Shown here in pieces: positions 1 to 64,000 of a stretch of 64,000 bases of DNA (positions are counted from its first letter, which is position 1; each line of letters starts with the position of its first letter). The notes under the pieces are model-generated. The model searched no databases. It saw only the letters and a list, made by a program, of their open reading frames with translations, and had not been told where the DNA came from. The DNA lies in NCBI RefSeq assembly GCF_002277025.1, contig NZ_NIWD01000003.1:50355-114354 (forward strand), read 5' to 3'. Source of the stretch: Sphingopyxis sp. GW247-27LB (GTDB taxonomy: Bacteria; Pseudomonadota; Alphaproteobacteria; Sphingomonadales; Sphingomonadaceae). A program made the position numbers and the translations under genes.

Positions 1-63
1 GGCAAGCATTTCTATTCGGGGGTTTCACGGTCCTTGCGAGGAAAGGGTTGACGAGGGCATTTT

Positions 64-78
64 GTTCCCTTAATGTTC
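64..78. promoter_or_regulatory. LexA (SOS) box, alphaproteobacterial type
   Basis: Two GTTC half-sites lie at 64-67 and 75-78, separated by exactly seven bases. This matches the known alphaproteobacterial LexA operator GTTC-N7-GTTC. The gene to the right ends at 185 and points left, so the controlled gene probably starts near or beyond the left edge on the minus strand; an ATG on that strand lies at positions 9-7. The identity of that gene cannot be seen. Confidence 0.55.
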
Positions 79-99
79 TCTTTGTGCACACACAACCTC

Positions 100-138
100 G
101 TCCCCCGTCGCGGCTGCCGAGTGCGGCGGGCGGGGGAC
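100..138 (-). terminator. Possible stem-loop 3' of the FAD-binding gene
   Basis: Seven-base arms (GTCCCCC and GGGGGAC) enclose a G+C-rich loop just past the stop codon of the leftward FAD-binding gene. There is no T-run, so a role as an intrinsic terminator is uncertain. Confidence 0.3.
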
Positions 139-184
139 AAAGGGTTTCAGCGCCGCGCGCTGTTTTCCAGCCGAAAATTCGGAT

Positions 185-1585
185 TCACAACCCCTCGCCC
201 GCCACCCAATGGGCGTTGACGAGCCGCCGGGCGAGCGCGCTCACCTGGACGCGGATGTCGGGGACCGCGACGACCTCCCACAAATCGCCGCGCGTCATCG
301 GCCCGATGGCGAGGATATGCTCCGATGCGCGCCCCTCTCCATCGATGACATGGCCGTCGCGATCGATATCGAGCCCGAGCCGCAGCGCGTCGGGACGGAT
401 ACGCCGCGCCGCGAGCATCCGCCTGACGAGCGGGTCCGATGATCGTAGCAGGTCGCCCTGCGGGCCGGTGCAATTGATCATGCGCGCCGCATGAAGCGTC
501 TCGACGCGGCCGGTACCGCGCGGGCGCCAGTCGATGACGAGCCCGTCGCGCCCGGCCGACACCTTCGCGATCTTTCCGGCCCGGAAGCGTAGCTGGCCCG
601 AGGCGACGAGCGCGTCGATGCGGTCGGCGACCGGCGGCGCGAGGCGATGCCGATGCACGTCCCAGAAGGGACGCAGGTGCCGCAGGAAGCGCGCGCGCTT
701 GCCGGCGTCGGCCGACGCCCACATCATCTGGGTGATCGGACGCAGCGAGTCGACGACCTGCCGCCAGTCGGTGTCGCGCGCCGCGCGCCGTGCCCAGCGG
801 ACGAGTTCGGACAGTTCGGGTGCGGGCTTGGCCAAGATCGGTTTCAGGCGTGGCAGGCCATCGACATGGCGATGCGGACGTAGGCCGCGGCGCGACAGCG
901 CGACGATCGGCCCCGCAAAGCCGTACGCGACGAGGCGCAGGATCACGTCGACCGCGGTCAGGCCGGTGCCGATCACCAGCACCGCGGCATCGCGCGCCAG
1001 CCCCTCTTCGAAAGGCGTCGCCCAGGGATCGCCAACATAGAGGCGCGCGGGAAGGTGCGCGCCCGCGACCGCTGGCGGGTCGTGGGGTGGCAGGTTGCCG
1101 ATCGCGAGCACCGCGCGGTCGGCTTCGATCAGCCCGCCATTGACGAGGCCGAGCGTCACCCGTCCGCCGCGCTCCTCGATATCGAGCACTTCGTCGTCGA
1201 CAAGCTTGAGCCGCCGGCCGTAGCGCTCCATCGCCGCCGCGAGCGCCTCGCGCAGATAGCGGCCATAGGTCGCGCGGGTGACGAACGCTCCGTCGCAGCC
1301 GAGTCCGTGCGCGGCGAGCCAGTCGCAGAAATGGTCGGGGCGGTCGGCAAAGGCGCTCATATTGCCGGCGCGGACATTCAGCAGGTGCGAGCTTTCGGAG
1401 CTGCTGTAGGCGACGCCCGCGCCCATGCGATGCCGGTCGCGCTCGATCAGCAACACTTCGACATGCGGCTGTTCGAGCAGGTTGAGCGCGAGCATGGTGC
1501 CCGAAAAGCCCGCGCCGACGATCGCGACGCGCGTCGCGGTGCGGAAGCGCGGGCGGGGCGCATGAAGCTGCGAGTCGATTATCAT
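185..1585 (-). CDS. FAD/NAD(P)-binding oxidoreductase (YdhS/COG4529-like)
   Basis: A 466-residue protein with an N-terminal dinucleotide-binding motif (VAIVGAGFSGTMLALNLLE, about residues 20-38) and a second nucleotide-binding stretch (VLVIGTGLTAVDVILRL, about 205-221). This is the layout of the uncharacterised FAD-NAD(P)-binding family related to E. coli YdhS. No signal peptide or membrane segment is seen. It is monocistronic, with an A+T-rich stretch upstream at about 1660-1690 that could hold its promoter. The substrate is unknown. It follows hutC on the same strand after 118 bases, but nothing ties it to histidine breakdown. Confidence 0.75.
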   Translation of the reverse strand: MIIDSQLHAPRPRFRTATRVAIVGAGFSGTMLALNLLEQPHVEVLLIERDRHRMGAGVAYSSSESSHLLNVRAGNMSAFADRPDHFCDWLAAHGLGCDGAFVTRATYGRYLREALAAAMERYGRRLKLVDDEVLDIEERGGRVTLGLVNGGLIEADRAVLAIGNLPPHDPPAVAGAHLPARLYVGDPWATPFEEGLARDAAVLVIGTGLTAVDVILRLVAYGFAGPIVALSRRGLRPHRHVDGLPRLKPILAKPAPELSELVRWARRAARDTDWRQVVDSLRPITQMMWASADAGKRARFLRHLRPFWDVHRHRLAPPVADRIDALVASGQLRFRAGKIAKVSAGRDGLVIDWRPRGTGRVETLHAARMINCTGPQGDLLRSSDPLVRRMLAARRIRPDALRLGLDIDRDGHVIDGEGRASEHILAIGPMTRGDLWEVVAVPDIRVQVSALARRLVNAHWVAGEGL

Positions 1586-1703
1586 CGGCGGCTTACCATT
1601 CTCCAGTCGCGGCCCGCGACCGTCCGAACCATGGCCGGTCGACTCGTGGCGTCCCGACAGATGCGATTTAAGATAAGCAAATTACTTGAGAATGCAAAAC
1701 CAA

Positions 1704-2402
1704 TCAGCTCGGCCGTGCGCTTTCGAGGCCCGAGCGGAATTCGGCGACCAGATCGAAGCGATCGCCGCGGAAAAGCTGCCGGACATGGGTCACGACGCCC
1801 CCCGCCCGCCAGGTCGTGCGATCGAGCTCGAGGCAGGCGGTGGAAGGGCCGATCCCGAGCAGCCTCGCCTCCTTGCGCGTCGGCGTCACCGCGCGGATGA
1901 CATGGCGTCCCTCGGTCCATGGAATATGCGCAAGCAACCAGGTTCCGGGGGCCTGCGCCTCGAAGTCGGCGTCCGCCGCATCGGCAACCTCGCCGAGCGC
2001 GATCCGCCGCTGCTCGAACGCGAAGGGTTCATCGGCGGCGAAATGCACTCCCTCGATCGCCAGCGCCGGCCTCGCAAAACCATCGTCGCCCCCCGTCAAC
2101 CGTTCGATCGCCAAGGCTTGCCAGCGATAGGCCTCGCCGCGCGCGGCGATCAGTTCGGCGAGATCGGGGACGGTCATCACCGCCGAATGGACCGGCGGAT
2201 GCGCGACGAACGACCCCGCCTTGCGGCGCCGTTCGATCAGCCCCGACGCCGCGAGTTCGCTTAGCGCTTTGCTCACCGTCCCGCGCGCACAGCCATAGCG
2301 CGCGGCGAGTTCCTGTTCGGTCGGGATACGGTGGCCGGGCCGCCACGCGCCCGACTGGATCGACGCCGCAATCTCGTCGCGGATGCGCCTCGCGGGATTC
2401 AT
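1704..2402 (-). CDS. hutC: Histidine-utilisation repressor HutC (GntR family)
   Basis: A 232-residue GntR/HutC-type repressor. A winged-helix DNA-binding domain occupies about residues 1-70 (TEQELAARYGCARGTVSKAL is the recognition-helix region), followed by a UTRA effector-binding domain. Family members bind urocanate and then release hut promoters. The ATG overlaps the hutF stop as ATGA, so the two genes are translationally coupled; this fixes the start, although an open frame continues upstream inside hutF. A perfect palindrome at 3935-3952, beside the hutI start, is the likely operator. Confidence 0.9.
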   Translation of the reverse strand: MNPARRIRDEIAASIQSGAWRPGHRIPTEQELAARYGCARGTVSKALSELAASGLIERRRKAGSFVAHPPVHSAVMTVPDLAELIAARGEAYRWQALAIERLTGGDDGFARPALAIEGVHFAADEPFAFEQRRIALGEVADAADADFEAQAPGTWLLAHIPWTEGRHVIRAVTPTRKEARLLGIGPSTACLELDRTTWRAGGVVTHVRQLFRGDRFDLVAEFRSGLESARPS

Positions 2403-3748
2403 GTCAGAAGCCGCGTGATGCAGGCGCGGAAGGCGGCGGCGATCGGGGCGGCGGCGAGGTGGCGGCCCGCCTCGACGCGCTTGACGCCGGCGCGCCAGAC
2501 GCAGTCGATCGACCCGGCGCGCGCGGCGAAGATCCAGCGGTCGAGCAGGGTCGCGTCGTCGGTGCCGGCGAAGGCGGGGTGATCGAGGTCGAGCGACACC
2601 ATGTCGGCCGCCTGCCCCACCGCAAGTCCCGCGGAAACGCCGAGCGCCTGCGCGCCGCCATGGAGCGCCAGGGCGAAAAGATGCGCGCCTACGAAGAGCG
2701 CATCCTCGCTCGACAGCAGGGCACGCGCGCGGTGGGCGAGGCGCTGCGAATATTCGAGCGCGCGCAACTCCTGCGCCGCGTCGATCAGGATATTGCTGTC
2801 GGTACCGACCCCGAAGCGCCCGCCCGCGGAGAGATAATCGACGGCGGGAAAGATGCCGTCGCCGAGGTTCGCCTCGGTCACCGGGCACAGCCCCGCGACC
2901 GCGCCGCTCGCCGCGAGCGCGCTGGTTTCGCCGCCGGTCAGATGGGTCGAATGAATGAGGCACCAGCGCGCATCGATCCCGGCGTTGGCGAGCAGCCATT
3001 CGACCGGCCGCGCGCCGCTCCACGCGAGGCAATCCTCGACCTCCTTCACCTGCTCGGCGGCATGGATATGCACGGGGCCCGTCGGCGACAGCGTTAGCAG
3101 CGCCGCGAGTTCGCCCGGCGTCACCGCGCGCAGCGAGTGCGGCGCGATCCCGATCAGATCGTCGCCCGCCAGCTTGCCGCGCGCCGCATCGAACAGCGCC
3201 GCGAAGCCGTCGACATCGCAGAGGAAGCGCCTTTGGCCCGGGCTCGGCGCGGCGCCGCCGAAATTGCCGTGCGCGTAGAAGACGGGAAGCAGGGTCAGCC
3301 CGATGCCGCTCGCCGCGCGCGCCGCAGCGATCGCGCCCGCCATCTCGGCGGGGTCGGCATAGGGTGCGCCGGCGGAGTCGTGGTGCAGATAATGGAACTC
3401 GCCGACGCGGGTGAAGCCGGTTTCGAGCATCTCGGCATAGGCCTGCGCAGTGATCGCCGCGACATCCTCGGGCGTCAGCCGGTCGAGGAAGCGGTACATG
3501 ATCTCGCGCCAGCTCCAGAAATTGTCGTCCGGCCGGCTGCGCCGTTCGGACAGGCCCGCCATGCCGCGCTGGAAGCCGTGGCTGTGAACGTTGCAGAGCC
3601 CCGGCAGGACCGCGCGATGGCGCTCGTCGCCGCGTTCCGCCGCGACGCCGGTCTCGATCGACGCGATGCGGCCTTCGGCGACGGTCAGCCGCACATCGCC
3701 TTGCCAGCGATCGTCGATCCAGGCGCGTTCGAACCAATAAGCCGCCAT
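2399..3748 (-). CDS. hutF: Formimidoylglutamate deiminase HutF
   Basis: A 449-residue amidohydrolase-superfamily enzyme that deiminates N-formimidoyl-L-glutamate to N-formylglutamate and ammonia, the branch of histidine breakdown that pairs with HutG. The metal-binding HxH (CNVHSHGFQRGMAG, about residue 55) and FWSWREIMYRF are typical of HutF. It lies divergently from hutIHGU and upstream of hutC, so this arm encodes one catabolic step and the repressor. Its length fits the family. Confidence 0.92.
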   Translation of the reverse strand: MAAYWFERAWIDDRWQGDVRLTVAEGRIASIETGVAAERGDERHRAVLPGLCNVHSHGFQRGMAGLSERRSRPDDNFWSWREIMYRFLDRLTPEDVAAITAQAYAEMLETGFTRVGEFHYLHHDSAGAPYADPAEMAGAIAAARAASGIGLTLLPVFYAHGNFGGAAPSPGQRRFLCDVDGFAALFDAARGKLAGDDLIGIAPHSLRAVTPGELAALLTLSPTGPVHIHAAEQVKEVEDCLAWSGARPVEWLLANAGIDARWCLIHSTHLTGGETSALAASGAVAGLCPVTEANLGDGIFPAVDYLSAGGRFGVGTDSNILIDAAQELRALEYSQRLAHRARALLSSEDALFVGAHLFALALHGGAQALGVSAGLAVGQAADMVSLDLDHPAFAGTDDATLLDRWIFAARAGSIDCVWRAGVKRVEAGRHLAAAPIAAAFRACITRLLT

Positions 3749-3808
3749 TTCGGGTCCTTCCTATGCGGTGGCGCAGTTTGGAGAGCGAGGCATGATTTGT
3801 CCTGCTTC

Positions 3809-3883
3809 GTCACCCCGGACTTGATCCGGGGTCCCGCTTTTCGCGCGTTGCCGAGCGGAACCCCGGATCAAGTCCGGGGTGAC
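3809..3883. repeat. Long perfect inverted repeat (REP-like)
   Basis: Two 24-base arms (3809-3832 and 3860-3883) are exact reverse complements around a 27-base centre. Each arm has an internal CCCCGGA...TCCGGGG palindrome, so a branched hairpin can form. It sits in the divergent hutF/hutI spacer. It resembles the short palindromic elements found elsewhere in the window, but belongs to a different sequence family. Confidence 0.8.
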
Positions 3884-3934
3884 GAGGAGGGTAAGCGAGC
3901 CTTCCAAAACCGAACTACGTCACCGCGCCTTCAT

Positions 3935-3952
3935 ATTATGTCTAGACATAAT
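3935..3952. promoter_or_regulatory. Probable HutC operator (18-bp perfect palindrome)
   Basis: ATTATGTCTAGACATAAT is perfectly self-complementary and lies 25 bases before the chosen hutI start, in the divergent hut control region. The TGTCTAGACA core has the symmetry expected of a GntR/HutC dimer site. Assignment to HutC is inferred from position and symmetry only. Confidence 0.6.
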
Positions 3953-3977
3953 GACGCATTCGGACGAGACTGTCCAG

Positions 3978-5162
3978 ATGGACCAGTGCTGGACGAACGC
4001 CCGACTCGCGACCATGACCGGCGATGGCCTCGGCCTGATCGACGACGGCGTCGTCGCGGCGAAGGACGGCCGCATCGTCTATGCCGGACCCGCCGCGGGC
4101 GCGCCTTCGGGGGCCTCGCGGACCACCGATTGCGAGGGACGGCTGATCACCCCCGGGCTGATCGACTGCCACACCCATCTGGTCCACGCCGGCAGCCGCG
4201 CGAACGAATGGGCGATGCGGCTGGACGGCGCGAGCTATGAGGAGATCGCGCGCGGGGGCGGCGGCATCGTCTCGACGATGCGCGCGACGCGCGCGGCGAG
4301 CGAGGCCGAGCTGGTCGAGACCGCCCTCCCCCGCCTCGACGCGCTGATCGCCGAGGGGGTGACGACGATCGAGATCAAGTCGGGCTATGGTCTCGACACC
4401 GCGAATGAGCTCAAGATGCTCCGCGCGGCGCGCGCACTTGCCGCTGAGCGCCGCATTCGCGTCGAACCGACCTTCCTCGGCGCCCACGCGCTGCCCCCCG
4501 AATATCAAGGCGACAGCGACGCCTATATCGACCTCGTCGTAGGCGAAATGATCCCCACCGCCGCCCCGCTCGCGAGCGCGGTCGACGCTTTTTGCGAGGG
4601 CATCGGCTTCTCGCCCGTGCAATGCGAACGGGTGTTCGCGGCGGCCGAGGCGCACGGCCTCGCGGTCAAGCTCCACGCCGAGCAATTGTCGGCGCTCCAC
4701 GGCAGCGCGCTCGCCGCGCGGCACGGCGCGCTGTCGGCCGACCATCTCGAACATGCGACCGACGACGACGTCCGCGCGATGGCGGCGGCGGGAACGGTCG
4801 CGGTGCTGCTGCCCGGCGCCTATTATTTCATGCGCGAGACGAAACTGCCGCCGGTCGAGGCGATGCGGCGCCACGGCGCGCGGATCGCGATCGCGACCGA
4901 CTGCAACCCCGGCACCTCGCCGACGACCTCGCTGCTCCTGATGCTCAACATGAGCGCGACCCTGTTCGGGCTGACGGTGGCCGAGGCGCTGCGCGCGGTC
5001 ACGGTCAACGCCGCCGCCGCGCTCGGCCTCTCGGCCGAAGTCGGGACGCTCGAAGCCGGCAAGGCGTGCGACCTCGCGATCTGGAACGCCGAGGGTCCCG
5101 CCGAACTCGTCTACCGCATCGGCTTCAACCCGCTTCACCAACGCATCAAGGACGGACAATGA
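3978..5162 (+). CDS. hutI: Imidazolonepropionase HutI
   Basis: A 394-residue zinc amidohydrolase that opens 4-imidazolone-5-propanoate to N-formimidoylglutamate. The metal motif [11 protein letters not shown] (about residues 66-76) and the family segments GGGGIVSTM and EIKSGYGLD are present. An in-frame ATG at 3951 would overlap the 3935-3952 palindrome, so the ATG at 3978 ([13 protein letters not shown], typical of HutI) is preferred. The stop overlaps the hutH start as ATGA. Confidence 0.93.
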
Positions 5163-6676
5163 TCATCGAGCCCGGGCATATGACGATCGCCGGCTGGCGC
5201 GACCTGCGCGACGGGACGCCCGCGACGCTCGACCCCGCGACCGCGCCGCGGATCGCCGAAAGCGCCGCCGCGGTGACCCGCATCCTCGCGCAGCACACGC
5301 CCGTCTATGGCATCAACACCGGCTTCGGAAAGCTGGCGAGCGTACGGATCGACGACGCCGACCTGACCGCGCTCCAGCGCAATATCGTGCTGAGCCACGC
5401 CGCGGGCGTCGGCGAGCCGATGCCGGTTCCCATCGCGCGGCTGATGATGGGGCTGAAGCTCGCGAGCCTCGCGCGCGGCGCCTCGGGCGTTCGGCCCGCG
5501 ACGGTCGCGCTGCTCGAGGCGATGCTGCACCAGCATCTCGTTCCCGTCGTCCCGGCGCAGGGATCGGTCGGCGCCTCGGGCGACCTCGCCCCGCTCGCGC
5601 ACATGACCGCGGCGATGATCGGGGTCGGCGAGATCTTCGTGAAGGGCGAGCGCCGGCCCGCCGAAGCGGCGCTCGCCGCCGCGGGGCTCGCGCCGATCGA
5701 ACTCGGCCCGAAGGAAGGGCTCGCGCTCCTCAACGGCACGCAATTCTCCTGCGCATACGCCCTCCACGCGCTGATCGAGGCCGAACGGCTCTACCGCAGC
5801 GCGCTCGTCACCGGCATCCTCTCGACCGAGGCCGCCAAGGGGTCGGACGCCCCCTTCGACGCGCGCATCCACGAACTGCGCGGCCACAAGGGCCAGATCG
5901 AGACCGCGGCGGCGCTGCGCGAGCTGATGGAGGGATCGGCGATCCGCGCCTCGCACCGCGTCGACGACCTTCGCGTTCAGGACCCCTATTGCCTGCGCTG
6001 CCAGCCGCAGGTGATGGGCGCGGTGCTCGACCTGCTGCGGCAGGCGGCGACCACGCTCGCGATCGAGGCCAATGGCGTGTCGGACAATCCGCTGATCTTC
6101 GCCGAAACCGATGAGGCGTTGTCGGGCGGCAATTTCCACGCCGAGCCCGTCGCCTTCGCCGCCGACATGATCGCGCTGGCGCTGTGCGAGATCGGCAGCC
6201 TGTCCGAACGGCGCATCGCGATGCTCGTCGACCCGGCGCTGTCGGGCCTCCCCGCCTTCCTGACCCCCGAGCCGGGGCTCAACTCGGGCTTCATGATCCC
6301 GCAGGTCACCGCTGCCGCGCTGGTGTCCGAGAACAAGCAGCGCGCGATGCCCGCGAGCGTCGATTCGATCCCGACCTCGGCCAATCAGGAGGATCATGTC
6401 AGCATGGCGGCGCACGGCGCGCGGCGGCTGGAGGCGATGGCGGCGAATGTCGACGCGATCCTCGGCATCGAGCTGCTCGCGGGCGCGCAGGGCTGCGACT
6501 TCCACGCCGGGCTCGCGTCGAGCGCGCCGATCGAGGCGGTGCGCGGCCGCCTGCGCGCCGCGGTGCCGACGCTGCGGGGAGACCGCCATATGGCGCCCGA
6601 CATGGAGGCCGCGATCGCGCTCGTCCGTTCGGGTGCGCTGGTCGCGGCGCTCGACCTTCCCGGCCTCGCGCCATGA
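5159..6676 (+). CDS. hutH: Histidine ammonia-lyase HutH
   Basis: A 505-residue enzyme that deaminates L-histidine to trans-urocanate, the first step of the pathway. The Ala139-Ser140-Gly141 triad inside [15 protein letters not shown] forms the MIO electrophile. [11 protein letters not shown] and [17 protein letters not shown] are further family blocks. The length is normal for the family. It overlaps hutI upstream and hutG downstream by ATGA, so the four rightward hut genes form a tight operon. Confidence 0.96.
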
Positions 6677-7476
6677 ACTGGCTGACGGTTCGGCGCGGCA
6701 CCGAGCCGCTGGTCGTCGCCTTTCCACACGGCGGCACCGACCTTGGCGAACTCGACCACCAGTTCGTCTCGCCCGCGCGCGCGCGGCTCGACACCGACTG
6801 GTGGATCGCCGACCTCTATGCCTTCGCCGCCGACATGGGCGCGACGCTGGTCGCGACCGACATCTCGCGCAGCGTCATCGACATGAACCGCGACCCGTCG
6901 GGCGCGTCGCTCTATCCCGGGCAGGCGACGACCGAGCTGTGCCCGACGACGACCTTCGACGGCGCGCCGCTCTATCGCTTCGGCGAACCCGACGAGGCCG
7001 AGATCACCCGGCGGCTTCACCAATATCACCGCCCGTATCACGAGGCGCTCTCGGCCGAACTCGCCCGCCTGCGGGACGCGCACGGCCGCGTCGTCCTCTA
7101 TGACGCGCATTCGATCCGCAGCCGCGTGCCGCGCCTGTTCGACGGCGAGTTGCCGCAGTTCAACATCGGCACCAACGGCGGCGCGACCTGCGCGGACGAG
7201 CTCGAGGCGGCGATCACCAACCTCTGCGCGGCGAGCGGCGAGAGCCATGTCGTCAACGGCCGCTTCAAGGGCGGCTGGACGACGCGCCATTACGGTCGTC
7301 CCGAAGCCGGTGTCCATGCAATCCAGATGGAGCTCGCGATGCGCGGCTACATGGCCGAACCGGAAAAACTCTCGGAGGCCGATTGGCCGACCCCGATCGA
7401 CCTCGATCCCCCGATCCGCCCCGTGCTGCGCCAGGCGATCGCCGCCGCGCTCGACTTTGCGAAAGGACGCCCATGA
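6673..7476 (+). CDS. hutG: N-formylglutamate deformylase HutG
   Basis: A 267-residue member of the N-formylglutamate amidohydrolase family, releasing formate and L-glutamate in the last step of the HutF branch. Near the N-terminus it has [11 protein letters not shown], then [19 protein letters not shown] and [11 protein letters not shown], the blocks that carry the metal ligands in this family. It is coupled by ATGA overlaps to hutH and hutU. The presence of hutF in the same locus supports this deformylase rather than an arginase-type formiminoglutamase. Confidence 0.92.
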
Positions 7477-9131
7477 CCCGCCTCGACAACCAGCGCCGCA
7501 TCGCCGCGCCGACCGGTCCCGAACTCAACGCGAAGAGCTGGCTCACCGAGGCGCCGCTGCGCATGCTGATGAACAACCTCGACCCCCGCGTCGCCGAGGC
7601 GCCGCACGAGCTGGTGGTCTATGGCGGCATCGGCCGCGCGGCGCGCGACTGGGAGAGTTTCGACCGCATCGCCGAAGTGCTGAAGCGCCTCGAGGACGAC
7701 GAGACGCTGCTCGTCCAGTCGGGGAAGCCGGTGGGGGTGTTCAAGACGCACCGCAACGCGCCGCGCGTGCTGCTCGCCAATTCCAACCTCGTCCCCAAAT
7801 GGGCGACGTGGGAGCATTTCCACGAGCTCGATAAGAAGGGCCTGATGATGTACGGCCAGATGACCGCGGGCAGCTGGATTTACATCGGCAGCCAGGGCAT
7901 CGTTCAGGGCACATACGAAACCTTCGTCGAGGCGGGGCGCCAGCATTATGGCGGCGACCTTTCGGGCCGCTGGATCCTGACCGCCGGGCTCGGCGGCATG
8001 GGCGGCGCGCAGCCGCTCGCGGCGACGATGGCGGGCGCCTCGTGCCTCGCGATCGAATGCCAGCCGAGCCGGATCGCGATGCGCCTCGACACCGGTTATC
8101 TCGATGTCGAGGCGAAAAGCCTCGACGAAGCGCTGGCGATGGTGGGGCAAGCGAAAGAACCGATCTCGGTCGGACTCTGCGCCAACGCCGCCGACGTCTA
8201 CTCCGAACTCGTCCGCCGCGGGGTGCGCCCCGATCTGGTCACCGACCAGACCTCTGCGCACGACCCGGTCAACGGCTATCTGCCGCAGGGCTGGAGCCTC
8301 GACCAATGGTTCGCGAAACGCGAGAGCGACCCGCAGGCGGTCGACCGCGCGGCGCGCGCGTCGATGGCGGTGCACGTCCGCGCGATGCTCGATTTCTGGA
8401 AGGCCGGGGTGCCGACGGTCGATTACGGCAACAATATCCGCCAGGTCGCCTTCGACGAGGGAGTCGCCGACGCCTTCGCCTTCCCCGGCTTCGTCCCCGC
8501 CTATATCCGCCCGCTCTTCTGCCGCGGCGTCGGGCCCTTTCGCTGGGCGGCGCTGTCGGGCGACCCCGAGGACATCTATAAAACCGACGCCAAGGTGAAG
8601 GAGTTGCTCCCCGACAATGTGCATCTCCACCGCTGGCTCGACATGGCGCGCGAGCGCATCCACTTTCAGGGACTGCCCGCGCGCATCTGCTGGGTCGGGC
8701 TCGGCGACCGCCACCGGCTCGGCCTCGCCTTCAACGAGATGGTGGCATCGGGCGAGCTCAAGGCGCCCGTCGTGATCGGGCGCGACCACCTCGATTCGGG
8801 ATCCGTCGCGAGCCCCAATCGAGAGACCGAGGCGATGCGGGATGGCAGCGACGCGGTCAGCGACTGGCCGCTCCTGAACGCGCTGCTCAACACCGCGAGC
8901 GGCGCGACCTGGGTATCGTTGCATCACGGCGGCGGGGTCGGCATGGGCTATTCGCAGCATAGCGGAATGGTGATCGTCGCCGACGGCAGCGACGAGGCCG
9001 CCGAGCGGCTCGGCCGCGTGCTGTGGAACGACCCCGCCACCGGGGTCATGCGCCACGCCGACGCCGGCTATGAGGAGGCGATCGCCTGCGCGCGCGAACA
9101 GGGGCTCGACCTGCCCGCGATCACGGGGTGA
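7473..9131 (+). CDS. hutU: Urocanate hydratase HutU
   Basis: A 552-residue NAD-dependent urocanase that converts urocanate to imidazolonepropionate, the second step of the pathway. Family blocks include [43 protein letters not shown] and, near the C-terminus, [19 protein letters not shown]. The length is standard. It starts with an ATGA overlap after hutG, and its 3' end overlaps the end of the convergent FGE-like gene by 11 bases. Confidence 0.95.
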
Positions 9132-10143
9132 GGGTTCGGGCCGGCGGCCGGTCGTAGACGAGGCGGAAGCCGACGTTGCTGGTGCCGAGGCCGGGATCGC
9201 GGCCCTGGCGCGAGGCCGGGCGGTAGCGCTGGCAATAATTGGGGGCGCAGAGATAGCTGCCTCCCTTCACGGTGCGCGACGGCATGCCGGGATTGAAGGG
9301 GTCATAGGCGTGGTTTTCGTCGGGGCCTTTCGGATTGTCCCTGTCGTCGGGATCGTGACCGGGGCGGAAGAAATCGGACGTCACCTCCCAGACATTGCCG
9401 ACCATGTCGTAGAGGCCGTTGGCGTTCGGCCGGTAGCAGCCGACCGGGGCGACGCCCTTGAAGCCGTCGGTTTCGGCATTGTAGTTGGGGAAGGCGCCCT
9501 GCCAGCTGTTCGCTTCGGCGGGCTGGACGTTGCGCGAGGGCTTACCCGCGCTCGCGGCATATTCCCACTCGGCCTCGGTCGGGATGCGCCCGCCCGCCCA
9601 TTTTGCGTAAGCCACCATATCATCCCAGGCGAGGTGGACGACGGGCTCGTTCGCGACGTCGTCGGGGCCGGCCGGGCCGTAGGGCTTCCTCCAGTTCGCG
9701 CCGGGGACATATTTCCACCAGTCGTTGTAATTGTTCGACGGGAAATCGGGCGGGGTGAAGACCGCCGATCCCGGTTTCAGCATGTCGGGCGGGATCTGGT
9801 CGGCGGGGACCTGGAACTGCCTGGGGTCGACCGGCTTTTCGGCGACGGTGACATAGCCCGTCGCCTTCACGAAGGCGGCGAACTGGCGGTTGGTGACCTC
9901 GTGCGGGTCGATCCAGAATGCGCCGACGGTGGTTTGCCGCACCGGCCCCTCCTCGGCATAGACGTCGTCCTCGCCCATCGCGAAGCTGCCGCCGGCGAGA
10001 TGGACCGGCGCGTCGCCGATCGCCGGGCAAGAGCGCGGCGCGGCCGCGGCCTGCCGCTCCGCCGGCGCGTCGCCGTCGCCGCACGCCGCAACGCTCGCCA
10101 GCAGCGCGGCACCAAGCACAGGAAACAGGGGGGAACGGATCAC
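9121..10143 (-). CDS. Formylglycine-generating-enzyme (SUMF1) family lipoprotein
   Basis: A 340-residue protein with a lipoprotein signal (hydrophobic stretch ending in SVAAC, lipidated Cys21) and an FGE-sulfatase domain (about residues 45-330: [37 protein letters not shown]). Two cysteines spaced C-x4-C (Cys299 and Cys304 in [15 protein letters not shown]) match the copper-binding catalytic pair of authentic FGE, which many homologues lack. FGE converts a sulfatase cysteine to formylglycine, but no sulfatase gene is in the window. The start overlaps the end of the DUF2339 gene by ATGA, so the two are co-transcribed. Confidence 0.85.
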
Positions 10144-13124
10144 GGCTTTTCCTTCTGCGGCGACGCGGGCCCCGCCAGCTGGCGGCTGTAGAGCCAGCCG
10201 ATTCCGATCAGGCTGAAACCGAGCGCGACGAACGATCCGATGCGGAGCAGACCCTCGAGCCCCGAGGTGTCGAACAGGAAGACCTTACCCACCGCGCCGA
10301 GCATCAAGAGCAGCGAGGCGATGCGCCAGTCGTGGCGCGCGGTGCGGATGCCCCAGAGCAGGAAGCCGATCGCGAGCGCGAGGATCAGCAGCGAGCGCAG
10401 GATATTCTCGGCCGGCGCGACCCCCGGCTCGACGAGCAGGCTGCCGTGGAAGAGCTGGCGCAGCGTCGCCCAGGCGAAACCCGCGACGAGCAGCATCAGG
10501 ACGATCTGGACCGCGCGCCCGAGCAGCGCGGGCGCCGCGGGGAACAACCGCTGCGTCAGGATCGCGCCGGTCCCGGCGAGCAGGAACAGCGGCGCGAGCA
10601 GATTGGCGAGCGGCCAGCCGCCTACCGCCTGCTGCGCCCACAGCGGATCGTGGAGGAGGATGCCGTAGACGAGCGCGTGGAGCGTGCCCGCGACGACGAG
10701 CGGCCGCGCGAGCGCCACCATGCCGCGCCGCATCGCGAGCCAGCCGGCGCCGATGAGCAGCACCTCCCACACCAGCCGCTGCGCGATGCCCGTCGCGACG
10801 AAATCGCTACCCGCAAGCGCCGCAAAGCCGAAGCGGTAGAGGCCGTGGACCGCGATGCCGCCGACGATCCCCGCGATGCCGAGCCCGGCGAGGAGCAGCC
10901 AGCGGGGCAGCGCGCCGCGGATGAGCCACAGCGGCGCGCCGAACAGGAGAGCCGGGAGGAGCAGCCGCAGCAGCAGCCGGTCGACCGGGAGCATCGCGGC
11001 CTCGACCGGCATCGGCACCCCAGCGAGCGAGAGCAGCGCCGCCGACGACCAGGCGCCGATCGGCCAGGCCGCCCAACCCAGGCTGAGAGTGGCGAAGCCG
11101 GCGGCCGCGGCATCGACGCGCGCCAGCGGGATGCGCCGCGCCGCGAGCAGCGCCGCCGCACCGCCGAGCGCGGGGATCAGCATCAGCCAGTTGACAGGAA
11201 CGATCTGGGCGAAAGCGCCATAGACGAGCAGCGCCGCGGCGAACTGGCCGAGGCGCCGGACGATCCGCCCTTCGACGCGCAGCGCGAACAGCGCGGCGAT
11301 CGCCGCGAGGCCCGCCCAGCGCAAGAAGGCCTGTCCTTCGATCCCATTCGCCCCCTCGACGAGGCGCGGCAGTTCGGCGAACGCCAGCGGCGGCGCGACG
11401 AGCGCGAGGATCGCGGCGCCGACGAAGCCCGTCGCGACGGGCTCGATCCGCCGGTCACCCGCCGCCTTGCCGAAGAAGAGCATCGCCGCCGCGACCAGCC
11501 CGACGGCGAGCGGCGCCATCCAGCGCGGCAGGACGAGGAGGATCGCGAGCGCGAGCAGCGCGCCGGCGGTCGCGGTCAGCCAGGCGAAGCGGCCGTCGGC
11601 GGCGCGCGCCTCGACCCGCCAGCCGCGCGCGATCCCCGCCCCCGCCAGCGCCGCGCCGCCGAGCGCGACGAGCGCCAGCACCGCGTCACCGATGTCCCAG
11701 ACCTGCCATTTGGTCAGCGGCGGCATCACGATCGCGATCGCGCACAGCTCGAGCACGCGCCGCAGCGCCTTGGGCTCGTCCCACAGCCGCGCGAGAAGCG
11801 GCAACGCGTGGATCGCGGCGAGCGCCAGCCCGATCAGGCCGAACCAGAAGGGCGTCGGGTCGGGCCATGCCGCGAGCAGCAGCACCGACAGCGCGGCGCT
11901 GATCGTCGGGACGATCGCGAAACCGCGCTCGCGCCACGCGAGCCACTGTCCCGCCGCGGCGATCAACGCGAACAGGCCCCAATGGAGCGGCGCGAAGCCG
12001 CCATAGCCGACGAGCAGCGCGAGCTGTAGCGCGCCGACGATCGCCGACGCGGTGCGCAGCAGCGCCGCGCGCGGCCCGTCGAACGACAGCATCGGCACCG
12101 CGATCGCGAGCAGCAGGACGAACCCGCCGATCGACAGCGACCCCAGCGCGTCGAGCGCGCGGTGGGTCAGCACCATCCACAGCCCCCAGCCCGCGCCGCC
12201 GACAAGCGCGGCGAGCGCGAGCCACGGCCAGCGCCGCATCCGCGCGACCCCGGCGAGCCCCGCGATGGTCAGCGCCAGATAGACGGCGATCAGCGGCACG
12301 TCGGGCGCGACCGCCCCGACCAGCGCTGGCGCGGCAAGGCCGCCCGCGAGGCCGAGCAGCGCGCTCGGCGGGCCGAAACGGAGCGACAGTCCGAGCGCCG
12401 AGGCGGTGACGAGCGCGAGCGCCGCGAAGGCGAGCAGCGGCCCGATGAGCTGATAGACGTTGGCGGCGACCATGATCGCCGCATAGAGCGTCGCGATCCC
12501 CGCGCCCGCGAGCGCCTGCGGCACGCGCACGTCGCGCAGCCGCGCCTCGTTCCGCCACGCATATTCGGCACCGCCGATCAGCGCGAGGCCGAAGAGCAGC
12601 CCGGTCACGATCTGCACCCCGGGGGTGAAGACGCGCGCGAAGAAGCCCGCGTCGATCGCGTAGCGGACGATGAGGACCCCGGCGATCGCGAGCGTGATGC
12701 CACCGGCCCAGATCGGCAGCGTCTTGCCGAACAGATCCTCGAACCGCGACGCCATGCTGCGCGATGGCGCGGGTTTGGGTTGGGTTTCGACTTTGGACGG
12801 GCGCGGCGCGGCAGGCTCAATCCTGTCCGGTGAAGACGCCGCGGGAGCCTCTTCGCGGATATCCTTCGCCACCGACGGCGTCGGCACGCTCGCAGCGGCG
12901 GCTGCCTTGCGCACGGGCGCGGGCTCGGCGATCGGTTCGCGGGGTGCTTCAGGAAGCGGCGCCTCGCCGGCTTTCGGCGGCAGCAGGCCGGCGTGGCGCT
13001 GCAGGGCGCCGATCCGTTTCGCCGCTTCCTGCAACGTCGCCTCGGCACGCTTCAGGCGGCTTCGCGCGTCCATCAACAGGACGAAGAGGATGATGAGCGC
13101 CAGAAACGCCAGAAATTCGAACAC
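10140..13124 (-). CDS. DUF2339 polytopic membrane protein
   Basis: A 994-residue protein. It has an N-terminal membrane segment (about residues 2-17), a short coiled coil, a Pro/Ala-rich linker (about 50-125) and then twenty or more hydrophobic helices to the C-terminus. This is the architecture of the large DUF2339 family, whose function is unknown. GITLAIAGVLIVRYAID (about residues 141-157) is typical of its first core helix. It is followed at once by the FGE-like lipoprotein gene, so the pair may work together at the envelope (inference). Confidence 0.8.
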   Translation of the reverse strand: MFEFLAFLALIILFVLLMDARSRLKRAEATLQEAAKRIGALQRHAGLLPPKAGEAPLPEAPREPIAEPAPVRKAAAAASVPTPSVAKDIREEAPAASSPDRIEPAAPRPSKVETQPKPAPSRSMASRFEDLFGKTLPIWAGGITLAIAGVLIVRYAIDAGFFARVFTPGVQIVTGLLFGLALIGGAEYAWRNEARLRDVRVPQALAGAGIATLYAAIMVAANVYQLIGPLLAFAALALVTASALGLSLRFGPPSALLGLAGGLAAPALVGAVAPDVPLIAVYLALTIAGLAGVARMRRWPWLALAALVGGAGWGLWMVLTHRALDALGSLSIGGFVLLLAIAVPMLSFDGPRAALLRTASAIVGALQLALLVGYGGFAPLHWGLFALIAAAGQWLAWRERGFAIVPTISAALSVLLLAAWPDPTPFWFGLIGLALAAIHALPLLARLWDEPKALRRVLELCAIAIVMPPLTKWQVWDIGDAVLALVALGGAALAGAGIARGWRVEARAADGRFAWLTATAGALLALAILLVLPRWMAPLAVGLVAAAMLFFGKAAGDRRIEPVATGFVGAAILALVAPPLAFAELPRLVEGANGIEGQAFLRWAGLAAIAALFALRVEGRIVRRLGQFAAALLVYGAFAQIVPVNWLMLIPALGGAAALLAARRIPLARVDAAAAGFATLSLGWAAWPIGAWSSAALLSLAGVPMPVEAAMLPVDRLLLRLLLPALLFGAPLWLIRGALPRWLLLAGLGIAGIVGGIAVHGLYRFGFAALAGSDFVATGIAQRLVWEVLLIGAGWLAMRRGMVALARPLVVAGTLHALVYGILLHDPLWAQQAVGGWPLANLLAPLFLLAGTGAILTQRLFPAAPALLGRAVQIVLMLLVAGFAWATLRQLFHGSLLVEPGVAPAENILRSLLILALAIGFLLWGIRTARHDWRIASLLLMLGAVGKVFLFDTSGLEGLLRIGSFVALGFSLIGIGWLYSRQLAGPASPQKEKP

Positions 13125-13185
13125 GCCGATCCCTTCAACTCCCGGCCGCTTTTATCAAGCGAGGGGATGAATCATACCCCGACTT

Positions 13186-13286
13186 CGTCATGCTGAACTT
13201 GTTCAGCATCCATGGCCTGTGCTCTCGGTCAACGCCGCGTTTCATCAGCGGGCAGGTCATGGACCCTGAAACAAGTTCAGGGTGAC
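13186..13286. repeat. REP-like imperfect inverted repeat
   Basis: Two copies of a GTCAxxCTGAACTTGTTxCAG unit in opposite orientation, each internally palindromic (CTGAAC...GTTCAG), surround about 45 bases of spacer. It fills most of the gap between the DUF2339 gene and the acyl-CoA synthetase gene. No coding sequence is seen here. Confidence 0.65.
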
Positions 13287-13308
13287 GAGACCGGGGGGTC
13301 AGCCCAGT

Positions 13309-15066
13309 CTAAGCCGCCATCTCCCGATCCGCGAACAGCGGCTTCAGATCCTTCTTGAGGATCTTGCCATTGGCGTTGCGCGGCAGCGTCTCGGCGACGA
13401 AGCGGATCGCGACCGGCACCTTGAACGCGGCGAGCCGCTCGCGCACCCAGTCCTGCAATTCGGTCTCGGTCGCGGTCATGCCGGGGGCGAGGTGGACGAC
13501 CGCCGCCGGCTCCTCGCTCAGCGTCCGGTGCGGGATGCCGATGACCGCGCAGTCGGTCACCGCGGGATGCTCGTAGAGGACATTCTCGACCTCCGACGAA
13601 TAGATATTCTCGCCGCCGCGCAGCACCATGTCCTTGGCGCGGTCGACGATCGTGACGAAGCCTTCGCTGTCGAGCCGCGCGAGGTCGCCGGTGCGCACCC
13701 AGCCGTCGACAAAGGTTTCGGCGGTGGCTTGCGCCTTGTTCCAATAGCCCTTCACGATCATCGGCCCGCGCGCCCAAAGCTCTCCCACCGCGCCCGTCGG
13801 CAGCACGGTCACGCCGTCCTCGGCCCGGATTTCGAGGTCGGCGACCGCGACCGGCGGCCCCGCGCTCGTCGGACGCGCGAGATAATCCTCGGCGCCGTGC
13901 GAGGTCACCGTCGCCATCGTCTCGGTCATCCCCCAGCCGTTGCCGGGGAGCGCGCCGAATTCTTCGTAGATGCGTTTCACCAGTTCGGGCGCCGATGGCG
14001 CGCCGCCATAGGCGATCGCCTCGAGCGAGGAGAGGTCGTATTTGGCGCGGTCGGGATGCTCGAGGAGCTGCCACGCGATCGTCGGGACGCCGCCGGTCAC
14101 ATTGACCTTCTCGCGCTCGATGATCTCCATCGCGCGCACCGCATCCCATTTGCGCATGAAGATGGTGGTGTTGCCCGCCGCCATCGCCCCCATCAGCATC
14201 GCCGAACAGGCGGTGACGTGGAACATGGGGATGACGGTCAGCGTCGTGCGCGGCGCGGGTTCGGGCACCGGCTCGCCGCGGCGCAGGAAGCTGCGCGCCG
14301 CCGAAAAGCCGCCCGACAGGATGTTGGTCACCATGTTGCGGTGCGTGCCGAGCGCGCCCTTGGGCTGGCCCGTCGTTCCGCTGGTGTAGAAGATCGCGGC
14401 ATCATCGTCGCTGGCAAGCTCGACGCGGGGACGGTCGCCGTCCGGAAGCCGGGCCCAGCCATGCGGCGTGCCGACGATATCCTCGAGCGCCGTCGCGCCC
14501 GCGATCGCCGCGCCGGCGCGCGCGACGATCAGCCGCTCGACGTCCGGCATCGCGCCCAGATGCTCGCGGAGCCGCTCGTGACGCTCGCCGTCGACGATCA
14601 GCAGCTTCGCGCCCGAATCCCGGATGCCATAGGCGAGCTCGCCGCCGGTCCACCAGGCATTGAGCGGCACCGCGATCGCGCCGATCGAGGTGATCGCGAA
14701 GAAGATCATCGGCCATTCGGGCAGGTTGCGCATCGCGAAGGCGACGCGGTCGCCCTTGCCCACCCCGAAGCCCTGCAGCGCCCGCGCGAGCGCGGCGGTG
14801 GCGCGATAGTTCGCCTCGAAGCTCACGCGCTCGTCGTCGAGGATGGTGAACAGCCGCTCGCCGTGGGTGCGCGACAGGTCGAGCAGGACGCCGAGGTCAT
14901 TGGGCGCATTCTTCCAGACGCGGGTCGGGATACCGCCGATCTCCGCCGTGTCCATCTCGAACCGCGCGCCGGGCGCGGTCAGCGCGGCAGTCGCGTCGGC
15001 GAGCGACATCTTCGGCCAGGCGGGGTCGAGCGGCACCACGGGCTCGCCGGACATGTCTTTCGCCAT
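13309..15066 (-). CDS. Acyl-CoA synthetase / AMP-dependent ligase
   Basis: A 585-residue adenylate-forming enzyme that would activate a carboxylic acid to its CoA ester via an acyl-AMP. The P-loop-like motif FYTSGTTGQPKGALGTHRN, the GNGWGMTETMA block, the RTGDLARLDSEGFVTIVDR hinge region and the C-terminal lysine segment (NANGKILKKDLK) are all present. The ATG at 15066 follows a clear AGGAG ribosome site; the open frame upstream is not needed. A single gene with no pathway neighbours; the substrate is not predictable (medium- or long-chain acids are likely). Confidence 0.88.
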   Translation of the reverse strand: MAKDMSGEPVVPLDPAWPKMSLADATAALTAPGARFEMDTAEIGGIPTRVWKNAPNDLGVLLDLSRTHGERLFTILDDERVSFEANYRATAALARALQGFGVGKGDRVAFAMRNLPEWPMIFFAITSIGAIAVPLNAWWTGGELAYGIRDSGAKLLIVDGERHERLREHLGAMPDVERLIVARAGAAIAGATALEDIVGTPHGWARLPDGDRPRVELASDDDAAIFYTSGTTGQPKGALGTHRNMVTNILSGGFSAARSFLRRGEPVPEPAPRTTLTVIPMFHVTACSAMLMGAMAAGNTTIFMRKWDAVRAMEIIEREKVNVTGGVPTIAWQLLEHPDRAKYDLSSLEAIAYGGAPSAPELVKRIYEEFGALPGNGWGMTETMATVTSHGAEDYLARPTSAGPPVAVADLEIRAEDGVTVLPTGAVGELWARGPMIVKGYWNKAQATAETFVDGWVRTGDLARLDSEGFVTIVDRAKDMVLRGGENIYSSEVENVLYEHPAVTDCAVIGIPHRTLSEEPAAVVHLAPGMTATETELQDWVRERLAAFKVPVAIRFVAETLPRNANGKILKKDLKPLFADREMAA

Positions 15067-15197
15067 CCTCTTCTCCTCGATCTCATCGGCCGGTCGCCGC
15101 GCCCGCGCGCCGGATTCGCAAACCAGTTTCGATGAGAAACCCGATGAAGGCAAGCCAGGGGCAAGCCGCCGCGTTCGGAACCGATTGACCGCGCACG

Positions 15198-15222
15198 GGA
15201 ACCGGCGCGATAATCCGCCGTT
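15198..15222 (+). promoter_or_regulatory. EcfG-type general stress promoter
   Basis: GGAAC at 15198-15202 and CGTT at 15219-15222 are separated by exactly 16 bases, the consensus for alphaproteobacterial EcfG (general stress response) promoters. It lies 24 bases before the ATG of the 90-residue protein and points toward it. Confidence 0.6.
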
Positions 15223-15245
15223 ACCTTTGACGAAAGGGTCCGACC

Positions 15246-15518
15246 ATGCCGCCAGCCGTCCGCCGCTTCGCCCTGCCCGCCATCGCCGCGACGCTCGCCG
15301 CGGGCGCGGGGGTTTTCGCGCTATGGCGCAGGCGGCGCGGCGCGGCGCGCGACGGCCATGCCGCCGCCTTTTCCGACGCCGAAACCGATCCCGAGAATTT
15401 CGTGCAGACGCGCTCCGCCGGGCCTGACGCGATGCGCGATCCGGCGCGGCGGCGCTGGGACGACGTCGACCAGGCGAGCGACGAATCCTTCCCGGCGAGC
15501 GATCCACCCGGTTATTGA
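15246..15518 (+). CDS. Small membrane-anchored protein with SDESFPASDPP tail
   Basis: A 90-residue protein with one N-terminal hydrophobic helix (about residues 8-26) followed by WRRRR, then a hydrophilic acidic tail. It ends in DQASDESFPASDPPGY, a C-terminal motif known from many small uncharacterised proteins. A good ribosome site (AAGGG) precedes the ATG. The EcfG-like promoter just upstream suggests expression under general stress. Function unknown. Confidence 0.8.
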   Translation: MPPAVRRFALPAIAATLAAGAGVFALWRRRRGAARDGHAAAFSDAETDPENFVQTRSAGPDAMRDPARRRWDDVDQASDESFPASDPPGY

Positions 15519-15524
15519 TCGATG

Positions 15525-15561
15525 AAAAAAGAACGGCCGCCGCAAGGGACTGCGGCGGCCG
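15525..15561 (-). terminator. Intrinsic terminator of the TonB receptor gene
   Basis: An 11-base perfect G+C-rich stem (15534-15544 with 15551-15561) and six-base loop are followed on the minus strand by six Ts (15530-15525). It lies 28 bases past the receptor stop codon, and also past the stop of the convergent small gene. Confidence 0.8.
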
Positions 15562-15588
15562 CCCATGGGACGCTCGGGAGGAGAGCGA

Positions 15589-18435
15589 TCAGAATTTTAC
15601 GCGCGCACCGAACTTCATCGTCCAGCTATATTCCTCGAACTGCAGGAGATTCTGGCGGGCGCCGACATTGTTGTAGGCAAAATATTTGGCGTTGTTGATG
15701 TTGATCCACTCGTAGAAGACTTGGACCTGCTTGGTGACGTCGTATTTCGCCGAGAGGTCGAGCTGGAAGTGGTTGTCGACGATCCGGTCCTCCGGCGCCT
15801 CGTCGCCGAGTTCGTCGAGATATTTGGAGCGATAGGTGCCCGCGAGGCGCAGCGACACCGGGCCCTTTTCGTAGCCGAGCACCGCGTTGAACGTGTGCTT
15901 CGACGAGGCCGGCAGGTTGATCTTGCGCAGATCGGTGATGTCGCCGTCGATCGGCACGTTGCCGGTCGCATCGGTATAGGTGTAGTTCGCCTGGACGAGG
16001 AAGCCGTCGAGCGGCGACGGCAGGAAGCGCAGCGCCTGGGTGTAGCTCAGTTCCAGACCCCATATCTTGGCGCTGTCGCCGTTGATCGGAACGGTCGCCT
16101 CGTCATAGGCGATGCCCAGATATTCGCCCGGATTCTCGCGGTTGGTGTCTACGATGAAATTCTTCACATCCTTGTAGAAGAGTCCCGCCGACAGCGCACC
16201 GTTGCCCGGCAGATAATATTCGACCCCCGCGTCGAAGTTCCACGCCTCATAGGGCTTGAGGTCGGGGTTGCCGAATTCGCCCTCGCGCTCGCCGTCTTCA
16301 TTCTGTTCGATGCTGAACCGGGGGGCGAGCTTCGACAGCTTGGGACGAACGAGGCTCTTGTAGCCCGCCGCGCGCAGCACGAGATTCTGCTGCGGCTCCC
16401 AGCGGAGCGTCAGGCTCGGCAGCCAGTCGCCGTAGCTGCGCTTGAACTGGTTGGGCACCGGAGGCAGCAGCGTGTCGTCCTCGGCCTCGGTTCCGTCGGG
16501 CAATTCGCCGCCTTCGGTCACGACGGTGACGGTGTTGGCGCGAATGTCGTTCTTGGTATGCTCGTACCGCACGCCGCCGATCACGCGCAGCGTGTCGCTG
16601 TCCCAGCGGCCGAGCAGATAGCCCGCCGCGACGTCTTCGCTCACCGCATAATCCTCGATGGCCGAATCGAACAGCGTGTCGAACTCATTGAGTTCGAACG
16701 CGTCGCGGTTGGCATTGAAGAAATCGCGCACGCCCGGCTTGCCCAGCACCGGCGAAATGTCGGTGATGCGATAGGTCTGGCCGCCGACCAGGTCCGCCAT
16801 CGTCAGCCCGTCCATCTCCCAATAGCGGGTTTCGAGATCGTAGCTCTTGTCGCGCCAGCGGGCCTTCGCGCCCGCCTGGACGGTGAAGCTGCCGCCGGTC
16901 ATCGCGAATTCGCGGGCGAGGTCGAACTTCGCCGCCCACTCCTTGTCGCGCGAGTCCGACAGCGCCGTCACCTGAACGCTGTCGAGTTCATATTCGGACG
17001 GGTCGGAGAAAGCGTCGACCGCATCGGCATCGCCGTCCACCGTGTAGAGCGGCCGGCGCGGGTCGGCGAAATCGAGGCCGAGGAGCAGCCCTTCGTTCTC
17101 GAATTTGCGTTCGAAGTTCGCGGGGTCGAGCGAGCCGTTCTCGCGCTCCGACGATTTGGCGAAGCTGACCGAATATTGCGCGTGCCAACCGTTGGTTTCG
17201 GTTTCGCCGCCGAGCACGATGCTGCGGATGCGCTGGCGTTCGAAGCGGTCCTTGAGCGAGCGCTGAACCTGCAGCTCGCCATCGGCGTCGCTATAGATGA
17301 CATCGGCACCGCTCCCCGAAACCTCGCCGGCATCCTCGAGCTTGAAGCTCGTTTCGCGGCGATATTCCTGGTCGTCGAACTGGCTGTAGACGCCGCGCGC
17401 GTAGAGCTTGGTCGTGTCGCCGAGGCGGAAATCGAAGTTGAGGTTGGCGGAGAGGCGTTTCCGTTCGACGTCGTAGTCGCGGTAGTTGACCTCCTCGGTC
17501 GTGATCAGCCCTTCGTCGTTCCGATCCCAGCCGTCGGCCTCGATATTGTCGGTCTCGAACTTGCGCTGATAATAGGACACGCCGCCCGACACGCCGAAAC
17601 CGTCCGAGATGCGCTGCGAGAAATCGATGCTGCCCTTGGGAGTCAGCTTCTCCGAATAATCGTTGTAGCTGCCCTCGACCTTCGCGGTCAGCAGATTCTT
17701 GCGGCGCTCGAAGGCGCTCGTCGTGTTGATCTCGATCGACGCGCCGATCGTGTCGGCGTCCATGTCGGGGGTCAGCGATTTCTTGACCTCGATCGATTCG
17801 ATGCTGTCGCTGCTGATCACGTCGAGCGCGACCGAGCGCACGTCGCTTTCGGGCGCGGGCAGGCGCACGCCGTTGACCGAGGTCGCGTTGAGTTCGGGGT
17901 CGAGACCGCGCACCGACACGAAGCGCCCTTCGCCCTGGTCATTGAGGATGTTGATGCCGGGCAGGCGGCGCAGCGATTCGGCGACATTCTGGTCGGGGAA
18001 CTGGCCGACCGCGTCGCGGGTCAGCACGCTTTCGACCCCGTCCGCCGCGCGCTGGCGCGACAGCGCGCTCGCCTGGTTCGCGGCCTGGCCGACGACGAGG
18101 ATCTGGTCGCCGTCGATGCCCGCGAGCGCGAGGTTGACGGTGATGCGTCCGGTTTCGGGGACCTCGACCGTCTGGGTCACGCGCTCGGCGCCGACATAAT
18201 CGGCCTCGATCGTGTAGGTGCCCGCAGGCACGTCGCCGAAGACGAAGCTGCCGTCGCGGCCGGTCGAGGTGACGCGGCCGAGCTCGACGATGCGGACACT
18301 CACCGCCTGCAACGAACGCGTTCCGGAGGCGTCGGCGATCGTGCCGGCAAGTTCGCTCGCCTGCGCGATCGAAGCGAAGGATGCCGTCGCGAGTAGCAAG
18401 GCGAGACCGCGCGCAGCGCCGGATGTCTTGATCAT
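15589..18435 (-). CDS. TonB-dependent receptor with carboxypeptidase-regulatory-like N-domain
   Basis: A 948-residue outer-membrane receptor. It has a signal peptide (about residues 1-26, ending AQA), then a carboxypeptidase-regulatory-like beta domain (about 28-105). The plug follows (FPDQNVAESLRRLPGINI, about 145-162, then VSVRGLDPELNATSVNGV), and then the 22-strand barrel ending in Phe (KFGARVKF). The plug segment is typical of the Caulobacter/Xanthomonas receptor subfamily often used for sugars or other carbon sources. No sugar-use gene is adjacent, so the ligand is unknown. An intrinsic terminator follows. Confidence 0.9.
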   Translation of the reverse strand: MIKTSGAARGLALLLATASFASIAQASELAGTIADASGTRSLQAVSVRIVELGRVTSTGRDGSFVFGDVPAGTYTIEADYVGAERVTQTVEVPETGRITVNLALAGIDGDQILVVGQAANQASALSRQRAADGVESVLTRDAVGQFPDQNVAESLRRLPGINILNDQGEGRFVSVRGLDPELNATSVNGVRLPAPESDVRSVALDVISSDSIESIEVKKSLTPDMDADTIGASIEINTTSAFERRKNLLTAKVEGSYNDYSEKLTPKGSIDFSQRISDGFGVSGGVSYYQRKFETDNIEADGWDRNDEGLITTEEVNYRDYDVERKRLSANLNFDFRLGDTTKLYARGVYSQFDDQEYRRETSFKLEDAGEVSGSGADVIYSDADGELQVQRSLKDRFERQRIRSIVLGGETETNGWHAQYSVSFAKSSERENGSLDPANFERKFENEGLLLGLDFADPRRPLYTVDGDADAVDAFSDPSEYELDSVQVTALSDSRDKEWAAKFDLAREFAMTGGSFTVQAGAKARWRDKSYDLETRYWEMDGLTMADLVGGQTYRITDISPVLGKPGVRDFFNANRDAFELNEFDTLFDSAIEDYAVSEDVAAGYLLGRWDSDTLRVIGGVRYEHTKNDIRANTVTVVTEGGELPDGTEAEDDTLLPPVPNQFKRSYGDWLPSLTLRWEPQQNLVLRAAGYKSLVRPKLSKLAPRFSIEQNEDGEREGEFGNPDLKPYEAWNFDAGVEYYLPGNGALSAGLFYKDVKNFIVDTNRENPGEYLGIAYDEATVPINGDSAKIWGLELSYTQALRFLPSPLDGFLVQANYTYTDATGNVPIDGDITDLRKINLPASSKHTFNAVLGYEKGPVSLRLAGTYRSKYLDELGDEAPEDRIVDNHFQLDLSAKYDVTKQVQVFYEWININNAKYFAYNNVGARQNLLQFEEYSWTMKFGARVKF

Positions 18436-18484
18436 GGATAATGCCCCCAGAGAGTGTCGATGGCGGGCTCGCTAGGGGGCGTCG

Positions 18485-18544
18485 GTGACAGGATGGCGTC
18501 CCAAGCTTGACGATATCGTGACTCGGGCGCGTCACTTTCGTGAC
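18485..18544. promoter_or_regulatory. Cluster of GTGAC/GTCAC half-sites upstream of TonB receptor
   Basis: GTGAC at 18485-18489 and 18518-18522, GTCAC at 18531-18535 and GTGAC at 18540-18544 form overlapping inverted repeats 50-110 bases before the receptor start. The arrangement suggests an operator for a dimeric regulator. No regulator gene is adjacent. Confidence 0.35.
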
Positions 18545-18638
18545 AGCGCGCACCGGAATTTGTCGCAGCGCAGCAAATCCGCCGTTCGCGCGTGGCGCGG
18601 CGGAGAGTGAGGGAAAGAAAAATGGAAGGAAGGTGGGA

Positions 18639-18706
18639 CGATTCTGTTGCCCGGCTCGTCCCCAGCCGCTGGTATCCGATTCTGTTGCCCGGTTCGGTCC
18701 GAACCG
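18639..18706. repeat. Direct repeat plus hairpin 3' of ssrA
   Basis: A 20-base unit (18639-18658) recurs at 18677-18696 with one mismatch, a 38-base period. The second copy runs into a hairpin (CGGTTCGG and CCGAACCG, 18690-18706). The block sits just past the 3' end of the tmRNA coding piece and could take part in its termination or processing. Confidence 0.5.
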
Positions 18707-18711
18707 CGTTC

Positions 18712-18993
18712 TATTTGTCTAACCTTAGGCCGTGAGGCTTATCGGTTAGGCAGCCAGAGCGAGTGCTTCGTTGTCGTTAGCACTTATTGGTTTTGAGCCT
18801 TTAACGGGTTACTCAGCCCGGAAGAAAACATCGTCTTTGAACACACGTCGATCCTGGTTCGGCCCCGTCAGAAGCCCGCGCACCCCTTCGAAAGCGCGCG
18901 GGTTTGTGGTGGAGCCGCCGGGTACTGCCCCCGGGTCCGCTGTGTCTATTCCACGACACCATTTATCCTCATAGCCGGTCGAAACCGGCACAT
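18712..18993 (-). ncRNA. ssrA: tmRNA, permuted two-piece alphaproteobacterial type
   Basis: On the minus strand the acceptor piece comes first (about 18993 to 18907) and ends in CCA. It has a T-arm (CCGGG-GGCAGTA-CCCGG) and the 3' acceptor strand CGGCTCC. After an excised spacer the coding piece begins at 18866 with GGGGCCG, which pairs with that strand over seven base pairs and gives the G3-U pair required for alanine charging. The resume frame at 18781-18746 reads ANDNEALALAA-stop, a proteolysis tag. A pseudoknot-like stem (CTAACC...GGTTAG) follows. The outer ends are approximate. tmRNA with SmpB rescues stalled ribosomes. Confidence 0.93.
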
Positions 18994-19011
18994 CCGATAT
19001 AGGAAACCCGC

Positions 19012-19047
19012 CCGCGCTTGGAAAGGGCGCAGGCGGGTTTTTCGTCC
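19012..19047. terminator. Hairpin between mscL and ssrA
   Basis: A long stem pairing AAACCCGCC-GCGC with GCGC-GGCGGGTTT is followed by Ts on the plus strand and a shorter T-rich tail on the minus strand. It separates mscL from ssrA and may end stray transcription in either direction. Coordinates are approximate. Confidence 0.5.
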
Positions 19048-19049
19048 CG

Positions 19050-19071
19050 AAAAGGGCTCAAGCCCCTTATT
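19050..19071 (-). terminator. Terminator of mscL
   Basis: AAGGGGCT-TG-AGCCCTTTT on the minus strand begins at the mscL stop codon and ends in a short T-run, a compact intrinsic terminator. Confidence 0.5.
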
Positions 19072-19483
19072 TCTTTCGCAATTCGTCGCGGATTTCGGTG
19101 AGCAGGTCGACCTCGCTCGGCCCCGCGGGCGCATCGGGGGCGCGGCGCATGACGCGGTTCACCCATTTGACGAGCAGAAAGATGACGAAGGCGAGGATCA
19201 GGAAATTGATCACCGCGGTGATGAAGGCGCCATAGCCGACCATCGCCACCCCCGCTTCCTTGAGCTTCGCATAGTCGGTCGCCGCGACGCCGTCGGGAAC
19301 GCCGCCGAGCAGGATGAACTTGCTCGAAAAATCGACACCGCCGAACAGCCAGCCGACGAAAGGCATGATCAGATCGCTGGTCAGCGAGGTGGTGATGGTG
19401 GCGAAGGCGCCGCCGATGATGACACCGACCGCGAGGTCCATGACATTGCCCTTGGCGATAAATTCCCTGAATTCGCTCAACAT
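19067..19483 (-). CDS. mscL: Large-conductance mechanosensitive channel MscL
   Basis: A 138-residue inner-membrane channel that opens under hypo-osmotic membrane tension. It has the N-terminal amphipathic helix (MLSEFREFIAKGNVMDLAVGVIIGGAF), two transmembrane helices (about residues 18-48 and 73-103) and the C-terminal cytoplasmic helix (SEVDLLTEIRDELRK). The ATG at 19483 follows a GGGAG ribosome site and gives the standard start and length; the longer upstream frame is discarded. Single gene. Confidence 0.95.
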   Translation of the reverse strand: MLSEFREFIAKGNVMDLAVGVIIGGAFATITTSLTSDLIMPFVGWLFGGVDFSSKFILLGGVPDGVAATDYAKLKEAGVAMVGYGAFITAVINFLILAFVIFLLVKWVNRVMRRAPDAPAGPSEVDLLTEIRDELRKK

Positions 19484-19532
19484 GTTGCTGCTCCCCGGAA
19501 AATGGTTCTGCGCGGCGAAGGTGCCGCGACGA

Positions 19533-19561
19533 TTGCGCAAAGGCAAGCGGCTTCCTATTAT
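19533..19561 (+). promoter_or_regulatory. Candidate sigma-70 promoter of the lemA operon
   Basis: TTGCGC at 19533 and TATTAT at 19556 are spaced 17 bases apart, about 45 bases before the lemA start. A GGAGGGAG ribosome site follows at about 19588-19595. Confidence 0.4.
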
Positions 19562-19603
19562 GTGTATTGTTGCGGCAAAACGCCGCCGGAGGGAGATTGA
19601 CCC

Positions 19604-20200
19604 ATGAGCTTTCGTTCCGCCCGCTGGATGATCGTGCCGGTCGCCGCGATGAGCCTGTCCGCCTGCGGCATCAACAGCGTCCCGACCAAGGAAGAGGCCG
19701 CCAAGGCCAAGTGGGCGAATGTCGAAAATGAGTATCAGCGCCGCGTCGATTTATATCCGAACATCGAAGCGCTGGTGAAGGGCGCGATGAACCAAGAAAA
19801 ATCGGTCTTCGTTGGGGTCGCCGAAGCGCGGTCGAAGGCATCCTCGATCCAACTGACAGGCGAGGACCTGAAAGATCCCGCGAAAGTCGAGCAGTATCAG
19901 CAGGCGCAGGACCAATATGGTAGCGCGCTGAGCCGTCTGCTCGTTACGGTCGAGCAATATCCGAACCTCGTCTCGCCCAAGAACGTCGAAACGGCCCAGA
20001 TCCAGATCGAAGGCACCGAGAATCGCGTTTCGCGGGCACGCGAAGAATATAATGCGGCAGTGCAGGACTATAACACCACGATCCGCACCTTCCCTGATAT
20101 CATCGGCGCCAAAATCGTCCATGGCGCAAAGCCGATGATTCCGTTCAAGGCCGTGACCAAGGGCGCGGAAGAAGCACCGAAGATGAATCTCGGCCAATAA
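19604..20200 (+). CDS. lemA: LemA family lipoprotein
   Basis: A 198-residue LemA-domain protein. A lipobox (MSLSAC, Cys21) predicts membrane attachment. The helical domain has the family start WANVENEYQRRVDLYPNIEALVKG and the end block ARREYN-like (ARE EYNAAVQDYNTTIRTFP). The cellular role of LemA is not settled. It leads a run with three TPM-domain genes, a pairing seen widely in bacteria. Confidence 0.9.
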   Translation: MSFRSARWMIVPVAAMSLSACGINSVPTKEEAAKAKWANVENEYQRRVDLYPNIEALVKGAMNQEKSVFVGVAEARSKASSIQLTGEDLKDPAKVEQYQQAQDQYGSALSRLLVTVEQYPNLVSPKNVETAQIQIEGTENRVSRAREEYNAAVQDYNTTIRTFPDIIGAKIVHGAKPMIPFKAVTKGAEEAPKMNLGQ

Positions 20201-20201
20201 G

Positions 20202-20729
20202 GTGCGCCGTAGCGCTGTCCTGACATACCTCGCTGCGGCATCGATGCTCGGCGGCTGCAAAGCCGCTCCCGCACCGCAAGCGCAACGACCGGAGACCGAT
20301 GCCGCATGCGCATCGGTTCCCAAGATCGCGGTTGCGCGACGGGTCACGGATAGCGCCGGCGTTCTGTCTGACGCGGATGAAAGCCGGCTGTCGGCGCAGC
20401 TTGAGGGCTATGAACGGAAAACCCACCACCAGATGGTCGTTCTGACAACGAATCTGGACGGAATACCGATCAAGACTTTCGCCACCTGCACTGGCAACCG
20501 GTGGGGTATCGGTCGAAAGGACGAGGATGACGGCATCTTGATCCTCGTCGCGCCTAGCGAACGTCAAGTGCGGATTGCGACGGGGCCCGGGATGGAAAAA
20601 CTGCTGACCGACGCGAAGACCGCTGGCGTGATCGCGGAAACAGCGCCCTATTTCAGGAAGGGCGATTATGCCGGCGCGATTGATATGGCGGTAACCGCCA
20701 TCGCGGCGGAAACGGGAGCGGGACAATGA
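20202..20729 (+). CDS. TPM-domain lipoprotein
   Basis: A 175-residue protein starting with GTG one base after the lemA stop. The GTG start yields a lipoprotein signal (LTYLAAASMLGGC, Cys18), which supports it over the later ATG at 20244. The TPM domain spans about residues 44-170 (RVTDSAGVLSDADESRL, then DDGILILVAPSERQVRIATG). TPM domains occur in YgcG-like envelope proteins and thylakoid TLP18.3. The function is unknown here. It overlaps the next gene by ATGA. Confidence 0.8.
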   Translation: MRRSAVLTYLAAASMLGGCKAAPAPQAQRPETDAACASVPKIAVARRVTDSAGVLSDADESRLSAQLEGYERKTHHQMVVLTTNLDGIPIKTFATCTGNRWGIGRKDEDDGILILVAPSERQVRIATGPGMEKLLTDAKTAGVIAETAPYFRKGDYAGAIDMAVTAIAAETGAGQ

Positions 20730-21547
20730 TCCGGCGATTTATGACCCTGCTGACAGCGCTGACGGTGCTCGCCCTGTCGCCTGCGGCCGCACAGACAATA
20801 CCCAAGTTGACCGGGCCGGTCATGGACCTCGCCAACCAACTGGATCCCGGCCAGGAAGCAGCACTCGACGCCAAGCTACGCGCCTACCAGTCGTCGACCC
20901 AGCAGCAGTTCGTCGTGATAACCATCCCCGATCTTCAGGGCTACGACATCTCCGACTGGGGCTATCGTTTGGGCAACGAATGGAAGCTCGGCGATGCGGA
21001 GCGCGATGACGGTCTGATCTTGATCGTCGCTCCCAACGAACGTCGGATGCGCTTTGAAGTCGGCGACGGTATCGAGGGCAGGTTTCCCGATGCGATGGCT
21101 TGGGTCATCATCCGCGATGATATCACGCCGAAATTCAAGGCGGGCGACATTCCTGGCGGAATCAACGCGGGCGTCGATGCAGCGATCACGCAGCTACAGC
21201 TTCCTCCCGAAGAAGCGGCCGCACGTGCCGCCGCGGCCGACAAGGTCGAGCGCGAAAACGCGAGCAAAGGTGACATCGGCGGGCTTATCTTCATCGGCTT
21301 CATCGTTTTTTTCTTCTTCATCCTGCCGATGCTCACCGCCTTCGGGCGGCGCGGCAAGCGGCACCGGCGGCACCGGCCCTGGGGCGGCGCGCCGATCATC
21401 ATCTGGGGCGACGACGACTGGGGCGGCGGCAGCGGCGGATCGTCGTGGGGCGGCGGAAGCTGGGGCGGCGGCGGAGGCGGTGGCTTCGGCGGCTTTTCGG
21501 GCGGCGGCGGCAGCTTCGGCGGCGGCGGCGCCTCGGGCGGCTGGTAG
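20726..21547 (+). CDS. TPM-domain membrane protein with Gly-rich tail (YgcG-like)
   Basis: A 273-residue protein: signal peptide (about residues 1-22, ending AAA), TPM domain (about 25-165; MDLANQLDPGQEAALD and RDDGLILIVAPNERRMRFEVG), one transmembrane helix (about 190-210) and a glycine/serine/tryptophan-rich tail from about residue 230 with many GGG repeats. This is the classic YgcG layout, with the TPM domain probably outside the cytoplasm. Start and stop are coupled to its neighbours. Confidence 0.85.
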   Translation: MIRRFMTLLTALTVLALSPAAAQTIPKLTGPVMDLANQLDPGQEAALDAKLRAYQSSTQQQFVVITIPDLQGYDISDWGYRLGNEWKLGDAERDDGLILIVAPNERRMRFEVGDGIEGRFPDAMAWVIIRDDITPKFKAGDIPGGINAGVDAAITQLQLPPEEAAARAAAADKVERENASKGDIGGLIFIGFIVFFFFILPMLTAFGRRGKRHRRHRPWGGAPIIIWGDDDWGGGSGGSSWGGGSWGGGGGGGFGGFSGGGGSFGGGGASGGW

Positions 21548-21558
21548 GGAACGGAGCC

Positions 21559-22239
21559 ATGAAAGTCAGTCACGTCAGCGAAGCCGACCATGATCTCGTC
21601 ACCGCCGCGGTCGCCGCGGCCGAGGCGCATACCAGCGGCGAGATCGTCACGGTGATCGCCGCGCAGTCGAACGATTATGACGATGTCGCGCTCGTCTGGG
21701 CGAGCGTCATCGCCTTCCTCGCCATGTCGGTGATCGCGCTCTTTCCCGATTTCTATCAAAGCCTCTACGACCGGCTGACCGGCGGCTGGGGGCACGAGTT
21801 GACCGCGAACCAGTGGCTGGGGACGGTGATCGCCGTCGGCGTCCTCAAATGGATCGGCGTGTGGCTGATCCTGCTGTGGCGGCCGCTGCGGCTCGCGCTG
21901 ACCCCGCGGGCGATCAAGGCGGCGCGCGTCCGCGCCCGCGCCGTCGACCTGTTCAAGGTTGGCACCGAGGCGAAGACGCTGGGGCGCACCGGCATCCTCC
22001 TCTACGTCAGCCTGCGCGAGCACCGCGCCGACATCGTCGCCGATGAGGCGATCGCCGCCAAGGTCGCGCCTTCGGTGTGGGGCGATGCGATGGAGGCACT
22101 GGTCGAGCGCGTCCGCGCGGGACAGCCCGGTGCCGGCATGGCCGAAGCGGTGCGCCAGATGGGCGTCGTCCTCGCCGAGCATTTCCCGAAGGGCGACGAC
22201 AATCCCAACGAACTGCCCGACCGGCTGATCGAGATTTAA
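21559..22239 (+). CDS. TPM-domain integral membrane protein
   Basis: A 226-residue protein with a divergent TPM domain (AAVAAAEAHTSGEIVTVI, then GRTGILLYVSLREHRADIVADEAIAAK) split by two transmembrane helices (about residues 50-70 and 85-118). It is the third TPM protein in the row and starts 11 bases after the previous stop. It matches the uncharacterised family that often follows LemA and YgcG-like genes. Confidence 0.78.
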   Translation: MKVSHVSEADHDLVTAAVAAAEAHTSGEIVTVIAAQSNDYDDVALVWASVIAFLAMSVIALFPDFYQSLYDRLTGGWGHELTANQWLGTVIAVGVLKWIGVWLILLWRPLRLALTPRAIKAARVRARAVDLFKVGTEAKTLGRTGILLYVSLREHRADIVADEAIAAKVAPSVWGDAMEALVERVRAGQPGAGMAEAVRQMGVVLAEHFPKGDDNPNELPDRLIEI

Positions 22240-22246
22240 CTGACTC

Positions 22247-22322
22247 CGTCATTGCGAGCGAAGCGAAGCAATCCAGAGTAGCGTAAACCGCTCTGGATTG
22301 CTTCGCTTCGCTCGCAATGACG
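22247..22322. repeat. 32-bp perfect inverted repeat (REP-like)
   Basis: Arms 22247-22278 and 22291-22322 are exact reverse complements around a 12-base loop, with the GCGAGCGAAGCGAAGCAATCC core. This sequence type is frequent in sphingomonad intergenic DNA. It fills the gap between the TPM operon and the NUDIX gene. Confidence 0.85.
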
Positions 22323-22348
22323 CGGCACTATACTGCAAAGGAATTCCC

Positions 22349-22894
22349 ATGACCCGCCCCTCCCCCGACACCCCCATCGAAACGCGCTGGGAAGGCCGTT
22401 TCATCACCGTGCGCCAGCAGGGGACATGGGAATATGTCTCGCGGTCGCGCGGCATCCATGCCGCGGTGATCCTTGCGATCGACGAGGCGGCGGACGGGCG
22501 GCATGTGATCCTGGTCGAGCAATATCGCGTGCCGCTGAAGCGAAATTGCCTCGAACTGCCCGCCGGGCTGGTCGGCGACGACATGGCGGGCGAGGCGTCC
22601 GAAACCGCCGCGGAACGCGAGCTCGAAGAGGAAACCGGCTACCGCGCCGCGCACTGGCGCACGGTCGGCGAATTCTTCAGCTCGCCCGGCATGGTGAGCG
22701 AGAGCTTCACATTCATCGTCGCCACCGGACTGACGAAGGTCGGCGCGGGCGGCGGGGTCGACGGCGAGGACATCATCGTCCACCGCGTGCCGCTGGCGGG
22801 GATCGAGGATTTCGTCGCCGCGAAGCGCGCCGAAGGCTGCGGCATCGATGTGCGCGTGGCGATGCTGCTGGCAGGCGGATTGCTGGGCGCTTAA
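22349..22894 (+). CDS. NUDIX hydrolase (ADP-ribose pyrophosphatase-like)
   Basis: A 181-residue NUDIX protein. The box G-x5-E-x7-R-E-x2-E-E-x-G runs from Gly76 to Gly97 (ending in RELEEETG). The upstream segment VILVEQYRVPLKRNCLELPAG is typical of ADP-ribose or sugar-nucleotide hydrolases. The ATG at 22349 is preceded by AAGGA. The exact substrate is not predictable. Confidence 0.85.
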   Translation: MTRPSPDTPIETRWEGRFITVRQQGTWEYVSRSRGIHAAVILAIDEAADGRHVILVEQYRVPLKRNCLELPAGLVGDDMAGEASETAAERELEEETGYRAAHWRTVGEFFSSPGMVSESFTFIVATGLTKVGAGGGVDGEDIIVHRVPLAGIEDFVAAKRAEGCGIDVRVAMLLAGGLLGA

Positions 22895-23011
22895 GCCCCT
22901 CCTCTTCAGAGGAGGGGTTTGGGGTGGTGAGCGCCGTGTCAGGCCACCACCCCGCTGCGACTAACGAGCAAAGCTCGCAAGTCTCGCTGCCCCTCCTCTG
23001 AAGAGGAGGGG
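22895..23011. repeat. Pair of GAGGAGGGG palindromes
   Basis: CCCCTCCTC-hairpins at 22895-22916 and 22990-23011 flank about 70 bases that include a CACCACCCC/GGGGTGGTG inverted pair. The block lies between the convergent NUDIX and rhomboid genes and may end transcription of both. Confidence 0.7.
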
Positions 23012-23019
23012 AGAGACAC

Positions 23020-23655
23020 CTACCGCCCCCGAAACCGCCAGCGCAGCAGCGGGCGCGCGAGCAGCAGGCCGGCGACGAAGCCGCCGACATGCGCCCAGAT
23101 CGCGATATTGCCGAACCCCGCACCGCCCGCGAAGCCCAGGAGGAGCTGGACGCCGATCCACGCCGCGGCGAGCCACAGCGCACGCACCCAGTGGCTCGGG
23201 ATCGGCCCGATCGCCGGGGCCTGCGAGCGGCTGAAGATCAGCGCGAACACCGCGATCAGCGCCGAAATGGCGCCGCTCGCGCCGACGACGATCGCGGTCG
23301 AGCCCGGATCGGCGAGCCATTGCGCGAAGGCGCCGGCATAGGCGCCTGCGACGAGCAGGACCGCGGTCGCCGCCGGGCCCAGCGGCGCTTCGAGCTGGCG
23401 GCCGATGAACAGCAGCACGGCCATGTTGAAGACGAGGTGCAGCACCCCGCTGTGCAGGAAGGCCGAACTGAGCGGGGTCAGCGCGAAGGGCAGCATCGTC
23501 CCCGGCGGCGCGATGAGATCGGCGCCGAAACGCGCGGGAATGAAGCCCGCGCCGACGAACGCCTGATGCTGGTATCCGGTGATCGCCAGGATGACGAAGA
23601 CCACGACGCAAAGCAGCGCGAAGCCCGTCGTCAGCGGCGCGGATTGCCGGTTCAT
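23020..23655 (-). CDS. Rhomboid family intramembrane serine protease
   Basis: A 211-residue protein with six hydrophobic helices. The catalytic dyad is visible as Ser127 in GASGAISAL and His189 in IWAHVGGFVAG. The HLVFNM motif (His73, Asn77) of the oxyanion region is also present. It would cleave membrane-spanning substrates; its target is unknown. It lies 20 bases downstream of greA on the same strand and may share its transcript. Confidence 0.88.
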   Translation of the reverse strand: MNRQSAPLTTGFALLCVVVFVILAITGYQHQAFVGAGFIPARFGADLIAPPGTMLPFALTPLSSAFLHSGVLHLVFNMAVLLFIGRQLEAPLGPAATAVLLVAGAYAGAFAQWLADPGSTAIVVGASGAISALIAVFALIFSRSQAPAIGPIPSHWVRALWLAAAWIGVQLLLGFAGGAGFGNIAIWAHVGGFVAGLLLARPLLRWRFRGR

Positions 23656-23675
23656 CGCGCGGGACCCGCCGCCGC

Positions 23676-24152
23676 TCAGACGAATTCGATCTTGGTCACC
23701 AGATAATATTTGTCGCCCGCCGGCACGGTCACCTCGATCTCGTCGTCGACGCGGCGGCCGATCAGCGCGCGGCCGAGCGGCGAATTATAGCTGATCTTGC
23801 CGTCCTTGGCGTCCGCCTCGGCCTGGCCGACGATCTGATACTTCACCGGCTTGTCGTCCTCGTCGGCGAGGGTGACGGTCGCGCCGAACACGATGCGGTC
23901 GCCCGACAGCGTCGTCGGGTCGATGATCTGGGCGCGCGACAGCCGGTCTTCGAGGTCGCCGATCGAGGCTTCGACCTGGCCCTGGCGCTCCTTGGCGGCG
24001 TGATATTCGGCATTTTCCGAAAGGTCGCCGTGCGCGCGCGCTTCCTCGATCGCATCGACGATCTGCGGTCGCTCGGCCTTGAGAGCGGCGAGTTGCGCGC
24101 TCAGCTTCTCGTAGCCTTCTGCCAGCATCGGCACCTTTTCAACGCTTGCCAT
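23676..24152 (-). CDS. greA: Transcription elongation factor GreA
   Basis: A 158-residue factor, the standard length. It stimulates RNA polymerase to cleave backtracked RNA. The N-terminal coiled coil with the acidic tip motif [10 protein letters not shown] (about residues 43-52) and the C-terminal FKBP-like domain ([18 protein letters not shown]) are intact. The ATG at 24152 follows AGGAT and gives the canonical [10 protein letters not shown] start. It lies 96 bases after carB on the same strand. Confidence 0.96.
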
Positions 24153-24248
24153 TATCCTGTTGTCCTTCGTCAATAATCCAGCGCCAGCGAAGTTTCGCCG
24201 GGCGGCTGCGCCGCTGTTTCCGTCAATGTCGGGGAGTGGAGCGGTGCC

Positions 24249-27580
<3,332 letters not shown>

Positions 27581-27581
<1 letters not shown>

Positions 27582-27943
27582 TATTCTTTTTCCGTCTGTG
27601 CCACGCAGCCCCAACCGTCACATTCGACGCCGAAACTGTCCTCAATTTGCAAATAAGTCATCGTCAGATCGCGCATCGACTCTTCGTCCGCTGCCTGCGT
27701 CCTGACCAGAAAGAGCCAAGGCTCACCTTTTTCATCGGCCTCGATAAATTCCTGAACATCAAACCCAAAGTTCTCACAGGAACTTTGCAGCCGCTTCAGC
27801 GCATCGAGCGACCCGCGAAATGAGACGTCAATCTCCCTCGGAATTTCCGGGTTATCGCCATTGCCGCGCAGATTACGAATGACGTCCAGATCAGCAGCCC
27901 AAACCTCATTCCAGCGTTCCGAAGGAATTGGGTTTGATGTCAC
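27581..27943 (-). CDS. RraB-family protein (RNase E regulator-like)
   Basis: A 120-residue acidic protein lying between carA and carB. It has the ferredoxin-like RraB fold pattern and the family C-terminal signature ECDGWG (about residues 107-112). RraB binds and inhibits RNase E in E. coli. The likely start is the GTG at 27943, which overlaps the carA stop as GTGA. The stop overlaps the carB ATG, so all three genes are translationally linked. Its codons look less G+C-rich than those of carA and carB, suggesting later insertion (visual impression). Whether it acts on RNase E here is unknown. Confidence 0.75.
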
Positions 27944-29112
27944 TTCAGCCCGCCCACGAACTTCTCGAACAGATAGAAGCTGTCCTGCGGACCCGGGCTC
28001 GCCTCGGGGTGATATTGCACGCTGAACGCATTTTTGCCCGTGATCGCGATGCCGCAGTTCGATCCATCGAACAGGCTCTTGTGCGTTTCGACCACGCCGG
28101 CGGGCAGCGTCGCCGCGTCGACCGCGAAGCCGTGGTTCATGCTGGTGATCTCGACCACGCCGTCTTCCGCGCGCTGCACGGGGTGGTTCGCGCCGCGATG
28201 GCCCTGATGCATCTTGATCGTCTTCGCACCGACCGCGATGCCGAGCATCTGATGGCCGAGGCAGATGCCGAACAGCGGAATGTCGCGTGTCAGCAAGCCC
28301 CGGATCACCGGCACCGCATAATCGCCCGTCGCAGCAGGATCGCCGGGACCGTTCGACAGGAACACGCCGTCGGGCTTGTGGCTCAGCACCTCGTCGAGGC
28401 TCGCGGTCGCGGGCACTACGGTGACGCGCGCGCCGGCCTTCACGAGGTTGCGGAAGATATTGTCCTTCGCGCCATAGTCGATCGCCACGACATGCGGCCG
28501 CTCGCCACCATCTTCGGTCGCATAGCCATGCCCCAGCGTCCACGCGCCGCCGGTCCAGTCGCCCGTGTCCGTGCGGCTCACGTCTTTCGCGAGGTCCATG
28601 CCCTCGAGCCCCGCCCAGCCCCGCGCCATGGCGAGCAGTTCGTCGATATCGAACTTGCCGTCGGGGCTGTGCGCGATCACCCCGTTCGGCGCGCCTGCGT
28701 CGCGGATGCGGCGCGTCAGCGCGCGCGTGTCGATCCCCGCGAGTCCGATCACGCCCTGCTCGGCCATCCATTCGGGCAGCGTCTGGACGCTGCGGAAATT
28801 GCTGGGCTGGGTCGGCAGCTCGCGCGTGATGCAGCCGAGCGCGCCATGGACGCCGCGCTCCATATCCTCGGGGTTCGCGCCGACATTGCCGATGTGGGGA
28901 AAGGTGAAGGTGATGATCTGCCCGGCATAGCTCGGGTCGGTCAGGATTTCCTGATAGCCGGTCATCGAGGTGTTGAAGCAGATCTCGCCGACCCCCGCGC
29001 CCGCCGCGCCATAGCCGATACCCCACAGGATCGTTCCATCGGCGAGAACAAGAACGCCCGTCGCCCCGGAGGGCTGGGTTTTGGACGCGACGGATGGGTT
29101 GGCTGGTGCCAT
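27940..29112 (-). CDS. carA: Carbamoyl-phosphate synthase small subunit
   Basis: A 390-residue glutaminase subunit that supplies ammonia to CarB. The class I amidotransferase domain has the nucleophile motif FGICLGHQMLG, with downstream GHRGANHPV and the histidine/glutamate pair in QYHPEASPGPQD. The N-terminal CPSase domain contains EICFNTSMTGYQEILTDPSY. Its stop overlaps the GTG start of the RraB-like gene. Confidence 0.96.
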   Translation of the reverse strand: MAPANPSVASKTQPSGATGVLVLADGTILWGIGYGAAGAGVGEICFNTSMTGYQEILTDPSYAGQIITFTFPHIGNVGANPEDMERGVHGALGCITRELPTQPSNFRSVQTLPEWMAEQGVIGLAGIDTRALTRRIRDAGAPNGVIAHSPDGKFDIDELLAMARGWAGLEGMDLAKDVSRTDTGDWTGGAWTLGHGYATEDGGERPHVVAIDYGAKDNIFRNLVKAGARVTVVPATASLDEVLSHKPDGVFLSNGPGDPAATGDYAVPVIRGLLTRDIPLFGICLGHQMLGIAVGAKTIKMHQGHRGANHPVQRAEDGVVEITSMNHGFAVDAATLPAGVVETHKSLFDGSNCGIAITGKNAFSVQYHPEASPGPQDSFYLFEKFVGGLK

Positions 29113-29244
29113 TTAAACTGCTCCGGACGGAAGGCTAAACGGCCGACCAAGTAGGCGGCAAAAAAGTGATTCACAAGCTATCGGATTTGGAATCTTCCCG
29201 CTAAGAGTGCTTCTTTCCCACATTGCAGCGCAAAGAGGACACGC

Positions 29245-29697
29245 ATGATTCGCGATGACATCAAGGCTGCGCAGGTTGCCGCGATGAAGGCGGGCGACAA
29301 GGCGCGTTTGGGCACGATCCGGCTGATGCTGGCCAAGATCAAGGACCGCGACATCGAACTTCGCACCGGCACCGCGCCCGCCGACGACGATGTGCTGGTG
29401 ACCGACGTGCTGCAGAAGATGGTCAAGCAGCGCCGCGAATCGATCACCATGTACGAACAGGGCGGCCGCCAGGAACTCGCGGACGTCGAGGCGGCCGAGG
29501 TCGCGGTGATCGAGGATTTCCTGCCCGCACAGCTTTCGGAAGCCGATGCGACCGCCGCGATCAAGGCGATCGTTGCCGAACTCGGCGCGGCGAGCCTCAA
29601 GGATATGGGCCGCGTGATGGCGGCGGTGAAGGAACGCCACGGGTCCGAGCTCGACATGAGCAAGGCGTCGGGGTGGGTGAAGGCGGCGCTGGGCTGA
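29245..29697 (+). CDS. yqeY: GatB/YqeY domain protein
   Basis: A 150-residue YqeY protein (MIRDDIKAAQVAAMKAGDKARLGTIRLMLAKIKD is the family start). It resembles the C-terminal tail of the GatB amidotransferase subunit that contacts tRNA, but its own role is not established. The ribosome site GAGG lies eight bases upstream. It heads the conserved yqeY-dnaG-rpoD order, here with a DUF559 unit inserted before dnaG. Confidence 0.92.
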   Translation: MIRDDIKAAQVAAMKAGDKARLGTIRLMLAKIKDRDIELRTGTAPADDDVLVTDVLQKMVKQRRESITMYEQGGRQELADVEAAEVAVIEDFLPAQLSEADATAAIKAIVAELGAASLKDMGRVMAAVKERHGSELDMSKASGWVKAALG

Positions 29698-29703
29698 TTT
29701 GAA

Positions 29704-29746
29704 ACATGCCCTCCCCTAACCCCTCCCATTAATGGGAGGGGAACTG
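29704..29746. repeat. REP-like palindrome, outer left copy
   Basis: A block with hairpin CCCCTCCC-N6-GGGAGGGG and flanking bases matches the copy at 30149-30191 across its full length except the six-base loop. It is the left member of a direct-repeat pair bracketing the DUF559 gene. Confidence 0.8.
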
Positions 29747-29765
29747 GCTGGGGCGGCGAACGCGC

Positions 29766-29806
29766 GGTCTCCCCTCCCGCCTGCGGGAGGGGTCGGGGGA
29801 GGGCCT
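29766..29806. repeat. REP-like palindrome, inverted copy
   Basis: The same palindrome in reverse orientation, with a few differences. It ends two bases before the TTG start of the DUF559 gene and supplies its GGGGGAGGG ribosome-binding sequence. With the 30149-30191 copy it forms inverted repeats around the gene. Confidence 0.75.
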
Positions 29807-29807
29807 G

Positions 29808-30194
29808 TTGGACAAGGGCTACAAACGACCGACCGCACGCTCCCGCGAACTCCGGCTGAACGCCACCGACGCCGAACGAAAGCTTTGGCAGCAGTTCAGC
29901 GCCCGAAAACTTGCAGGCGTACGTTTCAATCGCCAGTTCCCCATCGGACCCTTCATCTGCGATTTCGTCTCGCGAACAGCCAAGCTCGTCATCGAAGTCG
30001 ATGGCGGGCAGCACGCGGTTGATGTAGCGAAGGACGAAGCACGCACGGCCTATCTGGAAGCACGGGGTTATCGGGTGATCCGGTTCTGGAACAATGATGT
30101 GTTGGAACGGATCGAGGGTGTCGTGAGCGAGATCGAACGCGTTCTTGCGGACATGCCCTCCCCTAACCCCTCCCGCAAGCGGGAGGGGAACTGA
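29808..30194 (+). CDS. DUF559 (Vsr/PD-(D/E)XK-like) endonuclease-domain protein
   Basis: A 128-residue DUF559 protein. Family blocks are AERKLWQQFSARKLAGVRFNRQ, PIGPFICDFV and the acidic core LVIEVDGGQH (about residues 60-69), then RVIRFWNNDVL. The fold resembles very-short-patch and restriction endonucleases, but activity is not established. The start is a TTG placed after a repeat-borne ribosome site. The last dozen residues (MPSPNPSRKREGN) are encoded by the repeat itself. Its stop overlaps the dnaG start (TGATG). Confidence 0.78.
   Translation: MDKGYKRPTARSRELRLNATDAERKLWQQFSARKLAGVRFNRQFPIGPFICDFVSRTAKLVIEVDGGQHAVDVAKDEARTAYLEARGYRVIRFWNNDVLERIEGVVSEIERVLADMPSPNPSRKREGN
30149..30191. 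repeat. REP-like palindrome, right copy containing the dnaG ribosome site
   Basis: A direct repeat of 29704-29746. It encodes the end of the DUF559 protein, and its right arm (GGGAGGGG) lies seven bases before the dnaG ATG, serving as the Shine-Dalgarno sequence inside a potential hairpin. Confidence 0.8.
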
Positions 30195-32074
30195 TGGCCC
30201 TCACCCCGCAATGGCTGGACGAACTCCGCGCGCGCGTCACCCTCTCGACCCTCATCGGGCGGACGGTGAAGATCACCCGCGCCGGCCGCGAGTACAAGGC
30301 CTGCTGCCCTTTTCATAACGAGAAGACGCCCAGCTTCACGATCAACGACGAAAAGGGCTTCTACCACTGCTTCGGCTGCGGCGCGCATGGCGATGCGATC
30401 CGCTGGATGACCGACCAGCGCGGCCTCTCCTTCATGGACGCGGTCAAGGAACTCGCCGGGGAGGCGGGGATGGAGGTCCCCGCCCCCGATCCGCGCGCGG
30501 CGAAAAAGGCCGAGGAGCAGGCGAGCCTGCGCGACGTGACGCAAGCGGCGGCCGACTGGTTCACCCAGCAGCTGGGCAGCAGCAACGGCGCGCCGGCGCG
30601 CGATTATCTCGCGAAACGCGGCATTTCGGACGCCACCCGCACCGCCTTCGGCTTCGGCCTCGCGCCCGACAGCCGCAGCGCATTGAAGGAGGCGCTCAAG
30701 AAATATCCGACCGCGATGCTCGTCGAATCGGGCATGCTGATTTCGGTCGACGACAAGGAGCCCTACGACCGCTTCCGCGGGCGGCTGATGATCCCGATCC
30801 GCGACGCGCGCGGGCGCGTGATCGCGTTCGGGGGACGCATCCTCGGCGACGGCGAACCCAAATATCTGAACTCGCCCGACACGCCTTTGTTCGACAAGGG
30901 GCGCACGCTCTACAATCTCGACAAGGCCAGCCCCGCGTCGCGGCAGACGAACCGGATCATCGTCGTCGAGGGCTATATGGACGTGATCGCGCTCGCCGAG
31001 GCGGGGGTCGCCGACGCGGTCGCACCGCTCGGCACCGCGCTCACCGAGAACCAGCTTGCCATGTTGTGGCGGATGGTGCCGGTGCCGCTGCTCTGCTTCG
31101 ACGGCGACGCGGCGGGACAGAAGGCGGCGATGCGCGCCGCGACGCGCGCGCTGCCGCTGCTCCGTCCCGGCTTCAGCCTCGCCTTCGCGACGCTGCCCGC
31201 GGGACAGGACCCCGACGACATCGTCCGCGCGCGCGGCGCCGATGGGTTCACCGCGCTGCTGGAAGAGGCCCAGCCGCTCGTTGAGCGCCTCTGGGCGCAC
31301 GAGGTCGCGGCGGGGCCGCTCGCGACGCCCGAGGAGCGCGCGGCGCTCAAGACGCGGTTGCTCGGCCACGCCGACGCGATCGAGGACGCCGACGTGCGCC
31401 ACCATTACCGCGAGGCGTTCCGCGAGCGGCTCGACGCGCTGTTCGCGCGGGCCCGGCCCGAACGCGGGCCGCGTGTTCCCTGGGCGCCGATGGCCCAGCG
31501 CGGCGGGCGGCGCTTTACACCCGACCCCCGATTGCAACCTCCGGGCGCCGAGACGCGTTCGATCGGGGAAGCCGGGATCGGCGCGCCCTATGTCGCGGCG
31601 CTTCTCGGCGGATTGCTGCGCTATCCTGCGGCGCTGCGGCGCCACGAGGAGGCGCTGATGCGGGTCGCGATCGGCAATCCCGCCGACGCCGAACTGCTGG
31701 GCGCGATGCTTGACATCGCAAATGCCCAGGAAGGGCTTGATTGCGAGGGGTTGCTTGCCATATTGGAGCCGATGAAAGTGTATAATAGGGCGACGACGCT
31801 GCTCAGAGCCGACGGAATGCACTTCTCGTTCAATCGACGGCTGGAAGACGGCGAAGGAGCCGCGGAGGCGCGCGAAACCGCGCTTCGCGACCTGGACGAA
31901 TATATCGGCGTGCTGGTGACCCAGCCCGAAATCCGTGCCCGGCTGGCCGAGGCGACCGCGGATTTCCAGCGCACGATGGATGATGAAGGATTTGCGCGTC
32001 AGCAAAAGCTGTACGCCATGGACAAAGAACTGACCCGCCGCCTGGCCGCGCTGTCCGACAGCAGCCAGGACTGA
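30194..32074 (+). CDS. dnaG: DNA primase DnaG
   Basis: A 626-residue replication primase. It has the N-terminal CHC2 zinc finger (CCPFHNEKTPSF...HCFGCGAHGD, about residues 36-67), the RNA polymerase core (FRGRLMIPIRDARGRVIAFGGR) and the TOPRIM fold (VVEGYMDVIALAEAG...DGDAAG). The C-terminal helicase-binding part is present. It is followed 34 bases later by rpoD in the usual macromolecular-synthesis order. Its ribosome site lies inside a repeat hairpin. Confidence 0.95.
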   Translation: MALTPQWLDELRARVTLSTLIGRTVKITRAGREYKACCPFHNEKTPSFTINDEKGFYHCFGCGAHGDAIRWMTDQRGLSFMDAVKELAGEAGMEVPAPDPRAAKKAEEQASLRDVTQAAADWFTQQLGSSNGAPARDYLAKRGISDATRTAFGFGLAPDSRSALKEALKKYPTAMLVESGMLISVDDKEPYDRFRGRLMIPIRDARGRVIAFGGRILGDGEPKYLNSPDTPLFDKGRTLYNLDKASPASRQTNRIIVVEGYMDVIALAEAGVADAVAPLGTALTENQLAMLWRMVPVPLLCFDGDAAGQKAAMRAATRALPLLRPGFSLAFATLPAGQDPDDIVRARGADGFTALLEEAQPLVERLWAHEVAAGPLATPEERAALKTRLLGHADAIEDADVRHHYREAFRERLDALFARARPERGPRVPWAPMAQRGGRRFTPDPRLQPPGAETRSIGEAGIGAPYVAALLGGLLRYPAALRRHEEALMRVAIGNPADAELLGAMLDIANAQEGLDCEGLLAILEPMKVYNRATTLLRADGMHFSFNRRLEDGEGAAEARETALRDLDEYIGVLVTQPEIRARLAEATADFQRTMDDEGFARQQKLYAMDKELTRRLAALSDSSQD

Positions 32075-32108
32075 CGACCCCTTATTTGCCCGCAGGCAGG
32101 ATGGATAG

Positions 32109-34118
<2,010 letters not shown>

Positions 34119-34304
34119 ACGGCCGGGGCCCGCCCCTCGCCCATTCATCGAACAGCAACGGCGGCCGGTCTAACCGGTCGCCGCTTTGTCGTGCGGCGCT
34201 GGTAGGAAAACCGCGTTCGCCCGACGGGCGGCGTTCCCTCTCCCACCCCCCGAGACTCCTGCCATGAAGAAATACCAAGGCTGATGGCGTAGTTTCCCGC
34301 CCGA

Positions 34305-34319
34305 TGGGAAAAATTCCCA
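34305..34319. promoter_or_regulatory. Candidate enhancer palindrome upstream of sigma-54 promoter
   Basis: TGGGAA-AAA-TTCCCA is a perfect inverted repeat centred about 75 bases upstream of the -24/-12 element. This is a usual distance for a bacterial enhancer-binding protein such as PspF. Function is inferred. Confidence 0.4.
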
Positions 34320-34384
34320 CCGCGACTTTACCCCGCCCGGGAGAGCCGAGGAAAATCGCGCGGAAAATCAGCCGTCAGAGAATT

Positions 34385-34399
34385 TGGCACGCCCTTTGC
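34385..34399 (+). promoter_or_regulatory. Sigma-54 (-24/-12) promoter
   Basis: TGGCAC at 34385-34390, five bases, then TTGC at 34396-34399 matches the sigma-54 consensus with correct GG-GC spacing. The predicted transcript starts near 34410, leaving a leader of about 45 bases to the PspC-domain ATG. Psp genes are sigma-54 dependent in enterobacteria, which supports the call. Confidence 0.65.
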
Positions 34400-34455
34400 G
34401 AAGCTGGGGGCACGAGCATGGGGCGACGCCCGCAGCCAAGAGGAAAGACGAAAAA

Positions 34456-34740
34456 ATGGACAGCGAAACCACCAATCTCTTCCGCCGCCGCGATACCTTC
34501 TTCGGGATCTGCGAGGCCGTGGGCCAGGACTTCGGCTTCAACCCCCTGTGGCTGCGCCTGGCGTTCGTCGCGCCGCTCTTCTTCTTTCCGGTCCAGACCT
34601 TCGCGGCCTATTTCCTGCTTGGCGGCGTCGTGCTCGCCTCGCGGCTGATCCACCCGCGCAAGGCAGTGGAGCCGGCTTCCGCGCGGGTCGAGACCGATAG
34701 CCCGGCCGACACGCGCGAGGAACTGGCGCTCGCGGCCTGA
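34456..34740 (+). CDS. PspC-domain protein
   Basis: A 94-residue protein with a PspC domain (FRRRDTFFGICEAVGQDFGFNPLWLRLAFV, about residues 8-37) and two hydrophobic stretches (about 30-60). The acidic tail ends in REELALAA. PspC senses envelope stress and recruits or releases PspA in the phage-shock response. No pspA, pspB or pspF lies beside it. The ATG at 34456 follows GAGGAAAG; the longer upstream frame crosses the promoter and is rejected. Confidence 0.82.
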   Translation: MDSETTNLFRRRDTFFGICEAVGQDFGFNPLWLRLAFVAPLFFFPVQTFAAYFLLGGVVLASRLIHPRKAVEPASARVETDSPADTREELALAA

Positions 34741-34823
34741 CCTTAGCCGGGGCGCGGCGGGCCTCCCTCTCCCCGCCTTGCCCGCTCCGGCCTCGCGGTC
34801 CCGCCATCCACGGGCCGCGCGAC

Positions 34824-34859
34824 AAGGACCGGCAAGCCTTTCCCGGCTTGCCGGTCCTT
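34824..34859 (+). terminator. Strong intrinsic terminator after pspC-like gene
   Basis: Fifteen-base perfect arms (34824-34838 and 34845-34859) with a six-base loop are followed by a T-rich tail. The mirror strand would also support termination. Confidence 0.8.
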
Positions 34860-34922
34860 TGCATTTTCGTCCCGCTTTCGGACGGGGAACGGCGAACGCT
34901 TCACCGCATTCCGCGGCGCTCA

Positions 34923-34937
34923 TAAACGCTACGTTTA
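34923..34937. promoter_or_regulatory. TAAACG-CTA-CGTTTA palindrome
   Basis: A perfect 6-3-6 inverted repeat 13 bases before the start of the 244-residue gene. It could be an operator or part of its promoter. No regulator is known. Confidence 0.35.
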
Positions 34938-34949
34938 CGACGTTATCCT

Positions 34950-35684
34950 ATGGCTGGCCGTTGCAATGGAATCGCGGGGGATGGCCTCGCCGCGACAAGC
35001 AAGGATGAAGCGTTGAGCCAATCGACCCAGCCCCGCATCCAGACGCGCAGCGTCGCCGAACTGCTCGACTCGCTGGTTGCGAGCGAGGGCACCGGCGCGC
35101 ATTCCTACGTCAAGTCGGGAGCGCTATCGAGCGGCACGGAGGCGATGCGCAATCTCGCCGACGCGGTGCATTTCCTCTGCCTGCTCCACGGCCGCTATCC
35201 GGGCGTGATCGACAGCGCCGCACGCAAGGCGGTCGACCCCGCCTCGCGCCGCTGGATGGACGAGGCCGCGCAGGCCTTCGCCGAAGAGCGCGCCTTCCTC
35301 TCGACGATCGCCGCCGCGGCCGGCCCGATGCCGAGCACTCACGGCCAGGACCAGTGCGAGGCCGCGGTCGCCGCGCAGCGTCGCGCGCTCGACATGCTCG
35401 CCGAATCCGATCGCCACGGCTGCGCGGTCGGCGCCGCGATCGCGCTGACGCTCGACTGGCGGACGATCCGCGTTCTACTCGACATCAGCGCCCAGCGGCT
35501 CGATCTGCCCGCCGTCCGCTGCACCCTGCCCGACCTGCGCGAGACCGCGCGGCTCGCGAGCACGGTGGCCGACACCCCCGCGGTCGAACGCGCGATCGCC
35601 TTTGGCGCGCAGCAACTCATCACCCAGCACAGCGGCCTGTGGGACCTGCTCGCCGCGCGGGCGGAAAGCCGGGGGCACGGCTAG
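34950..35684 (+). CDS. Uncharacterised soluble protein (sphingomonad type)
   Basis: A 244-residue alanine-rich, apparently all-helical protein without signal peptide or membrane segment. I do not recognise a functional domain; it looks like a conserved sphingomonad family of unknown function. An alternative TTG start at 35013 (LSQSTQPRIQTRSV) has a better ribosome site (AAGGA) than the ATG at 34950, and would give about 223 residues. It is followed by a GGGAGGGG palindrome at 35691-35714 and then a MoxR gene. Confidence 0.65.
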   Translation: MAGRCNGIAGDGLAATSKDEALSQSTQPRIQTRSVAELLDSLVASEGTGAHSYVKSGALSSGTEAMRNLADAVHFLCLLHGRYPGVIDSAARKAVDPASRRWMDEAAQAFAEERAFLSTIAAAAGPMPSTHGQDQCEAAVAAQRRALDMLAESDRHGCAVGAAIALTLDWRTIRVLLDISAQRLDLPAVRCTLPDLRETARLASTVADTPAVERAIAFGAQQLITQHSGLWDLLAARAESRGHG

Positions 35685-35690
35685 CCTTCT

Positions 35691-35714
35691 CCCCTCCCGC
35701 GAGCGGGAGGGGAG
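35691..35714. terminator. Palindrome after the 244-residue gene
   Basis: CCCCTCCCGC-GAG-GCGGGAGGGG is of the same family as the repeats around the DUF559 gene. It may act as a terminator, though no T-run follows. Confidence 0.55.
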
Positions 35715-35791
35715 ATTCGGTTGCACCCTCTTCCCACCCCCGCTATGCCAATCCCAGTTGACGTTCACGTTAAGGGAAAGGCTGCGCGCCG

Positions 35792-36637
35792 ATGCGTTTC
35801 GAGGGAACCAGCGCCTATATCGCGACCGACGACCTGAAGGTCGCGGTCAACGCCGCGACGATGCTGCGCCGTCCGCTGCTCGTGAAGGGCGAGCCCGGCA
35901 CCGGCAAGACCGTGCTGGCCGAGGAGATCGCCAAGGCCTTCGACGCGCCGCTGATCACCTGGAACATCAAGTCGACGACCAAGGCGCAGCAGGGCCTTTA
36001 CGAATATGACGCGGTCGCGCGCCTGCGCGACGGCCAGCTCGGCGAGGAACGCGTCCACGACATCCGCAACTATATCAAAAAGGGCAAGCTGTGGGAGGCG
36101 TTCACCAGCCCCAAGCTGCCCGTCCTGCTGATCGACGAGATCGACAAGGCCGACATCGAATTCCCGAACGACCTGCTTCAGGAACTCGATCGCATGGCCT
36201 TCCACGTCTATGAGACCGACGAGACGATCACCGCGAAGGAACGCCCGATCGTCGTCATCACCTCGAACAACGAGAAGGAACTGCCCGACGCCTTCCTGCG
36301 CCGCTGTTTCTTCCACTATATCAAATTCCCCGACCGCGACACGATGGCCGACATCGTCGACGTCCATTTCCCCGGCATCCAGAAGACCCTCGTCAGCCGC
36401 GCGATGGACATCTTCTACGACGTGCGCGACGTGCCGGGACTCAAGAAGAAGCCTTCGACGAGCGAACTCATCGACTGGCTGAAGCTGCTCCTCGCCGAGG
36501 ACATGCCGCTGGAGGTTCTGCAGAACCGCGACGTCGGCAAGGCGATCCCGCCGCTGCACGGCGCGCTTCTCAAGAACGAGCAGGACGTGATGCTGTTCGA
36601 AAAGCTCGCCTTCATGGCGCGGCGGCAGGGCGGCTGA
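35792..36637 (+). CDS. MoxR-family AAA+ ATPase
   Basis: A 281-residue AAA+ ATPase of the MoxR/CoxD type. Walker A is KGEPGTGKT (about residues 32-40), Walker B is VLLIDEIDKAD (about 111-121), sensor 1 is VVITSNNEKELP, and the arginine-finger region is FLRRCFF. MoxR ATPases usually help a VWA-domain partner insert cofactors or assemble complexes; that partner normally follows directly but is absent here. A large inverted repeat follows instead. Confidence 0.88.
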   Translation: MRFEGTSAYIATDDLKVAVNAATMLRRPLLVKGEPGTGKTVLAEEIAKAFDAPLITWNIKSTTKAQQGLYEYDAVARLRDGQLGEERVHDIRNYIKKGKLWEAFTSPKLPVLLIDEIDKADIEFPNDLLQELDRMAFHVYETDETITAKERPIVVITSNNEKELPDAFLRRCFFHYIKFPDRDTMADIVDVHFPGIQKTLVSRAMDIFYDVRDVPGLKKKPSTSELIDWLKLLLAEDMPLEVLQNRDVGKAIPPLHGALLKNEQDVMLFEKLAFMARRQGG

Positions 36638-36645
36638 ACCTTTCG

Positions 36646-36795
36646 ATCCTCCCTGTCGCGCAACGATGGGGAGGTGGCAGCCCGCAGGGCTGACGGAGGG
36701 GCCGAGCGCGCAGCGCTCGCTCGCGCTCGCGGCCCCTCCACCACCGCTTCGCGGCGGTCCCCCTCCCCACGGCTGCGCCGCAGGGAGGATTTTTC
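36646..36795 (+). repeat. Long imperfect inverted repeat with T-tail
   Basis: Outer arms ATCCTCCCTG/CAGGGAGGAT and inner arms GGAGGGGCC/GGCCCCTCC make a cruciform of about 145 bases that ends in five Ts. It lies between the MoxR and chemoreceptor genes, which converge here. It may work as a terminator and belongs to the REP-like elements. Confidence 0.7.
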
Positions 36796-36796
36796 G

Positions 36797-38194
36797 CTAA
36801 AGCTGGTACGCGACCTCGACGTCGCCCCAGCGGCGGCCATGGATCACCGCGGGCATATAGACGTTGCGCACGGTCACATAGTTGGTGCCGTCGCCTTCCT
36901 GGCGATACACCGCCATGAAGAAGGGCGCGTTGCTGCGTTTCGCCGCGGCGTCGGTTTCGTCATAGAGGATGCGGCCGTTGCGGCAGTGCGCGGTGTCGTG
37001 CTCGACCTCGCCGGTCGGCGCGCGCGAGCAGTCGGTGATGTGGGTCGGAAGAAAGCCGTTCATGTCGCCCGCCGACGACATGCGCACCTCGGGATGATCG
37101 GCGACGATACGATCGAACAGCGGGCGCCAGTTGCGGTCGGCCCAGTCGCACAGGCTGGTGCGGAAGCGTTCGGGATTCGACCCCGGCACGCGGACATAAT
37201 CGGTGTCGAACAATTGCTCCATCGTCAGTTCGCCGCGCGCGACCGCCGCCTCGGCAAGCCCGACAAATTCGTCGCGCACCTTCGCCGCCAGCTCGACGAC
37301 GGCGGAATCGCGCGGGGACACCCCCGCCGAAATCACCGCGTTGAACATGCGGTTCGAAACATTCTCCATCGACAGGATCGAATCGCGCGTGCCCTCCAGC
37401 GTCGAGCTATTATCACGCACCGACGTCACGACCCGGTCGAGCGCCTCGCGGACACGGGCCCCGTTGGCATGCACCATCGCGCTCGACTGCGCGATGCGGT
37501 CGCTCTGGTCGTCGAGCAGCGCGACGAGGTGCGTCGCGTCGTGAAGCGCATCGGTGATCGTTTCGAACTGCGCCTCGGCGCGGCTCGATTGTTCGACCCC
37601 CGACTGGATTTCGGTGACCAGCCCGCTCGCTTCGGTCGCGAGACTGCCGATCGAGCGGCGGATCTCGTCGGTCGCGCCGCGCGTGTTCTGGGCGAGCTTC
37701 TTCACCTCGGCGGCGACCACCGCGAAGGTGCGCCCGGCGTCGCCCGCGCGCTCGGCTTCGATCGCGGCGTTCAATGCGAGCATGTTGGTGGTCTTGGCGA
37801 TCGACTCGATCGACTGGCTGACCTGCTGCACCTGCTCCATCACCGCGGCGAAATTGGTGACATGCTGGCCGAGCCGCGCGACGAGGTCGATGACCGATCG
37901 GAATTCGGTGACCGCCGCGTTGACGCGCTCGGCGCCGGTGTCGAGCTGTTCGCACGCGCGCGCCGAAAGCAGCTTCGCCTCATCGGTCGAATCGGCGATC
38001 TGGCGCTGGTCGGCTTCGAGGCCGACGACATATTCCTCGAGCCGGCCGAGTTCGACGATCTGGCGATCCATCTGATCGGTCGAGCGTTTGATACGGCCCG
38101 CCGCGTCGCTGCACCCGACGGCGAGTTCGCCGCAGTCGCTTGCGACCGACTGGTCGACCATTTGGCCGGCAGGACGGATCGGATCATGTTTCAT
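36797..38194 (-). CDS. Soluble methyl-accepting chemotaxis protein
   Basis: A 465-residue chemoreceptor without membrane segments. The signalling hairpin (ARSIES-like to AQNTRGATDEI, with tip NMLALNAAIEAERAGDAGRTFAVVAAEVKKLA) lies at about residues 120-190. A C-terminal sensory-like region of about 170 residues follows the signalling part and ends GRRWGDVEVAYQL, a pattern known from alphaproteobacterial receptors. An in-frame GTG at 38206 is an alternative start. No che genes are nearby, so it is an orphan receptor that probably senses an internal signal. Confidence 0.82.
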   Translation of the reverse strand: MKHDPIRPAGQMVDQSVASDCGELAVGCSDAAGRIKRSTDQMDRQIVELGRLEEYVVGLEADQRQIADSTDEAKLLSARACEQLDTGAERVNAAVTEFRSVIDLVARLGQHVTNFAAVMEQVQQVSQSIESIAKTTNMLALNAAIEAERAGDAGRTFAVVAAEVKKLAQNTRGATDEIRRSIGSLATEASGLVTEIQSGVEQSSRAEAQFETITDALHDATHLVALLDDQSDRIAQSSAMVHANGARVREALDRVVTSVRDNSSTLEGTRDSILSMENVSNRMFNAVISAGVSPRDSAVVELAAKVRDEFVGLAEAAVARGELTMEQLFDTDYVRVPGSNPERFRTSLCDWADRNWRPLFDRIVADHPEVRMSSAGDMNGFLPTHITDCSRAPTGEVEHDTAHCRNGRILYDETDAAAKRSNAPFFMAVYRQEGDGTNYVTVRNVYMPAVIHGRRWGDVEVAYQL

Positions 38195-38515
38195 CGGCGC
38201 ACCCACATCCTATTGATTGCAGGGCTATGCCCGACATTGGTTAATGCGGTGTCAATGGGTGGGCGCAAGCCGTTTCTCTTCGGAGAAAACGGCCGGTCTT
38301 TCCGTGGTGGCTGGTTGCAAATCGCGCGACGCTTGATGCCGTGGATGGATAGCCCCAAGCAAACGTCCGTTCCGACGCGCGACCCGGTGCGTGCGGCTAT
38401 TTTCAGGCGCATCCGTGGTGCGCCACCCCCCGCTTCGCAGTGGCGCACTTATACCGCGCGGAGAGCGAAGCCGCAAGCGGCGATCTCGGTCTTTCCGGCG
38501 CCACCGGGCCCGCGA
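38195..38515. other. 320-bp gap between chemoreceptor and RES toxin genes
   Basis: There is no gene here. It contains the chemoreceptor promoter region (a TTGACA at about 38256-38251 on the minus strand, with only a weak -10) and a hairpin at 38418-38448. Confidence 0.5.
38418..38448 (-). terminator. Hairpin downstream of the toxin gene
   Basis: Nine-base perfect arms (GTGCGCCAC and GTGGCGCAC) with a 13-base loop lie about 70 bases past the RES gene stop. No T-run is present on the minus strand. Confidence 0.4.
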
Positions 38516-39046
38516 TCAGCGCCCAATCGCGGGCCAGCTCAGCTGGTTCGCGGGAAGGCGGCCGCTGGGATCATAGACGCGGATCCGGTTCGGCAATTCG
38601 GGCCCCCATCGCCAAAGGACGAGGTTGAAATGGTTCGCCGCGGCCCCCGGTACGAAGCTCGGCACGAGGATGCCGCTATGGCCGTCGGATCGCAGCCGGT
38701 CGGCGACGAGCCAGGACGGCGCGTCGCGCCGCTGCCTCATATGGCCGAGCCAACCGCAGGCGAGGTCTTCCTGCGCAACCCCGTGCCGGGCGCATCCGGC
38801 TTCGTCGCGAAGGTCCGCAACGGGATCGCAATCGACGTCATATTCGCACATGAGCAAGGGTTGCAGCCGGTGGCTGAACCCCTGCGTGCATTCGCCCACC
38901 GCCGTCATGACGTCGAGCGACAGGTAGAGCGCCCGCTCGCCCTCGCGGTTGAAGCGCCCGCCGGTGATCGCGGCGCCTTCGCCCGACAGGGGCGTGAAGG
39001 ACCAGGCGGGGTCGTGGCCGCGATAGCAGCGCCCCTGAAACCTCAA
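38516..39046 (-). CDS. RES-domain toxin (NAD+ phosphorylase type)
   Basis: A 176-residue RES protein. The conserved residues are visible: an early arginine (CYRGHDPAWSFTPLSGEGA), then GGRFNREGERALYLS with the Arg-Glu-Tyr core. RES toxins (MbcT, ParT-like) break down or modify NAD+-linked targets when freed from their antitoxin. The ATG overlaps the antitoxin stop by ATGA, so the antitoxin is made first. A standard Xre/RES type II pair. Confidence 0.88.
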   Translation of the reverse strand: MRFQGRCYRGHDPAWSFTPLSGEGAAITGGRFNREGERALYLSLDVMTAVGECTQGFSHRLQPLLMCEYDVDCDPVADLRDEAGCARHGVAQEDLACGWLGHMRQRRDAPSWLVADRLRSDGHSGILVPSFVPGAAANHFNLVLWRWGPELPNRIRVYDPSGRLPANQLSWPAIGR

Positions 39047-39459
39047 GCAAAGCCGCCGAGCGCCAGATGATCGAGATAGTCGCGCACCGCGCCCGCCCTG
39101 CCCGACTTCACCAGCGCCTCGGGCGTCCGGCCATCGAGCGCCGGGATCGGCTGCGAGCGATACCAGGCCATCGCCTGGGTCTCGCCGCCCGCCCAGTCGC
39201 GAACCCGGCTGATGATCTCCAGCACTTCGGTCACGCGGGTCTGCGCTCGCGGCGCCGTCCGGCGATCGGCTTTCGAGATGGTCGCGATGCCGAGACCGGC
39301 GGTTTCGGCAAGCTGGCCCTTGGTCATGCGGAACGCATCGGCGACCCGCTCGACGTCGACAAGGCCGCGCTTGTCCATGAAGCGCGCGACGAAGCCCCCG
39401 CCGGTCTCACCCGTGCCAGCCCTGCTTCGGCTGGCGATCTTGCGTTGCACCTGCGCCAT
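39043..39459 (-). CDS. Xre/MbcA/ParS-type antitoxin (DUF2384)
   Basis: A 138-residue antitoxin. An N-terminal helix-turn-helix-like region (RVADAFRMTKGQLAETAGLG, about residues 38-57) is followed by the DUF2384 toxin-binding part (WYRSQPIPALDGRTPEALVKSGRAGAVRDYLDHL). The ATG at 39459 has AAGGA six bases upstream. It probably represses its own promoter through the inverted repeat at 39471-39499. Confidence 0.87.
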   Translation of the reverse strand: MAQVQRKIASRSRAGTGETGGGFVARFMDKRGLVDVERVADAFRMTKGQLAETAGLGIATISKADRRTAPRAQTRVTEVLEIISRVRDWAGGETQAMAWYRSQPIPALDGRTPEALVKSGRAGAVRDYLDHLALGGFA

Positions 39460-39470
39460 GTCCATTCCTT

Positions 39471-39499
39471 TGTCCAATATATGGTCATAATATGGGACA
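39471..39499. promoter_or_regulatory. Probable antitoxin autoregulatory operator
   Basis: An inverted repeat (TGTCCAATAT and ATATGGGACA, one mismatch, nine-base centre) lies just upstream of the antitoxin start, in A+T-rich DNA likely to hold the promoter. Confidence 0.5.
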
Positions 39500-39784
39500 T
39501 CTATCCTATTTCGCAAGCGGGAATCGCGCGCTTCGCGGGGGCCGCCGAATTTCGCGGCCGCCCCGGCGCGATCGCGCGCCAAAGGTGATCGCCGATCTCG
39601 GTGCCATAACGGCCAGCCGGTATTCCGGTGATGCGCAGGGGAGAGCGACCATTTGTTCCCGACGTTCTTCCAAACGGGACATATCGGTTCCGATCGTGCC
39701 AAAATTGGCGCGTCCCATTGTCTTTCGATACTCGTTGCGGCCTGATCATCCTGGTTTGTTTAACAATCGGGGAACGACCGTTCG
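39500..39784. other. Intergenic region before the catabolic island
   Basis: There is no gene here. It contains GGGACAT at 39677-39683 with an inverted GTCCCAT at 39713-39719, and a GTGCCAA motif at 39696-39702 that recurs in other promoters of the catabolic island. Confidence 0.5.
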
Positions 39785-40747
39785 ATGAATATCCACAAGA
39801 TCGTCATAGCCGGGCCGCCCGGCGCCCAGACGTTTCTGGAGAGGCTCGCATCGGCGGTCGCGTCGGACAAGGTCCGGATCGACTTGCAGTTCGGGCTGTC
39901 CACGCCCACCGACGCACCGGGTTGGAGCGAAACGCAAATCCTTGTCTCGTTCGGAGTGCCCTGCACCGGAGCCGATATGGATGCGGCCCCCCGCCTCAAG
40001 GCGATCATCACGCCGTCACTCGGCTATGAGGGCATCGATGTCGAGGCGGCGCACAGCCGCGGAATCGCCTTTGCCAACGGCCGCGTCGCGGAGAATTTCG
40101 AGTCGGTCGCCGAGGCTGCGGTGCTGTTCATGCTGACGTCGCTCTACCGGCTCCGCGAGGCAGAGGAGCGCCTCCGCCGCGACGAGGTTCGCACGGGACC
40201 GCCCCGCGCGCGAATGCTCAAAGGCAAGACCGTCGGGATCATCGGCCATGGCAATATCGCCAAGGCGCTGATTGAACGTCTGCAAGGATGGGAGACACGC
40301 ATATTGCTCTGCAATCGTTCGCGGGTTCCTCCTTCGCCGGCTTTCGAGCAATGCGATCTCGATACGCTCGTCGCGCAAAGCGACCTTGTCCTGCCGCTGC
40401 TGCCGCTCACGCCCGGAACCGACAAATTGCTGTCCCGTGCGAGGCTGCTCGCCATGAAGCCGGGTGCAATCCTCATCAATCTCTCGCGCGGCGCGATCGT
40501 CGACGAGAACGCCCTCGCCGACCCCGAAGTGACCGCCCATCTCGGAACGATTGCGCTCGACGTCTTCGTCACAGAGCCTTTGCCGGCGGACAGTCCGCTT
40601 CGCGACCTCCCCGACCAGCTTCTGACCAATCACGAAATCTCGCACACGCAGGAAAATCTTGGCGCGCTCTTCGCGATGGCGGTTGCCAATGTCGAGGCTG
40701 CGATCGCGGGCGCTCCCATGCCGACCACGTTCAAGGCCGGGAGCTGA
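39785..40747 (+). CDS. D-isomer-specific 2-hydroxyacid dehydrogenase (NAD-dependent)
   Basis: A 320-residue member of the D-2-hydroxyacid dehydrogenase family, interconverting a D-2-hydroxyacid and a 2-oxoacid with NAD(P). The Rossmann motif is GIIGHGNIAKAL (about residues 146-157). The catalytic set appears as Arg in INLSRGAIVDE, Glu in DVFVTEPLP and His in LTNHEISHTQ. It starts the catabolic island and converges with the MFS gene, their ends overlapping by 17 bases. The substrate is unknown. Confidence 0.85.
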   Translation: MNIHKIVIAGPPGAQTFLERLASAVASDKVRIDLQFGLSTPTDAPGWSETQILVSFGVPCTGADMDAAPRLKAIITPSLGYEGIDVEAAHSRGIAFANGRVAENFESVAEAAVLFMLTSLYRLREAEERLRRDEVRTGPPRARMLKGKTVGIIGHGNIAKALIERLQGWETRILLCNRSRVPPSPAFEQCDLDTLVAQSDLVLPLLPLTPGTDKLLSRARLLAMKPGAILINLSRGAIVDENALADPEVTAHLGTIALDVFVTEPLPADSPLRDLPDQLLTNHEISHTQENLGALFAMAVANVEAAIAGAPMPTTFKAGS

Positions 40748-41999
40748 GAATCCGGTCTAGCCGCTTGCCGGAGACCGCATCCTGTTCCTCCCGACAACCA
40801 TCCGCCGGTCGTCGTTCCCGCCGAAGGCCCAGCATGAGTAGTGCCGCCAGGCCGACCAGCAGCGCGCTCACCGTCAGCGCGGCGTCATAGTCGCCGCTCG
40901 CATCGCGCATCTTCCCCATAGCGAAGGGACTGAGTCCGTAGCCGAGCGCGAAGACGCTATATTGCCATCCGTATATCGCGCCATATTGGCGCTGCCCAAA
41001 ATGCAAAGCGGTCAGATAAGCCAGGAGGTCGATTTCGGCGCCGGCCGCCATGCCGAGCAAGATGGCCGCGACGGTTCCCATCGCGAGGCCATCTACCAAC
41101 AGGAGGCCGATTCCGACGGCCGCGAGGGCAAGTACCGCCAGAGAGACGATTGCGGCCGGGAAGCGGTCGAGGAGCATGCCGATTCCTAGCCGCCCGACTA
41201 CGCTGGACAGTCCGACCAGCGAGGCGGTCGCGGCCGCCTGCACAGGGTCGGCTCCGAGATCACGGAACAGCGGCACGAGGTGGACCACGACCCCACCAAG
41301 CCCCGCGGCCATCGCGAAGGAAATGACGGTGAGCAACCAGAATCGCCCGGTGCTGCGCGCTTCCCTCGCCGTCATGCCGGCCGGCCCGACATCGGACACA
41401 CTCGCACGTCGGCCTTGCGCCACGCTGCGAAACCCGAACCAGACGATCGGGGCCGTGACGATCGCAATCGCGGCGAGCGCAAGATAGGCGGCGCGCCAGC
41501 CGGCCACCTCGGTGACCCCGGCCACCAGCTGCGGAACCCAGAAACCCGCAAGTCCCGCGCCCGTGAGCGCGAAGCCGAGGGCCAACCCCCGTTGCTTTTC
41601 GAACGCTGCGGCAATGGGCCGGACAAGCACGATCGGCGTCGATCCGACACCGAGAAGCGCGATGACGGTGTAGAGCGCCCAGAAGAGATGGATGCTTCCC
41701 GCCGTGGCGACGAGAAGGATCACGCCCAGCGCATAGGCGACCAGGCTCGCCGCGCCGACGTTGGCGGCACCGTACCGGTCGCAGAGCCGTCCGGCAGCCG
41801 AGCCGGACACGAACACGGCAAGCGTCATCAGCGTCACCGCGAGCGATATGTCGCCGCGACTCCAGCCGAATTCGACCTCGAGCGATGGAATGAAGCTGCC
41901 GAGGCTGTAAAAGAGGGTCGCCGTCATGCCGGCCGACAGGCCGATCGCCGCGCTGGCGAGCAGGAAGCTCTTGCCGCCGAACTCGCCCGGCAGGGTCAT
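40731..41999 (-). CDS. MFS transporter
   Basis: A 422-residue major facilitator with twelve predicted helices. Between helices 2 and 3 it has GRLCDRYGAANVG, the conserved MFS loop motif, and a related VGRLGIGMLLDRFPA in the second half. It resembles bacterial monocarboxylate- or oxalate/formate-type transporters. It is the last gene of the long leftward operon (ATGA overlap with the EthD gene), so it likely moves the pathway substrate or a product across the inner membrane. Confidence 0.85.
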   Translation of the reverse strand: MTLPGEFGGKSFLLASAAIGLSAGMTATLFYSLGSFIPSLEVEFGWSRGDISLAVTLMTLAVFVSGSAAGRLCDRYGAANVGAASLVAYALGVILLVATAGSIHLFWALYTVIALLGVGSTPIVLVRPIAAAFEKQRGLALGFALTGAGLAGFWVPQLVAGVTEVAGWRAAYLALAAIAIVTAPIVWFGFRSVAQGRRASVSDVGPAGMTAREARSTGRFWLLTVISFAMAAGLGGVVVHLVPLFRDLGADPVQAAATASLVGLSSVVGRLGIGMLLDRFPAAIVSLAVLALAAVGIGLLLVDGLAMGTVAAILLGMAAGAEIDLLAYLTALHFGQRQYGAIYGWQYSVFALGYGLSPFAMGKMRDASGDYDAALTVSALLVGLAALLMLGLRRERRPADGCREEQDAVSGKRLDRILSSRP

Positions 42000-42727
42000 G
42001 GGGCAGCTGCTATTCCGTAAACCGCCCTCACAACCGCGTCGCTCAGCTGGTTCTCGGCTCCGGCCTCCTCGATCGTCTTCACAGCGTCGAGACCGCGCAG
42101 TCCGACCGGCGTCGGTCTGCCGTCCTCCACCATCACATGTCGCTCATCAAGAAGATAGGCCGATGCGTCGAGCTTCCCCGCCGCCGCGATCGCGCTGTCC
42201 CGGTCCGGCCAGATCCCGTGCAGCAAGGCGGCGAAAGTCCTGCCGCTCGCATCGGTCTGATTCCACCCCGCGGGATCGCCGCCCGTGAGGTCGTAGACCG
42301 CCAGATATGCGGGCGCCTCGCCAAGCGCCGCAAGATCGGCATTGAGGTCGGCGCCCGCCTCGATGACGATAAACATCGTCTGCCCCTCGGCATCCGCGTT
42401 GCCGCTGATCCGGCGCGAGGCCCCCTCACCCAGATTGTAGAGAAGCGCCCGGCGGAAGACATTCTGCTCGTCGCGATGGATATGCTGGGTCACCTCGCTG
42501 TGGATGAGGCCTGCACGGTCATCCTCCGAGCAATAAGTGACGATCGCGATCCCCTCGAAAGGCTCGGACGCCGCATCGAGCGGGGTCACATGATGCTGCG
42601 TGTAGCTGTCGAACCCCGGAATCCTCGCGGCCATGACCCCGTGAACATCGCGCCAGTAGCGTGTGAAGAGCGAGCGCGAGACGTCGGGACGTCGCTCGAT
42701 CAGGGCGACGGTGCTCACGCCGACCAT
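41996..42727 (-). CDS. EthD-domain protein
   Basis: A 243-residue protein whose first half is an EthD/ferredoxin-like dimeric alpha-beta barrel domain (TRYWRDVHGVMAARIPGFDSYTQHHVTPL, about residues 22-50). The second half looks like a degenerate repeat of the same fold. EthD domains occur in ether-degradation clusters and in aromatic polyketide cyclases or monooxygenases. Its start lies 13 bases inside the end of the EthD-SDR gene. Function unknown. Confidence 0.72.
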   Translation of the reverse strand: MVGVSTVALIERRPDVSRSLFTRYWRDVHGVMAARIPGFDSYTQHHVTPLDAASEPFEGIAIVTYCSEDDRAGLIHSEVTQHIHRDEQNVFRRALLYNLGEGASRRISGNADAEGQTMFIVIEAGADLNADLAALGEAPAYLAVYDLTGGDPAGWNQTDASGRTFAALLHGIWPDRDSAIAAAGKLDASAYLLDERHVMVEDGRPTPVGLRGLDAVKTIEEAGAENQLSDAVVRAVYGIAAAP

Positions 42728-43836
42728 AATGCCCCCTCGACCGGCAGTATCGATCCCGACACATAAGCGCCTGCCCGCGATGCGAGAAACACGACGGCCC
42801 CGCCGATATCGCCTTCGTTGCCGAGGCGTTCCGCGGGAATTCCCTCGATCATCTGATCCTTCAGCCCGGGAACCGCCGTGAAGAAACCGTCGGTCATGTC
42901 ACTCGGGAAAAATCCCGGCGCGACGGCATTCACGTTGATGCCCTTGCGGGTGAGATCCGACGCCAGCGCGCGCGTGAGCTGGTGCAGGCCGCCCTTGGCA
43001 GCGCTATACGCATAAGCACTGCTGCTCCTCGCCCAAAGCGCGGCGATCGATCCGATATTGATCACCCGCGCCGGATCGCCCTCGCGCGCCGCGGCGGTCA
43101 GCTCTGGCAGCAGCGCCTGGACAAGGAAGAAGGGCGCGCGGAGGTTGATATCCAGTTCACGGTCCCATTGCTCCGGCGTGATCGCGTCGACAGGTGCGGC
43201 CGTGAAGCTTCCGGCGTTGTTGACGAGGATATGCAGCGCGTCGGTTTCGCGCCGCACCGCCGCGGCCGCATCCGCCGGCCCTGCGCTGGTCGAGAGGTCG
43301 CAAGGCACCAAAATGCCCCCATGCTCTGCCGCGAACGCCCGATTAGCCTCGCCGTCGCGCGCGACGATGAGGACCCGGACGCCCGCGGCGGCGAGCGTGC
43401 GGCTGATCATCGCCCCGACCCCCTTGGCACCGCCGGTGACAACCGCCGTCTTGCCGCGCAGATCGAACAATCCGGTCGGCGGCGCAACCACCGGGTTCGC
43501 GCGGGTGAGGAAGGACTGGCAGTTTTCGAGATCGACGAAATTGCCTTCGTCGGGCTGGACATCCGCCAGATAGGCGGGTTCGGCAAAGGCTTGTTCCATC
43601 GCCGCGGAATTTTTGAAATCGAGCACCGCGACACCGTCATATTCGCCCGAAACGCCGAACAGCCTTGCGATCGGAGAATCGCGGCCGGTGAGCGCATGCT
43701 GGGTGTAGCTGTGCAGATGCCGCGTGAAGTCGGTACAGCGCCTGAGCAGGGGGCCATGTTTGTCCTGCCAATAGGAGGTGAACGCCTCATGGCTCAGTCC
43801 CGGCTTGCGCTTGATGCAGACGATAAGTGTCGTCAT
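42715..43836 (-). CDS. EthD-SDR fusion protein
   Basis: A 373-residue two-domain protein. Residues 1-105 form an EthD domain (TSYWQDKHGPLLRRCTDFTRHLHSYTQH). Residues about 120-373 form a classical short-chain dehydrogenase with the cofactor motif VVTGGAKGVGAM, NNAGS, a Ser in INIGSIAALW, Tyr/Lys in YAYSAAKGG and C-terminal GAYVSGSILPVEG. The ATG at 43836 overlaps the aldehyde dehydrogenase stop as ATGA. The fusion suggests the EthD partner acts on the same small molecule as the oxidoreductase (inference). Confidence 0.82.
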   Translation of the reverse strand: MTTLIVCIKRKPGLSHEAFTSYWQDKHGPLLRRCTDFTRHLHSYTQHALTGRDSPIARLFGVSGEYDGVAVLDFKNSAAMEQAFAEPAYLADVQPDEGNFVDLENCQSFLTRANPVVAPPTGLFDLRGKTAVVTGGAKGVGAMISRTLAAAGVRVLIVARDGEANRAFAAEHGGILVPCDLSTSAGPADAAAAVRRETDALHILVNNAGSFTAAPVDAITPEQWDRELDINLRAPFFLVQALLPELTAAAREGDPARVINIGSIAALWARSSSAYAYSAAKGGLHQLTRALASDLTRKGINVNAVAPGFFPSDMTDGFFTAVPGLKDQMIEGIPAERLGNEGDIGGAVVFLASRAGAYVSGSILPVEGALWSA

Positions 43837-45248
43837 GCTTGGACTGCCGGCTTTGCGACGTTGATCGTCTGGAGCGCCAGATAGGGATAGAGGCCCTCGA
43901 CTCCGCCCTCGACCCCGAAACCGGACTGCTTGTTCGCCGGAAACGGAACCTGCGGGTCGAGCGCGCAATGCTGGTTCACCCAGGCGCTGCCGCTCTCGAG
44001 CCGGGCGGCAACGGCGGTCGCAGCGGCGACATCGCTGCCCCACACCGAACCGCCGAGCGCGAAGGGCGAGGCGTTGGCGCGCGCCACCACATCATCGATA
44101 TCGCTGTAGCGAATGATCGGCAGGATCGGCCCGAACGGTTCCTCATCGACGATCGCCGAGCCATCGGCCACATCGCGCACCACCGTCAGCGGCACGAAAT
44201 AGCCGGGTCCGCCGGCGACCTCGCCGCCCGCGACGACCCTGCCCGCCTTGCCCGCTTCGGCCAGATAATGGAGCACTTTTTCATATTGCGCCTTGTTCTG
44301 CACCGGCCCGAACTCGGCCGCCGCATCGCTTCCCGGCGCCAGCTTGGCCGATGAAGCCAGGCCCGCCATCGCATCGCACATCGCGTCGTAGAGGCTGTCG
44401 TGGACATAGAGCCGCTTGATCACCGCGCAGACCTGACCCGAATTGAAGAAGGCGAAGGCAAAGATGGCGGGCGCGATCGCCGCGACATCGGCGTCGGGCA
44501 GTACTATCGCAGCGTCGTTGCCGCCAAGTTCGAGCGTCACGCGCTTCAGCGTCGGCGCCGCCGATGCCATGATCTTGCGACCGGTCTCGGTCGATCCAGT
44601 GAAAGTGATCTTGGCGACGTCTTCGTGCGCGACGAGCAAGGCGCCGGCGTCGTTGCCGCCCGACAGGATGTTGACCACGCCGGGCGGCACGACCTCGGCC
44701 CAGAGTTCGCCGAGCCGCAAGGTGGTGAGCGGCGTCGTCGGCGCCGTCTTGACGACGATCGTGTTGCCGGCCGCGAGCGCGGGCGCGATCTTGTTGGCGG
44801 CGATGAAGACGGGGGCGTTCCACGGCACGATCGCGCCCACCACGCCCAGGGCTTTGCGATGCAGTTCGACGCGGCGCGTGTCATCCTCGACAATCAGCTC
44901 GGGTTGAACTTCGAGCCCGGCATAATAGGTGAGATAACCGGTCGCCAGATGCAGGATTTCGAACTGTGCGAGTCCCATCGGGCGCCCGGTTTCCTGAACA
45001 AGCAGCGCGCAAAGCTCTTCGGCATTGTCCACGACCTTCGCGGCCATCGCGCGCAGAACGTCGCCGCGCGCGCTGGGGGCCAGATCGCGCCAGGCGGGAA
45101 AGGCCGCCTTGGCGGCGGCGACCGCGCGTTCGACGTCGGCCGCATCGGCGTCGGGAACCTGGGTGAAGACGGCGCCGGTGCACGGATCGACGACGTCGAG
45201 CGCCCGGCTCCCCTCCACAAGTTCTCCGCCGATCAGCATCCGGACCAT
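43833..45248 (-). CDS. Aldehyde dehydrogenase family protein
   Basis: A 471-residue NAD(P)-dependent aldehyde dehydrogenase. Catalytic Cys274 (FFNSGQVCAVIKRL) and general-base Glu240 (TLELGGNDAAIVL) are present, with the cofactor loop FTGSTETGRKI. The usual KPSE cofactor motif reads KTAP here (about residue 167). It is the middle gene of the leftward operon, 16 bases after the IOR-like gene, and probably oxidises a pathway aldehyde. Confidence 0.9.
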   Translation of the reverse strand: MVRMLIGGELVEGSRALDVVDPCTGAVFTQVPDADAADVERAVAAAKAAFPAWRDLAPSARGDVLRAMAAKVVDNAEELCALLVQETGRPMGLAQFEILHLATGYLTYYAGLEVQPELIVEDDTRRVELHRKALGVVGAIVPWNAPVFIAANKIAPALAAGNTIVVKTAPTTPLTTLRLGELWAEVVPPGVVNILSGGNDAGALLVAHEDVAKITFTGSTETGRKIMASAAPTLKRVTLELGGNDAAIVLPDADVAAIAPAIFAFAFFNSGQVCAVIKRLYVHDSLYDAMCDAMAGLASSAKLAPGSDAAAEFGPVQNKAQYEKVLHYLAEAGKAGRVVAGGEVAGGPGYFVPLTVVRDVADGSAIVDEEPFGPILPIIRYSDIDDVVARANASPFALGGSVWGSDVAAATAVAARLESGSAWVNQHCALDPQVPFPANKQSGFGVEGGVEGLYPYLALQTINVAKPAVQA

Positions 45249-45264
45249 GTCATTCTCCTCATTG

Positions 45265-48200
45265 TCAGGCGGTCAGAGCCACCCGATTGTCGTCCTTGTT
45301 CGCCTCGGGAGCCGCCGCGGCGTTGCGGAACCGCTCGACCACGCTCGCCTCGAGCGTGCGCACGCGATCGACCGCCGCTTCCTTCACATGGCCATAGCCA
45401 CGGATCTGGGCCGGCAGACTCGCCGCTTCGACGGCGAACTTGTGGTTGGCCGGGGTGAGCGCCGCAGCCATGCCTCGCAGCCGCGCCTCATATTCGTCGA
45501 TGAGCGCGCGCTCCATCTTGCGCTCGGCGGTATAGCCGAACGGGTCGAGCGCGGTACCGCGTAGCCGCTTGCCCTTCGCGAGCAGCGGAAACAGCTTTCC
45601 GACCCACGGGCCGAACTCGCGCTTCAGCAAATGCCCCGTCGCGGGATCGCGCTTCGAGAAGAGCGGCGGCGCGAGATTGTACCGAAGCTTCGCACCATCC
45701 TCGAACGTCGAGGCGAGTTCGCGCTTGAACGCAGGATCGGCATGAAGGCGCGCGACCTCATATTCATCCTTGTATGCCATGAGCTTGGCGAAGTTGCGCG
45801 CGACCATGACGGCGAGCGCCGTGCTGCCGGGCAGCACCCGCTCCTCGGCAGCCGCGACCGCATCGACGAGCGCGCGGTAGCGCGCCGCATAGGCCGCATT
45901 CTGGTAGGCGGCGAGCAATGCCGTGCGGTGTGCCACGATGTCGCCGAGGTCGGTAAGCGGCTTGAACTCGGGCGCCGTCAGGGTGGCGGCGGCCGCGGCA
46001 TCGACTTTCGCCGGATTGACGACGAGAAGACGCCCGAGCGCAAAGGCCGACTGATTGAAGGCGACGGCGACCCCGTTGATTTCAACCGCGCGCGCGATCG
46101 AAGCCGGCGAAACCGGCAGCAGCCCGAGCTGCGACGCATAGCCGAGCATGAAGAGGTTGGCGGCGATCGTGTCGCCGAACAAGGCAAGCCCCAGCCCGGT
46201 CGCATCGACCCCATGCAGTCCGGCCGAGAGCTTTTTCAGGCGATCGACAATCAGGCTCTGGTCGAGCACGAGGTCGGGATTGCGCTGAAAGGCCGGGGTC
46301 GGCGTGATGCGCGCGTTGACGACCGTCGTGGTCCGCGCCGCCGAAAAGGTGACGACGGGTTCCTTGGCCAGCGCCGCGACGGCGTCGAAGGCGAGCGCCA
46401 GATCCGCCTCTCCAGTGCCGAGTTTCTGCGCCGCGAGGTCACCCGCCGCAGCTGCGATCCGGACATGGCTGTAGACCGCGCCATTCTTCTGGCTGAGCCC
46501 GGTCATGTCGAAGACCGAACAGGCGAGCCCCTCGAGGTGCGCCGCCATGCCGAGCAAGGCGCCGACGGTTACAACGCCTGTGCCGCCGATCCCCGACACC
46601 ATGATATTGAATGCGCCGTCCGAAATCGCGGCCAATGCGGGTTCGGGAAGGTCCGTCTGTGCCTCGCCCGCCAGCGCCGAGACCTTGGGCTTGCGCGGCT
46701 CCGCGTCGAGCACGGTGATGAAGCTCGGGCAGAAGCCTTTGACGCAGCTATAATCCTTGTTGCAGTTCGACTGGTCGATCTGGCGCTTGCGGCCGAGTTC
46801 GGTTTCCTTCGGCCAGACGCTGACGCAGTTCGACTGGACCGAGCAGTCGCCGCATCCCTCGCAGACGGCGCTGTTGATGAACATACGCTTGGCCGGATCG
46901 GGAAATTTGCCGCGCTTGCGGCGGCGGCGCTTCTCGGCGGCGCAGGTCTGTTCGTAAACGATGACGGTCACGCCCTTCACCTCGCGAAGTTCGCGCTGCA
47001 ACGCATCGAGTTCGTCGCGATGATGGACGGTGACGCCTTCGCCAAGGCCGCTGTTCGCATCGTAGAGATCGGGCCGGTCGGTGACGACGATGCAGCGCTC
47101 GACGCCTTCGGCGAGCACCTGCCGCGTGACGTCGCCGGGGGTCAGCGGTCCGTCGACCGGCTGGCCGCCGGTCATCGCCACCGCGTCGTTGAACAGGATC
47201 TTGTAGGTCATGTTGACCTTCGCCGCCACCGCGCCGCGGATCGCCAGCAGGCCCGAATGATAATAGGTGCCGTCGCCGATATTCTGGAAGATGTGCGGCG
47301 TCTCGGTGAAATGAGCGAGGCTGTACCAATGCGCGCCCTCGCCGCCCATTTGCGTGTTGGGGAGCATTTCGGGGCCCGAGTACATCGCCATGGCGTGGCA
47401 CCCGATGCCCCCGCCGGCGAGGCTGCCTTCGGGAAAGCGCGTGCCCGTATTGTGCGGACAGCCAGAGCAGAAATAGGGAGCGCGCACGGCGTCCCCGGGC
47501 TTCTGACCCGCGACCTTCGTCATCGCGGCGCGGAGGCCTTCGACGCGCTCCGCGATGGCTGGCGGCTCGCTTCCCAGCCGGCGGAGCCGCTCGGCGATGA
47601 CAAGGGCGAGTTGCAGCGGATCGAGCTGCTCGTCGCTCGGGATCATGAAGGCGCCGGTCTCGTCGGTCTTGCCGACGATCGCCGGCGCCCCCGGGCGCCC
47701 GTAGAGGATCGCCTTGGCCTGCGCCTCGGTGAGACCCTCCTTTTCCTCGACGAACAGGAGTTCGGCCTGACCTTCGGCAAATTCGGCGAGCCCTTCGCGC
47801 TCGACCGGATACATGCAACCGAGCTGATAGAGCGAAATACCGAGCGCCGCCGCGTCGACGTCGGAAAGGCCGAGAAGTTTCAGCGCCTGGCGCGCATCCT
47901 GGACCGCTTTTCCGGTCGCGACGATCCCGAGCTTTCGCGCGCCATTGTCGATCAGCACTCGGTCGATGCCGTTCGCGCGCACGAATTTCTCGACGAGCGG
48001 CCAGCGGAAACGTTTGGCGACGATCTCCGACTGCACCCGGTCGAGATGGGTCGGAAAATTGTGGAAGCCGTTCGCGGGCGCGACACCACGCTCGGGCAGC
48101 ACCGGCCCGTTATCGAGCTGCGGGAGTTCGACCGTCATCGTCTGCTCGAGCACTTCGTTGCACATCTTGAAGCCGGTGAAGAGACCGGTGTAGCGCGACA

Positions 48201-48759
48201 TCGCCCAGCCGAGCAGGCCATATTCGAGCACGTCCTGCACATCGGACGGCGCGAGGATCGGCATGCCCGCATGCATCAGCGCCACCTCGCTCTGATGCGC
48301 GACGGTCGACGACTTGCCGCTGTGATCGTCGCCGGCGACGATCAGCACGCCGCCATTGGGATGCGAGCCGGCCATATTGCCGTGCTTGAACGGGTCGCCC
48401 GAACGGTCGACGCCCGGCCCCTTGCCGTACCACAGGGCAAAGACGCCGTCCTTCGTCGCATCGGGAATGCCGGCCAGCATCTGCGTTCCCCAGACCGCCG
48501 TTGCCGCGAGATCCTCGTTGACTCCCGGCTGGAACAGGACGTCCATGCTCTCGAGCAGATCCTTCGCGCGCCAAAGTTCCTGATCGTAGCTGCCGAGCGG
48601 CGAGCCGCGATAGCCCGAGATGAAGCCGCCCGTATCGAGCCCGGCGCGCGTGTCGCGATCCTTCTGCAGCATGGGCAGGCGCACGAGCGCATGCGTGCCG
48701 GTCATCAGCACGGTGCCTTCGTCGATCGTATATTTGTCGGTCAGCTTGACGTCACGCAT
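45265..48759 (-). CDS. Fused indolepyruvate ferredoxin oxidoreductase-like enzyme (IorAB)
   Basis: A 1164-residue 2-oxoacid oxidoreductase. The IorA-like half has GFISGYRGSPLGSYD near the start and YFCSGCPHNTGTRFPEGSL with the thiamine-diphosphate domain. Next is a ferredoxin-like cysteine cluster (CEGCGDCSVQSNC and CNKDYSCVKGFCP). An IorB-like gamma domain (GIGGTGVVTVGALLG) and a long C-terminal extension follow. Such enzymes decarboxylate aryl or branched 2-oxoacids to acyl-CoA. The ATG at 48759 gives the family start (MRDVKLTDKYTIDEG); the upstream in-frame ATG at 48804 is less likely. It overlaps the GST gene by eight bases. Confidence 0.88.
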   Translation of the reverse strand: MRDVKLTDKYTIDEGTVLMTGTHALVRLPMLQKDRDTRAGLDTGGFISGYRGSPLGSYDQELWRAKDLLESMDVLFQPGVNEDLAATAVWGTQMLAGIPDATKDGVFALWYGKGPGVDRSGDPFKHGNMAGSHPNGGVLIVAGDDHSGKSSTVAHQSEVALMHAGMPILAPSDVQDVLEYGLLGWAMSRYTGLFTGFKMCNEVLEQTMTVELPQLDNGPVLPERGVAPANGFHNFPTHLDRVQSEIVAKRFRWPLVEKFVRANGIDRVLIDNGARKLGIVATGKAVQDARQALKLLGLSDVDAAALGISLYQLGCMYPVEREGLAEFAEGQAELLFVEEKEGLTEAQAKAILYGRPGAPAIVGKTDETGAFMIPSDEQLDPLQLALVIAERLRRLGSEPPAIAERVEGLRAAMTKVAGQKPGDAVRAPYFCSGCPHNTGTRFPEGSLAGGGIGCHAMAMYSGPEMLPNTQMGGEGAHWYSLAHFTETPHIFQNIGDGTYYHSGLLAIRGAVAAKVNMTYKILFNDAVAMTGGQPVDGPLTPGDVTRQVLAEGVERCIVVTDRPDLYDANSGLGEGVTVHHRDELDALQRELREVKGVTVIVYEQTCAAEKRRRRKRGKFPDPAKRMFINSAVCEGCGDCSVQSNCVSVWPKETELGRKRQIDQSNCNKDYSCVKGFCPSFITVLDAEPRKPKVSALAGEAQTDLPEPALAAISDGAFNIMVSGIGGTGVVTVGALLGMAAHLEGLACSVFDMTGLSQKNGAVYSHVRIAAAAGDLAAQKLGTGEADLALAFDAVAALAKEPVVTFSAARTTTVVNARITPTPAFQRNPDLVLDQSLIVDRLKKLSAGLHGVDATGLGLALFGDTIAANLFMLGYASQLGLLPVSPASIARAVEINGVAVAFNQSAFALGRLLVVNPAKVDAAAAATLTAPEFKPLTDLGDIVAHRTALLAAYQNAAYAARYRALVDAVAAAEERVLPGSTALAVMVARNFAKLMAYKDEYEVARLHADPAFKRELASTFEDGAKLRYNLAPPLFSKRDPATGHLLKREFGPWVGKLFPLLAKGKRLRGTALDPFGYTAERKMERALIDEYEARLRGMAAALTPANHKFAVEAASLPAQIRGYGHVKEAAVDRVRTLEASVVERFRNAAAAPEANKDDNRVALTA

Positions 48760-49453
48760 GGGATAGGGACCTTCGGGATTCTTCCGGGCGATAGGCGGCG
48801 CCATGGTCCGCCAGATAAGTCGCGAAACTGGATTGAAATTCGGCCATCACAAGCTGGGTACTCGGCCGCGCGGTCATCGCCGCCAGCCACGCGTCCAGCC
48901 CACCGATCTCGTCGATGATCGAGCGGTCGTAGACGAAACGCGTGACGCGGTCGGCGATATCGAGATTATAGTAAGCGAACAGATCGGCCTGTCCGGGGCG
49001 ATCGCCCAGCAAGAAAGGTTTCGGCGCGAGCAACTGCGCCAGCGCACCCGTCGCGCGGTCGAGCATCGTGCGCACCGACGCTTCGGTTGTCGGCAGGTTC
49101 GCGCGGCCCATGAATACCCCGGCAAAAAGCTGGCGCACCTGTGCCTCGACATAGATCTGAATGATGTTGATCGTCTGCCGCGCCCGCGCCCGCTCGAATG
49201 CACCGGCGGGGCGCAGCGGAATGTCGGGATAGGCATCGTCGAGATAGTCGAGGATGGCGACCGTCTCGGTCAGACATCCGGCCTCGGTTTCGAGGACCGG
49301 AATCTTGCCGAGCGGGCTCAGCTGCCGAAACGCCGCATCCTGCGAAGCACGGGTCGGAACGAATTCGAACGATAGCTCCTTTTCGAGGAGAGCCGCGCGC
49401 ACGACGTTGACATAGTTGCTCACCGGATAGCCCAAGAGACGAAGCCGGGTCAT
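48752..49453 (-). CDS. Glutathione S-transferase family protein
   Basis: A 233-residue GST. The thioredoxin-like N-domain has LLGYPVSNYVNVVRAALLEK, the cis-proline in LGKIPVLET and the glutathione gamma-Glu contact region TETVAILDYL. The all-helical C-domain follows. In catabolic operons GSTs act as isomerases, ether-cleaving or dehalogenating enzymes. It starts with an ATGA overlap after the FAD oxidoreductase and runs into the IOR-like gene. Confidence 0.86.
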   Translation of the reverse strand: MTRLRLLGYPVSNYVNVVRAALLEKELSFEFVPTRASQDAAFRQLSPLGKIPVLETEAGCLTETVAILDYLDDAYPDIPLRPAGAFERARARQTINIIQIYVEAQVRQLFAGVFMGRANLPTTEASVRTMLDRATGALAQLLAPKPFLLGDRPGQADLFAYYNLDIADRVTRFVYDRSIIDEIGGLDAWLAAMTARPSTQLVMAEFQSSFATYLADHGAAYRPEESRRSLSHA

Positions 49454-50859
49454 GTCCGAACGTCCAGGACCTTGCCGGGGTTCAGGATATTTCCGGGATC
49501 GAGAAGGCGCTTGATTTCGGCCATCAGGCCGCGCTCACCAGCCGATCGCGACACGTCGAGCCAGGGCTTCTTCTCGAGCCCGATGCCATGTTCGGCAGAG
49601 ATCGATCCGCCGATCGGGCGAAGCGGCTCATAGACGCATTCCTCGACGTGGTGCCGGTCGCCCTCTTCGCCCGCCCCGATCGCGATATGGAGATTGCCGT
49701 CGCCCATATGGCCGAGGAAGGCGATCTTGCCCTCGGGCCAACGGGTTTTGAGCCTGCCGGTCACCGCCGCGATATAATCCTGCATCTTGCCTACCGGCAG
49801 CGAGACGTCGAAGGCGTAGAAGGGCTGGAATTCCCGGACGACATGTTCGAGGTCTTCCCGGATTTCCCAGATCTGCTGGCGCTGGGCTTCCGAACGGGCA
49901 AGGACGGCATCGTCGAAATAGCCGCGCTCCCCCGCTTCGCCGAGGACGGTCTCGAAAAGCTCGGTATCGCGTTCCTGCTGCGATCCGAGCATCTCGATGA
50001 TCGCATAATAGGGCTGGTCGGCCGAAAGCGGCGGCGCATGTTTGCCGGCGCCGGTGTTGACCCGGTAAAAACTGTTGTCGATCAGCTCGAACGCGCTCAG
50101 CAGTCCGCCGAACCCCTGGTCGACGAAGCGCAGCAGGTTCACCATCTGGTCGAATTTCGCGGCGCACACGATCGCGGTATTGGAACTGGTCGGGCGCTCG
50201 CGAAGGCGGAGAACGAGCCTGGTGATGACCCCGAGCGTTCCTTCGGACCCGATGAACAGCTGCTTCAGGTCATAGCCCGTATTGTTCTTGATCATCTGGT
50301 TGAGCGACGAGATCACCCGCCCATCGGCAAGCACCGCTTCGACGCCGAGCACCTGTTCGCGCATCATGCCGTAGCGGATGACGCGCATGCCGCCGGCGTT
50401 GGTCGAGGCATTGCCCCCAAGCTGGCACGAGCCTCTCCCGCCGAGATCGAGCGGAAAGGTCAGGCCATGTTCGGCTAGCTCGGTCTCGAGGGTTTCGAGG
50501 ACAACGCCGGCCTGGACGGTCGCCGTTCGATTGACCGGGTCGATCGCCTCGATTGCCGCCATTCGCTCAAGCGACAGCGCGATTTCGCCGCGCCGGGTCT
50601 CGGTCGCGCGGACCCAGCCCGACATGCCGCCGTGCACCACAACGGGCTGGCCGGCGGCGCTGCACAGGCGCAGGATCGCGGCGACCTCGTCCGTCGTGCG
50701 CGGACGCACGATCGCATCGGCGCCGATCCGGTCCATGAAATAGCCTGGATAGCGGCTCGCCACCTCGCCGCCGGTCAGCAGGCCCGCGTCGCCGACGATC
50801 TCGCGCAACTGCTCGATCAGCACCGCCGAAACGGCCGGAAAGGCGTCAACCCGGGTCAT
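49450..50859 (-). CDS. FAD-linked D-2-hydroxyacid oxidase (GlcD/D-lactate dehydrogenase type)
   Basis: A 469-residue flavoprotein. The N-terminal FAD-binding_4 domain has VVHGGMSGWVRATE and GSCQLGGNASTNAGGMRVIRYG. The C-terminal FAD-oxidase domain has FLGHMGDGNLHIAIG and SAEHGIGLEKKPWL, where His and Glu take part in substrate binding in glycolate and D-lactate oxidases. It would oxidise a D-2-hydroxyacid to a 2-oxoacid and pass electrons to the membrane or another acceptor. Coupled on both sides by ATGA overlaps. Confidence 0.86.
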   Translation of the reverse strand: MTRVDAFPAVSAVLIEQLREIVGDAGLLTGGEVASRYPGYFMDRIGADAIVRPRTTDEVAAILRLCSAAGQPVVVHGGMSGWVRATETRRGEIALSLERMAAIEAIDPVNRTATVQAGVVLETLETELAEHGLTFPLDLGGRGSCQLGGNASTNAGGMRVIRYGMMREQVLGVEAVLADGRVISSLNQMIKNNTGYDLKQLFIGSEGTLGVITRLVLRLRERPTSSNTAIVCAAKFDQMVNLLRFVDQGFGGLLSAFELIDNSFYRVNTGAGKHAPPLSADQPYYAIIEMLGSQQERDTELFETVLGEAGERGYFDDAVLARSEAQRQQIWEIREDLEHVVREFQPFYAFDVSLPVGKMQDYIAAVTGRLKTRWPEGKIAFLGHMGDGNLHIAIGAGEEGDRHHVEECVYEPLRPIGGSISAEHGIGLEKKPWLDVSRSAGERGLMAEIKRLLDPGNILNPGKVLDVRT

Positions 50860-51167
50860 AGGCTGACAAAGACGTCATCGCCGTCGATCCGCACCGGATA
50901 GCGTTCGAGGACGATGGAATCGTCTTCCTGACATTCGCCGGATTCCAGATCGAACGTCCAGCCGTGCCAGGGGCAGGTCAGGATCGTGCCATCGACGTCG
51001 CCCTCATGCAGCGGACCCTCGGCGTGCGGGCACTGGCCGTTGGTCGCGATCACCCGCCCGCGGCACATGAAGAGCGCCACATCCTGCCCGCCCGCCTCGG
51101 TGAGCACGGGCTCGCCGGCCTCGACGGCGGCCAGCGACCCGATGCGATATTCCTTCGTATCGGTCAT
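50856..51167 (-). CDS. Rieske-type [2Fe-2S] ferredoxin
   Basis: A 103-residue single-domain Rieske protein. The cluster ligands are Cys-x-His (NGQCPHAEGPLH) and Cys-x2-His (LTCPWHGWTFD). It can carry electrons to a dioxygenase or a P450. No dioxygenase is in the island, so the P450 at 56518-57768 or another enzyme could be its partner (inference). A GTG at 51179, overlapping the previous stop as GTGA, is an alternative start. Confidence 0.9.
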   Translation of the reverse strand: MTDTKEYRIGSLAAVEAGEPVLTEAGGQDVALFMCRGRVIATNGQCPHAEGPLHEGDVDGTILTCPWHGWTFDLESGECQEDDSIVLERYPVRIDGDDVFVSL

Positions 51168-51175
51168 GGCGGCGA

Positions 51176-51592
51176 TCACCCGGGGATCGCGTCGAGTTGC
51201 TGCAGCACCGGAATGGCGTCCCAGATGCTGCGTTCGAGGATGATCTTGCCGTCGTCGTTCCAGCCCATGACGGTCACGCCGCGGGTCTTGGTGACCTTGC
51301 CCTTGGCATCGACGCCCAGAAAATCGCCGGCATGCTTGGTTTCCCAAGTCCACTGGAAAGATCCGAGGCGGTCGTCGCCGACATAGTCGAACACGTCGAA
51401 CTTGTTATAGCTGAGCGACGGGTCCTCGATGATGAAGCCTTCGAAAAAGGAACGCAGCGCCGGGAGGTCATTGTTGATCCGGAGGTCGAAATTGACGTCC
51501 TCGAACTGGAATTCGGGGGCGTAGAGCGTCATCAGCTCGTCGGTCCCGTCGGCGAAGAGCCCGATCCAATATTGCGCCCACTGCTTGTTCAT
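51176..51592 (-). CDS. SnoaL-like (NTF2-fold) protein 1
   Basis: A 138-residue NTF2-fold protein (LYAPEFQFEDVNFDLRINNDLPALRSFFEGF, then WETKHAGDFLGVDAKGKVTKTRGVTVMGW). The family includes polyketide cyclases, ester cyclases and epoxide hydrolases. The ATG at 51592 follows GGAGG, which sets the start. It is the first gene of the long leftward operon. It is related in style to the 235-residue protein at 58022-58729. Confidence 0.78.
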   Translation of the reverse strand: MNKQWAQYWIGLFADGTDELMTLYAPEFQFEDVNFDLRINNDLPALRSFFEGFIIEDPSLSYNKFDVFDYVGDDRLGSFQWTWETKHAGDFLGVDAKGKVTKTRGVTVMGWNDDGKIILERSIWDAIPVLQQLDAIPG

Positions 51593-51665
51593 TTCATGCC
51601 TCCGTAGTTCGGCCTTGTCCTGCGACGCCGGATGGCGCCGCACTTTCCGATCATCTCAAAAATGT

Positions 51666-51694
51666 CCGTCCCCGGCAAAGCCTGTCGGGGACGG
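51666..51694 (-). terminator. Terminator or attenuator between TonB receptor and SnoaL gene
   Basis: Nine-base perfect arms (CCGTCCCCG and CGGGGACGG) are followed on the minus strand by ATTTTT. It lies 17 bases past the receptor stop and about 75 bases before the next operon gene, where no good promoter is obvious. Confidence 0.7.
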
Positions 51695-51710
51695 CAAGGC
51701 GGGGGAGAGA

Positions 51711-53990
51711 TCAGAAGTTGAACCGCCCTTCGACGCCGAGGTGGCGGGTCTCGGCGCGCGATGTCAGCTGGAACACGCCGAGCAGCGGAAGGACGGAACG
51801 GTTGTATTTCTCGTTGAAGATATTCTTGCCGAAGAGCGACAGGCTCCAGCGATCGGCCTTGGCGAGCGTCAGCCGCGCATCGACGAGGTCGACGGGGCTG
51901 CGCCGCGAACCCGGCGTGTTGATGACATCCCACCAGGTCGACCCGATACGGACATATTCGACCCGCGGCGTGAGCATGAGATCATTACCGAGATCGAAGT
52001 CGTGCGTGATCCCCGCGTTCAGATTATATTTGGCCGCGTTGGGCGCCCGGTTCCCCACATAGGCGGGGTTCGCGGCGAACGCCCGCACCTTGCCGTCGGT
52101 ATAGCCATAAGCGCCGAAAATCTGCGGCCCGCCGGGGATGTGCCAGTTGAAATCGACCTCGAAACCGCGCAGGCGCACCTTGTCGATCGAGGTGGTCGTC
52201 TGGAGACCCGCCGAAGGGAAGAATTCGAACTGCTGAGCGCCCGACACATTGGTCGTGAACGCCGCGATATTGAGGCTGAGCGAACGGTCGAACAGCCGGA
52301 GCTTCGTCCCCACCTCCCATGACGTGGATTTTTCGGCATCGAACTGGTCCTGCACGAAGACCTGGGATCCGGGCGGCGCGACGGCAAGCAGCGCGGCGCG
52401 GCTGCCCAGCGGGTTGAAGCCGCCGCTCTTGAAGCCCTTGCCATAGCTTGCGTAAACGCTTCCCGTCCGGCCGAGATCATAGGAAATGCTCGCCTTCGGC
52501 TCGAACTCCTTGAAGGTTTCCGAAGCCTGGCAATCGGCCAGCGTCGTGCCGGGACCCCGCGCCTGGATACAGAGATTGTAATTGGCGCCCGTCACCGGGT
52601 TGATCGCGTCGGGTGCCAGTTCGACGACGCTGCGCTTCTCGATATCGTAGCGGCCCGCAAGATTGAGGTGCAGCTGGTCGGTGACGTCGAACTGGACGCT
52701 GGCAAAGGGGGCGAAGCTCTCGGTCTTGTAGGCCTGGCGCGCGTAGGAGACGGTCGCCCCGATGATCGGATCGCCCGGCGCGTCGATACCGTCGGAAGGC
52801 GGAACGATCCCGACGAGATCCTGGTTGAGCTCGCTGATCTGGCCGCGCTTGAAGTTGAGATAATAGAGGCCGACTTGCCAGCGGAATCGCTGGTCGTCGG
52901 GCGACGTCAGCCGCAGCTCCTGAGAGAAATTCTTGTCGCGATATTTATAGCCCTGCACCGTCGAGCCCGGCGTCCCCGAGTCTGCGAGATAGGGCGGCGA
53001 ATCCCCGCCGAAGAACTGGTAGAGCTTGTCGGCGGCGGTCACCGAGGTAATCGTCGCCCAGCCCATGTCATAATCGATCTTGAGCGAACCGGCGACGAGC
53101 CACTCGTCGAGCTGACCCTGGACATTGGTCACGAACGGCAAATCGGTGCGGTCGGCGTCGAGTTCGTTGACGGGGATGCCGCCAATCGGCAGGCCGACGA
53201 ACTGCGACTGCAGCGCGGTCGAACCTCCCTTGGTATCGTGCCCGCTGAGCTTGAAATCGACCGTCAGCCCGTCCGCGGGCTCCCAATAGAGGCGCGCCTG
53301 GCCGAGCACCGTGCGGAGGCGATACGGCTTTTCCCCCGTCGTGATGTTGGTGAAAGGTCCGTCGGTATCGCGAAACGACGCGGCGAGACCGAAGCCGAGC
53401 GTATCGGTCAGCGGACCGCTGACTTCGGCCTGGGCCCGCGCGGTGTTCCAGCTGCCATAGCCCGCGAGCACCGAGCCCCCGAGTTCCGCGCGCGGCAGCT
53501 TAGTCGTGACGACGATGGCGCCGGCGGCGGCGTTGCGGCCGTAAATCGCGCTTTGCGGCCCCTTCAGCACTTCGATCTGCTGGATATTGAACAGATCCTG
53601 GTTGAATTGCTTGAGGCTCGACAGTTGAACGCCATCGATGACGACGGCGACATTGGGGTCGGAGTTGCGAACCGAAGTCTGGCCGCGGATATTGGTGAAG
53701 CTGTCGCCGGTGGCTTCATCGATGAAGGTCACGTTCGGCGTCGAGATCAGATAGTCTTGCGGCCGGACGATACCCTTGGCGGCAATATCTTCGTCGGTGG
53801 TCACCGACACCGCGATCGGAACCTGGCTCAGATTCTCGTTCCGCTTCGTAGCCGTCACGATGATATCGGTCGGATCGCTGGCCTCGGTGGCCGGTGCCGC
53901 TTCGGTCTGCGCCATCGCGGGCGCGGCCGTCAGTGCCATGCCGACGACCCAGGCCGCCGACGCGCGATAAAGATAACCTCTGGTGCGCAT
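51711..53990 (-). CDS. TonB-dependent receptor of the catabolic island
   Basis: A 759-residue outer-membrane receptor. Signal peptide (about residues 1-28, ending AMA), a TonB-box-like ATEASDPTDIIVTATKR, the plug (NIRGQTSVRNSDPNVAVVIDGV, IEVLKGPQSAIYGRNAAAGAI) and the barrel ending in GVEGRFNF. The plug is typical of receptors for hydrophobic or aromatic carbon sources in sphingomonads. The ATG at 53990 follows AGGAGAGG; a much longer frame upstream is not coding. It faces the AraC gene divergently and lies upstream of the leftward operon. Confidence 0.9.
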   Translation of the reverse strand: MRTRGYLYRASAAWVVGMALTAAPAMAQTEAAPATEASDPTDIIVTATKRNENLSQVPIAVSVTTDEDIAAKGIVRPQDYLISTPNVTFIDEATGDSFTNIRGQTSVRNSDPNVAVVIDGVQLSSLKQFNQDLFNIQQIEVLKGPQSAIYGRNAAAGAIVVTTKLPRAELGGSVLAGYGSWNTARAQAEVSGPLTDTLGFGLAASFRDTDGPFTNITTGEKPYRLRTVLGQARLYWEPADGLTVDFKLSGHDTKGGSTALQSQFVGLPIGGIPVNELDADRTDLPFVTNVQGQLDEWLVAGSLKIDYDMGWATITSVTAADKLYQFFGGDSPPYLADSGTPGSTVQGYKYRDKNFSQELRLTSPDDQRFRWQVGLYYLNFKRGQISELNQDLVGIVPPSDGIDAPGDPIIGATVSYARQAYKTESFAPFASVQFDVTDQLHLNLAGRYDIEKRSVVELAPDAINPVTGANYNLCIQARGPGTTLADCQASETFKEFEPKASISYDLGRTGSVYASYGKGFKSGGFNPLGSRAALLAVAPPGSQVFVQDQFDAEKSTSWEVGTKLRLFDRSLSLNIAAFTTNVSGAQQFEFFPSAGLQTTTSIDKVRLRGFEVDFNWHIPGGPQIFGAYGYTDGKVRAFAANPAYVGNRAPNAAKYNLNAGITHDFDLGNDLMLTPRVEYVRIGSTWWDVINTPGSRRSPVDLVDARLTLAKADRWSLSLFGKNIFNEKYNRSVLPLLGVFQLTSRAETRHLGVEGRFNF

Positions 53991-54089
53991 CAATCCTCTC
54001 CTCATTATGGCATCGTCGGCCTTTGCGGCGCTATCTGCCTTCCTCGCAGCGTGCATCGGATATCGCGGCGGCAAACGACAGGGCGCGGC

Positions 54090-54197
54090 GTGCCAAGGCA
54101 AAGCCGTTCGGGACAAAGCGACACGTTCGGCATGAATTGATCGCCCGACAGGCCAATCGTGACATCGGTGACCGGTTGGCCTATCTGCATGCCAAGG
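54090..54197. promoter_or_regulatory. Divergent TonB/AraC control region with repeated motifs
   Basis: The 225-base divergent spacer (53991-54215) has TGCCAAGG at 54091 and 54190, CACGTTCGGC at 54122-54131 and an inverted repeat AGGCCAA...TTGGCCT at 54150-54182. The first two motifs recur in the P450/SnoaL spacer. They are candidate binding sites for the adjacent AraC regulator. Confidence 0.4.
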
Positions 54198-54215
54198 GAA
54201 AATAATGAGGATCGG

Positions 54216-55262
54216 GTGACTGAAACGGAATCCAAGTCCGGACTGACGGGGTGGGTGCTGGCGATCGTGAGGGCGATGCGCGCCAGTGGTATCGATCCCG
54301 ACCGGGTGCTGAGCGAGATCGGCATGGACCCCGCCCGCCTCGAAGGCGGCTATGGGCGCTATTCGCAGGAACAGATCAGCATGTTGTGGCGCAAGGCGGT
54401 AGCGCTGAGCGACTCCGACTTCGCCCTCCGGGTCGCCGCGGAGGTCCGGCCCTCGACATTCCACGTCGTGGGTTATGCCATGAGCTGCTCGGCAACGCTC
54501 TCGCGGGCGCTCCACCGGTTCGCCTTCTATTGCAGGCTCATTTCGGATTCGGCGACGGCCACGCTCACGGAGTCGGGCGATCAGGTGACGCTGTCGATCT
54601 TCTTCGACACGGGCGGCGAGCCGCCCATCTATCAGACGGTCGATACGGTGCTCGCCTCGGTACTCGGCTATCTTCGCTGGATCGCGGGCATTCCCATCAC
54701 ACCGATCTCGGTCAGTCTTGCGCATCCCAAGCCTCGCCGGGGCGACGGGCTGGAAGCGTTTTTCGGTTGTCCCGTCGCCTATGGACAGCCTGAGGATGCG
54801 ATCGTTTTTGCACGGGCCGATCTCGACCGGCCGATCCTCGTCGCGGACGAGGAACTGGCGTCGTTGCTCGATGGCGTCGCGAACCGCTATCTGGAGACGC
54901 GGATGGCCGGCCGCTTCGCCGTCCGCGTCCGTGATGCGCTGATCGCCCGCATGCCCGACGGGATGGTCCGCAAGAGCGATATCGCAAAGAGCCTGCATAT
55001 GACCGAGAGGACTTTGCTCAGGCGACTGAAGGACGAGGGCACGACCTTTTCCGATGTGCTCGACCGCGTGCGTCTGCAGCTTGCTTTCCAATATCTGAAG
55101 CGGAGCGATCTCGTCATTCGCGATATCGCCTATATGCTCGGCTTCTCCGACGAAGGGACTTTCTCCCGCGCGTTCAAGCGCTGGACCGGCCGCCGACCCA
55201 GTGTGGTCGCCCAGATGAAAGCCGACGAGATCGTCGAGGTCGCCCGCAAACTCGATATCTAG
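54216..55262 (+). CDS. AraC-family transcriptional regulator
   Basis: A 348-residue regulator. The N-terminal arabinose-binding-like (PF12625-type) domain spans about residues 10-200, and the C-terminal double helix-turn-helix about 245-340 (DIAKSLHMTERTLLRRLKDEGTTFSDVLDRVR, then IAYMLGFSDEGTFSRAFKRWTG). The start chosen is the GTG at 54216, which has AGGA close upstream; ATGs at 54159 and 54189 are alternatives. It is the only regulator in the island and probably activates its operons in response to the substrate. Its 3' end overlaps the convergent FMN dehydrogenase gene by four bases. Confidence 0.87.
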   Translation: MTETESKSGLTGWVLAIVRAMRASGIDPDRVLSEIGMDPARLEGGYGRYSQEQISMLWRKAVALSDSDFALRVAAEVRPSTFHVVGYAMSCSATLSRALHRFAFYCRLISDSATATLTESGDQVTLSIFFDTGGEPPIYQTVDTVLASVLGYLRWIAGIPITPISVSLAHPKPRRGDGLEAFFGCPVAYGQPEDAIVFARADLDRPILVADEELASLLDGVANRYLETRMAGRFAVRVRDALIARMPDGMVRKSDIAKSLHMTERTLLRRLKDEGTTFSDVLDRVRLQLAFQYLKRSDLVIRDIAYMLGFSDEGTFSRAFKRWTGRRPSVVAQMKADEIVEVARKLDI

Positions 55263-56479
55263 GCGTGCCGCAAGGCGGGGCCGGGCCGTTCAAAATCGCG
55301 CGCCTCCGCCTCGTTCGCGAGGAACGCGGGCGCTGCACCTGCAAGCCGCACATGCTCGCGACCGAGATCCGCCAGCGACGGGCATCCGATCAGCGCCAGG
55401 GTACGCAGCGTCTCCTGCTTCATGCCCCCGAGCCAGCGCTCGACCCCCGCGGCGCCGAAGGCGGACAGGGCGTAAAGATAGGGGCGCCCCGTCATGCAGG
55501 CGCGCGCGCCCATCGCGAGGGCCTTGACGATATGGCTCCCCCGGCGAATGCCGCCGTCGAGGATCACCTCGACCCGGTCGCCCGCCGCGTCAGCGATATC
55601 GGCCACGAGGTCGATCGTCGCCGCGCCGCCGTCGAGCTGCCGTCCGCCATGGTTGGAAATGATGACCGCACTCGCTCCCGCATCGGCGGCGCGTAGCGCA
55701 TCGTCGCCGCACTGCAGGCCCTTGATCGCAAAGGGTCCTCCCCAATAGGCCGCAATCTTGGCGATCCGCTCCCAGCTGATATGCGATTCCATCTTCGAAG
55801 CGAAGAAGGCGGCGAGCGTCGACAGATCGCCCTCGCCGCTCGCCGTCACATTGGGCAACGAGAATTTCCCGCCGCCGAGGTAGCCGAGGCACCAGCCGGG
55901 CCGCTTGGCAAAGGATGCGAGCGAAGCCGGGGTAAGCCGGGGCGGTACGGTGAGGCCCGAGCGCAGGTCGCGCTCGCGGTTGCCCGCGACGATCGTGTCG
56001 ACCGTCAGGCAGAGCGCATCGAAGCCCGCCGCCTTGCAGCGATCGATGCTGGCGAAGTTCAGGGCATCGTCGGCGAGCAGGTAAAGCTGATAGATTTTGG
56101 GGCCGGCGCTGATCGCGCCGATCTCCTCGATCGATGCCGTCGCCATCGTCGACAGGGCGTAGCCGCAGCCCGCATCGGCTGCCGCGATCGCCACCCCCTG
56201 TTCGCCGTCGGGATGGAACATCCGGCTCATTCCCGTCGGCGCAAGGATGAGCGGCCATTCGAGGTCGCAGCCGAGAACGCGGGTGGCGGCATTCACCCGC
56301 GTCACATCGGTCATGTAGCGCGGAACGAGGTCGTAGCGGTCGAAGGAGGCCACATTGGCCGCCGCCGTCTTTTCGTCATCGGCCGCCCCGCAGATATAGT
56401 CGAAGAGCGGCCGCGGCAGGCGGCGCCGCGCGGCGTCCTCATAGTCAGCGGTGCCGTAGCACTGCGCCAGCCTTGGCAT
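55259..56479 (-). CDS. FMN-dependent L-2-hydroxyacid dehydrogenase (lactate/mandelate type)
   Basis: A 406-residue alpha-hydroxyacid-oxidising TIM-barrel flavoenzyme. The FMN/active-site signature SNHGGRQLDGG carries the catalytic histidine. Also present are LAPTGMSRMFHPDGE (for the usual LAPTGM/A block), CLTVDT and VILDGGIRRGSHIVKAL. It would oxidise an L-2-hydroxyacid to a 2-oxoacid. The ATG at 56479 follows GGGAG. It lies 38 bases after the P450 gene, so they are probably co-transcribed. Confidence 0.9.
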   Translation of the reverse strand: MPRLAQCYGTADYEDAARRRLPRPLFDYICGAADDEKTAAANVASFDRYDLVPRYMTDVTRVNAATRVLGCDLEWPLILAPTGMSRMFHPDGEQGVAIAAADAGCGYALSTMATASIEEIGAISAGPKIYQLYLLADDALNFASIDRCKAAGFDALCLTVDTIVAGNRERDLRSGLTVPPRLTPASLASFAKRPGWCLGYLGGGKFSLPNVTASGEGDLSTLAAFFASKMESHISWERIAKIAAYWGGPFAIKGLQCGDDALRAADAGASAVIISNHGGRQLDGGAATIDLVADIADAAGDRVEVILDGGIRRGSHIVKALAMGARACMTGRPYLYALSAFGAAGVERWLGGMKQETLRTLALIGCPSLADLGREHVRLAGAAPAFLANEAEARDFERPGPALRHA

Positions 56480-56517
56480 TTTGCCCACTCCCCTGTTCGA
56501 GCTTCCGCGCGAGCGGC

Positions 56518-57768
56518 TCAACCGCGCGCGCGGAAGCGGACCTTGAGGTGATGGGGTCCACGCGCGAAGTAGGAGTCGAGCCACTCCACCTCGTCGGACA
56601 CCGGCTCGAGGAGTTCGAAACGCCGGAACACCGTTTCGAGGGCCGAGCGCGCCTCCATCCGCGAGAGATAATTGCCGAGACAGAAGTGCGGCCCCTGCCC
56701 GAAGGACATCAGCGGGAAAGCGATCTTCCGGTCGATGTCGAACACTTCCGGATCGGTGAACTTGCTCTCGTCGCGGTTGGCCGATGCGAGCAGCGGCATG
56801 ACCGTCGAGCCCTTGGGGATCTTGACCCCGCCGAGCTCGGTATCCTCCATCGTGTGGCGGAAGATGATCTGCACCGGCGGATTGTAGCGCAGCACCTCCT
56901 CGATGAGCGCGGGGATGAGCTCGGGATTGGCGCGCACCCGTTCATAGACCTCGGGGTGGCGTTTCAGTTCGACCAGCGTCGTGCCGAGCAGGTTGGTCGT
57001 CGTCTCGACGCCGCCGATCAGGAGGAGGATCGACATCTGGATCACTTCGATGCGCGACATTTTCTCGCCGTCGATCTCGGCGACGATGAACTGCGAGATG
57101 AGATCGTCCTGCGGATCGGCCGCGCGCTCGTCGTACAAATCCTCGAAGAAGGCGCGGACCTTGTCCGAACTGTCCTGGATCTCCGCGAGGCGCTCGGGCC
57201 CGTAAGCGGCGCGGTTCGCGGCCGCGAGGATGTTGTCGACCCAGATCTTGAATTCGGCGCGCCGCGCCGTCGGGACGCCCAGAACCTGCGCGATCACGGT
57301 GACGGGATAGAGCGCACAGAAATCCGTCGCGAAATCGAACTCGCCCTCGATGCCGTGCTTTGCAATGATATCGTCGATCAGCTCGTTCGCCACTTCATAG
57401 GTGCGGTCGACGAGGATTTTGATCTTCGACGGCACGAAGGCCTTGTTCGCGAGCTTGCGCAGATGGACATGCCCCGGCGGGTCCATCGAGATCATCGGCG
57501 GCACCTCGGGCACGGGGTCATATTCACCGAGCAGCGCCGGCCAGAACATCGACGAGCTGTAGAGCTTGCCATTTTTCAGCAGCGTGTCGACATCGTCATA
57601 GCGAGCCACCCCGAAAGCCTGGAGCGACGGGAGCCACGTCACCGGATCATCGCGGCGAAGCTTGGCGTAATAGGGATAGGGTTCGTGCTTCACGACCGGA
57701 TCGAGCGGATCATAGACCCGCTCTTCGCCGCCCATGTCGTCGCTCCGGTTGAGGAGGGTCTCGCTCAT
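56518..57768 (-). CDS. Cytochrome P450
   Basis: A 416-residue soluble bacterial P450. The heme-binding loop FGQGPHFCLGNYLSR carries the thiolate Cys363. The I-helix oxygen-activation motif is GGVETTT (residues 252-258), and the ExxR pair is Glu291/Arg294 in EEVLRYNPPVQ. The ATG at 57768 follows GGAGAGAC, and the upstream open frame crosses the divergent promoter, so it is rejected. It would hydroxylate or demethylate the pathway substrate. No dedicated ferredoxin reductase is seen; the Rieske ferredoxin of the neighbouring operon may serve it. Confidence 0.93.
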   Translation of the reverse strand: MSETLLNRSDDMGGEERVYDPLDPVVKHEPYPYYAKLRRDDPVTWLPSLQAFGVARYDDVDTLLKNGKLYSSSMFWPALLGEYDPVPEVPPMISMDPPGHVHLRKLANKAFVPSKIKILVDRTYEVANELIDDIIAKHGIEGEFDFATDFCALYPVTVIAQVLGVPTARRAEFKIWVDNILAAANRAAYGPERLAEIQDSSDKVRAFFEDLYDERAADPQDDLISQFIVAEIDGEKMSRIEVIQMSILLLIGGVETTTNLLGTTLVELKRHPEVYERVRANPELIPALIEEVLRYNPPVQIIFRHTMEDTELGGVKIPKGSTVMPLLASANRDESKFTDPEVFDIDRKIAFPLMSFGQGPHFCLGNYLSRMEARSALETVFRRFELLEPVSDEVEWLDSYFARGPHHLKVRFRARG

Positions 57769-57862
57769 ATGTCTCTCCGCATGCGTGGCGGCGCCGGGCG
57801 CCATCCTCTTTCTGGTTGATGGAAAGCCTATGGGCAGCAAGCGCCGCCCCCAAGGGCCAGCC

Positions 57863-57918
57863 GTGCCACGAAAAAGCAGAGGGTGCCAAAGATTTGGGTT
57901 CGCTGGCACGTTCGGCCT
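57863..57918. promoter_or_regulatory. Divergent P450/SnoaL control region with TGCCA direct repeats
   Basis: GTGCCA occurs at 57863 and again at 57883, exactly 20 bases apart, followed by CACGTTCGGC at 57907-57916. The latter and GTGCCAA also occur between the TonB and AraC genes. Direct repeats about two helical turns apart suit AraC-family activators. Confidence 0.4.
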
Positions 57919-58021
57919 CGCCGTGACCCCTTCTGCCGTGGCAAAGCCCATATAGCAGGATAATTTGCGGGAACGCAGAACGGGCCAGGCCCGCACGGTT
58001 CCGGACGAGAGAGGAAGAAAC

Positions 58022-58729
58022 ATGCATTTTCTATATGCCGCCCATGTCACCGACGACCATCTGACGCCCGATCAGCAGCGGGTGCTGCGCGGCCTGCGCG
58101 CGCCCGCCATGGCAACGGACGTCGACACGCCTTCGCACAACAGCCGCCCGAAGGATTTCGACAGCGCCCAGGACTGGGTCACCGCCTTCTTCGACAAGGG
58201 AGCCGAGGAAGTGCTCGGCTATTATGCCGACGATTTCGTCTGGGAAGATATCGAGTTCATGCAGACGATCACCACCAAGGAGGATCTTTACAAGGCCTTC
58301 GTCGTCTTCAACAATTCGGGGCCGGAATCGCCCTTCGGCGTCCACAAGTTCGAGGTGCTGAGCTATGACGGCGACCGCTGCCCGCGCCAGCATGCCCAGA
58401 CGCGACAGGGCCCGACCCCCGGCGAATTCCCCGAAGAGGTCTATCGCCGCTATGCGGACAATATCTTCCTCGGCGCCGACTTCGACTATGACGAATGGGG
58501 CTATATGCAGTGGATCTGGAAGGCCACGCATAACGAGGATTTCTTCGGCATCCCCGCCGCCGGCAAGACGACCTACACGCGCGGCACCACCACGCAATTT
58601 TATAGGGACGGCAAGATCGTGCGCTGCCGCACCCACTGGAACTTCCGCGAGTTCGCGATGCAACTCGGCGTGATCCCCTTCCCCGACGAAGCCTGGCGCA
58701 ACAATCCGGGCCTCGGCGAGCAGGGCTGA
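58022..58729 (+). CDS. SnoaL-like (NTF2-fold) protein 2
   Basis: A 235-residue protein. An N-terminal extension of about 45 residues is followed by an NTF2-like domain (DWVTAFFDKGAEEVLGYYADDFVWEDIEFMQTITTKEDLYKAF) and FFGIPAAGKTTYTRGTTTQFYRDGKIVRCRTHWNF near the C-terminus. The ATG at 58022 follows GAGAGGAAG. Family members catalyse cyclisation, isomerisation or hydrolysis of small cyclic compounds. It is coupled to the aldo/keto reductase (TGATG) and divergent from the P450. Confidence 0.78.
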   Translation: MHFLYAAHVTDDHLTPDQQRVLRGLRAPAMATDVDTPSHNSRPKDFDSAQDWVTAFFDKGAEEVLGYYADDFVWEDIEFMQTITTKEDLYKAFVVFNNSGPESPFGVHKFEVLSYDGDRCPRQHAQTRQGPTPGEFPEEVYRRYADNIFLGADFDYDEWGYMQWIWKATHNEDFFGIPAAGKTTYTRGTTTQFYRDGKIVRCRTHWNFREFAMQLGVIPFPDEAWRNNPGLGEQG

Positions 58730-59775
58730 TGCGCTATCGCCTGCTCGGGAAGAGCGGCCTACGCGTATCGCAGGTCGCGCTCGGCACCATGACCTTCGGG
58801 ACCGCGGCGGATTGGTCGCGTCCCGAAGAGGAATGCCGACCGGTGTTCGACGCCTTTGTCGAGGCTGGCGGCAATTTCATCGACACCGCCAACATGTACA
58901 CTGGCGGCGAGAGCGAGCGGATCGTCGGGCGGATGGTCGCATCCGATCGGGACCGGTTCGTGATCGCCAGCAAATATGCCAATGCGGTCCCCGGCGGCGG
59001 CGATCCCAATGCCGCCGGCATGCACCGCAAGAGCTTGGCACGTTCGCTCGATGCCAGCCTCCAACGCCTGGGAGTCGACTATATCGATCTCTATTTCGTG
59101 CATTGGTGGGATTTCACGACACCCGTGGAAGAGGTCCAGCGGGCACTCGACGACGCGGTGAGCGCCGGCAAGATCCTCCATGTCGGACTGTCCGATGTGC
59201 CGGCGTGGGTGGTATCGCGGGCACAAGCCTTCCACGATTTGCGCGGACTGGTGCCCGTGAGCGCGATGCAGCTCGAATATAGCCTCGTCCAGCGCTCGAT
59301 CGAACGCGAGCATCTGCCCCTCGCGGCCGCCCACGATATCGGCGTGACGGCCTGGTCGCCGCTGGCCGGCGGCATCCTGACCGGCAAATATACGCGCGCG
59401 GCCGACGCCAGCGGCAACAATCGTATGGACAGTATGCAGCTCCAGCCCTTGGACGAGCGCAATCGCGAGATCGCCGAAGCGGTCGACAGAATCGCCGACG
59501 GGTTGGGCGCCTCATCGGGCCAGGTGGCACTTGCCTGGATGATGGCGCGCGGCGTCATTCCGATCGTCGGCGCGACCCGCGCAGATCAGCTGAAGGAGAA
59601 TCTGCGCGCGGTGGATCTCGTGCTGAGCGACGAGACTCTGGCAGCGCTGGATGCGGCCAGCACGTTTGATGCCGGCCATCCATACAGCATGCTCGAGTGG
59701 GAGATGCCCATGGCCCTCGGCTATGGTGGGATGTTCGATCACATCGACATTCCCCGCTTCCCGGGACGGCGCTGA
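58729..59775 (+). CDS. Aldo/keto reductase
   Basis: A 348-residue NADPH-dependent aldo/keto reductase. The catalytic tetrad is Asp52, Tyr57 (DTANMYTGG), Lys82 (IASKYANA) and His125 (LYFVHWWD). The C-terminal cofactor loop is IVGATRADQLKENL. It resembles the large AKR group acting on ketones and mycotoxin-like or aromatic substrates. Its ATG overlaps the stop of the SnoaL-like gene. Confidence 0.9.
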   Translation: MRYRLLGKSGLRVSQVALGTMTFGTAADWSRPEEECRPVFDAFVEAGGNFIDTANMYTGGESERIVGRMVASDRDRFVIASKYANAVPGGGDPNAAGMHRKSLARSLDASLQRLGVDYIDLYFVHWWDFTTPVEEVQRALDDAVSAGKILHVGLSDVPAWVVSRAQAFHDLRGLVPVSAMQLEYSLVQRSIEREHLPLAAAHDIGVTAWSPLAGGILTGKYTRAADASGNNRMDSMQLQPLDERNREIAEAVDRIADGLGASSGQVALAWMMARGVIPIVGATRADQLKENLRAVDLVLSDETLAALDAASTFDAGHPYSMLEWEMPMALGYGGMFDHIDIPRFPGRR

Positions 59776-60079
59776 TCCGGGGCACTCGCTCGCCGTCCTT
59801 CGGTCGGGCGGCCCGCGGATGAGGGTCCGTGGAAATTGGATGAGGTGGGATGACCAGTTTCTACGTGGTGATAATGGGGCCGGCGCTAGACGCGCCGATC
59901 AGCATGCCGGGCGCGGCGCTGGGGCTGGCCGGGTAGTCTGATCGGCCCTGCTCTCCTTCACCTGATTCTAGAAGCCTCAGCGCCATCTTGGTATTATCGG
60001 GGATCGGCCGCCTGACCTCTTCCCGGTCCTTGGCCCGCAGCGAATATTGGATTTCCCGCCGCCCGTCGAGGAGACCTTG
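59776..60079. other. 304-bp gap after the catabolic island
   Basis: No supported gene. A 29-codon frame at 59850-59936 with a GAGGTGGG upstream looks like a possible micro-ORF but has no other support. No clear terminator is seen. Confidence 0.4.
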
Positions 60080-60340
60080 ATGGCAACCGAATGCACGGCC
60101 TACCGCGACGACAAGGGATCGCTTCACCCCACGCCGGAAAGGGCGACGCTCGCCGATCTGGCCCATGTCTTGGGCCGCGTCGGCGAAGAAGGCGGCATGA
60201 CCGCGGGCGTGGCTAAGCTGATCTTCGAAAAGCGCGAGGATATCGAGCGGGTGTTCGCCGGGCATGATATGATACTCGCCCGCAGCACATCCTCCGAGGA
60301 GGAGGCAGCCGACATCGTGCCGATCAAGGGTGCCGGCTGA
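60080..60340 (+). CDS. Small hypothetical protein
   Basis: An 86-residue acidic protein starting at an ATG with GAGGAG upstream. There is no signal peptide or membrane segment. The middle (ATLADLAHVLGRVGEEGGMTAGVAKLIFEKREDIERVF) is probably helical. I do not recognise the family. It stands alone between the aldo/keto reductase and the convergent GGDEF-EAL gene. Confidence 0.6.
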   Translation: MATECTAYRDDKGSLHPTPERATLADLAHVLGRVGEEGGMTAGVAKLIFEKREDIERVFAGHDMILARSTSSEEEAADIVPIKGAG

Positions 60341-60399
60341 CCCCGCCCTGACCGGCCCATCGACGCGCCGCGCCCGGGCTTTTCCTTTGGCACGGACGA

Positions 60400-62400
60400 T
60401 CAGCGGTCGGTCGAATATCCGGTTGCCTGGCCGGACATGGCTGTCGCGGCGAGCCTCGCTGCCTCCTCGGCGGCAAGCGGAGGGCCGAGAAGGAAGCCTT
60501 GCCCATTTTCGCATTTGAGCTTGCGCAGCAGGAGCAGTTGTTCCTCGGATTCGATATGCTCTGCGACGCACGGCGTGCCCAAGGCCTCGCAAAGCCGCAA
60601 AACACCTTCGAGAAGGCGCTGGCTGGCCGTGGAATCGACGATGGAATCGATCAAGGCCCCGTCAAGCTTGATCGTGTCGAAGCGAATCTCGCGCAGATAG
60701 GCGATCGACGCGAATCCCGCGCCGAAATCGTCGAGAATGATGCGAATGCCTTCCGCCTTGAGCAAGGCGAGGTTGGCACGCACCGTCTCGAAATCGATCA
60801 GCAAGGCCGTTTCGGTGACCTCGGCGCTGAGCCGGGCGGGAGGCAGTCCGCATTCGGCGAGTTTGCCGATCAACTCCCTTGCCGATGACGGCGAGCAGAG
60901 CTGGATCGCGCTCAGGTTGACCGACAGGCGAATGGTGTCCGGCCAGTCGCGCGCCGCGCGCATCGCCTTGAGCAGCAAGGCGTCGTTGATCGGCTCGATG
61001 AGGTGGAGCCGTTCGGCGATCGGCACGAATTCCGAAGGCGAGATTTCGCCGAGATCATCATGTTTCCACCGTGCGAGCGCCTCGAAGGCGAGCAGCCGCA
61101 TCGTCGCCAGTTCATAGACCGGCTGGAACGCCAAGCCGATCTCGTCGCCTGCGCCCGGAGATTTCAAGGCATTCGCGATATCCGAGCGTCGCTTGCGCGC
61201 TGCTTCAAGAATGGGATCGAATATCGAAACTTCGTCGCGGCCACGCTCCTTGGCCACCTGCAGGGCGATATCGGCCTGCATCATGGCGACCTCGAACGCG
61301 TCCTCGCCGGCCCCGAGCAGCGCGATCCCGCAGCCCGCTGTTACACGAAACTCCCGGCTTTCATCGACGAGCGGCGGCCGGAGAACATTTGCGATCGCAA
61401 CCCCGAACTGCCGGGCGGCCTCGACATTAACGCAGCGCAAGAGGAACGCGAACTCGTCGCCTCCGACGCGCGCGAGCATATCCCTGTCACCGAGGAGCGT
61501 TCCGAGACGCGAGCCAATCTGCCGGAGCAGCCGATCGCCGACGCTGTGGCCAAAGACATCGTTGATAGGTTTGAAATCATCGAGGTCGATGATCGCGACG
61601 GCGACATCCCTCTCTCCTCTCGATGCCGTCCATCCCGCGGCCGCCTCGAGAAAGGCGCGGCGGTTGGGTAAGCCAGTCAGATGATCGGTGTTGGCGATGA
61701 CCTGGACGCGCGCGGCTTCCGCGAGCGCGCGCTGCTCGGCTTCCAGCGCCCGGCTCCGTTCCGCTTCGACGGCCGAACGCGTGCGAATGAGCTGAACGAA
61801 TCCCCGCTCATGAGTGTTCAGCAACCGCAAGATGAGGCAGATGACGAGGATGAGGCACAGCCCGAGGCCGATCGGAGCGGCCTCGCCGATCATAATCAGC
61901 CTCGCCGCCAGCGGCAGCGCGAGAAAGACGAGCGGCATGCGGGCGACATTGGGGAAACTCGCGAGCCCGTATGCGCACCCGAGCGCGGTCAGGCTCCCGA
62001 AGAGGATCGCATAATTGAGTTCGGCAAGTCCGGCGTTTTCGAAGACAACCAGACCCCAGATACCGAATGCCAGGCTCAACAGGGCAGCGATGAAGGGCAT
62101 CGGCCGGGTTCGCGCCAATATCGTCTCGGGCGGGAGATCGCGGGGCTCGCGCTTCATCCAGTATACCAGCCTGGCCAACATGAAGGCGATCAGTAGGCCA
62201 CCGGGCCACAGCGATGCCTGCCACTCCCGCGATGTCGCGAAGTGAAACCCTACAAAGTTGAGGAGGGAAATTGCGTAGATGAAGGGAATCTGGCGCTTCA
62301 GCGCGGCATAGCGCGTCCGCAGCATGGCCCGCCCCTCGTCGGTGACGGCTTCCCCGGCGCTCGTATAGCGATTCCACCAGGTGCGCAGGGCGGTCCACAT
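60400..62400 (-). CDS. GGDEF-EAL membrane protein (c-di-GMP turnover)
   Basis: A 666-residue protein. About six transmembrane helices span residues 30-205, followed by a short coiled coil. The GGDEF domain has an intact active site (RVGGDEFAFL, about residue 312), and the EAL domain has FEALARW (about residue 438), NLSAIQL and DDFGAGFASIAYL. Both catalytic motifs look intact, so it may make or break cyclic di-GMP. The ATG at 62400 has GGAAGGA six bases upstream and is preferred to the ATG at 62415. Confidence 0.88.
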   Translation of the reverse strand: MWTALRTWWNRYTSAGEAVTDEGRAMLRTRYAALKRQIPFIYAISLLNFVGFHFATSREWQASLWPGGLLIAFMLARLVYWMKREPRDLPPETILARTRPMPFIAALLSLAFGIWGLVVFENAGLAELNYAILFGSLTALGCAYGLASFPNVARMPLVFLALPLAARLIMIGEAAPIGLGLCLILVICLILRLLNTHERGFVQLIRTRSAVEAERSRALEAEQRALAEAARVQVIANTDHLTGLPNRRAFLEAAAGWTASRGERDVAVAIIDLDDFKPINDVFGHSVGDRLLRQIGSRLGTLLGDRDMLARVGGDEFAFLLRCVNVEAARQFGVAIANVLRPPLVDESREFRVTAGCGIALLGAGEDAFEVAMMQADIALQVAKERGRDEVSIFDPILEAARKRRSDIANALKSPGAGDEIGLAFQPVYELATMRLLAFEALARWKHDDLGEISPSEFVPIAERLHLIEPINDALLLKAMRAARDWPDTIRLSVNLSAIQLCSPSSARELIGKLAECGLPPARLSAEVTETALLIDFETVRANLALLKAEGIRIILDDFGAGFASIAYLREIRFDTIKLDGALIDSIVDSTASQRLLEGVLRLCEALGTPCVAEHIESEEQLLLLRKLKCENGQGFLLGPPLAAEEAARLAATAMSGQATGYSTDR

Positions 62401-62429
62401 GCATGTTCCTTCCATCGGAAAGGTTAAGG

Positions 62430-62936
62430 AAAGCCGCTAGCTATCTCACCGGCCTGTCGGTGCTCTTCCTCGCAACCCACGGCCTCGTTGCGGGCGAACT
62501 GGGCGGCATCGCCGAGCCTGGTCTCGTCTTCACCCCTCCCGAGGTCGCGACCGCGACCGACGATGGTTTCCTCGCCGCATCGGAAGCCTCGCTCGATCTC
62601 GGCGCGCGCTGGGTGATCCTCTCGGCCTGCAATACCGCCGCAGGCGATGGTAGCGCTGGCGCACCCGGCCTTTCCGGGCTCGCGCGCGCCTTTTTCTTCG
62701 CCGGCGCCGAAAGCCTGCTCGCCTCGCACTGGCCTGTTCGCGACGACGTCGCGGCGGTGCTTACCGTGCGCCTCTTCGAGCTGATGCGCGCCGACCCGGG
62801 CCTGTCGCGCGCCGAGGCGCTGCAGCTGGCGATGCGCGAGATTCGCGACGACCCGCGCGCCGATCCCTTTTTGGCCAGTTGGGCGCATCCGAGCGCCTGG
62901 GCACCCTTCTCGCTGATCGGCGACGGCATCGATTGA
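62430..62936 (+). pseudogene. Truncated CHAT-domain protease (C-terminal remnant)
   Basis: About 165 residues match the C-terminal half of a CHAT (caspase-like) domain: the catalytic histidine in VLFLATHGLV and the cysteine in VILSACNTAAG, then FFFAGAESLLASHWPVRDD. CHAT proteins normally carry a long N-terminal TPR or other region, which is missing. The reading frame begins only just before the domain, right beside the GGDEF-EAL gene start. The break lies at about 62430-62445. Not likely to be functional alone. Confidence 0.75.
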
Positions 62937-63092
62937 CGCCGATGTCGATTGACGGCCGGCGCACATGCGTGGCTGAAGGGGGTCTGGCCGCTGCACGAAC
63001 CGCTCCGCGGATTGGAGCTAGTGGCGATGTAAGGCGGCCCAGCGAGCGTCGCGCCTGACCAAGATGCAAGCCCCAGCCGTAATCACCAAGGC

Positions 63093-63854
63093 TTAGCCAG
63101 CCGCCACAGCGCACTTATAGGTCGGTAGCGTTTTGAACTCGAGTTCAGGGAAACCTTCGGCAGCCGACTTGTCGAGCGCATCATAATAGAGATTGGCACC
63201 GCCAAAATAGATGAGGACACGCGCACCCTTGTCGTCCCGGTTGGCGCCCATCATCCACGAATTGACCTTGTCACCTTCGGCCATCAGTGTCTGGCCATGG
63301 ATGTTTGCAGTCGCCGCCGTCCATTCACGCTCGGCTTCCTCGCGCGGTTCGAAAACGTCTAGCCCCTCGCGTTCCATCTTTTCGATGCAGCGCGAGATCC
63401 AGATGGCGTTCTGCTCGATCGAGGTCGGCAGGTTGGCGAAGGGTGCCTGGGGACCGGTGACGGTGAACATGTTGGGGAAGCCAGCAACGCAAACCCCCAT
63501 GATGCACGCCGATTGGACCCGCCATTTTTCGCGCAGCGTCTGCCCGTCGTTGCCGCGGATCGGAAAGGCTTCGAGCGCGCCGGTGTAGGCCTTGAAACCG
63601 GTCGCCAGTACGATGATGTCGAACTCATAGTCGTTTCGGGTCGTGCGCACGCCGGTTTCGGTGATTTCGACCAACGGCTCCTGCTTCTTGATGTCGACCA
63701 GCCGGACATTGTCGCGGTTGAAGGCTTCGAGATAACCGTGGTCGAGTGGCGGGCGCTTGGCGAACAGCGGATAGTCGTCGAAAGTCGGTGTCAGCATCTC
63801 GGCGAGTTCGGGGTCGTTGACGCGTTCCTTCATCTTGGTGGTGATGAACTCACC
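63093..63854 (-). pseudogene. Flavin monooxygenase (Baeyer-Villiger type), C-terminal remnant
   Basis: About 250 residues correspond to the C-terminal half of a cyclohexanone-monooxygenase-like enzyme: RVNDPELAEMLTP, FAKRPPLDHGYLEAFNRDNVRLVDI, DIIVLATGFKAYTGAL and GPQAPFANLPTSIEQNA. The N-terminal FAD-binding half, and the BVMO signature expected before this point, are absent because the gene is cut at about 63854 by an IS-like end. The missing half may lie beyond the window. Confidence 0.8.
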
Positions 63855-64000
63855 TGTCAAACGGCGTTCAAAAGGGACCCCCTATCGGCGTCGAAGAGGG
63901 ACCCCCTTTTCGGATATGATGCCGGTTAGTTGAGGGTCGCCTTGCGCTGCGTGCGGCGGAGGGCGGGCGTAGCCCGACCGGAGGCGCGCGCAGCGCAAGA
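63855..64000. mobile_element. IS21-like insertion sequence end (partial)
   Basis: The sequence begins TGTCAAACGGCG exactly where the monooxygenase homology stops. It contains GGGACCCCCT twice (63874-63883 and 63898-63907), a 24-base spacing like the multiple terminal repeats of IS21-family elements. The transposase genes lie beyond the window, so the family call rests on the end structure only. Confidence 0.55.

Follow-up and report, generated by a model that had tools for sequence, protein, structure and literature searches.

A conserved but patchy sphingomonad gene module with a predicted route from 2-hydroxyacids to acyl-CoA

The island and its genes

The 64,000-nt stretch of Sphingopyxis sp. 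GW247-27LB DNA analyzed here (the window; GCF_002277025.1, contig NZ_NIWD01000003.1, positions 50,355-114,354) contains a catabolic island of 16 genes at 39785-59775 of the window, distributed over both strands. At its left end, a plus-strand gene for an NAD-dependent D-2-hydroxyacid dehydrogenase (39785-40747; PF02826, 2.7e-41, and PF00389) is convergent with a minus-strand operon. This ten-gene run, with intergenic gaps of -13 to +118 bp, is headed by the gene for a TonB-dependent receptor (51711-53990; PF00593/PF07715), followed by those for a SnoaL-like protein (SnoaL1, 51176-51592; PF07366), a Rieske-type ferredoxin (50856-51167; PF00355), a FAD enzyme resembling GlcD and D-2-hydroxyglutarate dehydrogenase (49450-50859; PF02913/PF01565), a glutathione S-transferase (GST, 48752-49453), the adjoining fused indolepyruvate-type 2-oxoacid:ferredoxin oxidoreductase (IOR, 45265-48759; NF009589), an aldehyde dehydrogenase (43833-45248; PF00171, 5e-139), an EthD-SDR fusion dehydrogenase (42715-43836; PF07110 with PF13561/PF00106), an EthD-domain protein that is kept in the cluster (41996-42727; PF07110) and a monocarboxylate-transporter-like MFS protein (40731-41999; PF07690) whose best NCBIfam match, SfMCT (1.1e-33), is below the cut-off for that family.

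To the right lie genes for an AraC-family regulator (54216-55262, plus strand; PF12625 and PF12833), an FMN-dependent L-2-hydroxyacid dehydrogenase (55259-56479, minus; PF01070, 2.5e-125), a cytochrome P450 placed in clade A by its tree (56518-57768, minus; PF00067), a second SnoaL-like protein (SnoaL2, 58022-58729, plus; PF07366) and an aldo-keto reductase (AKR, 58729-59775, plus; PF00248). The likely starts are 51592 for SnoaL1, 53990 for the receptor, 57768 for the P450, 58022 for SnoaL2 and, by eye, about 54216 for AraC. Every gene listed in an earlier note on this DNA was found where that note had placed it; its two EthD proteins are both present, one of them being the EthD-SDR fusion, so the island also encodes a short-chain dehydrogenase that the note had missed. 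No island enzyme has a characterised close relative. The SnoaL1 model (pLDDT 93) has SnoaL-type hydroxylases and cyclases as its best PDB matches, and any roles given here to the GST and SnoaL proteins are guesses.

Three dehydrogenases and an oxidoreductase

The earlier note had recognized three unrelated 2-hydroxyacid dehydrogenases, and this is upheld by their sequences, which fall into separate families and retain the predicted catalytic residues in all three cases. The domain and six residues of the FMN enzyme identify it as an FMN-dependent 2-hydroxyacid dehydrogenase; these residues, which we take to be its Tyr, Tyr, Arg, Lys, His, Arg catalytic set, are identical in 10/10 sequences, and the enzyme matched PDB entries 1huv and 6bfg, presumably FMN-type (S)-mandelate dehydrogenases. 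The GlcD enzyme has FAD and C-terminal domains plus His/Asn/Glu motifs that we assume to form the metal site, as we assume the role of the FAD motif; its catalytic and site residues are present in 12/12 sequences, or in 11/12 at three positions where one sequence is incomplete (the thirteenth, from Sphingopyxis G837, lies in an incomplete stretch and was left out of the count). The NAD-type enzyme has both domains of its family and R235, E264 and H283, presumably the Arg-Glu-His catalytic triad, in 4/4 sequences, the S. italica copy being left out. Its nucleotide-binding motif is GHGNIA, with Ala replacing the third Gly. Members of this family often act as reductases.

The IOR scored 1537.7 bits against NF009589 (cut-off 816), and its TPP and Cys (4Fe-4S) motifs are invariant in 17/17 sequences; with its alpha-beta fusion above the curated cut-off, it fits the fused aerobic IOR of the PRK13030 type. 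The GST and IOR genes are adjacent in all 14 clusters that have an IOR, and GlcD adjoins this pair, directly or with the Rieske gene between, in 12 of them, giving a core gene order of SnoaL-Rieske-GlcD-GST-IOR.

A shared promoter element

A tandem element, CGTGCCA-N13-CGTGCCA, is present in all three promoter regions of the island, each time on the plus strand: 83 bp before the NAD-type dehydrogenase (39675-39701), between the receptor operon and araC (54089-54115), and between the P450 and SnoaL2 genes (57862-57888). A pattern based on this element, which was derived from two of its own sites, has 3 sites in the whole 4.79-Mb genome, 3/3 in the island. When up to two mismatches were allowed at the 20-bp period, 26 of 33 sites fell in promoter windows, compared to a mean of 2.6 of 8.7 sites for twenty other spacings, and a site is present upstream of the NAD-type gene in 5/5 orthologues. 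In 13 other genomes, 18 of 34 pattern matches lay within clusters and 16 outside them, the latter being near the 17 of a backwards control. A spacing of 22 also showed an excess, and the AKR gene contains a fourth site, with two mismatches, at 59016.

The CGTGCCA-N13-CGTGCCA element is new, and the AraC-family regulator is predicted to bind it. The earlier note's reading required the genes to be co-regulated; this predicted co-regulation, in which the outlying NAD-type dehydrogenase is included, is well supported by the occurrence of the element in each of the three promoter regions, its island-only pattern and the sites upstream of the NAD-type orthologues.

Distribution of the module

The earlier note had suggested looking for this neighbourhood in other genomes, and such a search recovered a conserved module across genera. 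The GlcD core was mapped in 13 genomes, including Sphingopyxis, Sphingosinicella, Novosphingobium, Sphingobium and one Pseudomonas, and a front end without it occurs in one further genome (G357). Of 17 GlcD loci examined, the 8 with identities of 69-91% share the neighbourhood. This GlcD is found in only 4 of 397 genomes of the family and in 5 of 80 of the genus; in the same 397 family genomes the P450 occurs in 5 and the FMN enzyme in 3, and the GlcD and FMN genome sets both fall entirely within the P450 set. The corresponding hypergeometric values, 5e-9 for GlcD and 1e-6 for the FMN enzyme, are naive and uncorrected for kinship, and several genomes are closely related, so the counts are not independent. 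The island is a conserved but patchy module, and its arrangement in other genera together with the common promoter element indicates more than chance. In five other genomes the module has linked genes of thiolase or FadJ type; the window's own genome has no dedicated thiolase (best match 48%).

The P450 tree separates clades A and B with 100/100 support. All 10 rows of clade A have an adjoining FMN gene; all 6 rows of clade B are beside SnoaL1, with GlcD adjoining or one Rieske gene away, and none adjoins an FMN gene. The window has an A-type front end, defined as P450-A, FMN enzyme, AKR and SnoaL2. The closest entries to its P450 presumably belong to the CYP109 family (fatty acids, terpenoids). 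Its core is closest to that of the B-type strain G837 (IOR 94%, GlcD 92%), the tree grouping the two IORs with 81/76 support only. Sphingobium sp. 15-1 has one cluster of P450-A, FMN enzyme and GST-IOR and a separate one of P450-B, GlcD and GST-IOR; the GST-IOR pair belonging to front end A suggests IOR as the end point of the FMN branch too. The FMN gene is absent from 5 of 13 GlcD clusters (one of these being that of Sphingobium 15-1, whose other cluster has it), suggesting that the L branch is dispensable for the core. On a Haliea contig, a fragment of the FMN enzyme directly adjoins a GlcD fragment.

A proposed pathway and its alternatives

The reading we prefer, at slightly under even odds (about 0.47), is that one module with a common element turns an imported lipophilic compound, via D- and L-2-hydroxyacids, into a 2-oxoacid that IOR would convert to an acyl-CoA. 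The TonB receptor would import the substrate, and the MFS carrier could transport either this compound or an acidic intermediate. Oxygenation would fall to the P450, supplied with electrons by the Rieske ferredoxin, and the AKR, SDR and aldehyde dehydrogenase would take the product on to a carboxylic acid that bears a hydroxyl next to the carboxyl group. One kind of 2-oxoacid would then arise from both forms, from L through the FMN enzyme and from D through the GlcD enzyme, with the NAD enzyme balancing or supplementing this oxidation; the FMN and GlcD enzymes may act on enantiomers of one acid. The GST-IOR pair would then carry out isomerisation and oxidative decarboxylation to an acyl-CoA one carbon shorter, as in alpha-oxidation, which could enter beta-oxidation. 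The AraC protein would sense the substrate and activate the units through the tandem element.

This proposal retains from the earlier note the unit and the funnelling of two hydroxyacid types to acyl-CoA, since the L- and D-type dehydrogenases both appear to lead to GST-IOR, with a pair of its own for each branch in Sphingobium 15-1. The opening of a cyclic or aromatic compound gets no support from the island itself: a domain search identified no ring-cleaving or ring-hydroxylating dioxygenase among the 16 island genes, and the P450 is nearest to entries that presumably belong to CYP109.

No pathway with this gene set was found in the literature searched, in line with the earlier note, which could match it to none, and several systems share parts of it. 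Anaerobic alpha-oxidation of phenylacetate via phenylglyoxylate in Thauera and Azoarcus removes one carbon and uses a 2-oxoacid:acceptor oxidoreductase to reach acyl-CoA, like the proposed route; it begins with phenylacetyl-CoA, and to our knowledge involves neither a P450 nor a D and L 2-hydroxyacid dehydrogenase pair. The mandelate pathway likewise uses an FMN-type enzyme to convert an L-2-hydroxyacid to a 2-oxoacid, but it is not known to include a P450 module and continues with a non-oxidative decarboxylase instead of an IOR. Human mitochondrial D-2-hydroxyglutarate dehydrogenase (PDB 6lpn) belongs to the same sequence family as the island GlcD, with FAD and metal-site motifs conserved. 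The closest described system, of the edc/oec estrogen-degradation type, is the edc cluster for 17beta-estradiol of Novosphingobium (Caenibius) tardaugens NBRC 16725, which, in the excerpts of its reports, also has a sphingomonad host, divergent operons, a P450 (EdcA), a TonB receptor (EdcT) and an IOR-family enzyme (EdcC; the island IOR is placed in this enzyme family by its NF009589 match) proposed to convert a 2-oxoacid to acyl-CoA (PMC7793797, PMC8700777). According to the same excerpts, however, the edc 2-oxoacid arises from extradiol ring cleavage by EdcB, the edc genes named include no 2-hydroxyacid dehydrogenase, and the regulator EdcR is a TetR-like repressor with a palindrome (PMC7793797, PMC8700777). 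In the island, none of the 16 proteins has an extradiol dioxygenase domain, and the regulator is an AraC protein with a tandem CGTGCCA element.

The five clusters that combine the core with front end B and have no FMN gene, together with the window's A-type front end on a core nearest that of B-type G837, would also fit two pathways under one regulator, in which front end A and the core (GlcD, IOR) would serve separate compounds, or consecutive steps, instead of two enantiomers of one acid. We regard this as unlikely, if well short of negligible, given the modest support for the G837 grouping, the element common to the units, the separate GST-IOR of front end A in Sphingobium 15-1 and the adjoining Haliea fragments. 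An estrogen-like scheme seems improbable to us: IOR would, like EdcC, decarboxylate a 2-oxoacid from ring cleavage by a dioxygenase whose gene lies outside the island, leaving side reactions to the hydroxyacid dehydrogenases. It draws on the reported edc cluster, where P450 and TonB-receptor genes accompany that for EdcC (PMC7793797), on a 70% identical IOR clustered with a KstD-like gene (by eye) on Cupriavidus pBB1, on FAD-monooxygenase/VOC/FAA-hydrolase sets that G837 and N. lentum carry at some 4-7 kb from the module (63-72% identical to each other), and on a ring-hydroxylating dioxygenase and VOC gene adjoining it in S. italica; these genes of aromatic ring-cleavage type, close to the module in three relatives, favour a ring substrate. 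Set against this are the dioxygenase-free island, the absence of the three-gene set from the other stretches examined, among them the window with 60 kb of surrounding sequence, and the steady placement of GlcD beside GST-IOR.

The NAD-type enzyme could instead be a 2-oxoacid reductase which, with the FMN enzyme, converts L to D acids before GlcD; its nearest families (glyoxylate/hydroxypyruvate reductases and phosphoglycerate dehydrogenase) and the element upstream of its gene agree with such an inversion, which is very improbable in our view, the gene having been detected in only 5 of 15 clusters. It is scarcely credible that unrelated genes are merely co-located: the window's units do occupy both strands, with the NAD-type gene convergent, but linkage is kept across genera and the element's presence at each of the three promoter regions speaks strongly against it.

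Implications

A more specific version of the preferred reading, which we consider doubtful, is an undescribed aerobic alpha-oxidation in which a P450 and enantio-complementary dehydrogenases (the FMN type for L acids, the FAD type for D acids and the NAD type besides) would feed IOR, which would shorten a beta-blocked, isoprenoid-like acid by one carbon to an acyl-CoA, and in which the core would travel across genera, joined to interchangeable front ends for uptake and P450 oxygenation and controlled by an AraC/CGTGCCA switch. The IOR's oxidoreductase family is known from breakdown of aromatic amino acids and estrogens. If this version is true, it would explain the presence of three unrelated dehydrogenases beside an IOR, and the promoter element makes the regulon directly testable. 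That front ends can be exchanged hints at several substrates for a single core, and aerobic bacteria would gain a route to acids that are closed to beta-oxidation.

Gene organization of the island

The window corresponds to 50355-114354 of contig C2, in a genome from the same genus as Sphingopyxis italica and Sphingopyxis sp. LC363. The genes that an earlier note had listed at 39785-59775 were all found there. The core of this 16-gene island lies in a nearly gapless minus-strand run of ten genes (gaps of -13 to +118 bp), in which a TonB receptor is followed by SnoaL1, a Rieske ferredoxin, the FAD-type D-2-hydroxyacid dehydrogenase-like enzyme GlcD, a GST, a fused indolepyruvate-type 2-oxoacid:ferredoxin oxidoreductase (IOR), an aldehyde dehydrogenase, an EthD-SDR fusion, an EthD protein and an MFS transporter. 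A P450 and an FMN-type (L-type) dehydrogenase form a second minus-strand pair, and the plus strand carries the AraC regulator, SnoaL2-AKR and an NAD-type D-2-hydroxyacid dehydrogenase. The island is likely to comprise five transcription units that start from three promoter regions, which lie before the NAD-type gene, between the TonB receptor and AraC, and between the P450 and SnoaL2.

The left edge of the island is marked by a RES-domain gene (PF08808) beside an Xre/MbcA/ParS antitoxin-like gene (PF09722) at 38516-39465, which by its domains is a putative toxin-antitoxin pair of the Xre-RES type. Past the right end of the window, about 5 kb from the island, lies a tyrosine integrase (PF13356, PF00589; positions 953-2164 of stretch L010, or about 115252-116463 of contig C2), and similar integrases, recognized by eye, occur near the corresponding clusters of S. 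italica (L054) and a second genome (G799, L050); such neighbours are compatible with mobility. Other features of the window include a short CHAT-domain protein (PF12770, C-terminal half of the profile only) at 62403-62936, a Baeyer-Villiger monooxygenase-like gene fragment, apparently truncated, at 63093-63860 (weak match to NF045818), and a possibly false ARAGORN call of tRNA-Ala (cgc) at 18046-18125 within a long open reading frame (15589-18435).

Conservation of catalytic motifs

Judged by their motifs, the dehydrogenases of the island appear to be functional. In the FMN family, six catalytic residues are unchanged in 10/10 orthologues, the metal-site and active-site motifs of GlcD are present in 12/12, or in 11/12 where one sequence is incomplete, and the Arg-Glu-His set of the NAD enzyme is kept in 4/4. 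The IOR motifs are likewise unchanged in all 17 sequences compared, three of them from outside the module (as we call the island-type cluster in relatives), and those of the P450s in 16/16. The solved structures nearest to GlcD are a putative oxidoreductase and human D-2-hydroxyglutarate dehydrogenase; the FMN enzyme is nearest to lactate, glycolate and mandelate enzymes, and the NAD enzyme to phosphoglycerate dehydrogenase, then to glyoxylate and hydroxyphenylpyruvate reductases. The top structure matches of the P450 are 6gmf and then 4rm4, both of which we take to be CYP109 enzymes.

A conserved yet rare module

The island is a conserved yet rare module. Some 85,000 named genomes were scanned for GlcD at a sensitivity that detects close relatives only; of the 17 loci returned, the eight at 69-91% identity have an island-type neighbourhood. 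Such a neighbourhood is absent from the other nine (38-51%), three of which have just an aldehyde dehydrogenase at 39% or an SDR piece at 37%, while on a Haliea contig an FMN-enzyme fragment adjoins a GlcD fragment. In whole-genome searches that count the genome studied here each time, GlcD was found in 4/397 genomes of the family, 5/80 of the genus and 2/385 of the class, the second of these last being a 52% match (G704) that lacks the neighbourhood. Of those 397 family genomes, five have the P450 and three the FMN enzyme, and the GlcD and FMN sets both fall within the P450 set. Among 207 plasmid records in PLSDB with an IOR match, one reached 60-80% (Cupriavidus pBB1, 70%) and the others lay below 60%, so that no plasmid IOR was found there at the level of the module's own IORs (73% or more); the EthD-SDR query had no PLSDB match at 60% or more. 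Plasmid neighbours were set aside as a clue to the substrate; the IOR of pBB1 belongs to another kind of cluster, and no GlcD occurs within 14 kb of it.

In all, 15 clusters were mapped in 14 genomes, several of them closely related to each other, with relatives' genes called by a simple script and checked by tblastn, and some neighbours named by eye. Sphingopyxis italica DSM 25229 has the same island as the genome studied here, Sphingobium sp. 15-1 contributes two clusters, and one genome (G357) has the FMN front end only, at a contig end, with no IOR in the assembly. GST and IOR are adjacent in 14/14 IOR-bearing clusters, and GlcD precedes them, immediately or separated by one Rieske gene, in 12 of the 14. 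In five genomes (L015, L016, L019, L038 and L040; partly by eye) the core adjoins a set of small membrane genes that includes a COX3-like one (PF00510). Contig C15 of the genome studied here encodes a second fused IOR, 53% identical, beside a ring-hydroxylating dioxygenase-like pair (by eye; L042, 9960-15389) in what is apparently another catabolic cluster.

The P450 tree divides into two clades (support 100/100) that correspond to two front ends. All ten clade-A P450s lie between an FMN dehydrogenase on one side and SnoaL2 and AKR on the other, a count that leaves out a P450 fragment in S. cupriresistens (L019; 74%, residues 56-101) that has no adjoining FMN gene and appears to be left over from front end A. 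The six clade-B P450s are all beside SnoaL1, adjacent to GlcD or one Rieske gene away, and have no FMN neighbour. In the window, the core is joined to front end A. The window's IOR shares 94% identity with the IOR of a B-type Sphingopyxis (G837) and 93% with the one from A-type S. italica, a hint that front ends may have been exchanged between cores, although the IOR tree joins the window and the B-type strain at just 81/76 support. One cluster of Sphingobium sp. 15-1 contains P450-A, the FMN enzyme, GST and IOR, and the other P450-B, GlcD, GST and IOR; because each has its own type of dehydrogenase with GST-IOR, the FMN and GlcD types both appear to lead to the IOR.

A tandem promoter element

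Alignment of two divergent intergenic regions across relatives revealed a recurring CGTGCCA, arranged as a tandem pair with a 20-bp period (CGTGCCA-N13-CGTGCCA). At one mismatch or fewer, 25 cluster stretches contain 15 such sites, and 14 of these fall within promoter windows, which make up 12.6% of the sequence scanned; alternative spacings at one mismatch give 0 to 3 sites, except for eight at a spacing of 22. When two mismatches are allowed, 26/33 sites lie in promoter windows, compared with an average of 2.6 out of 8.7 over twenty other spacings. A 21-bp spacing was rejected, as it gives one weak site in the window.

The window has sites at 39675, 54089 and 57862, one in each of the three promoter regions; a fourth, with two mismatches, at 59016 within the AKR gene is probably due to chance. 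The motif was found from the sites at 54089 and 57862 and not from the one before the NAD-type gene; this gene has an upstream site in 5/5 orthologues (the window's included), even though the spacer that separates the half-sites varies. A degenerate pattern designed to include the three sites matches the 4.79-Mb genome exactly three times, at these positions, and the same pattern backwards matches once forward and once in reverse. This one pattern, scanned over 13 other, hand-chosen genomes, gave 34 matches, of which 18, by their coordinates, fall inside clusters; the remaining 16 are at about the level of the backwards control (6 forward, 11 reverse). Three of these 16 adjoin other genes (G150 contig 43; G785 contig 1 at 350 kb; G848 contig 2 at 843 kb). 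The AraC protein is predicted to bind this element. The P450-A cluster of Sphingobium sp. 15-1 is followed by another P450-like gene and a TonB receptor (by eye), separated by a one-mismatch element (L061, 2124-5923).

Proposed pathway and alternatives

The reading we prefer, at a probability of roughly 0.47, is that of one module in which D- and L-2-hydroxyacids are converted to a 2-oxoacid and, by the IOR, to an acyl-CoA. The substrate would be taken up, oxygenated by the P450 and oxidized to an acid with a 2-hydroxyl group, in this or another order; the FMN enzyme would oxidize the L form and GlcD the D form, and the IOR would decarboxylate the product oxidatively to an acyl-CoA, with beta-oxidation as the last stage. 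In 5/14 genomes the module contains or adjoins thiolase or FadJ-type genes (Pseudomonas sp. MYb185, Sphingobium sp. 15-1, S. cupriresistens, G177 and G363). With one query against eight hand-chosen genomes, no close copy of a dedicated thiolase was found in the window's genome (best 48%), and a 71% match in Sphingosinicella soli appears, by eye, to belong to a general beta-oxidation operon. Alternatively, a terminal double bond may be epoxidized, hydrolysed to a diol and then oxidized to a racemic 2-hydroxyacid, a route for which both dehydrogenases would also be needed. An epoxide hydrolase reading of SnoaL1 was considered; in its fold search the top matches were SnoaL-type hydroxylases and cyclases, and limonene-epoxide hydrolase came 24th.

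It is improbable, in our estimate, that the 2-oxoacid is instead made by ring cleavage, as in the estradiol-degradation (edc) cluster, with the dioxygenase encoded elsewhere. Dioxygenase-type genes near the module nevertheless slightly raise the standing of this explanation and lower that of the preferred reading and of the alpha-oxidation proposal given below: the B-type Sphingopyxis (L049, 13456-17271) and N. lentum (L059, 15489-18798) share an FAD-monooxygenase/VOC/FAA-hydrolase set, 63-72% identical between them and roughly 4-7 kb from the module, accompanied in the former by a LigB-type gene; a ring-hydroxylating dioxygenase and a VOC gene adjoin the module in S. italica, and N. lentum also has a ring-hydroxylating dioxygenase near it. 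However, such neighbours vary by genome, the FAD-monooxygenase/VOC/FAA-hydrolase set is in no other stretch examined, and the 16 island genes include no dioxygenase. The edc cluster resembles the island in its P450, TonB receptor and IOR but derives its 2-oxoacid from extradiol cleavage (PMC7793797) and is repressed by the TetR-like EdcR (PMC8700777), whereas none of the 16 island genes encodes a TetR regulator. Therefore, the island would work like edc at the IOR step without being a member of that group. A literature search returned no pathway with this gene set; the clusters weighed, for abscisic acid, for estrogen and from sphingomonads in general, did not match.

Within the preferred reading of a module that channels both 2-hydroxyacid forms to the IOR, a more specific and rather doubtful proposal, if less so than ring cleavage, is that these bacteria carry out aerobic alpha-oxidation of a beta-blocked acid through complementary dehydrogenases, using a core that accepts swappable front ends and that would be switched by AraC through CGTGCCA.
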